Of a DNA stretch of 64,000 nt, positions 1-64,000 are shown piece after piece (position 1 is the stretch's first letter; the number at the start of each line of letters is the position of its first letter). A model generated the notes under the pieces. It was not told the origin of the DNA. It saw only the letters and a list, made by a program, of their open reading frames with translations, and did no database searches. The translations under genes and the position numbers were made by a program. Source of the DNA: Microglena sp. YARC (Eukaryota; Chlorophyta; Chlorophyceae; Chlamydomonadales; Chlamydomonadaceae); assembly GCA_022414725.1 (NCBI GenBank), contig CM039466.1:13719158-13783157 (forward strand), written 5' to 3'.

Positions 1-535
1 AGTTTGAGGGCACAGGATCTCTGAAGTCCAAGAGTGGTCATAGAAGTCAAAAAAGAGGTAGGAATAGTACCCGTTGTACCAACGGTAATAACTTCATAGT
101 GAACAAGGTATCCAGCCGATCGAAGGCCATTGACTAATTCAACGTGTTGGGCATGTTTAGTAATAAACTTAGTAGCGTGATTAGTATCAGAGCAGTATCC
201 AAGCTCAAGAACCCAGAGTTCTTTATCAGACATACAGGTAGGAGAGTCTATGTCAGGTAGGACGGCAAGATCAGGTCTCATCCTCTTCCAATCCGCTACA
301 GTAATAGTGGGGGGGCGTAGCCAGTCGGGGAGACGTTTGCCCAGGACCCCCCTGGGAAGGTCCTCTTCCTTGCCAGCGTCCATGATCATTCTGCGAGATC
401 CTAGGGCTCCTGTGCAGATGGCCTTGTGGATGAGTCGCACTGCGGCGTCATGTCTATTGATGTAGAGCCCCTTGAAAGTCCGGTGTGTGCAACCCGCCAG
501 GATGTGGCCCGCTCCGTCCTCACAGGTGTGGCAGA
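1..535 (-). pseudogene. LINE C-terminus: CCHC zinc knuckle and PD-(D/E)XK-like domain
   Basis: The minus strand is open without a stop from about 535 to the window edge. It begins with a CHTC...H....C knuckle (about 488-532), as found after LINE reverse transcriptases. It continues with HDAAVRLIHKAI, RPDLAVL (about 265-285), LWVLELGYCSDT (about 183-215), KHAQHVELV and a final SMTTLGLQ. An RPD followed by a hydrophobic strand ending in Glu, and then Lys residues, resembles the restriction-like endonuclease of R2 and Dualen elements, but I cannot verify the fold. The domain is truncated by the window start. Confidence 0.6.
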
Positions 536-924
536 TGGGGCTTAGGGAGTTCGTGGGTGGGTGAGTGCTGGTAATATAAGGGAGTTTCCAGCGGAATGCA
601 AGTTTACGGTTCCACAGTCTACCCCAGCGGGCTTTAAGGATGTGGAATTTAGTTTTATGCTGGATAAGGGTTGAGGTCCAAAATTTGTTACTTGCTTGAG
701 GAAGTTGGTGGGGGGTGTTTTCAGCCCAGGTGGTTGCATAAATCCCTTTAAGAGGGTGTTGACCAAGGTGGCAGCTAGTGGGTAGGTTAGAGGTGATACC
801 TTGTGTAAGATTAGGTGCTAAAATTCTTGGGGGGATATCTCCCATGGGTGTACGAGGAGGTTGAACTGTAGGCCAGTAAACATTGTGGCGGGGGATTTCC
901 CCAGTGTTATCAGTAAAATTAGTT
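536..924 (-). pseudogene. LINE linker between RNase H and CCHC knuckle
   Basis: This minus-strand stretch continues the RNase H reading frame for some distance (hydrophilic, rich in Pro, Thr and Asn) and then needs at least one frame change before the knuckle. No catalytic motif is visible. It is included because it joins two recognisable domains of the same element. Confidence 0.45.
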
Positions 925-1375
925 GAGGTAGGGTGCTCAGCTGCCTTGCGTGCCAGAGTGTCTGCTCTGTCATTTCCAAGGATACCTGTGTGGGAACGGA
1001 CTTTACAAAGGGTGGTGTGTGAGCCATGCAGGATGCGTTGAATGAGGTGTTTTTGAATTGATTGCAGTAATTCAGTATGAATGGAACGGGTTGTTGTGGT
1101 GGGGTCATCAATCATTTTTTTTATAAGTTGAAGAGAGCAGAGGCTGTCTGTATGAAGGGTAAGAGATTTGTCATAGTCAATGTTGAGAAGAGCTTGGTGG
1201 ATGGCTACCAGTTCTGCCCGGTTGTTAGTTTTGGTGGCCCCTATACCCCCAGGGTTGATGGTGTAGCTTTGTCCTGCAGTCGGGACATATACTGCAGCAC
1301 CTATTTTGCTAGGATGCCCTGGTTTACCTTTGATTAGGCTACCATCTGTGTAGACCTGGAGGCCAGAGGAGGGGG
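925..1375 (-). pseudogene. LINE RNase H domain
   Basis: Translated by hand from the minus strand. The four RNase H1 signatures occur in order and spacing: VYTDGSL (first Asp, about 1345-1365), NNRAELVAIHQAL (Glu, about 1195-1235), LHTDSLCSLQLI (Asp, about 1125-1160), and KVRSHTGILGNDRADTLA (His and final Asp, about 950-1005). All catalytic acidic residues are present. In the element this domain would remove the RNA strand of the cDNA hybrid. It lies in a different frame from the flanking ORF upstream, with a frame change around 1360-1440. Identification is secure; activity of this copy is doubtful because of the frame breaks. Confidence 0.85.
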
Positions 1376-2568
1376 TAGCAAGGTAAAGACAGGGGTGGGT
1401 AATGGTAAGAGGAGGGGGGGAGGGTGTTGGTGGAGTAGAGGTTGCCAGGGATTTTTGGCAAGAGATTTAAGTTTCCGAGGGTAGGTGATGACAATGTCAG
1501 TGAAAGTAAGTGTGGAAGGTGGTGTGATAGTAGAGGGCTCCCAGGATGAGGAGAGGCTTTGCATGTAGTATGTCCATTGGTCAATAAAGTCTGGGAGTTT
1601 AGGAAAGTAAGTCTCTTGGCTGTGAGGGTTGCATATAAGGATGAGGTGTAATTTTTGAGTGGAGGGTGGGGTGTGAGATTTGCTGCCAAGCCATATTTCA
1701 GAGGTAGTATAAAATTCAGACTGTGGTCTAGAGTCTATGTAGTGGATCCAGGAGTGGTGGAGGAGAGTTTTGTAAGGGGCAGCAAGGTCATCAGGGAGGA
1801 GCATCAGGGTGCAAGTAGGGCTGAGAGTATTTTCAGCATGGTCAGCACTGGCTAGAGCCCACCTTAGAGCTTGGTGTGCTTGTGTGGTGGAATTGGGAAT
1901 GTCCACCAGTGAGCCCCCAGTCCAGATGGTAAGAAAGGGTCTTGGTTGGAGCCAAAGAGCTGGTCAGCAGGGCTGGTAGAAGAGAAGCTGGTGAGGCTTT
2001 GGTCGTAGCTAAGAGGATTGGAGGTACGATGGTGAGTAATGCCCAGAGCAGCTGATGCTTGGTAGAGGAAGGGAGACAGAATGTTAGTGGCAGCAGGAGC
2101 AGCTCTGTATCTGGTGAAGAGGGCAGCTAGGTCAGTGTGGTATGTTCCTCCTTGGGTCAGTTGGTTCCATTTGGTTGGGTGGTGATTTTTTAAAGTGGTC
2201 ATAGTTTTGTTTAAGAGAGGTGAGCCTGTCGTTGGGAATGTGCCCAAGACAGTGACCTGTGGGGTTATAAAGATATGAAACGTTGGTATGTGTGTGTGTG
2301 GATTGGCCATCCAGAGTAGTGAGGATGCCTGTTTGTATAATGTAGGCTGAGGGTGGTTGAATGTCCCAGTCTGGGTGCCTGTCGTGTGTGTCAATTTTCA
2401 GAAGTTTGTGAACAAGGTTGTGGTTGTCAGCATTAAATCCTGGGGAGGTGGCCCATTGGCCCTGTTGCTGGAGGTTAGTGAGGTGGGTGTCCTTCCTGGG
2501 ATTGAGGTGTGTGGTTATCGGAGGAGTGGTTTTAAAGGTGTGGGTTAATTGGTCATATGTTGGTTGTC
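1376..2568 (-). pseudogene. LINE region between reverse transcriptase and RNase H, frame-broken
   Basis: Three overlapping minus-strand open segments (2704-2132, 2394-1864 and 1906-1334) succeed one another in different frames. This is the pattern expected if one long coding region had suffered indels near 2650, 2170 and 1880. The composition (many Thr, Pro, His, Asn and Gln) matches the neighbouring LINE ORF. I recognise no domain. It is probably the connection between the RT thumb region and RNase H. Confidence 0.5.
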
Positions 2569-5500
2569 CTACCAGTTCAACAAGGTGAGCCGCATGGTGA
2601 GATTGAGGCTTCCAGTGTATGGTGGAGGTAGTGGGGGTGAGAGGTGTGCAATGGTGGATGCTGTATCCCATGCGTGTGTAGGAGTTGATATGGTCGTTGT
2701 GCATGATGGTTGGGGCCCATTGGACGTGGACAACGGTGGTGGTGGCAAGTTTGTCGTCGTTGTAAGAGCGCTTGCCCCGCCAGCTCGTAATGTGCAGGCT
2801 CTGTACTGAGATCCGTAAGTAAGGTGAAGCAGGCGCGCCGGTGGTGCAGGTGCGCTGCTGGCTGGGAATGTCATGGCCTCGCGGATCCTGTCAGGGTGCG
2901 AGGTGGAGGTTATTTTATATGCGCGGTAGAATTTGGAGGAGGAGGAGTGTCGGATCCAGGATTTGCACAAGTAGTGGCGCGCTGACCAGGTGGCGTCACT
3001 GTTGGGGCAGCCCCATGCTTGGTGCGCGTGACTGCCTGCGATCTGCGTGGGCCACGCCCACCATTGGTTTCCTTCCAGGTCCCCAGTGGGGTCCGCCTCG
3101 TAGTCTGCATCAGTAACGGAGGCGTGAGGTTGGTAGCGCTGGGTAAGTGGGGTGAAGGATTCGATAGGAGCAGGAAATTTAACGTTGTCTGTCGTGTTCT
3201 GCGAAAGTGCGTGGCCAGGCGCAAGTTGCCTGTGGGAGAGGGGGAGTGGGTCAGAGTGAGTTGGAGGAGTGACGGTTTGGAAGGAGGAGAGGTGTGCGGT
3301 GAGGCGGTTCAGGGATCGTTTGTGGTGTTTAGTAATTGTGTGTGAAGTAATAAGAGAGAGGTCTGTAGTGCTGATAAGATGAGTTCCTATGGGGGTGACC
3401 AGGTCGTGGTATGAGTAGATGTCCAGGTCGTGAAAAGGAGTCATTAGTGAGACAGGGATTGCCTGTGGTGGAAGAGGGAGAGAGTGTATGTTAAGTTTGT
3501 CAAGGAGTTCTGTGTCATTCCAAGAAAGTATTATGTCAGATTTTTTAATAATTTCCAGCTGGCGGGCTAGGGACATATATTTAAGTTGCTTGCTGGAGAG
3601 AGAGAGAGGATCTAGAGTGGTCATGGTGGAGGTTGATTTGTCAAGAAGAGCCCTGGTGAGAATTCCCAGGTGACCTTGGTCGTTCACGGACTGGGTGAGG
3701 GCTGTTGCAGTAATCTGAGTATATTCAGTGAGTAGAGAAGGCACCCCTAGTCCTGCCTCTGTTTTAGGGAGGTGGAGTGCTCTTGTCGGAAAGGATCTAG
3801 GAAGGGAGCAGCAGAGTTTAACTGTTTTTAATACTGCTCTATCAATGACATGAATGTCGGTTAGTGAGAAGGGAGCTACTATCATGGGGTATTTAATAGC
3901 TGCTCTGACACATTGTGAGATTATTCGTAGACATTGGGTGGGGGTTGCCCTATTTTTAGCTTTAGTGAGGATACTCAAGCCTTTGTTGTGGATGGTTTCA
4001 ATAGTAGAGTGAAGTTGAGTTTTCCAATTTAAGGTGAGTGAGATGTGAACCCCCAGGTATTTATAGGCTTGGTCTGGCGGCTGGTAGGTAGCATAGGAAT
4101 TACCGAGAGGAATTTTTTCTAGCCTTTGTTTGAGAGTGTTGTTGTGAGTGGGTTGTGAGGGGTGTGATTTGTGGAGTATGCCACTAACCACACATTTAGT
4201 GGCGTTAAGAGGAATGCCCGACCAGATACTAAAAGTTTGAACTTTACCACATTGGATGCGAAGGTCCTCTGAGCTGCCGGTTAGGACGGCAGTGTCATCA
4301 GCATACCCCAAGCTGCTAGTGTGGTTTTCATCTGCTGTTGTGGAGGGTAGGGATGCTGCTATGTATCCTCGTCCTCCAGAACGGAGCCATCTGTGTAGGG
4401 GTTCTAGAAAAATAATGAAGAGTAAGGGGGAGAGAGTGTCCCCCTGGATAGTGCCCCTAGTGATGGGGATAGGGGAGCCAGATGTATTGTTAAGGAGGAT
4501 ATGTGTAGTAGAGTTTGTGTAAATTCCTTTAATTGTATCTATAGTATCATGGGTATAACCCAAGCTGTGCATAATGCAGAGAAGTTTTTGGTGATCAATC
4601 ATGTTGAAGGCAGAGCTAAAGTCAAAGTAGGCAGCATAAAGGTCCTGGTGGAAGAGGGCAGCATCCTCAATGTTGTAGAGTAGGGTCAAGAGTTGTCTAT
4701 AGGTACTTTTGTCTTTTCTGAAACCCTCTTGGCAGGCACTGAGGATGTGATTGGTTTCAGAGTAGGTAGTTATAGTGTTGGTAACAAGAGAGGTCCAGAG
4801 TTTGGCTACAGCATTGTTAAGGCCTATTGGCCTGTAATTTTGGGGTAAGCAAGGATCTGATTTTTTGTAGAGCATGACTGTGTGGGAGATTTTCCAGCAG
4901 TCTGGTGTTTCTCCCAGGATCCATACTAGCTGCATGAGTTTGTGTATGGTGAGGTGCATTTCCTGAGGGAGGCACATAAGTAGTTCATTAGGTATGCCAT
5001 CTGGGCCTGTGGCTTTGTTAGTGGAGAGTTTCCTGATGCAGTCATCATAGGTGGTTGAGGAGGAGAGATAGGTGTAAGGGGAGGCAGTGGTTTGTATGGA
5101 GTTGGCTGGAGTTTCAAGGTGGTATTTGTCTGTGTGTGTTTCCCATGGAGGGGGAGTGGCATGTCGGGTATAATCATCTAAGATGGGTGGTGTGGGAGGT
5201 GACATAAGTTTACCCATGTGTTTGGTCAAAACTTCCAGGAGACCTTGGGTACTGGTGCTAAGTGTGTTCGAGGATGCGTCCAGAAGGGCAGTGGTTGTGT
5301 GTGTGTAGTTTTCAGGAGAGAAAATATACCTGTGAGTTTGTCGTGCCTGTGTGCTAAGGCGGCGTCTGAATTTCTTGATGGAGGCAGTTGCTCTCCCCTC
5401 TTTGACTGCAGCCTGCATGTGACGTAGTTCTGTAATACTTTGTTGAATATCAGCAGTTAGAGAGAGGCAGTAGTCAGGGAGGAGTAGGTTTTGTAGGTGT

Positions 5501-6735
5501 TGTTGTATTTTGATTTTAGTGGTAGGTGAGTATGTACCTGCCGTATGAGGTGTGCTTCTGAGCTCCATGTATTGTTGTTGGTCAAGGTGGGTGGAGGCTG
5601 TTCGAAGTGCTTTAATGTGTTTAATATGGTAGTTAAGACGTCTGTAAGTTTTAGCAGTTTGTCTGGGCAAAAAATTGCCTGGTGTGCTAGACTTAATGGG
5701 GCAGATGTCAGTCATGATGGAAAGAGCTTGGTGTAAAGTGATCATGAGATGATCTGCCATGCTGTTAAGATTTTCTGGCATGGTGGCTGTGAGTTCTTGT
5801 CTAATAGATTGGATGTGTGCAGATGTTTTATCTTCTCCCAGTAAAGTTTGTGCTATGGTCCAGGCTTTATTTATGTTGATGTGGCTGTGTTGAAATTGAT
5901 GGAGAAATTTATTTGAGATTGCCTCTTTGGCTTTGACCATGTCCTGTTGCTTGAGAGGGAGTTGCAGTTGGGGTGTTGGATTGTGAGGTGGTATGTCCAG
6001 GTTGGGAGGTGGAAAGAGGAAGGAGGTAATTTGTTGTTCCAGGGTCAAGTGGTCAAGTGTGTCTCCCATTTGGTGTGTGGTTTCTGTCACCATGGTTGCA
6101 GGTGGAGGGTTGATGAGAATGATGTCATCTATCCTGCTGCTGTAGGAGGTGTTGTCTGAATAAGTATGGGGACGTGGAGATGGTTGGATGTGAATTGAAT
6201 ATTTATTAAGATGCTGGTAGTGAGGCTGGTCCTCCAGGTGATGGACCGTGTTGCTTCTATCAGTAAGGTAGTAAGCTGCATTCCAGTCTCCCCCTGCAAT
6301 ATAGTGGTGAGAGGGGTTCTGGGATATGATGTAGTGGATGTGTTCATAGATGCGGGCTCTTTTGGCAGGATCATTGCAGGGCATGTAGACACCTAGGATG
6401 TGAGTGATGTTGTTAATAGTTTGATGAGTGAGATGACCAGCTATGTCAGTAGGGATTTCATGTTTAATTGGGTGTGCAGTAAGAGTCTTTTTGATAAGTG
6501 TGATGACTCCAGCTGAGCGGGTAACAATGTTGTATGAATTGGTAGCTTGCTTAATGGTTTTGCTGCTGTGATGAAAGTGGTAGTCAGAGAGGTCTTGTTT
6601 GATCATATTAATTATGCCTGTATTGTTGGAGGTGAGTTTTGTTTCGGTGAGAATAGCAATGTCTGGCTCATTAGTTCGAATATGGTCATAGAGTGTTTCC
6701 AGGATGAGAAAATGCCTCTGCAGTTGGAGGTGATA
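2569..6735 (-). CDS. LINE APE endonuclease-reverse transcriptase ORF
   Basis: The longest intact ORF of the element: 1345 residues from the Met at 6606, and open in frame to about 6735 with DIAILTETKL of the endonuclease. The APE-type endonuclease (about 6735-6030) shows GGDWNAA, SRIDDIIL and LDHLTLEQQ. The reverse transcriptase (about 5200-3900) shows YRPIGLNNAVAKLW, QEGFRKDKST, FDFSSAFNMIDH (first catalytic Asp, near 4594-4630), RGTIQGDTLSPLLF and the active-site GYADDTAVL (YADD at 4294-4305). It would nick the target DNA and prime cDNA synthesis there. The last third has no motif I recognise. Catalytic residues are intact even though the flanking domains are frame-broken. The true start lies further 5', in another frame. 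Confidence 0.9.
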   Translation of the reverse strand, partial: YHLQLQRHFLILETLYDHIRTNEPDIAILTETKLTSNNTGIINMIKQDLSDYHFHHSSKTIKQATNSYNIVTRSAGVITLIKKTLTAHPIKHEIPTDIAGHLTHQTINNITHILGVYMPCNDPAKRARIYEHIHYIISQNPSHHYIAGGDWNAAYYLTDRSNTVHHLEDQPHYQHLNKYSIHIQPSPRPHTYSDNTSYSSRIDDIILINPPPATMVTETTHQMGDTLDHLTLEQQITSFLFPPPNLDIPPHNPTPQLQLPLKQQDMVKAKEAISNKFLHQFQHSHININKAWTIAQTLLGEDKTSAHIQSIRQELTATMPENLNSMADHLMITLHQALSIMTDICPIKSSTPGNFLPRQTAKTYRRLNYHIKHIKALRTASTHLDQQQYMELRSTPHTAGTYSPTTKIKIQQHLQNLLLPDYCLSLTADIQQSITELRHMQAAVKEGRATASIKKFRRRLSTQARQTHRYIFSPENYTHTTTALLDASSNTLSTSTQGLLEVLTKHMGKLMSPPTPPILDDYTRHATPPPWETHTDKYHLETPANSIQTTASPYTYLSSSTTYDDCIRKLSTNKATGPDGIPNELLMCLPQEMHLTIHKLMQLVWILGETPDCWKISHTVMLYKKSDPCLPQNYRPIGLNNAVAKLWTSLVTNTITTYSETNHILSACQEGFRKDKSTYRQLLTLLYNIEDAALFHQDLYAAYFDFSSAFNMIDHQKLLCIMHSLGYTHDTIDTIKGIYTNSTTHILLNNTSGSPIPITRGTIQGDTLSPLLFIIFLEPLHRWLRSGGRGYIAASLPSTTADENHTSSLGYADDTAVLTGSSEDLRIQCGKVQTFSIWSGIPLNATKCVVSGILHKSHPSQPTHNNTLKQRLEKIPLGNSYATYQPPDQAYKYLGVHISLTLNWKTQLHSTIETIHNKGLSILTKAKNRATPTQCLRIISQCVRAAIKYPMIVAPFSLTDIHVIDRAVLKTVKLCCSLPRSFPTRALHLPKTEAGLGVPSLLTEYTQITATALTQSVNDQGHLGILTRALLDKSTSTMTTLDPLSLSSKQLKYMSLARQLEIIKKSDIILSWNDTELLDKLNIHSLPLPPQAIPVSLMTPFHDLDIYSYHDLVTPIGTHLISTTDLSLITSHTITKHHKRSLNRLTAHLSSFQTVTPPTHSDPLPLSHRQLAPGHALSQNTTDNVKFPAPIESFTPLTQRYQPHASVTDADYEADPTGDLEGNQWWAWPTQIAGSHAHQAWGCPNSDATWSARHYLCKSWIRHSSSSKFYRAYKITSTSHPDRIREAMTFPASSAPAPPARLLHLTYGSQYRACTLRAGGASALTTTTNLPPPPLSTSNGPQPSCTTTISTPTHAWDTASTIAHLSPPLPPPYTGSLNLTMRLTLLNW

Positions 6736-6950
6736 ATGTTAGTGAGATAGAGTGCAGTTTGCTGTTGTTGAACAGGATATGAAGTAGTATGAGTAATTTT
6801 AATTCTTTTCGTTGGAAGGGGTTTGGTGGTGAGTCTGGAAGGAGCAGGTTTCTTGGTAGGAGGTTCTGCCCCAAAAATTCTGCATTGGCGAAACTTAGTG
6901 AAGTCAGGAAGGACAACTTTGCTAGGTATAGGGAGAGGTGTGTTGTGCAT
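6612..6950 (-). pseudogene. LINE endonuclease N-terminus, frame-shifted from main ORF
   Basis: A 112-codon minus-strand ORF whose last third reads TNIITSNCRGIFSSW, the usual first strand of an APE endonuclease. The continuation (ILETLYDHIRTNEPDIAIL) is found in the frame of the 2569-6735 ORF. A single frame change near 6715-6735 therefore separates the two halves of the domain. The upstream part is Pro/Lys-rich. Confidence 0.6.
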
Positions 6951-7019
6951 CTGGTGTATGCAGGGGTGAGAGCGTTTGGTAGTTAAATTATTTTTCTTTG
7001 TAGGAGATGTTTTTTTTTT

Positions 7020-8283
7020 TTATCTGGGAGGTTCCTCATCGTCAGAGACTAAGTAAATAGTTTCTGTGGGGTCTTTTTGATTTAAAGAGGGGGAATCTAT
7101 GAGATCTTCTTGATCTGATAGGGTGGAGTCTAGGAGATCAGAGAGAGTTAGATCTGAGGAGTTATCCTGATCTGGTAAGTTGTGATCTGTGAGTTCTGCA
7201 GGCCATGGGGAAGTTATGTGGTCCATACTGTGGGGAGAGTCAGGACGGTTGTGAGTGTTACTAGTAGGGGAGATCATGTCAACAGTCTCCCTAGTAGGGT
7301 GGCCTGGTGTGTGGTTAATTTCTGGTTGAAAAGGGTGTGAAAGGAAGGAGGGTGATGCTTTGGTAAGAGTGTAGATGTGCCCTTGGAGTTTTATCCAATC
7401 TTGTGAGTGGAGAAGACTAGGGCCGTTGTGTTCAGAGTTCATGTCCCACCACTTACCATTAATTTGCTTAATGGTTGTAGCATGTCCATATCCACAGTTG
7501 TAGTGGAGGATAAACCTTGTGCAGCTGGAGGAAGCCGAGATAAAATTTGCTGTTTAGTGCTGCCAGCATAACTCCTGCAGAGTAGTTCTCAGATGTGTCT
7601 TCAGTTGTTGGTGTAGTAGGGGGAGGATGGGATGGAGTATATGTTTGTGAGTTCCTGTGGCCAGTGAGAGAGCCTAAGTGAGATTTCCTGTTAGCCAGGT
7701 AATAGTTGACTAAAGGGATTGTGTAGTTACCGGTAAGTTTGTTGAAATAGCAACGTTCTAGGTCCCACTCATGTTGAGTGTAGTTAGTGACGTGTGTGTT
7801 GAGGTTTATGGAGAACTGTAGGACCTCTTTGTAGTCCAAGGCCTTGTATCCGAGGTAGGCGTTAATAGAATGAACTTGACAGTGACAGTCTATTTGGGGT
7901 TCCCAATAGCTAGAGCTGTTTACAGGAGTGGAACGAAGTCTGGAAGTAGGTCTACCTCCCCTAGGAGCTGTATCCCAGGTAGGATGAGTCAAGGTTCTAA
8001 TGTCCTGAGTACAGGATTTCCTATTAGGTTCACAGCTAGAATTCTGCTTTGCAGAGGGTTTCAGAAGTAGGAAGCTGTTCACGATTGACTTATCAATAGT
8101 GGGTGTACTCTGTACTGATGTCAATAGCTTGGTACACCCTATGATCCAGCAAGTAGCCATAAGGAGAGGGACAATCAGAAGAGTGCTATAGAAGTCTATG
8201 ACTAAGAAGCAGGGGATCATAATAGGTGCACATAAAATCCCTATGGCTTCTTCCAGACAGTCTTCTTGGTCACCTCCTTCCAC
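7020..8283 (-). pseudogene. Cysteine-protease-like region of the LINE, frame-broken
   Basis: Two minus-strand ORFs (8283-7468, 271 codons, and 7442-7020, 140 codons) read as one protein with a frame change near 7480. The first holds DCHCQVHSINAYLG (about 7840-7890). Across the frame change the second frame reads GYGHATTIKQINGKWWDMN (about 7440-7492). A Cys-x-x-His-x-x-Asn block followed by a Gly-His strand and W(Y/W)xx(D/N) is the layout of papain-fold proteases such as Josephin, OTU or viral-type processing proteases. Dualen LINEs are known to encode a cysteine protease. The N-terminus has a hydrophobic stretch near residues 15-45. The C-terminal part is acidic (Asp/Ser/Leu-rich). An A-run on the minus strand follows at 7010-7020. 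The protease call is inference from motif layout. Confidence 0.5.
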
Positions 8284-8416
8284 TGGTTGGTGGGAGCTGA
8301 CTGTCTCCTGGGCTGGCTGGGTCCAGCTGCTGGGGCAGGGGCGGCTGCCTGTGGAATTAAAAGTATAGTTATGTAGCTGCTGGCTGTCAAAACGGGAACT
8401 GCAGGGGGAGAAATTG

Positions 8417-10047
8417 TTAGTGGTTTACCTGGAGGGGGGTATAGGTCTGGAGCAGTTCCATCCAGGTGGTAGGTCCTTCCGGGGTAGGAGCAAGTCCAAT
8501 CCCTGGGTGGAGAGCAAGGTCAAGCTCAACGTTAGTCGTGGGCCATGGGGCAGGCAACCCATAGGGCTTGGCTTTGGCGAGGGAGGCGAGGGCATGGAAG
8601 AACATAGTCACGTTCTGCCCATAGGAGTCGATGTTGAGGCGGCTTTGAATCTCCTTCCAGCTGGCCAGGTCAGCACCAAAAATGGTAGGGTCAAGGGGGA
8701 CAACCTTGCCAGTGCTGTCATGGCCGATCTCCCTTGTAATGAGGTAGCCTGCCAGGGCTACCCAGTCTGGGAGGTTGTCCTTCTTGGTAGGGTCCAGGTC
8801 AGCATGAAGCCAGGACGGAAGTAAAACTGGATGCCGTTGACTTTGACTTGTCCTTTGCAGCAGATGAATGCTGTGAGGACATGCAATCTGCTGGACAGGA
8901 TGATGCGGATACCCCTCTTGATAGCCAATTGGACTTCATAGTTCGAGAGCAGTCTCAGGGGGATGAGCTCCCTGGTGTACAGAGAGTGCTCCGGGGCAGT
9001 AGCCTGGTCCCTGGTTTCAGCATTCCAATAGGAGAGGGAGAAGTGGTCGAGGCTGTCAACCGAGGAGTCACAGCACTGCTTGTCGTTCATGAGGTCAACG
9101 GTTGCCTTGCACAGCCGATTCACCTCTTCAGTGAAGTCCGTCATGGATCTGAGGGCAGTGTTGGCCTCAGTCTTCAGAATCAGGGAAGAGTTGCAGATAT
9201 CTGGAGGAATCTTGGAGTGGGTGAAATATGCAGAAAAGTGCATGTTGGAGATGTAGAGGGGGAGCAAGGATTCAAAGTGTTCCTTATCCTCTTGAGTTGC
9301 AAAGTGCAACTCTTCAGTGACCCTGCCGTCTCTCCCATTCTTAGAGTATCTGAAGTTGAGTAGCCTGAGGGCCGACACTTGGCCATCACATTCCTCAAAC
9401 TCTGCAGCCATGCGCAGGATGTTCTCCAACTTGGGAAACCATGCTGGCTTCTCAGGCTGGGACCTCCAGTTGGTGGTGAGGTAGTGACCCTGCTGCTCCA
9501 TGATCCAGGCAACTAAAGGGAAGTTAGTTTCTTCAGGGAAGGGGTGGTGCGGGAGTAGTTGGGGGTCCATGTGAGGCTCAGTCCTCTGCCTTTTAGAGCC
9601 ATCTGACTGGTCTTCATGTTCAGTCATAGTGTGGTCGCTGCCTTCTGCTGCGGGATTGGGGAAGACGTAGGGGATCTCCCTCAAGGTTGAGTTAGCAGTG
9701 TCCAGCCCGTCCTGGGCACTGGATCTCCCTGTTTGGCTGCTGTCAGAGGGGTTAGCTGAACAGATCCTGGTACCCCCGATGGTAGACAGGATGTTTGGTC
9801 CAGCCAGCATGGAGATAGCACATTGCCGGTTGTGCCAGTTGATCTTAGCTGAAGGATCTGAGGGGTAGGGAAGATGGAGGAGAGAGTCCTCCACAATGCT
9901 GAAGTGCGTTTTGCAGTTCAGGATGTGTTGGTTGGTTACCCGTGGAGTGGTGACCCTGGGAACCCCCTTCTCCAGCTTGTTGGCTGTGGAGAGGACTGCA
10001 AAGTTGTTAAAGTCCTCTATAATAGCCAGGCCAGCCAGGGAAAGCAT
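8417..10047 (-). pseudogene. Unrecognised first ORF of the LINE, one frameshift
   Basis: A 429-codon ORF starts at ATG 10047 and ends at 8758, but the protein continues in another frame: HADLDPTKKDNLPDW... and on to the stop at 8417. A single indel near 8815 restores one reading frame of roughly 540 codons. I do not recognise the family. Visible features are a charged middle segment (EDQSDGSKRQRTE), a Trp/Phe-rich block (KPAWFPKLENILRMAAEFE) and a Cys-rich CKATVDLMNDKQCC. The start lies 36 bp downstream of the 152-bp array in transcription direction, so it occupies the ORF1 position. It could be a nucleic-acid-binding ORF1 or a protein of a different nested element. Confidence 0.5.
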
Positions 10048-10082
10048 GTCGTTGTTAGCAAACAGCTTGATTGACCATACTC

Positions 10083-11247
10083 ATTTCTCGCAACTCCTTA
10101 CTCCCCATCCCTCGCAGTGAACGCTGGCACGCAGTGGACCTGGCCTGGACCCCCTCATCATTGTACCGCGGCGCTGTCAGTCTGTACTGGTTTTCAGGCT
10201 CATTAAACGCCGGCCACCAGACCTTATCTCCCTCATTTCTCGCAACTCCTTACTCCCCATCCCTCGCAGTGAACGCTGTCACGCAGTGGACCTGGCCTGG
10301 ACCCCCTCATCATTGTACCGCGGCGCTGTCAGTCTGTACTGGTTTTCAGGCTCATTAAACGCCGGCCACCAGACCTTATCTCCCTCATTTCTCGCAACTC
10401 CTTACTCCCCATCCCTCGCAGTGAACGCTGGCACGCAGTGGACCTGGCCTGGACCCCCTCATCATTGTACCGCGGCGCTGTCAGTCTGTACTGGTTTTCA
10501 GGCTCATTAAACTCCGGCCACCAGACCTTATCTCCCTCATTTCTCGCAACTCCTTACTCCCCATCCCTCGCAGTGAACGCTGTCACGCAGTGGACCTGGC
10601 CTGGACCCCCTCATCATTGTACCGCGGCGCTGTCAGTCTGTACTGGTTTTCAGGCTCATTAAACGCCGGCCACCAGACCTTATCTCCCTCATTTCTCGCG
10701 ACTCCTTACTCCCCATCCCTCGCAGTGAACGCTGGCACGCAGTGGACCTGGCCTGGACCCCCTCATCATTGTACCGCGGCGCTGTCAGTCTGTACTGGTT
10801 TTCAGGCTCATTAAACTCCGGCCACCAGACCTTATCTCCCTCATTTCTCGCAACTCTTTACTCCCCATCCCTCGCAGTGAACGCTGTCACGCAGTGGACC
10901 TGGCCTGGACCCCCTCATCATTGTACCGCGGCGCTGTCAGTCTGTACTGGTTTTCAGGCTCATTAAACTCCGGCCACCAGACCTTATCTCCCTCATTTCT
11001 CGCAACTCCTTACTCCCCATCCCTCGCAGTGAACGCTGGCACGCAGTGGACCTGGCCTGGACCCCCTCATCATTGTACCGCGGCGCTGTCAGTCTGTACT
11101 GGTTTTCAGGCTCATTAAACGCCGGCCACCAGACCTTATCTCCCTCATTTCTCGCAACTCCTTACTCCCCATCCCTCGCAGTGAACGCTGTCACGCAGTG
11201 GACCTGGCCTGGACCCCCTCATCATTGTACCGCGGCGCTGTCAGTCT
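10083..11247 (-). repeat. 152-bp tandem array (about 7.7 copies), candidate LINE promoter monomers
   Basis: The unit repeats every 152 bp, seen most easily as starts at 10134, 10286, 10438, 10590, 10742, 10894 and 11046. Copies are nearly identical. A G/T difference (GCTGGCACGC versus GCTGTCACGC) alternates strictly along all copies, so the array grew as 304-bp dimers. A second variant (AAACGCC or AAACTCC) does not follow that alternation. The plus-strand 74-codon ORFs in the array are a by-product of 152 bp repetition and are not genes. The position immediately upstream of the minus-strand ORF at 10047 suggests 5' UTR monomers. Confidence 0.9.
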
Positions 11248-12454
11248 ACACAATTATTCACACATCAATCCCCCCACACCCGATTTGCGAAATTTCCGCA
11301 ATCACGCCTAAAGACGTGATTGCCGTGGAGCTCGTACCTCGCTCCCGTTGAAATGATTTTTCTGCTCTACTCCTTCACCCCCTTTTCCCGGCACCTCCTT
11401 TTTAGACCTTATATGGTATGCTTAGGTATGCTTCCTCCTGTGGTCAAAGTTTCTTTTCAACTTCTACTTTTCTCCACCCTTATTCCTTGCCCACAGCCTA
11501 ACGCTCCACCTACACACACTTTCCCCCTCTATCACACCTCTTCAACCTCACACAGCCAAACACTCCCCCCCCCTCCCCCCCCCCCCCACCCCCCACCCCC
11601 CACCCCCCCCCCACACACACACACCTTTTTATCACCATCCCCACAATCTCACTCCCCCACCACACCGCCCATAACCCCACACTCACCCCTATCACAGCAC
11701 GTTCTTTCTGCAAACCACTACCAACCTTAACATTGCACCCCTCACCCCCACCCCATCACCACAACATTGGCTAGGGCGTGCAAGTCGCCTAGACCGGTCT
11801 GGGCCAGTAAATCACCCCCTCCTAACACACACACACTCACACCTTCCCTCTTCACCACCTAACCCACACTCACTCCCCCACCACCACACACATAACCGCA
11901 CACTCTCCCCCCTACCACCACAACACACCCCTCCTTACAGCTTACCACTCACCCATACCTCCACAACACACCCCTCACCCCCATACCACCACCACCACCC
12001 TGGTCTGGGCGTGAAATTCGCCTACATAGACCGGTCTGGGCGTGAAAATCGCCCAGACCACAGTTCCACGGGAGATTGCTCTTTTCCTATCTTGCCGAGG
12101 TTTACCTTAGCGGTTAGGGGGCGGCGTTAGATCGCAGGACACGCAGGCTGAGTTACAAATGTGGTGTGTTCTACATCCCTTGTGATCTACAGTACCCTTG
12201 CTGTATCGACCCTACTTGCGAGAGTAGGAAGGGGGTGGTGAGGTTCGATTCCTCAGTATTTTGGCGTCCTGGCCCTAAGCAAACCTTGTAGGGAAGCACT
12301 GTCGGATTTCTGCCCTCGGGTGGTTCTCTAGTTATGTCTCCTTGATTCCGCCTCTAACGACCATGGCAGGGAGCTTGTCTGCCGTGGTCAACAGGGGTAG
12401 TGGTGAATGTTCGTTTGGTCGTGGGTTGGTATCTCTCACCAACCCTAAGTGCGC
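11248..12454. other. Low-complexity DNA with short inverted repeats, no gene
   Basis: C- and CA-rich sequence with a long C/CA tract at 11565-11630. The palindromic motif AGACCGGTCTGG occurs at about 11792 and 12030. Around 11765-11810 and 11998-12062 the motif GGGCGTGAAA(A/T)TCGCC is repeated and can form hairpins. No protein-coding signal is visible apart from the tRNA-like segment listed separately. Confidence 0.5.
12095..12275 (+). repeat. tRNA-related (SINE-like) sequence, candidate
   Basis: A perfect B-box GGTTCGATTCC (12242-12252) sits in a perfect 5-bp T-arm (TGAGG, 7-nt loop, CCTCA at 12239-12255). An A-box-like TTAGCGGTTAGGGGG lies at about 12109. The 130-bp A-to-B distance and the lack of a pairing acceptor stem exclude an ordinary tRNA gene. 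A SINE or tRNA relic is more likely. Confidence 0.35.
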
Positions 12455-13647
12455 CTACTTTGCATATTGTAGGAGTGGCACCACCATTCGAACTGAATCC
12501 TCCGTGTCGCTGGTTTGTGTCGGGAGACCCACCTCCTGGGGTGAAAATCCTTTCACAACTAAAAAAAAAAATACTGGTGGCTTTCCAGGCATGGAGGTGT
12601 TAGTAACTTGGTCCACAGATACTCCACTTTTGAAAAGACCGTCCTGGGGTCTGTTAGCGATGATATCGCGTATGGTCCGGACCACCGCAGCTGCGTCCGT
12701 GCACGGGTGTGCGCCGACAGGAAAGGTCAGAGATTGTGGCGTAGAAAGGGGACCTTCAGCAAGGATGCTAGGGTCGCGTCCATAGATGCCACTGAGGGGT
12801 AGCTCGTAAAACTCCTCATTGTCGGTGGTGTTGTGCACCGGGAGGATTTTGAATTTGGAGAGCGTGTCAGCGAAAGGATCAAGATGCTGGAAGGTTGACT
12901 CTCCAAGGGGAGACGGAGGTTGAGGGTTGGACTTGAGTCTCTCAGAGATCAACTGGATGTCCCTTGCTTTGCGGATGTATGTAGGACGGTAGGGAGGAGT
13001 GGGCATCGGCCTCCCTTCGTTGTTGTAGATCTCTTCACCCTTAGAACTGATGATGAAGGGATAGGCGATCAGGGCTGCAGGGGAGTACGAGTTTTCGTTA
13101 GTTTTGCAGAAGATGGGAGAAGAGTTGTAGGACACAGTTGTCCAAGGTTGATTGTAAAGTTGGTTGTGAGCATAAGGACTTGCAACTTCGTTATTGGTTA
13201 ATTTTGTCGGGAAGGACAATGCCTTGAGGGGCACATCGGGACTTGCACCCACGCCATGGGAGGCTGTGTTAATCGTCAGAGACGATGATGCCACGAGGGG
13301 CACATCGGGACTTGCACCCACGCCATGGGAGGCTGTATTAATCGTCAGAGACGACAATGCCACGAGGGGCATATCGGGACTTGCACCCACGCCGCGAGGG
13401 GCGTATTAGTAGCTGTGGGAGGCTTAGGGAGTATGGGGTTTCGAAGATGGCCAATGGGTGTATTGTTGAGATGTTTGCAGTTTGTAAGGTAGTGCGGTGT
13501 AGTAGTCAGGGGAACGAGGTATGCAGCGGTGTGGTGGGAAGGTGGGGAAGCGAGGCGGGATTGAGCAGCTTGTTTCTCGCGGCGATTCGATTTCCTATCG
13601 ATCTTACCTTGTTGCACCCTGTTTTGTTGAGCTCCCATTGAATACAT
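12455..13647 (-). pseudogene. Unrecognised minus-strand ORFs, probably transposon-derived
   Basis: Two overlapping minus-strand ORFs (13647-13345 and 13390-12455) join across a frame change inside a short tandem repeat. The larger (311 codons) reads IRKARDIQLISERLKS and GESTFQHLDPFADTLSKF, then an Ala/Val/Arg segment. No family is recognised. A run of A residues on the plus strand near 12560 makes a Phe run in this frame. Codon composition resembles the LINE ORFs to the left, and both lie on the same strand, so a 5' part of the same element or a second element are both possible. Confidence 0.35.
13205..13400 (-). repeat. Tandem repeat of about 70 bp, 2.7 copies, inside an ORF
   Basis: The block with GGGACTTGCACCCACGCC and GTTAATCGTCAGAGACGA occurs three times. 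On the minus strand it encodes the repeated peptide ASHGVGASPDVPL. The third copy carries CGCGAGGGGCG instead of CATGGGAGGC. Confidence 0.75.
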
Positions 13648-13724
13648 GCTGGTGGCTGGGTAGGTGTTAGGTGCGAAGAAAGATAAAGGAGTGCGGAGAT
13701 AGGCTGTTGAAGCGGCGGCTAAAT

Positions 13725-14250
13725 TCAGGCAGTTGACGAGAAGAAGGGCAATGACAAGGTGAATGGCAGAGTTCGTGGTAGGAGGATTTCGTCTGTCTTG
13801 CTTGTTCCGGATATTTTTTTATTGAGTAGGGTTGGGATGATTTTTAGGTTTAGCAGAACTTGGTTCAGAATGAGTCCTAGGTAGATTCTTGGAGCTTTTG
13901 CTCTCTGCCCGGAAGCTGCCTGTAGGGTCTTGTTGTCCAGGTTGTCCATTGAAAGGTGAGGATATTTTAATTTTGGGGTGATCTGTCACTTTCGCAGATT
14001 TGGTGTTGAGTTTGTGGACAGGGTTCCAAGCACTGGCGTTGGGGGCTTCGCATTCCCCTACCTCCCTCCTGCGGGCAATCTGCGCTTGGACTTCTCCAAA
14101 GTGCTTCTTGCCCGGAATCGGGATGCTTGGTCGCCGGCAGTTGTTATTGATCATTGGGGAGCAGAGGGGGGTTAGGGAATTCGGCAAATCTGGTTTGAGT
14201 GGACATCTCAAATCAGGAAAGTGCGCGAATTGATGATCATTGCAAAGCAT
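13725..14250 (-). pseudogene. Unrecognised basic minus-strand ORF, probably transposon-derived
   Basis: Open minus-strand segment of 143 codons (14250-13819), rich in Pro, Ser and Lys, with IPGKKHFGEVQAQIARRRE. It is followed in another frame by a short ORF down to 13725. It lies upstream of, and on the same strand as, the 12455-13647 ORFs. No domain is recognised. Confidence 0.25.
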
Positions 14251-15918
14251 AGCGTCGTCGCATCCCGATTCCAGTCTCCGCTTATGCGGAGGAGAAGTAG
14301 CGCCTACGAAATGTGCTTCGGAAAAAGTGACCTGTCAGGATATAAAAATGGGTTTAATCATGGCTGTTTATGGATATCCCTAGCCCCTCTAGTTTTCTTT
14401 AAACTCCTCTAATTCCCGGAATTCTCCAATATGAAGAATACCAGGAATTGTGGGGGATGTTATTCACCAGGTCTTACCGGTTCACCTAGAGTGCCTTAGA
14501 GTGCACAGGTCTCCCGCCCTGCTGCACTGTACTGCAGTGCCTCTGCCAGCTATGGCACGGACTCTGATGCCGGTACCCTGAGGTACCGCGCCATCTCAGT
14601 ACTTCCTCCTAGCGCATTGATTGAATGCTTTATCTAACTGCTGTAAAGATCTTATCCTTACTGACTTCCCCTCGTCTCTGTGCTCTGCACATAACTCCGG
14701 AAACTCACATTAGTCTAGCAAGTGGCCCTAAACCAGTCCGCCTATGCCTGCCAGATTAGAGATATGGCCGGTACTAAGGCAAGCCAAGTCATTTGAGATC
14801 TTTCAGTCTTATGCAGCCCTCATTTTCTTTATTTTATTTTTTATTAATTTTTAGATCCTCGAGTTGGCTAGCCTGTCCAGTCAGCGTTCTTTATATGGTA
14901 ATTATGTTGACTACTAATGATAGCGAGCAGCTAAATTGCTGTCTGGAGCCATGTCTAATATGTAACCAATTTCAAGTTCAGGCCCAGTCAGCGTAGGCCC
15001 TGCTTTATGTGCTCCGCACTCGGCCATGGCGACAGCCATCGGCCCAAACAGGCTCGAGGCTTGGAGCCGTATCAGGTGTTCATGTATAACCAAGTTCAAG
15101 TGCTACAAGTTCTATGCAGCGTCGCCTGCGCTGCTAAAAAATGGCGGAGTGATCGCGACGGAGCAACAGGTGCCAACGGGAGCGAGTTAGTTACGAGACC
15201 GTTGGCTGACGTGTCAGGCTTCATCACGGTCAGATGGGTGGATGGTCGAACGGACAAATGGGTAACACTGGGGGCTCCGCAAAAAAGCGGCCTTATCATT
15301 TGCGCGGCGCATTTTCACCAGCAGCCATCAGAATAATGTTACACTCAAGGTTCCGATGGAGTACATATTTCTGTATACATGCAAGGTTATGGACGTGGAA
15401 AAGAATTCAGTCGAATAAAACTAGATTAACTAAACATTGATGATGTTCACGGCTGTGGACTTAAACAATCTCCACACTTGGTCACACAGCTGGACAAGAA
15501 TATAAAACAGTATAATCCGTATGTTTTCCATGGGTATCGAACGCACAAGGGGATTTGGAATTGGAAGACGGTGCGCAGGATAGAGTTCGATGAAAACCCA
15601 TGTTCAAATCCAACCCAATCTTGGTCGTCTTCACAAGAGGCTCAAAGTAACGCCTTGTCAACGCCACGTTAAGCGGACTATGCCACGTTAAGCCTCTCTC
15701 CCCAAATGAAGGAAGGAGGAAGATAACGGTTGTGCCATGGCTAGTGGTCTTCCGTCCAGTGCTTCAACACTAGTGCCAGATTCCTGGTTTCCGTGGGCAT
15801 CTTGAGGGGGACTTGGAATTGGAAGACGGTGAGCAGCCCCGAGTTGGCTGAAAACCATGTAAAAATCCAATCCAATCAACAGTGCCAGAAACTCGAGCTG
15901 GCCATCCACGAGACATAT
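14251..15918. other. Intergenic region with dispersed repeats
   Basis: Between the transposon block and the ArgJ stop. It holds fragments of two dispersed families: the TGGAGCCATGTAACCAAGTT type at 14936-14985 and 15050-15115, and the GGAATTGGAAGACGGTG type at 15548-15625 and 15800-15880. A GC-richer segment at 15000-15340 has a 109-codon plus-strand ORF with no recognisable content. The repeat at 15800 ends about 40 bp from the ArgJ stop. Confidence 0.5.
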
Positions 15919-18900
15919 TTAGGTGGTGTACTCTGTAAGCAGACGGGTTTAGGGTGCGGGTGTGAGGTGGTGTGTATGGTGTGGGTGTCTGTGGAGGGGA
16001 GGGCTGAGTTGATCTGATTTGAGTTGGTTGGCAGAGGAGTTACACCGGGGTGAAGGGCAGGCTCAACTGAAGTTGGAGGGTGCATGGAGTGTATGGGTGG
16101 ACAACTTGGCTACAATCGAAGACCCAAACTAGGTTACTACAGTTTGCTATTGTGGGTTACATGCAAAACGTACATAGAGTCTTTAAGTTACTTGCTGGCA
16201 GTCCCTGGCACGTAACTTTGGGGCTCCAAGCTTAGGTTTTTCTTGTTTATACGGAGATGGGCTCCAAATCCTTACGTGCTAGCGCATTAGCAAAAAACAA
16301 ATACGCGTTTTGTGGTACCCTGACCCAAACGCAAGACAACAACCAGCATCTATCTTGTCGGCGCAGAAAGATGCATGTTTAGATAACTCGCCGGCATGGA
16401 TATTGTTTTGAATGCTAATGTCATTATATTGTTTTGAATGCTGATGTCATCAACTTATTTTGAATGTAGTCAGATGTAGTTGTCATGTTGTTTTGAATGC
16501 TGCTTTCATAGTACAAAAGTGTTTTGCATGTTGAGGTCATAGTGCAAAACTGCTTTAAATGTTGATGTCATCAAAGTGTTTGAAAATGTTTTGATGATAC
16601 TGCTATGACGACAGACAGCTTTAAAGGCTGGAGCCATGCAACCAAGTTCAAGTTCTGTCCCTGGTTAGGTTTCTGGGTGCTAATCAATGAAACTTTGTTC
16701 ACTCGAGCTTTGACCACCGGAAACCCCTTGATTGAGACAACTTGCCAGCATTGACCTTCAACACTCTCCTTTGGTACGCACTGTGGGGTGCTTATTCCAT
16801 GTTCACTCGGGCTTTGAACAATGCAAATCCAATGATGGACACAACTTACCGGCATTGATCGTTAACACTCTCCTACAGTACGCACTGTGGGCTGCCTATT
16901 CCATGACCATCGCGAATCGCTCGATGGACACAACTTACCAGCATCGACCGTTAACACTCCCCTACAGTACGTACTGTGGGGTGCTTATTTCATATTCACT
17001 CGGGCTGTGACCCCCGGAAAAACCTAGATGGACACAACTTACCGGCATTGATCTTGACGTAGTCGTAGCTCAGATCACATCCCCAGCCCATGCCAATTCC
17101 AGGGCCAGTGCCCACAGTCACAAAGATCTTGACAGTGCCGTGCACTGCGCAGGTATCCTGAGATCACAATAATCAAGAGTTAAATAAATGAGGAATGGTT
17201 AATATATATGAGAATGGAACGGTCATATGATATCATGTCATCACGTGATATCATATAATGCCAGCAATCTGACTAGGCTAAAGTTACCATTTGTATACAA
17301 AATCATATGATCCTATTTGTATGATGTCATACTCGCATTCGGTCAACATCATATGATATGTTGATCCCTACATAAGCATACACATAGATATATGCAGTTC
17401 AATTATGTAGTATTACTTAATCGCATATGGGTATAAGGAGAGTGGGGTGAATATCTTCAAGATAGCCGGTGTCCACTGTCACAAACAAATTGACAGTGCC
17501 ATGCACTGCGCAGGTTTCCTAAGATCAGAATAATAAAAGGTTCAACAAGCGAGGACTGGCTGTTACATAAGGGTACATATGGTTACACATAGTCCTATGC
17601 TGTAGTAGTACATGGTTGATTGGTCGGTGCACATGGATATATTTAGTTAAATGATCTGGTAGTACTTAGTTACATAAGGGTGCACATGGATATATATAGT
17701 GCAATGATGTATTAGCACTTGATTACGTAAGGGTACACATGTGATGGATATATATAGTTCAACTTTCTAGTAGTACTTTTTAACACAAGGGCACATATAG
17801 TTCAATTATATAGTGTAGGGGTCATATTACATATGTATGTACCATATTACAGGGATCAGAGGGCTCATCATAGTACTGGAAATGGGCGCATGTGGATTTG
17901 TACACCTGGGGTTGTCAAGGACGATATCGCGCAGTGCCGAGAGTTGTACGATAACAATGACGATAACAACATCATGGTGTGGATAGTAGAGTTGTGAAGG
18001 AGGATATACAGACCTTTAGTGCGCTAGTGCTGCCAGAACAAGCACTGTTGGCGTCAGGACACCGTTATGAAGTCCCAAGTGCCGCCTATTTAAGTGTGGC
18101 TAGAGGCACCCTTATATAAGACAAATCCACAAGACCATTCAGATTACAGGTACACATGTTGCGCGACAAAATCTTATAAAAGAAGTTATGATACACCAAG
18201 ACAGATTCGTGGTTGGCCCCAGTGCAAGCAAGCGGGCTGACCCCCGCAACCTCAAGCCTCGTAATAAGGTAACTGCCAGTATTTATTTATTTTATTGATA
18301 GACTAACACCACAGGTGAGCACATGCGTCAAATCTTTCTAAGCGTTACTTTGTGATGCCAGTATGTTTTTTTATAGACCAAGGCCAGATGTCAGCACATG
18401 CGCTTACCTTCAAGTATTTGCTAGCTGCTGCCTTCTCAAACTCCAAGGGCTGCCCCTTCTCCATCAACTTCATGCTGCCTAGAGTCACTCCAAGGTCGTT
18501 TTGGTCAAACTGAATACCTGCACACAGCACATGCACATGGAGGTGAGACACTGGCCAACGGTTTTAAATGACGCTATTGTGGTCGAGCTGCACAGTCGAC
18601 ATTAAGGCTGAATACCTGCACACAGAACATGCACATGGAGGTGAGACACTGGCCAACGGTTTTAAATGACGATATTGTGGTCGAGCCGCACAGTCAAATA
18701 AAGGCTGAATACCGGCACAAAGAACTTACACCAAGAGGTCTGACACTAACCAAGACTTCTGTAGGAATGGACCTGCCTTTCTCAAGGACAAAGATGAACG
18801 AAGACATCTTCTGTGGCCCTCAGTGTGAAAATCCTTAGTACGAGACCCACCCTACTTTGGGGGTGAAAATCCTTACTACTACGAGACCCATCCTTGGGGT

Positions 18901-21900
18901 GAAAACCCTTCCAGCCCCGCCCCCACCCCCTGCACAAACACCCATCCCACACACACTCACATCCACCCCTGACAACTCACACACAAGCCTGTACTAGGTA
19001 GCAGTACCCAGCAGCAGCGGCGATGCGGCCGCAGTCAGGGTCATGACCGAAAATAGCAGATATGGCCAGAGCCAGCTACGGGATGATGGCTCGTGCATCA
19101 TCATCCGTCTCCCCCCCACCCTGCCCTGGCAACGAGCACAAGCCTGTGCCAGACAGCAGCACTCACTGGAGTAGCAAGCAGCAGCGGCAATGTGGCCCCA
19201 GTTAGGGTCGTGACTGAAGATAGCAGATTTGGCAAGCTAGAGCCAGCTACGGAGAGGGAGATGACTCGTGCACCATCGTCTGTCTTGCCCCCACCCCCCC
19301 ACTCACCCCACCCCTGACAACACACACAAGCCTGTGCCAGGCAGCAGCACTCACCAGAGTAGCCAGCAGCAGCAGAGATGCGGTCCCAGTCAGGGTCATG
19401 ACCAAAGATAGAAGATATGGCAAGCTAGAGCCAGCTACGGAGAGGGAGATGACTCGTGCACCATTGTCTGTCTTGCCCCCACCCCACCACTCACCCCACC
19501 CCTGAAAACACACACAAGCCTGTGCCAGGCAGCAGCACTCACCGGAGTAGCCAGCAGCAGCAGAGATGCGGACCCAGTTAGGGTCATGACCGAAGATAGC
19601 AGATATGGCAAGCTAGAGCCAGCTACGGAGAGGGAGATGACTCGTGCACCATTGTCTATCTTTCACCCACCCCACCCCTGACAACACACACAAGCCTGTG
19701 CCAGGCAGCAGCACTCACCGGAGTAGCCAGCAGCAGCGGCGATGCGGCCCCAGTTAGGGTCATGACCGAAGATAGCAGATTTGGCCAAGCTAGAGCCAGC
19801 TACGGAGCGAGCAACGACTCGTGCATCATCGTCCGTCTGGGCTCCCTTCACCTCAATCTCAATGAGGCAGGTGGCACCCTCACCATCCCAAGCGATGGAC
19901 TTGGCAAGTCCCTGTGTTGAGGTGAATGTTGGATGTGGGTTAGGTGGTGGGGCTGGTGAGGTGGGCTTGGTGGGGCGCAAGGTATGCTGTGTTGTGGATC
20001 TAGGGTGCATTGTATTTCCAAGCGATGTGGGAAGGCCCTGTGTTGGGGTGAATGTTGGGAGGTGGGTTTGGTGGTGGAGCTGGTGTGGTGGGCTTGGCGG
20101 GGGGCAAGGTATGCTCTGCGTTGTGGATCTCAAGTGCATTATATTTCCAAGCTTTAAACTTGGCAGGGTCCTGTGTTGGGGTGAATGTTGGGAGGTGGGT
20201 TAGGTGGGCTTCGTGGTTGAGCTGGTGTGGTGGGCTTGGTGGGGGAAAGGTATGCTCTGTGTTGTGGATCTAGGGTGCATTATATTCCCAAGCTATAGAC
20301 TTGGCAAGGCCCTGTGTCGAGGGTGAATGTTGGGAGGTGGGTTTGGTGGTTGAGCTGGTGTGGTGGGCTTGGTGGGGGGCAAGGTATGCTCGGTGTGGTG
20401 GGTCAGGGGTGCATTATATTCCCAAGCTATAGACTTGGCAAGGCCCTGTGTCGAGGGTGAATGTTGGGAGGTGGGTTTGGTGGTTGAGCTGGTGTGGTGG
20501 GCTTGGTGGGGGGCAAGGTATGCTCGGTGTTGTGGGTCAGGGGTGCATCATATTCCCAAGCTACAGACTTTGCAGAGCGCTGTGTTGAGGTGAATGTTGG
20601 GAGGTGGGTTTGGTGGTTGAGCTAGTGTGGTGGGCTTGGTGGGGGGTAAGGTATGCTCTGTGTTGTGGATGTTTTGTGCATCACATTCTCAAGCTACAGA
20701 TTTGACCTTACTATACTTAAGAAGGCCCTGTGTTAGGGTGAATGTTGGGAGTGGGTCTGGTGGGTGTGGTGATGGAGCTGGTGTGGTGGGCGTGGTTGGG
20801 GGCGAGGTATGCTATGTGTTGAGGATGTTGGGTGCATTACATTCCCAAGCTTTAGACTTGGCAGGGCCCTGTGTCGGGGTGAATGTTGGGAGGTGGGTTC
20901 GGTGGTGTCCGCTTGGAGGTGACATAACTGCTTTAGACAGCCCCTGAGAAAACCTTTATGCCTCTCATCTACTGTTTCTCTTTTATTTTTTCAGCCATGA
21001 GCAGAAGTTTCTAGTCAGCCCCCCTGGCTGGCGGTGCAGCCACGGTGCAAGCTCCCTAGTGCACCTGGAAGCTGACATAATCAGCTTTCCAGCACTGCTG
21101 GAAGCTTTGGGTCTACTCCAGTTGCTGGCTCAGGGAGCTGCTATGAAAAGCCGAATTCCTAATCCCTCTCCCAAATCAGAAAACGCCCAAGCAATGCATA
21201 TTGCTTCGGCCATTACCTGCATGAGGGCTGTGAGGGTGGCGTCCAGCTTCTTTCCGTCATCGCTTGATGCACCAGTGATCATGCGAGCTCTAACCTAATT
21301 CATCTTCCTAATCCCTTCCGCTAATCCAATAACACCTATGTGCTGCTCATTGCTACGGCTATTACCTGCATGAGGGCTGTGAGGATAGCATCCAGCTTCT
21401 TCCCATCTTAGCTAGATGCACCAGTGATCATGCGAGCTCTAACATTATCCCTGCCGCTAATCCAAGAACACCCATTTGCTGCTCATTGCTACGGCCATTA
21501 CCTGCATGAGGGCTGTGAGGGCAGCATCCAGCTTCTTTCCATCCTCGCTTGATGCATCAGTGATCATGGGTGCTCCAGACTTGCCACTGGCCAGGCCAAT
21601 GACACAATCGTTGGTGCTGGTGTCACCATCCACAGTAATCTGCGACAGTGTCAATGTAAATTTCAAATTCCCCTGCACACGGACTGACACACTTTCATTT
21701 TTTGTACTGGATTCCCTTCTTCATCCCCCCCCCCCCCCCCCCCCCCCCCATTCGGATATTATTGCACATGTCAGAGTTGCGCTCAGTCAGGCTGGTACAG
21801 ATAAAGAAAGTACTGATATGACCAACCAAGAATGAACAAACATCACGCAGTACTGAATGCGGTACTTTACACGGGGCTGGGGTCCAAGTACTGCGGGTAG

Positions 21901-24900
21901 ACTCCTATATCACACATAATATATCCAGCCCATATGAGATAAAGATATCCATTCCCCTACTTGGAACCACCACACACCACATTTTCCTTTTTCACTCTGA
22001 ATGAGATTACAATATCCAACCCCCTACGTGTAACCATCACAAGACACATATTCTTATATCACTATGTATGAGATTACAATATCCAATCCCCTTCTTGTAA
22101 CCATCACATGCCACATATTCCTTTGTCACTCAGCATCAGATTACAGTATCCAACACCCTATTTGTAACCATCACATGACACATATTCCTATATCAGCCCA
22201 TCTGATATTAAAAAAAACTGTTTCACCACAGGCCTCAATAATAGCAACTTGAAGAATTCTGGAGAAAACAGGTGAAGACTTACAGAGTTGAAAGAGGCCA
22301 CAGACGCCCTCTTCACCATCTCAATCCACGCTTCGGATGAAACAGCAGCGTCGCAAGTCACCACTCCAAGCATGGTTGCCATGTTGGGGTGGATCATGCC
22401 ACTTCCCTTGCACATGCCTCCAATGTTGACCTCCTTACCGCCAATGATAATCTGCAGAGCAGCGCTCTTGCTGACCAGATCTGCGTGGCAGGGGGATGAC
22501 CGAGTGAGAGTTTAGCCTATTTGGCTACTCCTGGACTGTAAAAATACATACAGGATATGAAGCAGCAGCAGCACAAGTCACCACTCCAAACATGGTGGCC
22601 ATGGTGGGGTGTACCATGCTGCTTCCCTTGCACGTGCTTCCAATGTTGACCTCCTTGACGCAAATGGTTACCTGCAGAGCAACGCTCTTGCTGACCAGGT
22701 CGGCGTGGCATGTTTGAAAATATATTCATTCACCAGCTACACATTCCACATCAAATCTGGTCACCAGCTTCTCAGCATTCCATCTGCCAAACTCGGGAGA
22801 TCACCAGAGAAGACTCGGGAATATGAACAGACCAAACTAGGGAATATCTCCTGACCAAACTAGATAACATCTTCAGAGCGAACTTAGGAATATCTCATGA
22901 CCAAACTAAAGAATATCTCCAGATCAAACTAGGGAATATCTCCAGATCAAACTAGAGAATATCTTCAGAGCGAACTTGGGAATATCTCTTGACCAAACTA
23001 GGGAATATCTCCAGATCAAGCTAGGGAATATCTCCAGACCCAACTAGAGAATATCTCCAGACCCAACTTAAGAATATCTCCAGACACAACGAGATAATAT
23101 CTTCAGAGCAAACTTGGAAATATCTCCAGAGCAACTTAGGGAATATCTTCAAAGCAAGCGTGAGAATATTTTGGGAGCAAACGAGGGGAGTATCTCCAGA
23201 GCAAACGAGGGAATCTCTCCAGGATGGCGGGGAATGACCGTATGAGATGAATATTGTGGTCACTATCATTCTCGCTCCAAGATTATCATGCGATATGCGA
23301 TATCATTTGGCGATTGGTCCCAGGGGAAGCGACCGGGCTGGCTATTTTATAATGATATGTTCGTGTTAGATTCCAGCCTCATCACATGTGTCTTAGTATG
23401 AAACTGCATGGTGATGCTTAGCACCTGTGAAGTGGTATGTCTTCACATGACGGTTCACACAGTCTAGCAGTTTCAGCTAGCTCAACACAGGGTCCAGACA
23501 CTTACCAGTGGTGGTAATAGCAATAGCTGACTGGTGGCCATCCTCCAGAGTATTTCCCAACTTGGTGACAATCTCAGGGATGGCAGGCCTGAAGGCCTCC
23601 ATCTTCATTCGTCGACCGATCACACCTGTGCCAACAGAAAAAACATTTGAATAGGCAGGACCAAGTTGGTTAAAACCTCAGGAATGGCAGGTCTGAAGGC
23701 TGCCATCTTCATAAGTTTACTGACCACACCTGTACCAACAGAAGAAACAATTGAATGTGGTAGGCAGGACCAAGACGATGAGCAAGGAAAGTGAGCCGAA
23801 ACAGAACTAAGCAGAGTGATTCTTAAGCAACAGAAAAAACATACCAGTAAAGACAGGCGAAACATTATTCAGAATGATATGATCAGGTAGGGGCAAAGTA
23901 CTTTAGCCCTCTGTATATAGTCATACATCTCAATACATTATATTAACCCAGTCCCAAACTATCCAATTAACTACATGAGAATGTCTCTCATGTATATTCT
24001 CTCATGTAAATTTTACGACTGGGTTTGTGGCACCATTCCAGTATAAGGAAGCTTGTGAGAGGAGCATGCGATGAGACAAAACAGCCTGGAAACCAACGTA
24101 GTCGAGGCAAGATAGTAAACAATGGCCGCAACCAACCTGCTCACCTCATCCCGCAACCCCACGACCTCCACCAAATTCCCATGAACACCTGACCCCCCCT
24201 GAACACTGAAATACCTCACCATTTCATACTTCACAAAGTTTGACGCTTACCGCCAGCGCCCACCACTTTGCCGAGCAAAACCTAAACAAAAAGGTAAATA
24301 AAACCCATGCCACCAAACCCAGACGCACCAGTTGACATGAGCATAATATCGTCCTTTTCAATTCCCATAGCCTCAGCCAGAATGGTGGCACACTCAACGG
24401 AATCAGCGTATCCCTGATCGCCAGTGGCAGCATTGGCTTGTCCTGCATTGGTCAACACCTGGAGGACAGAGTGGCACGGGCACACCATAAACCTTAAAAA
24501 ATACCCAAATGAACTGAGTTAACTGAAGTGAGTGAGTGAAATCAGTCTTTCTAATACGTCAGAGGAAAACAAATGTCTCATCGAGCACCGATAATAAAAA
24601 GGGTATAGAGCTCAGTATGAACCTGTACTGGTTGATATGGAGCTCTGATGGAGCTTGTGTGTTGAATTGAAATGTTAGATCGTGGGAGAGTCCACAATGT
24701 AATATTGCAAGTGATTGCAAGCTGATGTCATTGAATGACGCATGGCACCGTGACTTGATAACACCCATGGCTTACCCACACTTACAGCGCGGCAGGTCTT
24801 CTTGCGAGTCAGTACATCCTTGCAGTACAGGACTGGGGCTGCGCACATGACGTTCTGGGTGAAAGTACCACCGACGATAGCATCCTCGTCAGCAACAACG

Positions 24901-25094
24901 AGAGACAGATCGGCCTTCTTGCCACTGGCTCGCAGACCAGCGTACACACCTGTGTTCATGTCCGAAACATGCAGGTTAGGTAGGTAGAGGGAATGAGGGC
25001 GTTGGGGAAATGTTGGGAGACACAAGCTAAAGCCATTACCCACCTTTTTTAATAGGGGGTGGCCCCTATTAAATGTCTCCATGACCCTTTTAAT

Positions 25095-25134
<40 letters not shown>

Positions 25135-25654
25135 TGTGGCTTTATAACGACCTTTGTTATTTTTATAGTCATAGCTTAAGCTCCCATGCATCATGATTGC
25201 TTTCTAGTAGCCCGTGCATCTTAGGACCTAAAAGTTTTATTTTCGCATGGTACATGAATCATGCAGGGGCATAGCACACGTGACAGTCGAATCAGGAACA
25301 AATGTGTAGGGCCTTCCGAAAACCCTAACAGTCTCGGTGACCGGCTTTTCTGCTTTCTGACGAAAGCAGAATCCCGACGAAGAGTGTAAAAAACAATGTC
25401 AACTCGATTTAATCGCAGCAGTGATCAGTGCGAATGGGTGCAGGGACAGGGGGATTGGCAATCGCAGCAGCTGCTCTCCTCACCGGCAGCCTTGAAACCC
25501 TTGGCGGAGCAGCAGTTTCCGTCTGCTAGCTTCTTCCACTCGCCATCGGGGATCAGATCAACAGCAGCGGGAATGTCGAATGATTCCGGGCCTTGAGACA
25601 CGGCCCTGGCGGGCTTCATGGGCCTCGCAGAGATCAGAGGCCTCAACCTCAGAC
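15919..25654 (-). CDS. argJ: ArgJ-type glutamate N-acetyltransferase / ornithine acetyltransferase
   Basis: Transfers acetyl from N-acetylornithine to glutamate in the cyclic arginine pathway, normally in the plastid. Exons (minus strand): 25654-25484 (5' end open; first in-frame ATG 25619), 24949-24786, 24458-24329, 23625-23506, 22480-22284, 21639-21502, 19911-19719, 18517-18408, 17157-17043, 15932-15919. Phases join exactly to 438 codons plus stop from that ATG. Visible family motifs: [47 protein letters not shown] (autoprocessing Thr region, Asp codon split by intron 4), [70 protein letters not shown]. Nearly all donors are GTAAGT/GTGAGT-like. The residues upstream of 25619 are Arg-rich and fit a transit peptide continued in an unseen upstream exon. 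Several introns contain duplicated exon edges. Confidence 0.95.
16385..16600. repeat. Minisatellite of about 35 bp in ArgJ intron 9
   Basis: TTGTTTTGAATGCTGATGTC and variants recur five to six times, diverged. It is non-coding. Confidence 0.6.
16730..17042 (-). repeat. ArgJ exon 9 donor-side array (three partial copies)
   Basis: Copies of the exon 9 end plus its donor recur at about 16740, 16850 and 16935 (plus-strand motif ACTTACCGGCATTGATC and variants). Each is followed by similar intron sequence (CACTCTCCTACAGTACGCAC). The exon-proximal copy ending at 17043 is the complete one. Confidence 0.7.
17208..17372 (+). repeat. MITE-like family B copy (ArgJ intron 8)
   Basis: One of four related segments in the window that share TCTGACTAGGCTAAAGTTAC in the centre, dense TATGATATCA-type palindromes, and imperfect inverted ends. 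The other copies are at 33584-33752, 42050-42242 and 50625-50808. Confidence 0.7.
17455..17530 (-). repeat. Extra partial copy of ArgJ exon 9 start
   Basis: Minus-strand ACCTGCGCAGTGCA and the following bases repeat the exon 9 start with several substitutions, about 370 bp upstream of the real acceptor. It is a decayed duplicate in intron 8. Confidence 0.6.
18518..18745 (-). repeat. ArgJ exon 8 acceptor-side array (about 2.3 copies of 100 bp)
   Basis: The boundary motif CTGAATACCTGCACACAG (plus strand) and the adjacent 80 bp recur at about 18511, 18609 and, decayed, 18705. Each copy contains an acceptor AG followed by the first bases of exon 8 only. Confidence 0.75.
18985..19718 (-). repeat. 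ArgJ exon 7 donor-side array (about 4 copies, 180-187 bp)
   Basis: The exon 7 3' half (encoding [18 protein letters not shown]) with its donor and about 60 bp of intron is repeated. The donor-side motif GCACTCAC is at about 19711 (real exon), 19529, 19348 and 19161, with a worn copy near 19000. Copies carry substitutions; the real exon is the rightmost. Confidence 0.85.
19912..20935 (-). repeat. ArgJ exon 7 acceptor-side array (about 7 copies, 120-145 bp)
   Basis: The exon 7 start (plus-strand ACTTGGCAAGGCCCTGTGT) with GTGAATGTTGGGAGGTGGG of the intron tail recurs near 20030, 20165, 20305, 20445, 20580, 20725 and 20868. Each copy holds an acceptor AG and only the first 20-40 bases of the exon. 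The complete exon is the leftmost. Confidence 0.85.
20985..21160. repeat. Dispersed element G copy with inverted ends
   Basis: Bounded by TTTTTTCAGCCATGAGCAG on the left and GCTATGAAAAG on the right. It shares GCACCTGGAAGCTGACATAA-type sequence with 45050-45236. It is probably a small non-autonomous element. Confidence 0.45.
21205..21501 (-). repeat. ArgJ exon 6 donor-side copies (two)
   Basis: The end of exon 6 with its donor (plus-strand TTACCTGCATGAGGGCTGTG) recurs at about 21220-21295 and 21360-21440. The real exon is 21639-21502. One copy has an in-frame stop. Confidence 0.8.
21726..21749. repeat. Poly-C tract
   Basis: An uninterrupted run of more than 20 C residues in ArgJ intron 5. 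Confidence 0.8.
22513..22552 (-). repeat. Dispersed family A fragment
   Basis: TAGCCTATTTGGCTACTCCT plus GGACTGTAAAAATA on the plus strand is the reverse complement of the family A start (CAGTCCAGGGGTAGCCAAAT). It abuts the decayed exon 5 copy. Confidence 0.65.
22556..22712 (-). repeat. Decayed full copy of ArgJ exon 5
   Basis: About 150 bp similar to exon 5, beginning with an ACCTGGTCAGCAAGAGC block and reading GTCAAGGAGGTCAACATTGG. It lies in intron 4, upstream of the real exon (22480-22284), and is truncated before the exon 3' end. Confidence 0.8.
22800..23225 (-). repeat. Minisatellite of about 21 bp in ArgJ intron 4
   Basis: Units such as CTAGGGAATATCTCCAGATC recur about 18 times with drift. 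It is non-coding. Confidence 0.8.
23640..23729 (-). repeat. Decayed copy of ArgJ exon 4 start
   Basis: After an intact acceptor (TTGGTACAG) the minus strand reads [19 protein letters not shown], a diverged version of the real exon ([19 protein letters not shown], 23625-23506). It lies about 100 bp upstream. Confidence 0.8.
25096..25133. repeat. Poly-G tract
   Basis: A run of nearly 40 G residues in ArgJ intron 1. Confidence 0.85.
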
Positions 25655-28600
25655 CTACATCGCAGGCAGAATATCATAAGCTTCGTGCAGCGATGGTAAA
25701 ATGAAAACATTCTTTAGAACATGATTTGGTCAAGCCAAGTCATCGAAGGTTAGATAATTGCAAGCATGGAGCAGCAATCGGATGCGATCGCGAGCTCTCG
25801 CGCGCATGCTCGATGCGAATCACGTCACAGGTCTGGTCATCTCTCCATTTGGCATGGAATGCCTCAGAATTGATGAGTGGGGTGTGGCAAACTGCGAAAT
25901 GAATTGGATCAATCAAGCAGGCGCACCTGAGGTTACGGGGCGATCGAAGCAGCGAGCGGACTGCATGATCGGAAGCACGTTTTTTTACAATTGGAGGGCG
26001 TTATGGTGGGTAAGGATGTTTAGAGAGTCCATTCAAGGGGTACTGCAGAACCGTACCTTATTCCGCTGACCTGCCAAGTGTTCCGGTGCAGGATGTAAGG
26101 AGGATTGCCGGAACATGTCTTATGGCACATCACATCACACCATGGCAAGAGGAGGCAAGGCGAGGCAAGGGGATTTATTATTAACTTTGTCCCTCACGTG
26201 CTTACACTGCTTCCACGCCTGGTGCGCACTTGTTTGTTCTGGCTTAACCGCCTCGGACAAGCTAGTCACTTAACGGAGCATAATTATTGCTATTGAACAG
26301 AGCTACACGTGGCATTAAAAGCTTATATATTGCGGACTCTGGCGGACTGGAAACTTTGTGGACATTATGCTTCGCATTCTTTCTTTTTTGTAGCATTGCT
26401 TAATCGCTTGTACCCTTTAATCTTGAGGATGGCTGAATGACACCACCAGATGTTGTGGAACGGGCTTGTCTTGTGTCATCCATGACCTGCCAATGACAAT
26501 AATGTGATAAGCTGCATTAGTATGCCCTATTGCCCTAATGGCATGACCCTAAGGTTCTTAAGTTTCCATGTTGCCCCTGCCCCATGAGCACATGAAGCCC
26601 AAACACTCCGTCAACACCCATTTTTGGGGGGTCATCATATCCTCCATAGTCCATTGGTTTAGCACACCACGTATTTTTGAACACATTCTGCCTGTATTTG
26701 TTTGCTGTGGCATGCACCCCTTCGACTTTCTGATTAGTACGATTGGCAAGCACCCAATTGGTTTCTGCATGCGCTGCATGTGCCCATGAGCAGAGCCAAT
26801 TGCTTTTTTGCACACACTGGAAATTGTATTCTAGGGAAAGTATCCTGACACATTTCTTCTTCCATGGACCTTAGATCCCTTCTTTGTTTTAGCACACCAT
26901 GCGACTTTAAACACTTCCAGCCAGTATGTTCTTGCTGTGGCATGCATCCCTTGGACTCCCTGATTGGTATATACCTTGTTAGTATATTTGTGTTCTTGAG
27001 CTGTGGTTTTACCACACAGCTAATTGATCATGTATGTATGTTACAGTCCAGGGGTAGGCCAAATAGGCTAAAGGGACTTGCCCAACTGTACAGGAAGGGC
27101 TCACAAAGAAAAGGCACTGACGAACTGAACCCCAAACAATCTGTTTACCGACGGGGGCCCTGAGTTCGTGCTATAGTGATCATTTAATTCTACAATATAA
27201 CGAAATCATCATCTCAGCTGGGATGATAAGTTAATTGTGCGATTATTATCGCATTTCTGTAATTTTTATTAATTATTTCCATTCTTCATAGAGTTCAAAG
27301 AAATCAGGATCCATGACCAGCTCCGTACTGGAGTTTTTATCAACCAATTTAGGTTCAATGTTCATTGTCTCAAAAATACATTTATATCCTCAGCGTATAA
27401 CTGACATTATAATATGAAATGCATTTCATCTTCGAATACTCTTCTACCGTCAACCATCATATCACATGATCAGTACGGTGCACTGGCATAATGTGGCCAC
27501 AGTGCTTGCATCGGCGGTGATTCTTCTCAATGTGGTGGTCCTACGGTGACCACAGCTAGCTCCGGCTTACGTTGTGGTGTCATTAGCATGACGTCCTGTG
27601 AGTAACTGTATTACACGGATGTAACAATTTCAATTTCAATATCACACGATCAATGGCTTTGTGGTAAAACCACAGCTTCACACTAATATGCTTTGGTTTC
27701 TTTGATAGCATGTGAATGTGTCATCTTAGTGTTTCTGGAATCGTTCAAGATGAACATCATGTGTGTTATGACTATATACTGACGAAGCCTGACTGATTTT
27801 TGGTTATTTTTAATTTCTTCGTACGTCCATTTGTTCTGGTATTTTTGCTTTTACTGCCGACGGCGGCAAGCAGCTTAATTTCTGGCTAGAGCCATGTAGC
27901 CAAGTTCAAGTTCTTTCCTAATCATATCCCCTCATTCTGGTTGCAAAAGTAAGCGCAACTGAAAAAGGTCGCAAGATCCACCAAGAAGAAGAAGGGGAGG
28001 ACACCGATTCTAGATTTCCTGGATGGATCTGATCAACTTAAAAAAACAAACCATTTTGAAAGCTGTCCCATCCGCGTAGCATGCTCCCGGGTTTCTGTGG
28101 GTAAAACACAGGAGGACTTTGGATTGGAAGACAGTGGGAAGCCCAGAGTTGTCTGTCAAACCATGTAACAATCCAATAATTCCAGACTTCCAGTATGCAC
28201 CATATCTCTATCGACATTATCATAAAAAGCCTAAATAGTCTGGAGCCATGTAACCAAGTTCAAGTTCACTATAAAAAGGCAATGTTACATGCTTAGGTAA
28301 TCGATCATGGTTAGGATAAAGCAGGCAAATAAATGGTTGAAATCAGTAACCTGGAGTGAACCTGGGCATGTCTCTAAAGTGTCTATACCCAGTCTGCAGT
28401 TTCTGCACTTGTATTTTATGTGATTGCATGCTATGCTCAGGAGTCAGGAGTGTGGTGTATCAGTAAGTATAAAACCCAAGGTTAATCCTTCTGCAGAGGT
28501 GAGCAGCCTGAAGGCTGATACACCATTTTATCAAACCAACAAACTATGAACAGGTCGATGGGATGAGCTACCTATGACAGTCTCATCATTGCAGTTTTGA

Positions 28601-29181
28601 GCAGCCATGCTCTAGCTTGCTGCATTTGTGCAAAATTGTGGTTATGAATCGATTTTCAATGCGTGGCACTGAATCGTGGAATGGATGATCAATATGTGGC
28701 ACTGACAGGTGGCTCTGAATGTTGATGTTCCTGCCCATGACGGCGACCAGTCTTAACAGGCTGGAGCAGTGGTACTAAGTTCAAGGTATCACTACGTGTG
28801 TTTAAGATGCTGTTGCTTCAAGGAACGTTGAGCAACATTCCAAGCCAAAATTTGAAGTTGCATCCACTCTGCATCCACTTCACATACTTTGTGGTAAATG
28901 GATGCAATCTATATTATCGTCGAGGCGTACTACAAGCAGAGCACGCTACTATAAACTATGGACCTGTTTTTGTAACTTCTGTACATTGATCATCGGTTGG
29001 TCCAGGAGTTGATCTGACTATATTTGGACTGTCTGACCAGATTTGGCCTCAGCTATGGTTCTCCTTTGCAGATGAGAAATCAAGCTGTGATAGCTGTTTC
29101 AAGTTGATCACGAGATGCCTTGAAATGGCTCACTTGTCGAAAAGGGCAATAAAACCTTTGATTATATTTCATTTTACTAAT
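25655..29181. other. Intergenic region between ArgJ and the VHL-like gene
   Basis: Upstream of ArgJ on its strand; the ArgJ promoter and a transit-peptide exon should lie near 25660-26100 but I cannot place them. Also present: a two-copy repeat of about 235 bp (26620-26800 and 26860-27000, sharing TTTAGCACACCA and TGCTGTGGCATGCA), a family A element (27043-27175), family C copies (27852-27925, 28236-28270 and 28735-28790) and a family D copy (28105-28180). No convincing gene was seen. Confidence 0.5.
27043..27175 (+). repeat. Dispersed family A copy
   Basis: Begins CAGTCCAGGGGTAGGCC, continues AAATAGGCTAAAGGGACTTG and ends GGGGGCCCTGAGTTCGTGCT. A TGTATGTATGTTA run lies immediately upstream. 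Confidence 0.75.
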
Positions 29182-32100
29182 TCAGTGCTCCTCGTTCGCG
29201 ATAGCACTGATGGGTGGTCCCCAGGTCGTTGGGTCACTTGGTAGAAGTGCGGGTTGCATGTCAGGGAACGCAGCAGGGTCATCAGAAAAGTGCTGCTTCA
29301 TTTCTGGCGCCATGGTGCAAATTATGATCTTAACCTGCATGTTTGAATGTTAAGCAGTGTCGTCCAAGATAATTGACGATACTTATCTTAGTCAGAATTG
29401 ATGAACTGATGCATGGGAGAAGATACACATCCTGTATGGACTCTACCGACTATCAAATTCTGGACCAAAGCCTCCCAAACAAGGGCTTAGACGTTTACAG
29501 ATATGCTTGTAATGACTTGCTGATACAACCCCCAATAATTTATCTCTTGATATGCATGTTGCAGATCAGAGTATGTAACTGAAGGCTTCAACGACAAGCA
29601 ATATCATGGCAATACAGGCATTTGACATCAAATCGAGACTCACCACGTCAAGTGGAAGCTTCAGCAAATCGGCATAGTTGGAACCGTTCTGCACGCCTGG
29701 TGTAAGACCTTTGAAGCTGCATGTTGGTTAATGAAACAGCTTGAATCAACTTTAGTATCAACTTGAATGAGGCAGAGTGGGATAAATATCAGAATATGTT
29801 GCTCTTCTGACAGACTGTTTTTACTTCAGAGTAGGTTTGACTAGTAGGATTCCACACCAGCATAGCTGCATGTTTACCTGTACCAGTGCACGCTAACATT
29901 CTGCATATGTGCCAATGCTTGTTGGTCAAAGCTGAACATTGGTAACAGTGTATGGTATGCAGATAAAACAGGGGACAATATATGCAGATGCACTGTCAGA
30001 CATGCACATCAAGATCATAAATATCTCACTCAGAAGCTGCTGTACCTGGAGAACAGAGCGTCTGTGATTGCAGTATTCTGCTGTTGAGTTGTGCCGAGGT
30101 GCATTTCGATTTCATTCCCCTCATGACTGGATCCATCCGATTCAAGGCTAGCAGCAGATTCGATTTCCATACGATCACAACTCTCATCTTCTTGCATGGA
30201 AGCTGGATCTGATTCTGTACTCGCTCTCGCATGCGATAGCAGCAGAAGCCGCACTACTGCTCGAAAATCAGCTGGCCAGAACTTGTGCGTTGACAACTGA
30301 AATTGACATAGGGGGTTAGGGTGTGGGGGGAGTGTATGTGTTTGCATGCTGGGATATGGGATGAGAGGATACTTGTGTTGTTTGTTTACACACAGATGCT
30401 CAAATCCAGGATAGCAATTCCACCCATAAGAATCCATAATATATAGGGTTATCAAGTACGATATCATAGATATATAGGTCCTACGTCCTACGCTATATCT
30501 ATATATCGTGCGATATATCGTCTGATATCGTAAGATATATCGAGCAAAAATATTGAAGCAAGGATAGTATGGGCAACCCTAATAATATGATATATCATAG
30601 ATGGTGCATTGTGACCAGTGTTTGGAAATATATACAATCAAGTTACCGCCGAAGGAAAGAAGCAACCTGATGGTATATTTCTGAGCTGCCCTTCTCATTG
30701 ATACCGCAATATTCGTACATTGATACACTCTACAAACACCAGTTTTGTGCACATACCAAATACTGGAGGCAGAGGGACACGAGATTGCCATATTCCCATT
30801 TAAAGGGTCTGAACTTGAAGAAACGTACCGACCAGTGAAGTGGAGGAATCATGTTTATGATAGCAGCTTGCTCTCCGTCTTCAGCAAAAAGTACCTAGAA
30901 GGCAGTTGATTGTAAGAATCTAAGTGGTGATGAAAGCAAGTCCCTTTCTCTGAAATAATTTAGTATTTGAGTTGAATTGTGCAACAACATGCCAGCATAA
31001 GGAATTCCAATACATTTTTGCAAGGATTTTTGAGGTTCTGTAAAATGTCTAAGAATATGCTTCAAAACCTGATAGAAAGCTTGAAGTCCAGAAAAATAGT
31101 GATCAACAGTGACTCAAAACTGAGCATACATTGATGGAAGTGTCGAATCTGCTCATCAGGACTTGACAGTACCACACCTCTGGGAATGCCACAGGAGGTG
31201 TTTCAATTTTCTGAAGGTGAATGCTACTGTCAATGTCAAAAAATCTGTAGCATCTTCACCATATATAGACAGGAAGTTAGCTATCTCATGCTTTATACTC
31301 TCAGTCTCTGATACATTGATATTTTCAGTCGTACCAAAGATCTGCCCAGCATCATCCGTTCTCCTGTGGATGCTGCTCTCATGATCCACGGATGGGTGGC
31401 ATACGTTCTGTATTTTCTTGATGTGCCTGTGTTTAACAAGGCCCAGGATTTCAGCATATGAAATTTGGGAGGGTATTTGTTATGTTTTGACTGAATGATC
31501 TGTCAGCCTCCAGGCTGCTCACAGTCTGGGGGTGGATTAGACATGGGTAGCTTCAACACTACACCCCTGAGTACAGGATATCACAGGGCTGTAGATAGTT
31601 TACAGACATGTCCAGGTTTAGGTGGGAGGGTCTGTATCATCGCATATGCATTGAATATGAGCTATTCTCCCTAGGATTTGGGTAGAGTTAAAATAAATTG
31701 GATTACTCATAGTACAAAGGCAGAGCAAAAAGAGCGTGCCTGTCTTCAACCACACTCCAGGATTCAACTAAGGAAGTGGATGGGTGGGGTGGGGGGACTG
31801 TACAAATCGTTGGATTAATAACCTCAAGATCATAATAGGCTATCTCACTAGATTGCACTGTGACTGAAACATCAAAGCCAATATTTGATCCAAGTTAGCA
31901 GGATTTTCATTCAACACCGTCTGCTTACCTGGCTCGATCACTGAGTATGCCACCTGGAAGGATCACAAAAAATCATTGTACTCTTGGCTGTTATGTTCTG
32001 TCAAAATTATCAACGTTGCAGCAGTTTTCGTCAGGCAGACGGGCAGATTGACAAACGGATAAACACATCATTTGGCCAGATATCTCGTACCTCGTGTCCC

Positions 32101-32522
32101 TCAAAGTCGATCCAAACAGCCACTGAAGGCACTTCTGATTGGTTGCAAAATGTGATCGTTGTGTTGTTATAGCTGACCAAAGAGCGGAGTCTGACCTGGG
32201 CATGTGTCAGTAAAAACGTTAAGTAGTATCACAGCATCACAATCCCCAGCAGAAAGCAAATGTTGCGGTCAAGATTCAATTGTTCATATCCGGAGCTTGC
32301 AGAAGAAAGTAAGCTTGGATTCTGTGAAGTTCTTCTCAGTGGATCATGAACATGTCCAACCCAGCTGTATTGTCTGTTCCATTTGTGAGTGCAGACCTGT
32401 TGATGACAAGAGAAAGAGTTGTCCTCTAGCAAGTAAAACCCAGGCTCTGTCTCACTCTCCTCCCTGCTACGCAGATGAGATTTGGTTGCTTCGCTAGGCG
32501 AAATCACCCCGATCGGATCCAT
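29182..32522 (-). CDS. VHL beta-domain protein with C-terminal LPLDV-type region
   Basis: Exons (minus strand): 32522-32397 (ATG start), 32195-32091, 31953-31929 (25 nt), 31407-31335, 31210-31130, 30894-30757, 30729-30667, 30296-30046, 29696-29644, 29334-29182 (stop). The second to fourth encode VRLRSLVSYNNTTITFCNQ, VAVWIDFEGHE, VAYSVIEPG and TYATHPWIMRAASTGERM, the VHL beta-domain signature (R-S, TFxN, W-I/L-x-F/Y-x-G, Y-x-x-I/L-x-PG, T-Y-x-x-HPW). The C-terminal exons read THKFWPADFRAVVRLLLLSH and LLKLPLDVVKIIICTMAPEM, which I recall from algal proteins and which is F-box-like (inference). VHL proteins recruit substrates to ubiquitin ligases. Phases join except between 31929 and 31407 and between 30046 and 29696, where a small exon is probably unseen. 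No protein kinase, SET or enzymatic motif is visible. Confidence 0.7.
30425..30600. repeat. GATATATCG-rich dispersed element (family H)
   Basis: Dense short palindromes (ATATATCGTGCGATATATCG and similar) inside a VHL-like gene intron. Related segments occur at 17912-17990, 23275-23345, 37478-37690 and 46160-46262. Confidence 0.45.
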
Positions 32523-32879
32523 CGACAGCGACTTCCGATGACAATAGACCAGAAGTTTCTGCCGGAACGGATATGCCGGAACGATATATATGTATTAGGT
32601 GATATGTGTGTAGATGTGTGTGAATGGTATCAAGTATGTTTTTGTCGTTACGAGTAATCTACTGCATACTGTACTGCTAATAGAGTAATACTGGGGGGTC
32701 CAGAGGGGGCTAAGCAATGAGGGTTTGTTGCTGGGTCAACCGAATACCGCGTTTGCGCGCTCGTTTCACTGACGCGCGCCCAGTGCCTGTAGCAAGAAAA
32801 GGCTTGCATAAATCGTCATTGATAGCTGTTTCATGATGTTCTACACATGTGTTGTCCGGTACTACCTGCTTGCTCACAG
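32523..32879. promoter_or_regulatory. Divergent intergenic segment between VHL-like and dynein genes
   Basis: About 0.36 kb separates the ATG of the minus-strand VHL-like gene from the first recognised plus-strand dynein exon. A shared promoter is plausible by position only; no TATA-box or initiator could be assigned. An upstream dynein exon with the true start codon might also lie here. Confidence 0.3.
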
Positions 32880-35800
32880 AAGTTAATGCAAGAAGCAATC
32901 GAATGAAGGAAGATGTAAAGAATATAGCGGATAGGGTAGAACCTGTCCCAGAGGAAATCGTCCCGTTGGTAAGTGCGCGGGTTAAGTACTGCGAATCACC
33001 CACGACAACTTGTTCCCGAGCCGTTGATGATTTTGAAGATCCGAATCGCTAGCTGCTAGCATATTGATGACCCACAGCTGCATGCAATAAATCTTATTCT
33101 TGCCAGGTAGACCCCCCCCCCCCCCCACCCCCCCCACCCCCACCCCCCCCACCCACCCACACCCACACCCACACGCACCACACACACCACAAACACACAC
33201 AACCCCCCCAACCCCTTTTTCCCTTGACAACCACACAACACCTAGCATCTAACTCTGTTGTTTTATGTGAGATTGCTGCCTAAGTCTTGTTCATAACACG
33301 AGATTAATGAGTGGCCTAATACAACTGCTTCCCATTTACAACAACCAAGGCATTGCGGAAGAACTCTGCCAGCGTTGGATTATTCAAAGATGAGTTCAGG
33401 GCAGCGCAGCGGATGCGCAACACTGGGGGCATATTTATCCCCGAGGTAAGTCTGAAAGCTTCTCATAAGGGACATATTTTAATATCGTACAAAGTTAAAT
33501 TGTTTGATGGGAGACGGCCTAATTATGCATACATCCTTACCCGACCCGTGGCAAAATACTGTGCTCCGAGGGATATATAACCAGTGAACTGCAATATGAT
33601 ATAATGTCATCATATAATATCATATGATGCCGGCAGTCTTACTAGGTTAAAGTTACCACTTATATACAATATCATAAGATACAGCTTGTATGATATCTTA
33701 TGACATCATACTCGCCTTTGGTTAACATCATATGATATGCCGGTCCCTATATATTAGGCATTTAGTCTTGTTGAGGCCAACTAGTGGGCCAACCTGTATA
33801 ATTCAGCTTCCGATATTGCACTTTGGGATACACTCGCAAGCTGCCCCCCCCCCCCCCCACACCCACACCCACACACCCACACACACACCCACACACTCAC
33901 CCACACACACATGGGGAAGCACTGCACACCGCTTAGGAAATATGGTATGAATGATGTGCATTCAGGTGCATCGGTGTGGGTGTGTCTGGCTTTATCAGAC
34001 AGAGAATAGTGCTAATAGCGTATGCACATAAGCCTGTGGATGCGCTGCACAGTGACATGATTGAGATGCTACCACATACTGAGGATACCAGGGGAAGGAT
34101 TTTGATCAAGCTCTCTGTCTCTGTCTCTCGCTACACACACACAGACACACATGCGTTGTAGGACACATTTTTTTTTTTTACGACAACAGATCAAGCAGGT
34201 ACACAGACATACACAGGCACAAAAAAAAAAAAAGCCTAGTCACTGTAGTACAGATACTCAAGCTCATACCAATGCTACAAATAATGGCAATGCCATGCAT
34301 TTACGCCTTGACCGCCCATGCCTCAATCTTGCAACGTTTCGTAGGTTGTGCGCACAGCCTATCCGCCTGATAAGGCCCCCCACAGTCAGGCAGCAAACCC
34401 TGCCCCGTCCTATACCAAGACTGCAGAACAGCGTCACATGCCGAGGAAAGCACTCGGACCTGGACATCTCAATCAGCCGTCAATTCAACCTCCTAGATCA
34501 GCGTCTAGAGGTCAGCAGACAAACCGCACTTATTTGTATTTTTTATGGTTGGCTCATGGATTTGAATTGAAGGAGCAAATGCTGGCGTGCAATCTTTCTT
34601 TCATTCGGTGTTGGCTCATCATGTACTCATTTAGCATGACTATCGTACTGAGCATGTAGACATACCATTCCTGAGTAACTTGTTGAAGACATTGTGAACA
34701 ACTGAGGTCGCACGGATGCATATGATTTGAATGCACTATCAGGTACATGAGATAAATGGACGGATGGATGGAGAGCGTGTGTTATGCATTTGCCATGGAA
34801 GGCAGAATGAGACAACTGTTGCTGGTGGAGTCTGAGTCAATAAGATTCCCTGGGCAATACTGAGGAGTCAGCAACAATTGCCAGCACCATGTTTAAGTGT
34901 TATGAAAAAGTATTCAACAATTCTGAGAACATCTCTAAGACTTGCTTAGTTCCTTATCGCATGGTCAAGAGAGGCTAAATAAAGAAAACTCTTTTCTGGA
35001 ATGCAGGACGGCATACGTACGACTTTTCTGAGACAACCTTAAATATTCCTGGACAAGACTATGTATTGGCGAGGAGTCAAAGACGAGGTTCTGTCAGTCC
35101 CACAAGACGCTCACCGTCCCCTGTAAAGTGAGTTCTTGAACTCGAACTTGGTAATATAGCTCCATGGTGCTTTTTCGTTTTAAGCCCCTCCTGTCACGGT
35201 TGGGCAAGTCCTTTTAGCCTATTTGGACTACCCCTTGACTGTAACAACATACATGCATGGCTCCAGCCTTTAAAGCTGCTCGCCGTCTTTGGCAGTAACA
35301 TGATAAATTCAAATCAAAGCATTCTGATCAAAATATGCTTGAGCCAATCTCTTCATACAATCATTGATAAACTATGTCAGCAATTGATAAACAGATTCTT
35401 CACGAGCGAAAGTGAGTTTGCTCGTGAAGAATCTGAAGTTTGGGTTGGTTTGATTTCATGGTCTTTTAGCATTCAAGCTGCTCACCGTCTGCGAGCAGAG
35501 AAAACATGGGCAGTATTAACGCTACTAAATCACACTCATGCATACAAAATGCAATCGCATAGGTTTAAAGAGTCCAGGGAAAAGTCCAGGTCAAAGAAGA
35601 ATCTGAGGACATTGATGAGTGTAGTGTCTACTTATTTCTGGAAGGGGGGCCCCAGCCCCACCCTTGGGGGGTCTGGGGCCGCCCTTGATGTCAAGCTGTA
35701 CTATATACCCAAATTAAATGCTAGCCTGGTTCAGTGTCTACTTTGTAGACTTCTGGTCGAAGAGTGAATCTTGTGCACTTCTGGTTTGATTAAAGACGCA

Positions 35801-37135
35801 TATCTGCATCTCCTAAGTGATTGTTGCTGTCAATTTTGGTGGAAACTCTTCTCAAAGCAGGCAACACAGTTCTATATTTTCCATACAACGAGCCCCCCCC
35901 ATGAAGCATCTGCTCAAGCAACCCCTATTTGTCTTGTACCACGCCCAATAGAGATGTGAATTAACATTTTATCATTCTGTTGCCTCCATGTTTCTGAATG
36001 GTCTTTTTATCGTTCTGTTGCCACCATGTTTGTGAATGGTCATTTTATTACCTGTTGCCTCCATGCCAGGTCCCGTCCCATCTTCGCCCTTGATGCTAGC
36101 TTCCAGAACCGGTTGAACAGTGCATCTGGGCTTCCTCTGGCAGCAAGCATGACACACAAGGGAACTTCAGCATTTTATCATTCTGTTGCCTCCATGTTTC
36201 TGAATTGTCATTGATCACCTGTTGTCTCCATGTCAGGTCCCGTCCCATCTCCGCCCTTGATGCTAGCTTCCAGAACCGGCTGAACAGTGCATCTGGGCGT
36301 CCTCTGGCAGCAAGCATGACAAACAAGGGAACTTCAGCTTCACAGAGATCAACCTCTGCCCATCGAGAGAGTGGCCTTGGTTCAACAGCCGCTAGCCAGG
36401 GACATAGTGCTATGACCTATACATCTGATAGCAGACTGCCCACCATCTCATCCCAATCACCCAACCGAGGCCAACGTCCCTTCAGTGCTGTCAGCGACGT
36501 CGATGATGCCTTTTTCATTCGGGATGTAGATGAAGGACTTGCAAATGAGCCCAGTAGCAGACCTGTGAGCTCTATGCCCAAGCACCGCAACCCTGCCATG
36601 CCACCAGGACAAGGGACAGTGAACAGCCGCACAGGCACATCTACCTCTCGTGCCACAGCCTGCCTGTCAGCCACTCGTTACGATGGCCTCCACTCAAAAG
36701 CCATCCCTAGCGGGAGGGATACCAAGCCAGGCCAAGGCCTCCCTAGGGCCGACTATGTCTGGAATGTCAAGGTCCCTGCAGGATCTGTCATCACCTCACC
36801 GTCCTCAGCACTCTCCAGTGCTAGGCAGCATGTCCGTGCAGCCAGCGCCTCCCTGAGGAAGTATGCCATGCCTCAGACCCCCTCCGCCATGAGCACCATT
36901 GGCACCACCTATGCCAGGCGCCCTAAGGCCCCGTACTCTGGTGATGCCTCCCTCCCCACTCCCAGTGAGCGTATCGCAAGCAACTACACGCCATCTGCTC
37001 GGGGGCTTAGCCCAAGGATGCTTGAATTCCTGATGCCCGGGGGGATCAAGCCCGGGGCAGTTGGGCGGCTACCAATCCCAGAATGGCATGAAGTGGATGG
37101 GGCAGAAATTCTGGATGGAGCTCCTGAGGCTGATG
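32880..37135 (+). CDS. Dynein exons 1-5: Ser/Pro/Arg-rich N-terminal tail
   Basis: Five exons in phase. They read [80 protein letters not shown] and then about 300 residues of low-complexity Ser/Arg/Pro sequence ending [13 protein letters not shown]. This part is poorly conserved in dyneins, so its assignment rests on splice phase and continuity with exon 6. Exon 2 uses an AAG acceptor, which is weaker than the others. Confidence 0.65.
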
Positions 37136-38386
37136 GTAGGTTGGTACAATTATTAGTACAATTAAGAGGTAGCTAGATAGGCGCATTTTTCTTTCTTTCT
37201 TTTTTGTTCAGGAGACCCCCTTGACTCCGTTAAGCTGCGGGCACATTTGGAGTCCAGTGGGGCCCCAGGAAAAATGTCATCATCTTCATCATCATCATCA
37301 TCATCATCAGATAAGTGACCAGCCTGCATCATCATCATCATCAGCAGCAGTAGTTAGGTGACTAGCCTGCATTTGATGCAGAAACATTCAGACAATGATG
37401 CCTTGTGCTATTGATCTCACTTGTTTTTCCAGGTTGCCACTTCTTGACCCTTCACACTTCTTTAGTTGGGTTGTCAATATGATCCTGGTTCTAAGATTAT
37501 CGCGCAATATATCCTACGGTATTTTTTGCTGTGCCGTACGATAGTGTATTACATTACATTGTCGTCGACAGGCCATTGTTGGTCCAAAACAAGCCCGCTC
37601 CTCAACCTCCGGGAGGGGTCTTCGAACGAATCCTAAAAAAATAAAGGCAATATTGCAGCAAGCAAGCATTATTATCAGCACTAATTCAATATGATATATG
37701 CAGATGTCACATGAAATTAGTGTGGATAATAAATTACCACCATGTCATACTCAACAGCAGTATTCTTCAGCTGTTTTAGAACCTCAAGTAAGAGCTCTAC
37801 ACCCCTGTGTCATTAATTCCACTCTTCTTGAACTTGAACTTGGTTACATAGCTTCAGCCAGCAATTTAGCTGCCCGCCGTCTTCCGCAGTAAACACAAAA
37901 TTACCAGGAAAATGTAAACGCGGACAAATCGCTTTTTTCTTCTTTTATTTTTTTCATTCCACTCTTTAACTTTTGTGTTTGCTAGGTGTTATGACGGCGA
38001 CCCGGAAGCACATGGCCTTCATGCCTCTCGAGCTATTTGACAACCTGGAGTATGAACGCCACTCCCCCGAAGAATGGGTACAGCTAGGTGCAGCATCAGG
38101 GGGCACTCCTGCTGAGACCAAGATATACCAGGTCCAAGGGGGGACCTACGAGTGGGTGCCCTGCTCCGTGATTGAATGGGTGGAGGAGGAGCGATCATTC
38201 CAAGTTCTCCTGGAGGGCAAGAAGCCTAAGATGGTAAAAAGGCTCAACCTCAGGTTCAAGGTGAGGCTACTTCTCGTGTGCATCATCATCATCGTCATCA
38301 TCATCATATTAATACAAGTAATAATACTAATGCTTATAATCATGATGATAATAATAATAATAACAATAACAATAATAATAATAATG

Positions 38387-38420
<34 letters not shown>

Positions 38421-41400
38421 AAACAAATAAAATAAACGAAATAAAAGGTGAGGCTGGTTTCCCTGTGTTCTAGTGCATAGTCTGCCTACAAACTGCACAC
38501 ATTTAGGAATGCGGCATACCTGATCACCCTGTTTGCGAACATGAGCTGTAGTTCTTTGCATCATTACACATTAATGCTCAGCCAGATTTTGAAAATGTTC
38601 ACTTCCGATGCATTTACAAGACTCCCTCCCTCCCTCCCTCCCTCCCTCCCTCCCTCCCTCCCTCTCTCCCTCCCTCTGACACACACACACACACACTCAC
38701 CCACTCCCTCCCTCGCCCACCCTTCTCATTGACCTTAAACCCTAGACCCTAAACCCTGAACTTGAGAACTGGCATGAGTTCAACACAATAAGCCCTCTTA
38801 GCCCACACCATGCATGCTCATACTATGCATGTACCATGTATACCATGCATTTACCACGCATACCATGTGCAATGTAGCCGCAGATACCATACCATACCAT
38901 ACCATACCATACCATACCATACCATACCATACCATACCATACCATACCATATCAAACTAAACATACCATACCATACCATACCACACCACACCATACCATA
39001 CCAAACCAAACCATACCCGGGTGCAAAACAACAGACCTTGTCCACACTCCGGTTGCGCTACTCTAATGCAGAGATGCATGCGGTGTATCTCTGTAAGGCA
39101 CCCCCATGCTGGCATCCATATCTAAAAATATAATTATCACAGTAGTACGAACTCAGGTCCTCAAGCAGTGAAACCATTGCTTGGGGTTCAGTTCATCAGT
39201 GTGTTTCTTTCTAGCCCCTCCTGATGTCATGGTCAGGCAAGTCCCTTTAGCCTGTTTGGCTACCCCCTGGACTGCAACAACATAACAACAACCATCTGTG
39301 ATGGGCCAGCCTGTTTGCTTGCACTGGGGCCAGCCACAGTTTTTCTTTCAAATCTGAAAGTGAGTTTTTCTGGCTTTCTAGTTTTAGGAAAGCGTTTTAA
39401 TAGCCTTCCAATAGTGTTTTGATAGCTATTTAGGTCCGTTTCGGACCATTTTGGGTGCAATTTTATAGCGGCAATTGGGGCCACAACAGGTTCAAAAGTA
39501 ACGATCGCTATGTATAGCGGTAGTAATCCCTGGCCAACCACCAATTCCATGATTGCATCTACCTTTGCAGGCGGAGGATCCGCACATGTTCGAAACCCGA
39601 ATCCTCAAATCCAAGGAGGAGCGAGATAAGGCTGAAGCAGAGTTACGCTTCTACTTCTACCTCGACAGTCAAACAGCCGAAGATGTCGTCCACACATACG
39701 ATTTCCACAAGGCCCTTGCCAAGATAGCAGGTCAGGTTCCCACCTTGCAGCCTAACGTTTTGGAGCCTGTGGGGAGGGTCTTGATAGACGATTGCGTGGA
39801 CTACTATGAGCGGGGCGTACGCCGCTCAACGCTGGAGTACCGTCGCAAGGATCCCATGGAAGAGGGCCGGCTGTTGGTCCTGAGGCTCCCGCCCAACAGG
39901 GTCAAGCCGCCGGCCTCAGCATATGGTATGCTGTCCATCACCCCCGATGGCGCACCTGCCGGTCTAGGTCCCAGCACCCCTTTTTATTCGCTGGTCAACT
40001 GGGCCAATGCAACAGCCTTTTGTGCGGTGCCATCTCTGCAAAATGCGATGACGCAGATCGAGGAGGTGGCTACAGCCATCCGGGAGCAGCCCCTATGGTG
40101 CCTCTCGCCCATCACCCCTGATTTCAGGGCCTGTGTAGGTGTGGGCGCCTTCTCTGTGGCAGAGGCTGGCCGCCCTCCATACCCTCTGGACAAGTTTGAG
40201 GCCATGCAGCTAAGCCATCAGCGTCAGGTAGCCCCCCCCCCCCCCCCCCCCACCACCACCCACCACCACCACACACACGCATACACATACACCTCCCATT
40301 GCTACCACTTATAATCCCACCTGCACCTACACACTCACCATCCCTCACGCAAAAACACTCATCACCCACCCACCACACAACACCAAACTACCCACCACAC
40401 ACCACACACACACACGCACACACACACATAAACATACACCTCCCATTGCCACCACTTTTAACCCCACCCGTACCTACACCCGCACCATCCCTTACGCAAA
40501 AACGCTCATCACCCACCCCACCCCACCACTCCAAAAAACTAACCACCACACACCACACACCACATACCACGCACCACACACCTCACACCACACACCTCAC
40601 ACCACACTCCACACACCACACACCTCACACCTCACACCACACACCACACTCCACACACCACACACCACACACCACACACCTCACACCACACACCACACAT
40701 CACACACCACACACACACCACACACCACCCCACACACATCACACACCACACACCACACACACACCACCAGGTCGTATCCCACCCGCACCTACACACGCAC
40801 CATCCCTCACGCAGAAACACTCTTCACCCACACCACCCCACCACGCACCACACACCACACACCACACCACGCCACACCACACACCAGGTGGGCTAGTTCA
40901 ATACAAGTACTGGAATCCATACAAGTAATTACACAATAATTATATTAAATTGAATCCATACATCTACCAGCATGTGATATCAATTGCAATACTGGTATAC
41001 AACCTTGTTTAATATAAACCTTTTGATTACACTTGTTTTCTTTATCAAGTAAAACAACTGTATGACGGATGGCTCAATGGAAGAGCTCCTCGAACGAAGA
41101 AGGTGCCGGGTTCGATTCCCTGCGGGTGCGCTTTAGTGGTCACGGTCGCTGTCAACCGCCATGGTAGCTTTGTCCAGGTAAAGTAGCAGCCCACTCCCTA
41201 CCGCCATAAGACGGGGCTCCCTTAATACCACGCCCCACCAGGCGTTATCATTACTTTTTTTCTTAAATAACCGTTTCTGCGCTGTTCAGGTGGGCAAGTT
41301 CATCAACTTGAAGCTTATGCAAGCGCTCAACATTGTGGAGAATAGTGAGTTGGTAGAGGTCATCAATAGCAATAGGGAAGAGTACCAGGACAAGGATGCC

Positions 41401-44400
41401 GGCCCGAGCAACGTGCAGAAAGCACTGCTGGTGCTGACGAAGATGAAGCTGGCCGACGCAGTCCATTCCATGCTGCAATACTCTGCTGAAGCCTACTCCG
41501 CCCACATGGAAAACTACATGCGCCTAGAGCCGGTTTCATTGGACAAGACCGGGTATGGCGGCATTGGCGAGGTGTTCTCCAGCGGAGCTCTGTTGTGTGT
41601 GTCCTTGGTGCAGCTGGCTGGCGGGGGGGTCTACAACCGCGAGGACATGCACAGAGCCCAGGTTGACGCAGATGCGGCTGCTACTTATGCTGCTGCTGCT
41701 GCCGAGCCTGCACCCGGGGCTGCTGCTGAGGATGAGGAAGAGGAGGATGGGCCAGTGGGCGCCAAGTCTATTAAGAGACCCAGGTTGCCGAAGAGGACTT
41801 CTGGACCCTCCTACAGGAAGCAGCTCAAGCCTCCGCCCGATAGCGATGAAGAGGGTGAGAAATCAAAATTGAAATTGTTACATCCCTGTAATACATTCAC
41901 TTACAGGGCGTGAAGTTAAGGACACCATAGTGGAAGCCGGAGCTAGCTATAGTCACCGTAGGACCACCTTATTAAAAAGAATCACCACCGATGCATGCAG
42001 AAGAGGGTGAGCATTTCAAGTGCACAATACAATTAACTTGCCCACTTATGGATAGGGAACAGCAATATGATATCATATGATAGCATGTCATCATATTATA
42101 TCATATTATATCAAATTATGCCGGCAGTCTGACTAGGCTAAAGTTACCATTTATATACAATATCATATGATGCAATTTGTATGATATCATATGATAGCAT
42201 ACTCGCCTTTGGTCAAAATCATATGATATGCCAGTCCCTACTTATGGACCAGTCTGCAGCAAACTAGCTCTATAAATAGGCTTATCCAATAGCCTTTAAA
42301 ATGAAACAAGCCTCTTTGGCAGTTTTCATCAGTCACAGTTGGCGAGAGCCCCGAAGAGGAGAAGCAATGTCTCATTCAGCTGGTCCCCTCCATGGACGCC
42401 GTGAGAAATGTGGCGGCTGGCCAATTCGGTGACATGTTTGATGCCATGAAGTAATTGACCACTTATGGACCAGTCTGTAGCAAACCAGCTCTTGAAATAT
42501 GCTTGTTCAATATTCTCGAAACTGAATTAGGCTTATCTAATGGCCTTTAAAATGAAACAAGCCTCTTTGGCAGTTTTCATCAGTTGCAGTTGGCGAGAGC
42601 CCCGAAGAGGAGAAGCAATGTCTCATTCAGCTGGTCCCCTCCATGGACGCCGTGAGAAATGTGGCGGCTGGCCAATTCGGTGACATGTTTGATGCCATGA
42701 AGTAATTGACCACTTATGGACCAGTCTGTAGCAAACTAGCTCTTGAAATATGCTTGTTCAATATTCTCGAAACTGAATTAGGCTTATCTAATGGCCTTTA
42801 AAATGAAACAAGCCTCTTTGGCAGTTTTCATCAGTTGCAGTTGGCGAGAGCCCCGAAGAGGAGAAGCAATGTCTCATTCAGCTGGTCCCCTCCATGGACG
42901 CCGTGAGAAATGTGGCGGCTTGCCGATTAGGTGACATGTTTGATGCCATGAAGTAATTTACCACTTATGGACCAGTCTGTAGCAAACTAGTTTTAGAAAT
43001 ATGCCCAATATTCTCGAAACTGATATAGGCTTGTCCAATGGTCTCAAAATTGAAACAAGCCTCTTTGACCGTTTTCATCAGTCGCAGTTGGCGAAAGACC
43101 TGAAGAGGAGAAGCAATGTCTCATCCAGCTGGTCCCCTCCATGGACGCCGTGAGAACTGTGGCAGCTGGCCAATTCGGTGACATGTTTGATTCCATGACT
43201 CAGATCATGGACCCGTACACGGCCTATGGCTACGAGGACAAGCAATTGTGCGGTGTTGATGAGTGGTTGAAGGATGCCCAGCTCGCCAAGTGTCGCAAGC
43301 GAGTCCATAATGTTGTGGAAGAGGGCATTTCAAGGTAAATGATGAGGATGATGATAATGGTGTTGATGTCGATGAGTGGTTGAAGGATGCCCAGCTAGCC
43401 AAGTGTCGCAAGCGAGTCAATAATGTTGTGGAAGAGGGCATTTCAAGGTAAATGATGAGGATGCTGATGTTGATGTTGATGATGTTGATGATACTGTTGT
43501 TGTTGATGATGATGATGATTATATTTCCTGGTGCCCTACTGGACTCCAAATGCGCCCGCGGCGTAACTGAGTCAAGGGGGAATTTTATGGAAGCAACAGC
43601 ATACAGTTTCACTGTCTTTGCACAGGAACCCCCTCCACTTTCTGTGGTGTTGAACTATGTCCTTGTCCACCTAGCCACCCACCCATTCACTCTACCCCCC
43701 CCCCCCCCCCCCCCCCATCCATCTACCAACCCACCCATCTACCCGCCAACCCACCCACCCACCTACCTATTGACCCACCTACCCACCCACCCACCCACCA
43801 ATTCATCTAGCCACCTATCCACCCGTCTACCCTCTCATTGATCCTTGCAGGTGCGAGGAGGTGGCTGCCCTGTTTGAGCAACCTGCCCAAGCACTGGACA
43901 TCGATCTGGACACCATCCTGGACGAGCTGAGCCCCATGGACACTCCACTAGACAAGTACGCCTCGTATATAGGCAAGTTCAGATCGGCTGCGGCAGCCGC
44001 TGTCAGCACCGCCCCCACTGAGGTGTGGCGTGGCCTGATGCTCGTCGACACTTCAGACCTCAAGGAGCTTTTGTGCAAGAAGGCCGCTGCTCTGGAAACC
44101 GCCCTGCTTGAGCAGCTCCTGGAAAAGAGCAATACCACGTACAAGGACGTGAGCAAGCAGTGTGAAGAGCTGTGCATTGACATCATGGCAGTGGCCGCCA
44201 ATGCTAAGGCCGTGTTTGAACTCAAGGCTCTGCTCACTAAGTGCGATGCGGACGTTGAAGATATGAGGAAGATGCTAGGCCTTGGTCGGGACCGGGACAA
44301 CTTCCGCATTGCCTACCGTAATGAACTTTTGGAAGATGACTTCGACCTGTCGGTGACTGCCCAAGCCTGGCCCGCAAAGATGGCTGATGCCTTGAATTCA

Positions 44401-47400
44401 GCCTGGCACAAGGTAAGCTATCTCTCAACAACTGTAGTATGTATGCGTGTATGTTTGTTTGTATGTATGTATGTATGTATGTATGTATGTATGTATGTAT
44501 GTATGTATGTATATATGTTTGTATGTATGCATGCATGTATGTATGTATGCATGTATGTTGAATGTATTTGTGCATTGTGCATTCTGCTTGTTGCACTGCC
44601 TGATCTTGCCTGCAACTTGTTACTTAAATGCATGTATGTTGTTTCAGTCCACGGGTAGACCAAATAGGCTAAATGGACTTGCCCAAACATGACAGGAGGG
44701 GGTATAACAAAAAAACACTGATGAATTGATCCTGAAACAATCGTTTTACCAACGGGGGCTGTGAGTTTGTGCTCAGTGATAAATTGATTTTGCGATGGAG
44801 TAGGATTAGATGAAAAGAAACTACTTGAGAGCATAGCTTTTCTTTTCAGTTGGGTTGGGCTGGGTTGGGAGCCAACCTTGAGTCCTTTTCTTTTCTTTTC
44901 AGTTGGGTTGGGTTGGGTTGGGAGCCAACCTTGAGTGCTTTTCTTTTCAGTTGGGTTGGGTTGGGTTGGGAGCCAACCTTGAGTGCTTTTCTTTTCTTTT
45001 CAGTCGGGTTGGGTACTTGGGTTGGGAGCCAACCTCGAGTGTTTTTCTTTTCAGCTGTAAGCAGCAGCTTCCATGCAGCTCATCTGACTGGCTATTCAGC
45101 CAAACCTGACGTAACCTAGTGCACCTTGAAACTGGCACAATCAGCTGTTCATAACTGCTGAAATCTTGGGGCGGAGCCTCGTGGCTTGCTCATGGAGCTG
45201 CCTAGAAGCTGCTGCTAGTAGCTGAAAAGAAAAGCTATGTTTCTTGTCTTGGCTTAGGTTGGTAGTCACCAGGGTACTTCCAAGCGCGCACTAATGCGCA
45301 CGCGCCAGCACGCTGCCCTTTTGAGTCCCAATGCGCGTTTCGCACAGTTTTTTGCAACCCCCTGTGGGCGCAGCAAGCATTTTTTGCGTTTTTTGCACTA
45401 CTAAGCACAGTTTTGTTTTCAAGTGCGCTAAAGCGCTGGCCAATTTGGTCAATGGAAGTGCCCTGGTAGTCACTTGGTTGGCTGGTTTCCTGGTTAGGAT
45501 TCTGAAGAGTATCAGAATGTAGCCAAATATTTAATGGATGGTGTAGATGCAGCCTGCCTAGAAGCTGCTTCTAGTAGCTGAAAATAATAACCATGCTAGA
45601 GAGCATGGTAAACTTGTCCAAGCTGAAGTTGCCCACCAAGGTCCTGGCGCCCATGTATACACAGCAGCAACAAAGGAACATGAGCCCCTCTTGTACAACT
45701 AGCCACCCAGCTGCTGCTAGTAGCTGAACATAATAACTATGCTAGAGACCATGGGAGACTTGTCCAAGCTGAAGTTGCCTACCGAGGTCCTGGCCACCAT
45801 GTATACACAGCGGCGACAAAGGAACATGAGCCCCTCTTGTACAACTAGCCACCCAGCTGCTGCTAGTAGCTGAACATAATAACTATGCTAGAGAGCATGG
45901 TAAACTTGTCCAAGCTGAAGTTGCCCACCTAGGTCATGGCGCCCATGTATACACAGCAGCGGCAAAGGAACATGAGCCCCTACTGTACCACTAACCACCC
46001 AGCTGCTGCCTGCCTGCTCCAACCTGCACCACCCCTACCCTGCTGTTCCCCTACCCACCCTTCTCTACCCCTGCCCACCCTGCTGCCTGCCCCTGCTCCT
46101 CTAGCCTCGTGGCTTGCTCATGAGGGTGCCTAGAAGCTGCTGCTAGTAGGTGACAATAATGACTATGCTTGAAAGCAGTATCAGCGTGTGGCATATAATA
46201 TGTTATACATCACATCGTCATGGACCGGCCATTGTTGGCCCAAAGATAATAATAGCTTTGCTGCATACAAGTCTCTTTTGCCTATTTGTCTAACCCTGGA
46301 CTGTAATGATAACGCCTAGTGAATGCAGAGCATTAATAAGCATGTCATGTTCCAGGGCAAGCTGAAGAGCCAGCGTGAGACGCTGAGCATGCTACCGAGA
46401 GTAAATAATTTAACGATTCTTGTCGTGTTTTATTTTTGTGTGCAGGTGAATGCAGAGCATGTCAAAGTCCAGGGCAAGCTGAAGAGCCAGCGGGAGACGC
46501 TGAGCATGGTATTGAGAAAAATCATTTTTATAATTTTCGTCGTGTTTTTATTGTGCAGGTAAATGCAGAGCATGTCAAGTTCTTGGGCTGGTTGAAGAGC
46601 CAACGTGAGAGCTGAGCATGCTACCAAGAAAAAACATGTTAACAATTTTCGGCGTGTTTTTATTGTGCAGGTAAATGCAGAGCATGTCAAGTTCCTGGGC
46701 TAGTTGAAGAGCCAACGTGAGAGCTGAGCATGCTACCAAGAAAAACCATGTTTACAATTTCCGCAGTGTTCTTATTGTGCAGGTAAATGCAGAGCATGCC
46801 AAGTTCCTGGGCTAGTTGAAGAGCCAGTGTGAGAGCTGAGCATGCTACCGAGAAAAAATATTTTTACGATTCTTATTGTGTTTTATTTTGGTGTGCAGGT
46901 GAATGCAGAGCATGTCATGTTCCAGGGCAAGCTGAAGAGCCAGCGGAAGGCGCTGAGCATGCTACTGAGAATAATCATTATTACAATTTTCGTCATGTTT
47001 TTATTGTGCAGGTGAATGCAGAGCATGTCAAGTTCCTGGGCAAGTTGAAGAGCCAGCGTGAGACGCTGAGCATGCTACCAAGCAAAATAATTTTACGATT
47101 CTCGTCTTTTTTATTTTTGTGTGCAGGTGAATGCAGAGCATGTCAAGTTCCAGGGCAAGCTGAAGTGCCAGCGTGAGACGCTGAGCATGCTACCGAGAAA
47201 AAATAATTTCACGATTCTTGTTCTGTTTTTTTCTGCAGGTGAATGCAGAGCATGTTAAGTTCCAGGGCAAGCTGAAGAGCCAGCGTGAGACGCTGAAGGC
47301 AGACATCGTCAACACGCAGCAGGCCTGCCAAGCGTACCGAAAAATTGTGGACGTTAATGAGGTGGCTGAAACCTCCCACAACGGCTCTCAGATTTCCAAT

Positions 47401-49852
47401 ACACTGGACCAGTACCAGGAGTTAGCCTCGTCAATTAACGAGGAGGAGTTATTGTTTGGATGGGACGTCTCTGAGTGGCCTCAGATCGGTGAGCTTCAGA
47501 AGGAGCATGAGCCATACGCCTCCCTGTGGAGCATCATCTTTGACCTGGGTACGCGCCAGGAAGACTGGCTGTTTGGAGCTGTGCAGAAGCTGGACCCCGA
47601 GGAGGTAGAGGAGCTAGTGAACGAGTGGTACAAGCGCATGCAGCGCCTTGCCAAGTCCCTGCCGCAAGCTGAGCAGCGCAAGCTGGCTGAGGAAACCCGT
47701 GCCAAACTCGAAGAGTATAAGGCATGGCTGCCTGTCCTGGCTTGTGTGTGCAACCCAGGTATGCATTGTGTGTGTGTGTTCCAGTCCAGGGGTAGCAAAC
47801 TGGGCTAGTGAATGAGTGGTACAAGGCCATGCAGCGTATTGCCAAGTCCCTGCTGCAAGCTGAGCAGGGCAAGCTGGCTGAGGAAACCCGTGCCAAACTC
47901 GAAGAGTATAAGGCATGGCTGCCTGTCCTGGCTTGTGTGTGCAACCCAGGTATGCATTGTGTATGTGTGTAACAGTCCATACCCAAACCAACCCAAACCA
48001 AACCAAACTAAACCAACCAAACCCAAACCAAACCAAACCAACCCCCAAACCAAACCAAACCAAACCAACCCTGCAGGAATGAGGGGCCGCCACTGGGACT
48101 CCCTGTCCCAGAAAATGGGCAACAAGGTAGTTCCTGGGGAGGAACTCACACTGTCAGGTTTGCTCAAGGGCAATATCTTGAAGCACTTGGATGGGCTTCA
48201 AGACATCAGCGACGGAGCCTCACGAGAGCACTCCCTTGAGAAGTCCCTGGACAGGATGCAGCAAGAGTGGAACAACGTACACTTCGAGCTCAGCCCGTGG
48301 AAGAACACAGGCAGCTTCATCCTCAAGGGTAGCAGTGTGGAGGAAGCACAGGTGTGGTGGGTGGTGGGGAGGGGGGGGGAGGGGGGGGGGGGGGGGGGGT
48401 AGCTCTGTGGGCAAGATGCAGCAAGAGTGGAACAACGTGCACTTCGAGCGCAGCCCGTGGAAGAATACTGGCAGCTTCATCCTCAAGGGTAGCAGTGTGG
48501 AGGAAGCTCGGGTATGGTGGGTGGTGGGTGGGTGGGTGGGTGAGCATACCGATATGGTTGATTTCTCTTTTTGAAAAAGCAAAAGTGGAACAACGTGCAC
48601 GTCGAGCTCAGCATGTGGAAGAACACAGGCAGCTTCATCCTCAAGGGTAGCAGTGTGGAGGAAGCACAGGTGTGGTGGGTGGTGGTGTGTGTGTGTGTGG
48701 GGGGGGGGGAGCTCTGTGGGCAAGATGCAGCAAGAGTGGAACAATGTGTACTTAGAGCTCAGCCCGTGGAAGAACACCGGAAGCTTCATCCTCAAGGGTA
48801 GCAATGTGGAGGAAGCACAGGTGTGGTGGGTGTTGGTGGTGAGGGGGGGAGAGGGGGGGGGGGGGGGGGGGGGGTAGCTGTGTGGGCAAGATGCATCAAG
48901 AATGGAACAACGTGCACTTCGTGCTCAGCCCGTGGAAGAACACCGGCAGCTTCATCCTCAAGGGTAGCATTGTGAAGGAAGTCCATGCTCTGCTAGGGTA
49001 CGAATGAGAGGAGTGGAAGGGGGGGGGGGAAGGGGGGTATGGAGGGGAAGGAGGGGAAGAGGGGGAAGGAGGAGAAGGGGGGTAAGGAGGGGAAGAAGGG
49101 GAAGGAGTGGAAGGGGGTAAGGAGGGGAAGAGGGGGAAGGAGAAGGGGGTAAGGAGGGGAAGAAGGGTAAGGAGTGGAAGGGGGGTAAGGAGGGGAAGTG
49201 AGGGAAGGAGGGGAAGGGGGGTAAGGAGGGGAAGGGAGGGAAGGAGGGAAAGGAGGGGGGTAAGGAGTGGAAGGAGGGGGAGGAGGGAAAGGGTGGGAAG
49301 GGGGGGGAGGAGGGGATGGGTGGGAAGGAGGGGGAGGAGGGGAAGGGGTGTTAGGAGGGAAAGGGGGGGAAGGAGGGGAAGGGGGTGAGGAGGGGAAGGG
49401 GGTGAGGAGGGGAAGGGGGTGAGGAGGGGAAGGGTAAGCAGTCTGGAGGAAGCACATGTGCTGTATGTTTGGATGTTGCAGTCCAGGGGTAGGCAAAATA
49501 GGCTAAAGGGACTTGCCTAACCGTGAGAGAATGGGCTAAAAAGAGGTGCTGCTGGATGACCATATCGATATAGTTGATATCTCTTTTCGAGAAAAGCAGC
49601 TTAGATCCTTACATCCCTAGTACTCACTGCCCTGAAAAATGCTTTTGTTTCTCCCCCACCCCCACCCACTTACCCACCCACCCACACCCACACCTACCTC
49701 ACCACCACCACCCCACCCACACCCACACCCACACCCCACAGGTGCTACTGGATGACCACACCATCAAGAGCCAGGCCATGGCCTCGTCTCCTGCAGCGGC
49801 GCCCTTCGCTGAGCGTATTGAACAATGGGTGACGAAGCTCACTGGCATGCAG

Positions 49853-49943
<91 letters not shown>

Positions 49944-49949
49944 CTTCTA

Positions 49950-49981
<32 letters not shown>

Positions 49982-49987
49982 CCTGCC

Positions 49988-50043
<56 letters not shown>

Positions 50044-50049
50044 CTTCTA

Positions 50050-50131
<82 letters not shown>

Positions 50132-50133
50132 CT

Positions 50134-50176
<43 letters not shown>

Positions 50177-50186
50177 GCCTGCCTGC

Positions 50187-50230
<44 letters not shown>

Positions 50231-50240
50231 CTTCTATCTA

Positions 50241-50273
<33 letters not shown>

Positions 50274-53200
50274 ATGCTTGTCTGTCTGTATGTCGTCTGC
50301 TGCGTGAGCGGGTACATCATGGGCAGCAGATGAGTAGGAAAGGTCTTATCAACGGGAGCACCCCAGAGTTCACTCATTTTTGATTATGCTCACGTTTCAC
50401 TGCTCATTGTGTTTTGTTCTGCACATTCATATGTAGGTAGGTAGGTAGGTAGGTAGGTAGGTGGGTATGTAGGTAGGTAGGTAGGTGGGTGGGTGGGTAG
50501 GTAGGTATATGGGTAGGCAGATACATAGGTAGATAGGTAGGTAGGTAGGTTGAGCAGGTACCTGGCAGTGGGTAGGAATGTTACTAGTTTGGTCTCACTT
50601 GAGCACCTTGGGCTGCATATTTGTAGGGAACAGCAACATGATATCATATGATACGATATCATGTCATCATATGATATCGTATTATGTCGGCAGTCTGACT
50701 AAGCTAAAGTTACCATTTACATACAATATCGTACAATGCAGTTTGTATGATATCATATGATATCCATACTCGCCTTTGGTCAACATCATATGATATGCTA
50801 GGCCCTACACATTTGCATAGGCCTCTGCATGTGCATTTGCATCCGTTGTGTCATTGTTACCTTTTCCTGTCTTCCTGTTGTTTAATCATTTAAATTTATG
50901 TATGTTTTATTGTTGTTGTTACAGTCCAGGGGTAGCCAAATAGTTTAAAGGGGCTTGCCCTGCCACAGCCCCGCCCCACCACAGCCCCGCCACAGCCTTG
51001 CCTCCACAGCCCGCCACAGCCCAGCCCCAGCCACTGCTCCCCCACTCAGGCTCTATGTTCACTAGTGTGTGCAAGAAGTGGGTCCAATGCATGCCGTCAT
51101 GTGGTTGTTAAAGTCCTTTGGTAGTCAAATAGTGTTAAGGGGCTTGCCCCACCACAGCGCCGCCAGCAAAGCCCGCCACAGCCCTGCCTCCACAGCCCGC
51201 CACAGCCCAGCCCCAGCCACTGCTCCCCCACTCAGGCTCTATGTTCACTAGCGTGTGCAAGAAGTGGGTCCAATGCATGCCGTCATGTGGTTGTTAAAGT
51301 CCTTTGGTAGTCAAATAGTGTTAAGGGGCTTGCCCCACCACAGCGCCGCCAGCAAAGCCCGCCACAACCCTGCCTCCACAGCCCGCCCCAGCCCAGCCCC
51401 AGCCACTGCTCCCCCACTGGGGCTCTATGTTCACTAGCGTGTGCAAGGAGTGGGTCCAATGCATGCCGTCATGTGTATGTTGTTACAGTCCAGGGGTAGT
51501 CGAATAGTGTTAAGGGGCTTGCCCTGTCACAGCCCCACCACAGCCCAGCCCCGCGCCGCCACAGCCCCGCCACCACAGCCCCCCATAGCCCAGCCCCAGC
51601 CACTGCTCCCCCACTGGGGCTCTATGTTCACTAGCACTCTGTGTGCAAGAGGTGGATCCAATGCATGCCGTCATGTGTATGTTATTACAGTCCAGGGGTA
51701 GCCAAATAGTGTTAAGGGGCTTGCCCAACCATGATATCAGGAGGGACTAAACAAAAAAACTGAGTAACTGAACCCCAAACGATCGTTTTACCGATGAAGG
51801 CCCTGAGTTTGTTCTACAGTCACCCAATTCACTATCTTGCTTTAAAGATGTCAATGCATTATGCACACCCCTAGGCACAGCTCATCTAATGAATTTGCGG
51901 TTCTCGTCGCACTTTATAATATGCACGCCCCCCGTTGAATACAATATATGTGGGCCCCCGTTGTTTACGATTTGTTGGGGTTCAGTTCACCAGTGCTTGC
52001 TTTTTAAGCTGCCTGTCATTTTTTGAAGGACGGGCAAGTCCTTTTAGCCTATTTGGCTACCCCTGGACAGTAAAAATACAGACAAATACATGCATACATA
52101 CATATACAAATACATACATACGCAGGATATCTTCGATGAGTGGATGAAGTGCCAGGTTAGGTGGATGTACCTTGGCCCTGTGTATGGCTCTGAGGAGATT
52201 GCAAAGCAGATGCCCAAAGAGAGGTATGTATGCATTTGTGCAGTCCAGCCTTTACGTGTCTTGGGGTATTTATTAATATATGTAGCAAGATATTTTCATC
52301 CTCTTAACAAAGGAAGGTATGTGAGCATTTGTACTGTCCAGCCTTTACATTTATTGTGACATTTATTAATAACTGTAGCAAGATGTTTCCATCCTCTGAA
52401 CCAAGAGAGGTATGTAAGCATGTGTACAGTCCAGCCTTTACGTTTCTTGTTGCATTTATAAATAATTGTAGCAAGATGTTTCCATCTTCTGAATGAGTCA
52501 TGGTTCATTAACATTCTCGTATTAGAGTCGTTGGGAACTAAATCATGCTTGATTCCTAATTTATAAGCAAACATTCCTACTTTATAAGAAAACAATCCTA
52601 ATTTATAACAAAACATTCATAATTTATAGGAAAGAAAACAATCCTAATTTATAGAGATTTCCCCCCTAATTTATAAGAAGAAAATGTTCCTCTCCTCAGG
52701 TATGAATTCCAGGGGGCAGATAGGAAGGGGCGCAGCATCATGGAGACTGTACAGCAGACTAGATTGGTTATCCAGATAACAGACACCAAGCATTTGATCG
52801 ATGACCTAAGGGGATGCAATGGTTCATTCATTAACAACTAAATCATGCCCGGTTCCTAATTTATACAAAAATATTCTTAATTTATATGAAAACATTCCTA
52901 ATTTGTAGGACAGAAAACATTCCGAATCTATTAAAATGAAATATTCCTAATCTATAAGAAAACAAATCATAGTTTATTGGAAAGCATTCATAATTGATAA
53001 TAAAGCATTCCTATTTTATAAGAAAACATTCCAAATTGATAAGAAGAAAACATTCCTAATTTATAAGAAAGAAATCAGTCCTAATTTATAAAAGAATGGA
53101 ACATTCCTAATTGATAAGAAAAAACATATTCCTAATTGATAAGAAAAAAACATTCCTCTCCTCAGGTACGAGTTCCAGGGGGCAGACAGGAAGTGGCGCA

Positions 53201-56200
53201 GCATTATGGAGAATGTACAGCAGACTAGCTTAGTTATCCAGATGAATGTCACAGAGCATTTGATCGATGACCTGATGGGGTGCAACGGTTCATCTATTAA
53301 CAACTAAATCATGCCCGGTTCCTAATGTATAAGAAAACATTCCTAATTTATAAGAAAACATTCCTTGTGTCTCAGAAAACATTCCTAATTTATAAGAAAA
53401 TATTCCTAATTTATAGGGAAACGTTTCTAATTTTTTAAGAGAACATTCCTAATTGGTAAGAAAAAATCATTCCTAATTGATAAGAAAGAATCATTCCTAA
53501 TTTACGGCTAATTTATAAGAAAAAAACATTCCTAATTTATAAGAAGAAAAACATTCCTCTCTACAGGTATGAATTCCAGGGTGCAGACAGGAAATGGCGC
53601 AGCATCATGGAGACTGTACAGCAGACTAGCTTGGTTATCCAGATGACAGACACCGAGCATTTGATCGATGACCTGATGGGTTGCAACGGAGCCTTCAACA
53701 ACATTGAGCGTTCGCTAAACGAATACCTTGACAGCAAGAAGATCATCTTCCCTCGCTTCTTTTTCCTGTCCAATGATGAGCTTATCGAGATCCTGTCCGA
53801 GGCAAAGGATCCGCTGCAAGTGCAACCGTTTGTTAAGAAAATATTCGAAGCTGTGGAGTGCTTTGAATTCAATGCTGGGCTGGAGATCGTGGGCATGGTT
53901 TCCATTGAGGGGGAGAAGATCCCCTTCGACAAGCCTGTGGAGACTGCCGGCGAGTACAACGGAGTGGAGAGGTGGCTGCTCATGGCGGAAGACATGATGC
54001 GCAAGAGCCTTGCAACAATCACACGGCAATCGTTCGAGTCGTACCCTACCCAGCCCCGAGGCAAGTGGATACTCCAATGGCCTGGTCAGATCGTCCTCGC
54101 TGTTGGGCAAACCTACTGGTCTGCCGCCTGCACCAAGGCGATCATGGAGGGAGGCACCCACGGCTTGACCACATTAGCTGCGAAGAACACCGATGAGCTT
54201 ATGGAGGAGGTAATGCTGGTGCGAGGGGAGCTGACGACTCTGGAGCGTGCTACCCTCGGGTCGTTGGTGGTTTTAGATGTCCATGGACGCGACGTGGTGG
54301 TGGAGATGGTGAAAGACGAGGTTGCAGTGGTGGAGGACTTCAGCTGGCAGAGCCGATTGCGCTATTACTACGAGGATAACGAGTTGCTGGTGAGTGTGGG
54401 TGCGGCCGTGTGGGTGTGGGTGTCTGGGTGGCCATGTGGATGTGGCCGAGTGGGTGTGGGTGTGTGGGTGGCAGTGTTCGTGTGGTTGTGTGGGTGGCCG
54501 TGTTGGTCTAGCCGTGTGGGTGTGGTTACAGGTGTCGGCTTGCAAACATTAGGGATAGTAGTGCATGGTATTGCAACTCAATCCCATTCCCCATTCTAGC
54601 ATGTGCGCATGCTGAATTCCATGTGTGTGTGTGCGTGTTGGTGGCCGTGTGGGCGTGTGGGTGTGGCCGTATGGAAGTCAGGTTGCTAACATTAGGGATT
54701 CTCATCCACGCTGGGGCGCATGCTGAATGCCATGCGTGTGTGGGCATGTGGGTGGCTGTGTTGGTGTGTGGGTGTGGCTGTGTGGGTGCCAGCTTGCTAA
54801 CATAAGGGATTCTCATCCTTGCAGATGCGCATGCTCAATGCCATGTTTGTGTGGGCGTGTGGGTGTGGCCGCGTGGGTGCCAGCTTGCTAACATTAGGAA
54901 TTCTCATCCTCGCAGGTGCGCATGCTGAATGCCATGTGCGTGTACAGATACGAGTACCTAGGCAACTCGACCCGCTTGGTCAATACTCTCCTCACGGATC
55001 ATGGCATTGTGGGTGTGGTCGTGTGGCATTGTGGGTGGCCATGTGTGTGTGGGCGTGTGGGTGGCTGTGTGGGTGCCAGCTTGCTAACATTAGGGATTCT
55101 CATCCTTGCAGGTGCGCATGCTGAATGCCATCTGCGTGTACAGATACGAGTACCTAGGCAACTCAACCCGCTTGGTCATCACTCCCCTCACAGATCATGG
55201 CATTGTGGGTGTGGCCGTGTGGCATTGTGGGTGGCCATGTGTGTGTGGGCGTGTGGGTGGCTGTGTGGGTCCCAGCTTGCTAACATTAGGGATTCTCATC
55301 CTTGCAGGTGCGCATGCTGAATGCCATCTGCGTGTACAGATACGAGTACCTAGGCAACTCAACCCGCTTGGTCATCACTCCCCTCACAGATCATGGCATT
55401 GTGGGTGTGGCCGTGTGGCATTGTGGGTGGCCATGTGTGTGTGGGCGTGTGGGTGGCTGTGTGGGTGCCAGCTTACTAACATTAGGGATTCTCATCCTCG
55501 CAGGTCCGCATGCTGAATGCCATGTGCGTGTACGGATACGAGTACCTAGGCAATTCGACCCGCTTGGTCATCACTCCCCTCACGGATCGATGCTACCGAA
55601 CACTACTGGGCGCCCATCACCTGAACCTAGGCGGCGCTCCTGCAGGCCCTGCTGGTACCGGAAAGACCGAGACCACCAAGGATCTTGCCAAAGCCGTCGC
55701 CATTCAGTGCGTGGTGTTCAATTGCTCCGATGGGCTTGACTACATTGCCATGGGGAAGTTCTTCAAAGGGCTTGCAGCCTCAGGTATGTCAGGGTTGTTG
55801 ACAATCATGGGCTTTATTGGGTTGTTCAATCAAACAAACAAACACACAAACAAACAAACAAACAAACAAACAGATAAACAGACCAACAAACAAACAAACA
55901 AATAGATTAACAGACTAACAAACAACTAAACACACAGATAAACAGACTGGCAAACAAACGAACAAACAGATAAACAGACTAACAGACTAACTACTCTCAG
56001 TGGGCATCGCACGGGGGGGCTTGGCATTGGTAGACAGTGTGCAACCCAGGATTGGCTTAAAATAAATAAATAAATACATAAATAATACGCCTTATTACTA
56101 GGCGTGAGGTTCAGGGGGCCAGCCTATATGCTTGAGTTGGCTAAAAATAAATAAATACATGAATGGTACGCCTTATTATGAAGCGTGAGGTTGAGGGGGC

Positions 56201-57878
56201 CAGCCTGTTTGCTTGAGTTGGCTAAAAATAAATAAATACATGAATAGTACGCCTTATCATGAAGCGTGAGGTTGAGGGGGACAGCCCGTTTGCTTAAGCT
56301 GGCTTAAGATAACTAAATACATAAACAGTACGCCTTATTACAAGGCGTGAGGTTGAGGGGGCCAGTCCGTTTGCTTAATTTGGCTTAAAAACCATGTAAC
56401 AATCCAATCCAACCCCCTCAACCAATCCAACCTCTCCAACCAATCCAACTTTCCCAATCCAACCCAAACTTCCCAACCAATCCAACCTTCCCAATCCAAT
56501 CCAATCCAACCTTCCCAATCCAATCAAACCTCCCCAACCAATCCAACCAATCCAATCCAACCTTCCCAACCAATCCAACCTCAGGCGCGTGGGCATGTTT
56601 CGATGAGTTCAATCGCATTGAGCTAGAGGTGCTGTCGGTAGTTGCCCAGCAGGTGCTGACCATTCAGCGAGCCAAGCAGGCCGAAAAGAAGCGCTTCACC
56701 TTTGAGGGGTCCGAGCTGCCGCTGATCAAAACATGCAATGTGTTCATAACCATGAACCCAGGCTACGCAGGCAAGTCTGGGGTTGGGGTGGTGGGGGTGG
56801 GGGGGTGGGAGCTGGAGGTGCTGACCATTCAGCGAGCCAAGCAGGCCGACAAGAAGCGCTTCATTTTTGAGGGGTCCGAGCTGCTGCTGATCAAAACATG
56901 CAATGTGTTCATCACCATGAACCCAGGCTACGCAGGCAAGTCTGGGGTTGAGGTGGTGCGTTTGTGTATGTGTGGGTGTTGGTGGGTGGGGGGCTGGGTG
57001 GAAGCTGCCGCTGATCAAAATATGTAATGTGTTCATCGCCATGAACCCAGGCTATGCAGGCAAGTCTGGGGTGGTGGTGGTGGTGCGTTTGTGTATGTGT
57101 GTGTGTGGTGGTGGTGGTGGTGGTGGTGGGGGTGGGGGGGAATGGAAGCTGCCGCTGATCAAGGCATGTACTGTTTTCATCGCCATGAACCCAGGCTATG
57201 CAGGCAAGTCTGGGGTTGTGGTGGTGGTGGTGGGGTGGGGTGGGGTGTGGGGGTGTGGGGGGGTGGGGGGGGACCTGGAGGTGCTGACCATTCAGCGAGC
57301 CAAGCAGGCCGACAAGAAGCGCTTCACCTTTGAGGGGTCCGAGCTGCCGCTGATCAAAACATGCAATGTGTTCATCGCCATGAACCCAGGCTATGCAGGC
57401 AAGTCTGGGGTGGTGGTGCGGTTGTGTATGTGTATGTGTGTGTGTGGGGGTGGGTAGGGGGGCTGGGTGTGTGGGGGGGGGAAGCTGCCGCTGATCAAAA
57501 CATGCAATGTGTTCACCGCCATGAACCCAGGCTACGCAGGCAAGTCTGGGGTGGTGGTGGTGGTGGTGGTGCGTTTGTGCATGAGTGTGTGTGTGGTGTG
57601 TGTGTGTGGGGGGGAGGGGGGGAGGGGCTGGGTGGAAGCTGCCGCTGATCAAAACATGCTATGTGTTCACCGCCATGAACCCAGGCTACGCAGGCAAGTC
57701 TGGGGTGGTGGTGGTGGTGGTGGTGCGTTTGTGTATGAGTGTGTGTGGGGGGAGGGGAGGGGGGAGGGGCTGGGTGGAAGCTGCCGATGATCAAAACATG
57801 CTATGTGTTCATCGCCAGGAACCCAGGCTACGCAGGCAAGTCTGGGGTGGTGGTGGTGGTGCGTTTGTGTATGAGTGT

Positions 57879-57909
<31 letters not shown>

Positions 57910-60900
57910 GGGGGGAGGGGCTGGGTGGAAGCTGCCGCTGATCAAAACATGCAATGTGTTCATCGCCATGAACCCAGGCTACGCAGGCAAGTCTGGGTTG
58001 TTGTTGGTGGTGGTGCGCTTGTGTATGTGTGTGTGCGTGTGTGGGGGGGTGGGGGGGGGGGTGGGGGGAAGCTGCCGCTGATCAGAACATGTAATGTGTT
58101 CATCACCTTGAACCCAGGCTACGCAGGAAAGTCTGGGGTTGGGGTGGTAGTGGTGGTGGTGGTTGTGGTGCGATTGTGTATGTATGTTAGTGGGTGGGTG
58201 GGTGGGGGAGGGGGGAGCTGGGTGGAAGCTGCCGCTGATCAAAACATGTAATGTGTTTATCGTCATAAACCCAGGCTATGCAGGCAGGTCTGGGCTGCCT
58301 TACAGCCTAAAGCCCTTGTTCCGAGACATGGCCATGATGGTTCCTCCACCTCCCACACCCCTCCCCCACCCAACTCACCCACCTAACTCACCCCACCCAC
58401 TCCCTGTCCCAGGTCGCTCTGAGCTGCCTGACAACCTGAAGGCCCTGTTCCGAGATGTGGCCATGATGGTCCCTGACTATGCCATGATCGCTGAGATCAT
58501 GCTCTACTCGTACGGTTACATGGAGGCGCGCTCGCTAGCGCAGAAGCTGGTACAGACCTACCGCCTTTGCTCAGAGCAGCTCTCGCGACAAGACCACTAC
58601 GACTATGGCATGCGTGCCGTGATGGCGGTCTTGCGTGCTGCCGGCAACCTCAAGCGTCGCTACCCCGAACAGGTGAAAACATAATTGTGACCCTCCTCCT
58701 CCACCTCTTCCTCCTCCTCCCCCCCCCCGCCCCCACCACCATCACACACACACACTACGCCCCCCACCACCCACTCACCCACACCCACCCCACCCTACCT
58801 GCCCTTCCCCCTCTTCCCTCACTGCCACCACACTCACTACCACCTGCTCCCCTTGACTTTCCTCCTGCAGGAGGAGGACGTGCTAATGCTGCGTGCCATC
58901 ACTGACGTCAACCTGCCCAAGTTCCTAGGGGAGGACGTGCCCCTTTTCATGAGCATGCATCCCTCCTCTCCCCCCCCCCCCCCCCCCTGCACCCCTCCAC
59001 CTCCCACCCGCTCCCCACCACCACCACCACCACCACCCTACACACATAGACAGTCACTCACCACACCACTCCACCCCTCTTCCCTCACTGCCACCTGCCC
59101 CCCTTGACTCTCCTCCTCCAGGAGGAGGACGTGCTAATGCTGCGTGCCATCACTGACGTCAACCTACCCAAGTTCCTCGACGAGGACGTGCCCCTCTTCA
59201 AGGGCATCCTCAGCGATCTCTTCCCGGGCGTCCTGCTCCCCGACATAAACTACACCGACATCCTAGGCGCTCTGACAGAGAACTCCATCAAGCAGGGTCT
59301 GCAGCCTCTACCTGCGTTCCTGGATAAGGCCATTCAGTTGTACGAAATGATCATCGTGCGACACGGCCTGATGTTGGTTGGCCAGTCGTTTGGCATGAAG
59401 ACCTCGGCCATCCGGGTCCTCGCAGGTAGGGGGGGCTGGTCAGCACTTCTTTTCCTGAACCACCGAAATCCTAATCGTTAACCCTAAAACCACCCAAACC
59501 CTAAATCCTTAACTCTAAACCGTGGCCTGAAGACCTCGGCCATCCGTGTCCTTGCAGTTAGGGGGGAGCTGTTCAGCACTTAGCTGTTCAGCACTTCTTT
59601 TTCCGCTACGTATATAGCGCTACTTTTGACCACGTTTTGGCCCAAATTGCCGCTATCAAAAAAGTTTGGCCCTAAATGGCCCTACAAAGGTTTTAGAAGC
59701 TACAAAGACGCTGTCCCTGGACGAGGCCTAGAACCATAAAGCTAGAAAAAACCCACTTTCAGAGTTGATAACAAAAAATCCCGATGGTCAGCACTTCTTT
59801 TCCTGAACCACCGAAACACTAAACCTAAACCCTAAATCCTAAACCATTTAAACCCAAGTGCTGACCAGGTTCCCTCCACTCCCCCACTTGCAGCCTTCTT
59901 GGAGGACCTGTGCAAGGCTGACAAGGGGGAGTTAAAGACCAAGTACTTAACACCCCATAACCCCCACCCCACCCCCTGCCTCACCCCCACTCCTCCACTT
60001 GCAGCCTCCTTGGGGGACCTGTGCAAGGCTGACAAAGGAGGAGTTCAAGACTTAGTACTACACAATATACACCCCACCCCCACCCCCATATCCACCCACC
60101 CACCCACCCCCTGCCTCACCCCACTCCCCCACCTGCAGCCTCCTTGGGGGACCTGTGCAAGGCTGACAAAGGAGAGTTCAAGACTAAGTACTACACGCTC
60201 AACCCCAAGTCAGTGTCTCTAGGCCAGCTGTACGGTCAGGATGATCCTCTTTCCCAGGAGTGGACTGATGGTATCCTCGCAGTCACCTTCAGGTATGCAT
60301 GTTGTTTGTTGTTACAGTGATAATGTATGCATGTATGTATGTATGCATGCATGTATGTATGTATGTATGTATGTATGTATGTATGTATGTATGTATGCAT
60401 GCATGCATGTATGTATGTATGTATGTATGTATGTATGTAGGTATGTAGGTATGTAGGTATGTAGGTATGTATGTATGTGTGTATGTCTGTCTGTCTGTGT
60501 GTATGTATGTATGTATGCATGTATGTGTGTGAATGTATGTATGTATGTATGTATGTATGTATGTATGTATGTATGTATGTATGTATGTATGTATGTATGT
60601 ATGTGTGTGTATATGTATGTATGTGTGTATGCATGCATGCATGTATGTATGCATGTACTAGTACGGTAGCCCGTGTGGCCGGTGGCCACACCTACTCTCA
60701 CGTAGACAAACCACCCCCTCCCCAATCATAGTACGGTGCCCGTTTGGCCTTTGGTCACACCTGTTTGGGGCTGGGTTACATAATGGTTTACATTTGTACT
60801 CCCCCCTACTACGCCCCCCCCCCCCCCCCCCCCCCCTCCCCCTCCTTCCCTCCCGCTAGCCACACCTGTTTTTGGCTGGGTTACAAAACGGTTCATGCTG

Positions 60901-61016
60901 GTTTTCTCTGCAGTGAATGCAGGTGCATGCAACTTAAAACACTGACGGACGCATATCCCTTGCGATGGTCTCCCTATGCACCCACAAGCACACACTCACC
61001 GACGTACTTTTCCTGA

Positions 61017-61047
<31 letters not shown>

Positions 61048-64000
61048 ACAAACACACACACCAGTTATCTCCACGCCCACCCAACCATGTACCCCCAGTC
61101 CCCACACACAAACATATTCCCTTACTCTTCCTCACATATTTCCTGACTCCATCCCTTCCCCCACTCCAGCCATCCCACCAGACCCCCACCCTCTCCCCTT
61201 CCTCCTACACGCACCCACCAGCACACACATACTCCCTTTCTGCCCCCCTCCACTTCAGCTGTGTGATTTGCCATAGATGAAATGCAAACGGGACGAAGAT
61301 CAGGCTGCAGATCCAACCCATCGACAACGTTTGCGCATAAACCGTCTCCGCTAAAAGCATCGGACCTGCTTCCCTGCCACCTCAGCTGTGATCGATAGTC
61401 GACCCCACTGAAAATATGAACCTGCACAATCGAAACTGTACATAACTGAAGCTTCTTCTTAGCGAGCATGTACTCAGTTCGGCCGAAGAACAATCCCACT
61501 CACCGCAACTGCTCCCCAAGTCAACTTGATCTGAGACTTGGGAACATCGCTAGGTTCCTCCATTCAACTTTACCGCGTACTTGCTATGGCACAATGCAGA
61601 GCGATATTTTTCTCAATGCAGTGGGAAGAAGTTGCAGTCAAGTTTGTGACATGGATGCAATTCGGACATTTCTGCCAGGTCGGCTGACTCCCACGTCACC
61701 TTCCGTTGTGCCCAGCGACAGGTCTCTTGACGCAAGGGAAAGGTTTTGCAGAGATGCAGGGGCAAAAGCTTGTAGGAAGACGAACTGAAGTGCTGCAGAA
61801 ATCAGGTGGATGAACTCAGGCGGGAAAAGGAGAAATCAGGCAGGATACGTAGCAGGTAGAATATGCAGGAGGCAAAGGTCGCATACGGCAGAATTCGTAG
61901 GAGGCCAAATAAGGCAGAAGTTGAAGCAAAAGGATTAAAAGCGGGAATTGGCTGGGCGGGAAGTCGGTGAAGTCGGTTTCACGATGGCACCACCACCACG
62001 ACCACGACCGCCATGATTTCTTTATATATATGTTGTATGTTATTACAGTGGTAATGGATGGATGGATGGATTAATGGATATTGGATGTTGTTACAGTGAT
62101 CATGTATGTATGCATGGCTAAGGCTAAAACGAAACAAAACTGGTGAACTGACTGAAGGCTAGCTGTATGGGCAGGATGATCCTCTATCCCAGGATTGGAC
62201 TAATGTTATCCTCGCAGTTACCTTACCCAGTTCTGTATGTGTCGGCTGTGAGGAAGGAAGAGGAGGGTTGGGTGGGTTGGGTGGGAGGACAGGGGGAGGG
62301 TGGTGGTGGAATGGGGGGGAGGGGAGGGGAGGAAGGAGGGGGAAGATGGGAGGGGGAGGGAGGTAGAGCCTTCAGGTCTGTCTGTCTGTCAGTCAGACAG
62401 TCTGTATTTAACTTGAACTTAAACTTGGTTACATAACTTCACCTAGCAATTTGACTGCTCACCGTCTTGGGCAGTACAAATCATTTACCAGAAAAAATGT
62501 ATGTATGTATGTATATCCCTTGTTGTTACAGCATGTTGTCTGCTGTGTGGGCCTGTAAACAATGGGCAGCATCCTTTCCTTAAGGCCTTATCAACAGGAG
62601 CACTCCAGGAATCACTCATTTTTGTTAGGACCATGTTTCACTGCTCGCAGTGTATTGGTCTGCATATTCAAATGTGTGTTGTCACAGTCCAGGGGTGGCC
62701 AAATAGGCTAAAGGGACTTGCCCAACCATGATATCAAGAGGGGCTAGTAAGAAAAATCAGGGATTTGTTTTCCATGATATTGGGATAGCTACTTTTGACC
62801 CTGCTTTGGTCCACATTGCCTCTAAACTAAATGTCCTAAATGGCCCTCAAAAGCCATACAAAGCTCACACACACACACACATCGTTTCCCCATCTTCAGG
62901 TCTGCTGCCAGGGACACTCCTCACACTCCTCGCACCCACACCCACACCCACACATACACAAACACACCGTTTCCCCACCTTCAGGTCTGCTGCCAGGGAC
63001 ACCAGCCCAGATCGCAAGTGGCTTGTATTTGATGGACCTGTCGATGCCATCTGGATTGAGAACATGAACACGGTGCGTATACACTCCAGAGTTATCTGTC
63101 TCTGTCCCAGTCCCTTATCCTGTCTCTGTCTTCGTCGGATCTTTGTCTCTGTCTCTCTCCTTGTCCCTATCTCTGTCTCTGTCCCAGTCCTAGTTCCTGT
63201 CTCTGTCTTTGTCGCTATCTCTGTCTCTGTCTCAGTCTCTGTCTCTGTCCCTGTCCCTATTTCTGTTCTTATCTCTGTCTCTGTCTCTATTCCTGTCTCT
63301 GTCCCTGTATTTGTCTCTGTCTCTATCTCTGTCACTGTCTCTATCTCTGGAACTGCCTCTGTCCCTGTCCCTGTCTTTTTCTCTATCTCTGGAACTGCCT
63401 CTGTCTCTGTCTTTGTCTCTATCTCTGTCCCTGTCCCTGTCCCTATCTCTGCTCCTGTTTCTGTCTCTGTCTCTATCTCTGTCTCTATCCCTGTCTCTGT
63501 CTCTGTCCCTGTCTTTTTCTCTGTCTCTGTCTCTGTCTCTGTCCCTATCTCTGTCACTGTCTTTGTCTCTATCTCTATCACTGTCTCTGGACCTTCCCCT
63601 GCCCCTGTCTCTGTCTCTATCTCTATCTCTGTTTCTGTCTCTGTCCTTGTCTCCCCCCCCCCCCTGTCCTCCACCCCTCTTCCCTCACTGTCACCACGAT
63701 CACTACCACCTGCTCCCCTTAGGTTCTGGATGCCTTGCTTTTTGTTTATTTGTAAAAGCATAATATGAGCCTCCCCCCCCCCCCCACACACACACACCAC
63801 ACACACCACACACACCACCACCATCACCTCCACACCACCACTGCCAGCAGCAACAGCCCACCCTACCCACCCCACCACCACCCCCTGACCTCCCCCCCTC
63901 TTTCCTCGCTGTCACCACACTCACTGCCACTTGCTCCCCTTAGGTTCTGGATGCCTTTCTTTTTGTCTATTTGTGAAAGCATACATATGACCCTCCCCCA
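32880..64000 (+). CDS. Axonemal dynein heavy chain, N-terminal half (inner-arm type), runs off the window
   Basis: Motor of ciliary beating. Exons: 32880-32968, 33350-33445, 34345-34510, 35007-35127, 36237-37135, 37986-38260, 39571-40227, 41290-41854, 43088-43334, 43851-44412, 47239-47758, 48077-48351, 49742-49852, 52126-52223, 53567-54389, 55504-55783, 56585-56770, 58413-58672, 59122-59425, 60139-60292, 62985-63072. All phases join: 2251 codons from the in-frame ATG at 32903. The tail has a Ser/Pro/Arg-rich N-terminus, then FMPLELFD...PEEW. From the linker on the match to dyneins is clear: [43 protein letters not shown]1 follows with [16 protein letters not shown] (about residue 1875) and ACFDEFNRI (about 1924). 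AAA2 begins near residue 2000 with [11 protein letters not shown] (about 2155). Tail blocks recall DNAH1-type inner-arm chains (from memory). The true start may lie in an unseen upstream exon. Next exon begins after 64000; two partial copies of its start (GTTCTGGATGCC) are at 63723 and 63944. Confidence 0.93.
33584..33752 (+). repeat. MITE-like family B copy (dynein intron 2)
   Basis: Shares ATGCCGGCAGTCTTACTAGG and GTTAACATCATATGATATGC with the other copies. Ends in GCCGGTCCCTA. Confidence 0.7.
35128..35300 (-). repeat. Dispersed family C and A fragments (dynein intron 4)
   Basis: Family C appears as TTGAACTCGAACTTGGTAAT and GCTGCTCGCCGTCTTTGGCA. A family A fragment (TTTTAGCCTATTTGGACTAC, minus orientation) at 35195-35250 is inserted between them. 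Confidence 0.5.
35975..36236 (+). repeat. Dynein exon 5 acceptor-side partial copy
   Basis: Sequence from the intron tail through the first about 100 bp of exon 5 is duplicated at 36070-36170, with acceptor CCATGCCAG followed by GTCCCGTCCC. The copy ends inside the exon and lies about 167 bp upstream of the real acceptor at 36236. Confidence 0.85.
37986..44412 (+). CDS. Dynein exons 6-10: conserved tail
   Basis: Exon 6 has [20 protein letters not shown] and EEWVQLG. Exon 7 begins [11 protein letters not shown] and encodes the helical tail (219 codons). Exon 8 has an Ala/Glu-rich acidic linker ([11 protein letters not shown]) followed by a basic patch. Exon 9 reads [20 protein letters not shown]. 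Exon 10 (187 codons) is helical and ends [15 protein letters not shown]. The segments would bind intermediate/light chains and dock the arm; partners cannot be read from the sequence. Confidence 0.85.
38270..38430 (+). repeat. ATC and AAT trinucleotide repeats
   Basis: ATCATC units pass into a long AATAATAAT tract in dynein intron 6. Confidence 0.85.
38619..38715 (+). repeat. CCCT tetranucleotide repeat and CA repeat
   Basis: CTCCCTCCCTCCCTCCC run followed by ACACACACAC in intron 6. Confidence 0.85.
38884..39015 (+). repeat. CCATA pentanucleotide repeat
   Basis: More than 20 units of CCATA with a few variants, in dynein intron 6. Confidence 0.9.
39148..39290 (-). repeat. Dispersed family A copy
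   Basis: Reverse-orientation copy: CTTGGGGTTCAGTTCATCAG ... GCCTGTTTGGCTACCCCCTG then GACTGCAACAACATAACAAC. Confidence 0.7.
39355..39510 (-). repeat. Dispersed family E copy
   Basis: Its reverse complement shares CCCAATTGCCGCTAT and flanking sequence with 59605-59780 and 62788-62862 on the plus strand. It lies 60 bp upstream of dynein exon 7. Confidence 0.5.
40228..40900 (+). repeat. CACCACACAC low-complexity region
   Basis: Immediately after the exon 7 donor. CACCACACACC-type units, with two to three longer repeats sharing CACCATCCCT(C/T)ACGCA and AAAACACTC. No gene. Confidence 0.85.
41066..41265 (+). repeat. tRNA-derived SINE or tRNA pseudogene with intact A and B boxes
   Basis: A-box TGGCTCAATGG (41070-41080) in a D-arm (GCTC/GAGC) and B-box GGTTCGATTCC (41109-41119), 39 bp apart as in real tRNAs. 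The anticodon loop (GAACGAA) lacks U33, its stem has a mismatch and the acceptor stem does not pair, so it is not a functional tRNA. About 130 bp of unrelated tail ends in T-runs near 41255. Looks like a SINE. Confidence 0.5.
42050..42242 (+). repeat. MITE-like family B copy (dynein intron 8)
   Basis: The most complete copy: starts TAGGGAACAGCAATATGATA and ends GATATGCCAGTCCCTA, which are imperfect inverted ends. Confidence 0.75.
42260..43087 (+). repeat. Dynein exon 9 acceptor-side array (three truncated copies, about 250 bp)
   Basis: Acceptor-bearing copies of the first 110 bp of exon 9 begin at 42339, 42590 and 42841; the complete exon begins at 43088. Spacing is 251, 251 and 247 bp. Each truncated copy diverges after the codons for DMFDAMK, where TAA follows. 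Intron tails (GCCTCTTTGGCAGTTTTCAT) are part of the unit. Confidence 0.95.
43360..43455 (+). repeat. Dynein exon 9 donor-side copy
   Basis: The last about 80 bp of exon 9 with its GTAAATGATGAGG donor region is repeated once after the real donor at 43335. Confidence 0.9.
44441..44570 (+). repeat. TATG tetranucleotide repeat
   Basis: ATGTATGTATGTATG run in dynein intron 10, followed within about 80 bp by a family A element. Confidence 0.9.
44643..44775 (+). repeat. Dispersed family A copy
   Basis: CAGTCCACGGGTAGACCAAA ... GAGTTTGTGCTCAGTGATAA; preceded by GCATGTATGTTGTTT. Confidence 0.75.
44840..45060 (+). repeat. Tandem repeat of about 60 bp, four copies
   Basis: Units of CTTTTCTTTTCAGTTGGG plus GGGAGCCAACCTTGAGTG. 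Each unit contains a pyrimidine tract and CAG, so each looks like a 3' splice site. Confidence 0.8.
45050..45236. repeat. Dispersed element G copy
   Basis: Starts TTTTCTTTTCAGCTGTAAGC and ends AGCTGAAAAGAAAAGC; the ends are inverted. Shares its middle with 20985-21160. Confidence 0.5.
45570..46015 (+). repeat. 130-bp tandem array, three copies, with an open frame of unknown origin
   Basis: Units contain ACTTGTCCAAGCTGAAGTTG and CATGTATACACAGC. They read [17 protein letters not shown] in one frame. No intact exon matching it was found nearby. Confidence 0.75.
46313..47238 (+). repeat. Dynein exon 11 acceptor-side array (eight truncated copies, about 113 bp)
   Basis: Exon-like starts at 46446, 46559, 46671, 46783, 46899, 47012 and 47127, plus a worn copy near 46320; the complete exon starts at 47239. 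Spacing is 112-116 bp. Each unit is an intron tail ending in GTGCAG, then GTGAATGCAGAGCATGTC (GTAAATGCAGAG in three) and about 65 bp of exon, ending ACGCTGAGCATGCTACC. Only the last copy continues into ACGCTGAAGGCAGAC. Confidence 0.97.
47239..54389 (+). CDS. Dynein exons 11-15: linker (DHC N2) region
   Basis: Exon 11 ([19 protein letters not shown] ... [15 protein letters not shown]) and exon 12 ([15 protein letters not shown] ... [17 protein letters not shown]) are classic linker blocks. They continue through exon 13 ([13 protein letters not shown]), exon 14 ([20 protein letters not shown]) and exon 15 ([10 protein letters not shown] ... [20 protein letters not shown] ... [18 protein letters not shown] ... 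[12 protein letters not shown]). This swinging linker moves over the AAA ring during the power stroke. Confidence 0.95.
47808..47960 (+). repeat. Dynein exon 11 donor-side copy
   Basis: The last about 140 bp of exon 11 plus GTATGCATTGTGT of the intron is repeated once, joined to a family A fragment (47782-47800). Confidence 0.9.
48352..48990 (+). repeat. Dynein exon 12 donor-side array (four copies) with poly-G tracts
   Basis: The last about 100 bp of exon 12 (CAAGAGTGGAACAACGTGCA ... AGCAGTGTGGAGGAAGC) recurs at about 48413, 48582, 48721 and 48889. Between copies the intron start GTGTGGTGGGTGGTG and G-runs (48365-48400, 48840-48875) are repeated. Confidence 0.95.
49005..49440 (+). repeat. 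G/A-only minisatellite
   Basis: About 430 bp of almost pure purine (GGAAGGAGGGGAAG and variants) in intron 12. It could form triplex or quadruplex structures. Confidence 0.9.
49853..50290 (+). repeat. TCTG tetranucleotide repeat
   Basis: About 110 units of TCTG/CTGT, beginning exactly at the exon 13 donor (CAG followed by GTCTGT). Long Cys/Leu/Ser/Val ORFs here are artefacts. Confidence 0.97.
50290..50435 (+). repeat. Dispersed family F copy
   Basis: Shares CTTATCAACGGGAGCACCCC and CACTCATTTTTG with 62515-62665. It lies between a TCTG repeat and a GTAG repeat. Confidence 0.6.
50432..50550 (+). repeat. GTAG tetranucleotide repeat
   Basis: AGGTAGGTAGGTAGGT run with GTGG variants. Confidence 0.9.
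50625..50808 (+). repeat. MITE-like family B copy (dynein intron 13)
   Basis: Starts GTAGGGAACAGCAACATGAT, has the central GTCTGACTAAGCTAAAGTTA and ends GCTAGGCCCTAC. Confidence 0.75.
50921..51730 (+). repeat. 186-bp tandem array seeded by family A
   Basis: Four units of about 186-205 bp, each with a family A start (GTAGTCAAATAGTGTTAAGG), a CAGCCCCGCC-rich stretch and GCTCTATGTTCACTAG ... CCAATGCATGCCGTCATG. The last unit leads into a complete family A element (51688-51830). Confidence 0.9.
51688..52075. repeat. Pair of family A copies in opposite orientation
   Basis: Plus-orientation copy 51688-51830 and minus-orientation copy 51965-52075, about 130 bp apart, just before exon 14. The transcript could form a hairpin. 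Confidence 0.75.
52224..52500 (+). repeat. Dynein exon 14 donor-side array (two extra copies, about 105 bp)
   Basis: The end of exon 14 with its donor (AAGAGAGGTATGTA) recurs at about 52310 and 52415, each followed by CAGTCCAGCCTTTACGT-type intron sequence. Confidence 0.85.
52550..53566 (+). repeat. Dynein exon 15 acceptor-side copies (two) in CCTAATTTATAAG repeats
   Basis: Copies of the first about 140 bp of exon 15 start at 52700 and 53166 (CTCAG then GTATGAATTCCAGG or GTACGAGTTCCAGG) and end at a shared point (TTAACAACTAAATCATGCC). The complete exon starts at 53567. Between them A/T-rich units of about 20 bp (CCTAATTTATAAGAAAACAT) recur many times. Confidence 0.95.
54540..55503 (+). repeat. 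Dynein exon 16 acceptor-side array (six truncated copies)
   Basis: Starts near 54603, 54712 and 54825 (decayed acceptors, short), then 54916, 55112 and 55308 with perfect 196-bp spacing to the complete exon at 55504. The longer copies keep about 84 bp of exon (VRMLNA ... RLVITPLTD) before switching to the GTGGGTGTGG intron sequence. Confidence 0.96.
55504..58672 (+). CDS. Dynein exons 16-18: AAA1 motor module
   Basis: Exon 16: [20 protein letters not shown] and the P-loop [14 protein letters not shown], then [20 protein letters not shown]. Exon 17: [20 protein letters not shown] (Walker B), ending [11 protein letters not shown]. Exon 18: [40 protein letters not shown]1 is the main ATPase site. 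Exon 17 uses a GC donor (GCAGGCAAGT at 56767), unlike the GT donors elsewhere; the next acceptor is at 58412. Confidence 0.95.
55830..55990 (+). repeat. CAAA tetranucleotide-rich tract
   Basis: AACAAACAAACAAAC units with interspersed AGATAAACAGAC. Confidence 0.85.
56040..56590 (+). repeat. 82-bp tandem repeat (four copies) and CCAATCCAAC repeat
   Basis: Units of AAATACATGAATGGTACGCC plus TTATTATGAAGCGTGAGG, then a family D fragment (ACCATGTAACAATCCAATCC) whose end is expanded into a CCAATCCAACC tract running into the exon 17 acceptor. Confidence 0.85.
56771..58350 (+). repeat. Dynein exon 17 donor-side array (about ten copies)
   Basis: The exon 17 end (ATCAAAACATGCAATGTGTT ... AACCCAGGCTACGCAG) with the GC donor GCAAGTCTGGGG recurs at about 56811, 57001, 57146, 57271, 57481, 57644, 57777, 57932, 58071 and 58227. 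Two copies (56811 and 57271) start further 5' and keep about 130 bp of exon; the others keep about 60 bp. GGTGGTGGTG and G-runs separate them. Confidence 0.96.
58860..58960 (+). repeat. Dynein exon 19 acceptor-side copy
   Basis: CTGCAG followed by GAGGAGGACGTGCTAATGCT and about 85 bp of exon 19, about 250 bp upstream of the real exon, then C-rich intron. Confidence 0.92.
59122..63072 (+). CDS. Dynein exons 19-21: AAA2 start
   Basis: Exon 19: [47 protein letters not shown] and a P-loop GQSFGMKTS. Exon 20: [30 protein letters not shown]. Exon 21: [20 protein letters not shown]. The AAA2 P-loop has Met where most dyneins have Gly just before the Lys. AAA2 usually binds but does not hydrolyse ATP. 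Confidence 0.95.
59465..59565 (+). repeat. Interstitial telomere-like tract and exon 19 donor-side copy
   Basis: AACCCTAAA-type units (59478-59520, and again 59820-59850) flank a short copy of the exon 19 end (AAGACCTCGGCCATCCGTGT) in which the donor reads GTTAGG. Confidence 0.7.
59605..59780 (+). repeat. Dispersed family E copy
   Basis: Contains CTACTTTTGACCACGTTTTG and AAATTGCCGCTATC; related to 39355-39510 and 62788-62862. Confidence 0.5.
59894..60138 (+). repeat. Dynein exon 20 acceptor-side copies (two)
   Basis: GCAG followed by CCTTCTTGGAGGACCTGTGC at 59894 and CCTCCTTGGGGGACCTGTGC at 60005, each with about 55 bp of exon; the complete exon is at 60139. Confidence 0.94.
60315..60660 (+). 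repeat. TATG/TGCA tetranucleotide repeat
   Basis: About 345 bp of ATGTATGTATG with GTAGG and TCTG variants, starting about 25 bp after the exon 20 donor. Confidence 0.95.
61260..61990 (+). other. Non-repetitive segment in dynein intron 20, no recognised gene
   Basis: Unlike the rest of the intron it is complex sequence of balanced composition, with a 106-codon plus-strand ORF (61468-61788) containing [20 protein letters not shown]. No domain and no matching exon phase were recognised. It could be an insertion, a nested gene fragment or a cassette exon. Confidence 0.3.
62150..62240 (+). repeat. Decayed dynein exon 20 donor-side copy
   Basis: GCTAGCTGTATGGGCAGGAT and GATCCTCTATCCCAGGATTG repeat the exon 20 end with substitutions, nearly 2 kb downstream of the real donor. 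Confidence 0.85.
62408..62750. repeat. Cluster of family C, F and A copies
   Basis: Family C (minus, 62408-62480), family F (62515-62665) and truncated family A (62684-62750) lie next to one another with TATG repeats between them, followed by family E (62788-62862). Confidence 0.6.
62880..62984 (+). repeat. Dynein exon 21 acceptor-side copy
   Basis: CATCTTCAG followed by GTCTGCTGCCAGGGACAC at 62900 duplicates the first 18-20 bp of exon 21, 85 bp upstream of the real exon. Confidence 0.9.
63073..63660 (+). repeat. TCTGTC hexanucleotide-type repeat
   Basis: CTGTCTCTGTCCCTGTCTC units for almost 600 bp after the exon 21 donor; the long ORFs on both strands here are artefacts. Confidence 0.96.
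63660..64000 (+). repeat. Acceptor-side array of the next dynein exon (221-bp period)
   Basis: Two units each carry CTTCCCTCACTGTCACCAC, CTGCTCCCCTTAG and GTTCTGGATGCC at 63723 and 63944. Neither continues into the expected coding sequence (after VLD), so the complete exon must lie beyond the window. Confidence 0.85.

Follow-up and report, generated by a model that had tools for sequence, protein, structure and literature searches.

Tandem duplications across splice junctions and arrays of partial exon copies in the ArgJ, dynein and other genes of the green alga Microglena sp. YARC

The 64,000-nucleotide stretch of Microglena sp. YARC DNA analyzed here (the window) is part of contig C5 in an assembly of 568 Mb and 2390 contigs. 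It contains two unrelated genes, ArgJ on the minus strand and an axonemal inner-arm dynein heavy chain gene on the plus strand, and in both of them introns carry tandem units that include a splice site and a piece of the adjoining exon. How do such arrays arise, and are they tied to exon boundaries? The original prediction, made from the letters of the DNA, read them as a boundary-anchored, genome-wide process, with splice-coupled copying among the candidate mechanisms. As shown below, the spread beyond two genes stood up, while the boundary anchoring and the splice-coupled copying did not.

Exon models of ArgJ and dynein were built with our own spliced aligner run with proteins of relatives. 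ArgJ, identified by spliced alignment and PF01960 matches, occupies 17044..25966 (-) with 10 exons at 25966-25927, 25654-25484, 24949-24786, 24458-24329, 23625-23506, 22480-22284, 21639-21502, 19911-19719, 18517-18408, and 17157-17044 (-). Its internal splice sites from the exon 2 donor onward are the same with four proteins, including the genome's own annotation P0121, which is the sole support for exon 1, the exon 2 acceptor, and the 3' end of the gene. The dynein model, based on spliced alignment to the C. eustigma homologue P0001 and on other homologues, begins at 36232 and covers the exons from there onward. The first 17 modelled exons (36232..63192, plus strand) lie at 36232-37135, 37986-38260, 39571-40227, 41290-41754, 43108-43334, 43851-44412, 47239-47758, 48077-48351, and 49742-49852 (exons 1-9), and at 52126-52223, 53567-54389, 55504-55783, 56585-56770, 58413-58672, 59122-59425, 60139-60292, and 62985 to about 63103 (exons 10-17), the right end of exon 17 having been trimmed by hand to 63103 from the 63192 given by the alignment. 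The gene extends ~55 kb past the window and was followed there; 52 exons were aligned and 50 used (median exon 207 bp, median intron 1085 bp), two weak exons at 87787-87864 and 91200-91262 in extended coordinates having been dropped before counting. Past the window, exons 25 and 33 have an in-frame stop inside, probably from missed introns, and were kept unchanged; exons 24-28 and 30 are weak, which leaves individual junctions in that part uncertain, and between exons 17 and 18 there is no model. Among named homologues of the dynein, that of Chlamydomonas eustigma is the nearest (66% over 44% of the query). EukProt P0003 and P0121 appear to be the annotated versions of the dynein and ArgJ genes: their gene numbers are close, P0121 matches the ArgJ query at 98% over the full length, and P0003 matches the dynein composite at 85% in the best local piece (27%).

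In ArgJ, where all features are on the minus strand, a 104-bp unit present in 1.9 copies covers the acceptor of exon 5 with 69 bp of the exon (23557..23756), and a 220-bp array covers the acceptor of exon 6 with 144 bp of the exon (22337..22710); the exon 6 array shows up as a second PF01960 match with an identical profile start. The array of exon 7 lies over its donor (136-bp unit, 74 bp of exon; 21200..21575). Exon 8 is duplicated at both ends, with an array of ~134-bp units extending to its acceptor (19886..20907) and 3.8 copies of a ~188-bp unit over its donor, which provide three decoy donors, that is, partial copies of the functional junction (19003..19838). At exon 9 a 98-bp unit in 2.2 copies reaches 8 bp into the exon from the acceptor side (18510..18725), and a duplication with a 361-bp shift spans the acceptor of exon 10 (17104..17548). 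One further ArgJ array, 3.9 copies of 67 bp, is intron-only (21933..22195). Altogether, a duplicated 60-bp window contains 7 of the 18 internal junctions (acceptors 5, 6, 8, 9, and 10; donors 7 and 8). The six exons affected are numbered 5-10 here and form the same set as the exons 4-9 named originally if the first 40-bp exon is left uncounted.

The dynein gene (plus strand) displays the same architecture on a larger scale. A 167-bp unit in 1.8 copies lies over the modelled start of exon 1 with 107 bp of the exon (36044..36338); this left edge is the start of the alignment and is unproven as an acceptor. Exon 5 is flanked by 3.7 copies of a 251-bp unit over its acceptor, with three decoy acceptors (42240..43198), and by two copies of a 113-bp unit over its donor, with 81 bp of exon (43254..43481). 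Exon 7 likewise has 8.4 copies of a 112-bp unit over the acceptor (46339..47296) and 1.9 copies of a 191-bp unit over the donor, with 146 bp of exon (47613..47979). Units of 150-166 bp span the donor of exon 8 and give three decoy donors (48248..48981), and a 93-bp unit in three copies reaches 9 bp into exon 10 from the donor side (52215..52493). The acceptor end of exon 11 recurs at -401 and -867, with short-unit arrays in between (52536..53703); the acceptor of exon 12 is covered by 3.8 copies of a 196-bp unit plus a 111-bp unit, with five decoy acceptors (54605..55588); and the donor of exon 13, whose functional form is GC, is covered by 140-165-bp units with nine decoys (56651..58297). Two duplications fall under the threshold of the 60-bp junction scan, namely a 129-bp one that reaches 62 bp into exon 14 from the acceptor side (58281..58474) and one with a 132-bp shift that reaches 35 bp into exon 15 from the donor side (59391..59566; 43/60). 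The acceptor end of exon 15 is copied at a shift of 251 bp with 86 bp of exon (58833..59207), 111-134-bp units with two decoys cover the acceptor of exon 16 (59873..60192), and an 85-bp duplication covers that of exon 17 (62866..63002). Intron-only arrays are present as well: 3.1 copies of 146 bp (45563..46009), 4.3 copies of 186 bp (50911..51731), and four copies of 81 bp (56064..56391). Thus 12 of 17 dynein exons in the window (1, 5, 7, 8, and 10-17) have a duplication over or into an edge, exons 10 and 14 being included although the reach is short or under the junction threshold in one scan. The dynein exon numbers given originally could not be matched one to one with ours.

For counting, a junction was taken as duplicated when a 60-bp window extending 15 bp or more to either side of it showed at least 45 matches at a shift of 20-1500 bp; low-complexity windows were excluded from these calls. 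Junction-spanning tandem duplication was detected at 56 of the 100 exon edges of dynein, two of which are ends of the gene model, and at 6 of 9 junctions in CCT1, located elsewhere on the contig; the corresponding figure for ArgJ is the 7 of 18 given above. Shuffling the letters of a 20-kb piece left 0 duplicated bases. The spliced-alignment models of dynein, ArgJ, and CCT1 therefore bear out the claim that the tandem units include the splice site and part of the exon. A looser search for decoys (junction-centred window, 42/60 matches, shift up to 4000 bp) recovered 164 copies, spread over 29 acceptors and 24 donors (53 junctions), with a maximum of 18 at one acceptor. The predicted polarity, in which only the copy joined to the rest of the exon is complete and the partial ones lie on the intron side, mostly holds: 141 of 164 decoys are on the expected side, and the protein-profile tables described below agree by 32 to 0, with 3 ambiguous. 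Exon 18 accounts for 17 of the 23 wrong-side decoys, exons 24 and 27 for two apiece, and exons 26 and 49 for one apiece; at exons 18 and 49 the unit contains the entire exon, and at exons 24, 26, and 27 the model is doubtful. In anatomy the duplications are of the type described by Ma, Lan and Niu (2016), with a junction-spanning unit, the same orientation, adjacent or nearly adjacent copies, and one complete copy; 30 of 52 nearest pairs did not pass the clean-tandem filter because their copies are further apart, hold the whole exon, or fall at the extremes of the range. It is highly improbable that the assembly created these copies. Some arrays are near identical (the exon 18 unit and exon 39) and the copy numbers of undiverged arrays could be wrong, but 154 of the 164 decoys carry two or more mismatches to the functional copy over 60 bases, which makes assembly error an unlikely source for them, and the best identity per family of linked arrays ranges from 0.75 to 1.0. 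This spread also indicates that duplication seems to be ongoing.

Next, we consider whether the duplications are anchored at boundaries. On the acceptor side of dynein introns, the bin from -1000 to -600 has a duplication coverage of 0.64 and that from -30 to 0 one of 0.62; on the donor side it is 0.59 far from the junction and 0.64 next to it (same bins). The introns are flat at about 0.6, and no coverage peak is seen at dynein junctions. On the exon side, for which the nearer half of each exon was used, coverage starts at 0.61 (acceptor) and 0.60 (donor) over the first 30 bp, drops to 0.17 and 0.21 by 100-150 bp, and is 0 at 200-300 bp, a bin of 541 bases per side. By class, the duplicated share is 53.5% among intron windows (n = 52,059), 17.1% among exon windows (n = 10,021), and 40.0% among mixed windows (n = 5,668), and none of 116 arrays lies wholly within a modelled exon. 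Arrays were linked into families, as counting single arrays had split long arrays and mislabelled copies as intron-only. Among 101 dynein families, 44 contain a functional junction, 14 reach an exon but no functional junction, and 43 stay clear of both. Random placement of the same units, with wholly exonic positions rejected, predicts 18 junction families on the introns as they now stand, 26 once arrays are collapsed, 39 if low-complexity DNA is taken out too, and 63 with 250-bp introns. The apparent enrichment at boundaries thus varies with the assumed ancestral intron length and hinges on it. Splice junctions could themselves provoke duplications, for example through transcription-coupled breaks or R-loops at exon edges, and the 44 observed families do exceed the random expectation on present or collapsed introns; this excess, however, is within the random range once low-complexity DNA is removed and is reversed at 250-bp introns, and junction pairs should stay detectable longer because their exon half is constrained, which would bias detection in their favor. 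The exon overhangs are also compatible with uniform placement (KS p = 0.19) in the 22 of 52 junctions whose nearest copies are clean tandem and hence testable. With the flat intron profile added, provocation by junctions appears unlikely, and the boundary-anchored growth originally proposed is not borne out, as 57 of 101 families are without a functional junction. The units show no reading-frame preference (overhang mod 3 = 15/16/20; unit length mod 3 = 14/18/20). As counter-evidence to a fully position-blind process, coverage of dynein introns (about 0.6) is higher than that of the sampled genome (0.26), which leaves room for an intron preference of duplication.

The arrays are probably best explained by position-blind tandem duplication, purifying selection, and neutral decoys, together with exon definition in splicing. 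Short segments, often of 100-180 bp, would be duplicated in tandem frequently and without regard to gene structure. Duplications lying wholly in exons would be removed by purifying selection, and those internal to an intron or straddling an intron-exon boundary would be tolerated, since one complete exon copy remains. Partial copies would turn into neutral decoys, some of which would multiply to arrays of up to about 18, and the functional, presumably spliced, copy would be whichever adjoins the body of the exon (last in an acceptor array, first in a donor array). This explanation builds on the anatomy of the units, their presence in other genes, the flat intron profile, and the near-neutral decoys, all of them observed. 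Unit lengths in 214 families include 51 at 20-60 bp, 21 at 60-100 bp, 45 at 140-180 bp, and 11 at 200-240 bp; the difference between the 140-180 and 60-100 bp classes (45 vs 21, p = 0.004) is suggestive only. In 43 high-identity pairs, filtered to -30 to +40 bp, the match length minus the period runs from -28 to +21, and extra homology of >3 bp is confined to multi-copy arrays, the other pairs having at most 3 bp or a short unmatched spacer. This would fit fill-in or end joining (as in PMC8355091) better than recombination between existing repeats, and the duplications may have originated by fill-in or end joining at staggered breaks followed by unequal exchange. RNA-mediated or splice-coupled copying back into the gene would be expected to give copies that end at splice sites or contain no introns, but the units carry intron and stop at arbitrary points of the exon; nothing was found in its favor, and we give next to no credence to this mechanism, which the original prediction had listed.

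Where a junction has two or more decoys (28 junctions), the changes private to a single decoy are distributed 63/62/83 over codon positions 1/2/3, whereas changes that separate the functional copy from all agreeing decoys are distributed 7/7/34 (33 synonymous, 15 not). The nearly even decoy-private changes and the third-position bias of the functional ones indicate that decoys drift nearly freely and that the functional copy is constrained. Two figures speak against strict neutrality: 75 of 208 decoy-private changes (36%) are synonymous vs 22.5% at random, and stops make up 3 of 208 vs 3.7% expected. The decoys are therefore near neutral, with strict neutrality unproven. Their splice dinucleotide is the same as that of the functional copy in 151 of 164 cases (86 of 95 acceptors, 65 of 69 donors). 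Decoy mismatch rates at codon positions 1 and 2 (0.047 and 0.042) predict (1-0.0445)^2, or 149.7 of 164, intact dinucleotides; whole exon identity predicts 135 and intron identity 103, and by these two yardsticks decoy splice sites are kept more than expected. None of the three yardsticks gives a sign of selection against decoy splice sites.

When functional-decoy differences are pooled, the third-position excess is 3.04 (95% 2.42-3.76), or 2.63 (2.14-3.36) when weighted by junction, compared with 1.5-1.7 in a simulation with neutral decoys. The excess persists at single-decoy junctions (codon positions 27/23/57). Base composition was rejected as its cause, as intron mismatch by base varies only from 0.094 to 0.108, and reading the pooled ratio as selection on decoys was rejected too, as the split shows the strongest bias on the functional lineage. 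One functional-lineage change may have been counted repeatedly, or copies may have swapped roles; the excess is not fully explained. Use of the copies as alternative exon ends or splice regulators under selection would agree with this strong pooled excess, with the raised synonymous fraction of decoy-private changes, and with the mostly intact decoy splice sites. It is nevertheless very unlikely, given that decoy-private changes are nearly even by codon position, units ignore the reading frame, in-frame stops occur in 13 of 154 decoys vs 14-17 simulated, and partial copies lack the other splice site.

Since most decoys keep an intact AG or GT, the splicing machinery must discriminate among the copies. 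The spliceosome would have to ignore up to 18 decoys, which suggests exon definition. This is the simplest route: the complete copy has a splice site at each end of its exon, and a partial copy has one only. A machinery that reads across exons would skip partial copies, and one that pairs sites over the nearest intron would not. Volvox and Chlamydomonas have been argued, in a Volvox study, to use intron definition on the ground that their introns are short (means of 491 and 373 bp; PMC4378016), and the splicing mode here may differ from theirs. The arrays thus offer a natural test of exon recognition, as choosing the right copy needs across-exon information. They also show that introns grow from exon edges as well as internally, and they constitute an annotation hazard: the EukProt dynein model P0003 has decoy copies as exons, and the EukProt CCT1 model P0241 ends at the exon end where an array starts.

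Outside the two genes, six-frame Pfam tables (kinesin, chaperonin, and dynein AAA_6) list 35 partial copies within 2.5 kb of a longer copy. Of these, 22 are downstream and share its end, 10 are upstream and share its start, 0 are reversed, and 3 are ambiguous. They occur in 16 of 59 multi-hit clusters (chaperonin 1/12, kinesin 8/34, AAA_6 7/13, the AAA_6 clusters including the window's own dynein and the kinesin rows used being 112 of 128); HMM matches see only long partial copies, so the 43 of 59 clusters without one are not clean negatives. A dynein gene on contig C1 has seven partial copies behind one exon. A kinesin gene on contig C6, picked for showing no decoy in the HMM table, has a duplication coverage of 0.82 and duplications at 5 of 8 hit edges. 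Three chaperonin loci have coverages of 0.66, 0.32, and 0.48 outside the hits and duplications at 6 of 10, 2 of 10, and 2 of 14 hit edges, so that density varies between genes. Sixteen stretches sampled elsewhere at round-number positions (eight of 10 kb and eight of 2.5 kb) gave the pooled coverage of 0.26 cited above, with a median of 0.20 and a range of 0 to 0.85. The prediction of a genome-wide process is thus upheld as far as reach beyond two genes is concerned, CCT1 and kinesin being dense and 16 of 59 clusters positive, but the pattern is thinner elsewhere (2/10 and 2/14).

More tentatively, it is possible, though less likely than not, that a genome-wide tandem-duplication mutator with nucleosome- or Okazaki-sized units outpaces decay in this alga, that exon definition is strict, and that copies may trade places. 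The unit sizes meant here are the mode of 100-180 bp, which stands beside short units of 20-60 bp. If this were true, most junctions of some genes would sit in arrays with up to ~18 mostly intact decoy sites, and swaps between functional and decoy copies by unequal exchange would account for the third-position excess.

How do these arrays compare with known systems? Break repair is reportedly a source of short tandem duplications, among rice insertions in the work of Vaughn and Bennetzen from 2014 and also in that of Schiml from 2016. Intronic minisatellites and satellites with nucleosome-sized units resemble the arrays in unit size and array growth; the units of the alga differ in holding parts of coding exons and the gene's own splice sites. 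Introners (PMC9860276) also change intron content en masse, but they are mobile, whereas the units of the alga hold sequence of the host gene itself. Fill-in by CST and Pol alpha-primase produces tandem duplications at breaks, mostly without long end homology; those described in PMC8355091 are single, short insertions of <100 bp in mammalian cells, and in the alga 100-180 bp is common and arrays form. The AGGT model of Rogers and of Hellsten, as presented in PMC4974935, shares the idea that tandem duplication within genes is tolerated via splicing; its unit is exonic with AGGT, while the units here carry an existing junction plus intron and, as noted, no array is wholly exonic. The closest counterpart is the potato RdRp gene, for which a tandem duplication over an intron-exon boundary has been published (Ma, Lan and Niu, 2016; PMC4974935). 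That paper describes a unit running from the intron tail through the acceptor into the exon, tandem copies, and also one 83-bp intron-only duplication in the same gene. The potato case is one event in one gene that gave a new intron via a cryptic donor; the alga has many junctions in several genes and copies to about 18. No comparable decoy arrays beyond potato RdRp appear among the literature matches listed, which cover subscription papers thinly, and PMC6330051 and PMC11247165 yielded nothing relevant. The original prediction did not recognize the pattern as described, which the potato precedent corrects as regards the junction duplication itself. We regard the arrays as the probable product of an ordinary mutational process operating at an unusual scale, and it is the scale that looks new.

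At dynein exon 18, which lies past the end of the window, the tandem unit takes in a whole exon. The array spans 69.2-73.2 kb from the window start and consists of ~9 near-identical repeats of a 454-bp unit, each containing the entire exon and retaining both splice sites. Another array, at 10080-11247 (152-bp unit, 7.7 copies, 98% matches), is young; it sits outside ArgJ and dynein, and tandem duplication is therefore not restricted to the introns of these two genes.

At the donor sites of dynein, a microsatellite frequently starts at the site itself or within ~60 bp of it (49853-50299, 44433-44567, 60323-60657, 63095-63653, and 38319-38419). The GT of the exon-9 donor forms the first bases of a (GTCT)n array. 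Low-complexity DNA is somewhat higher near the dynein junctions, with a coverage of 0.30-0.45 at <100 bp vs 0.25-0.27 at 600-1000 bp.

Long open frames on the minus strand (2569-6738 and 3-1466) read like a putative LINE endonuclease/reverse transcriptase and an RNase H region, a label given by reading of the sequence. On contig C2 of the same assembly, a chaperonin match (G000:C2:59850440-59850862, minus strand) falls within an open frame of 2883 aa, which is odd for an intron-rich genome.

Public protein models that match array-bearing genes are also affected: the EukProt dynein model P0003 takes decoys (partial tandem copies of an exon edge with its splice site) as additional exons, and the model of the chaperonin gene CCT1 (P0241) stops at the array start.
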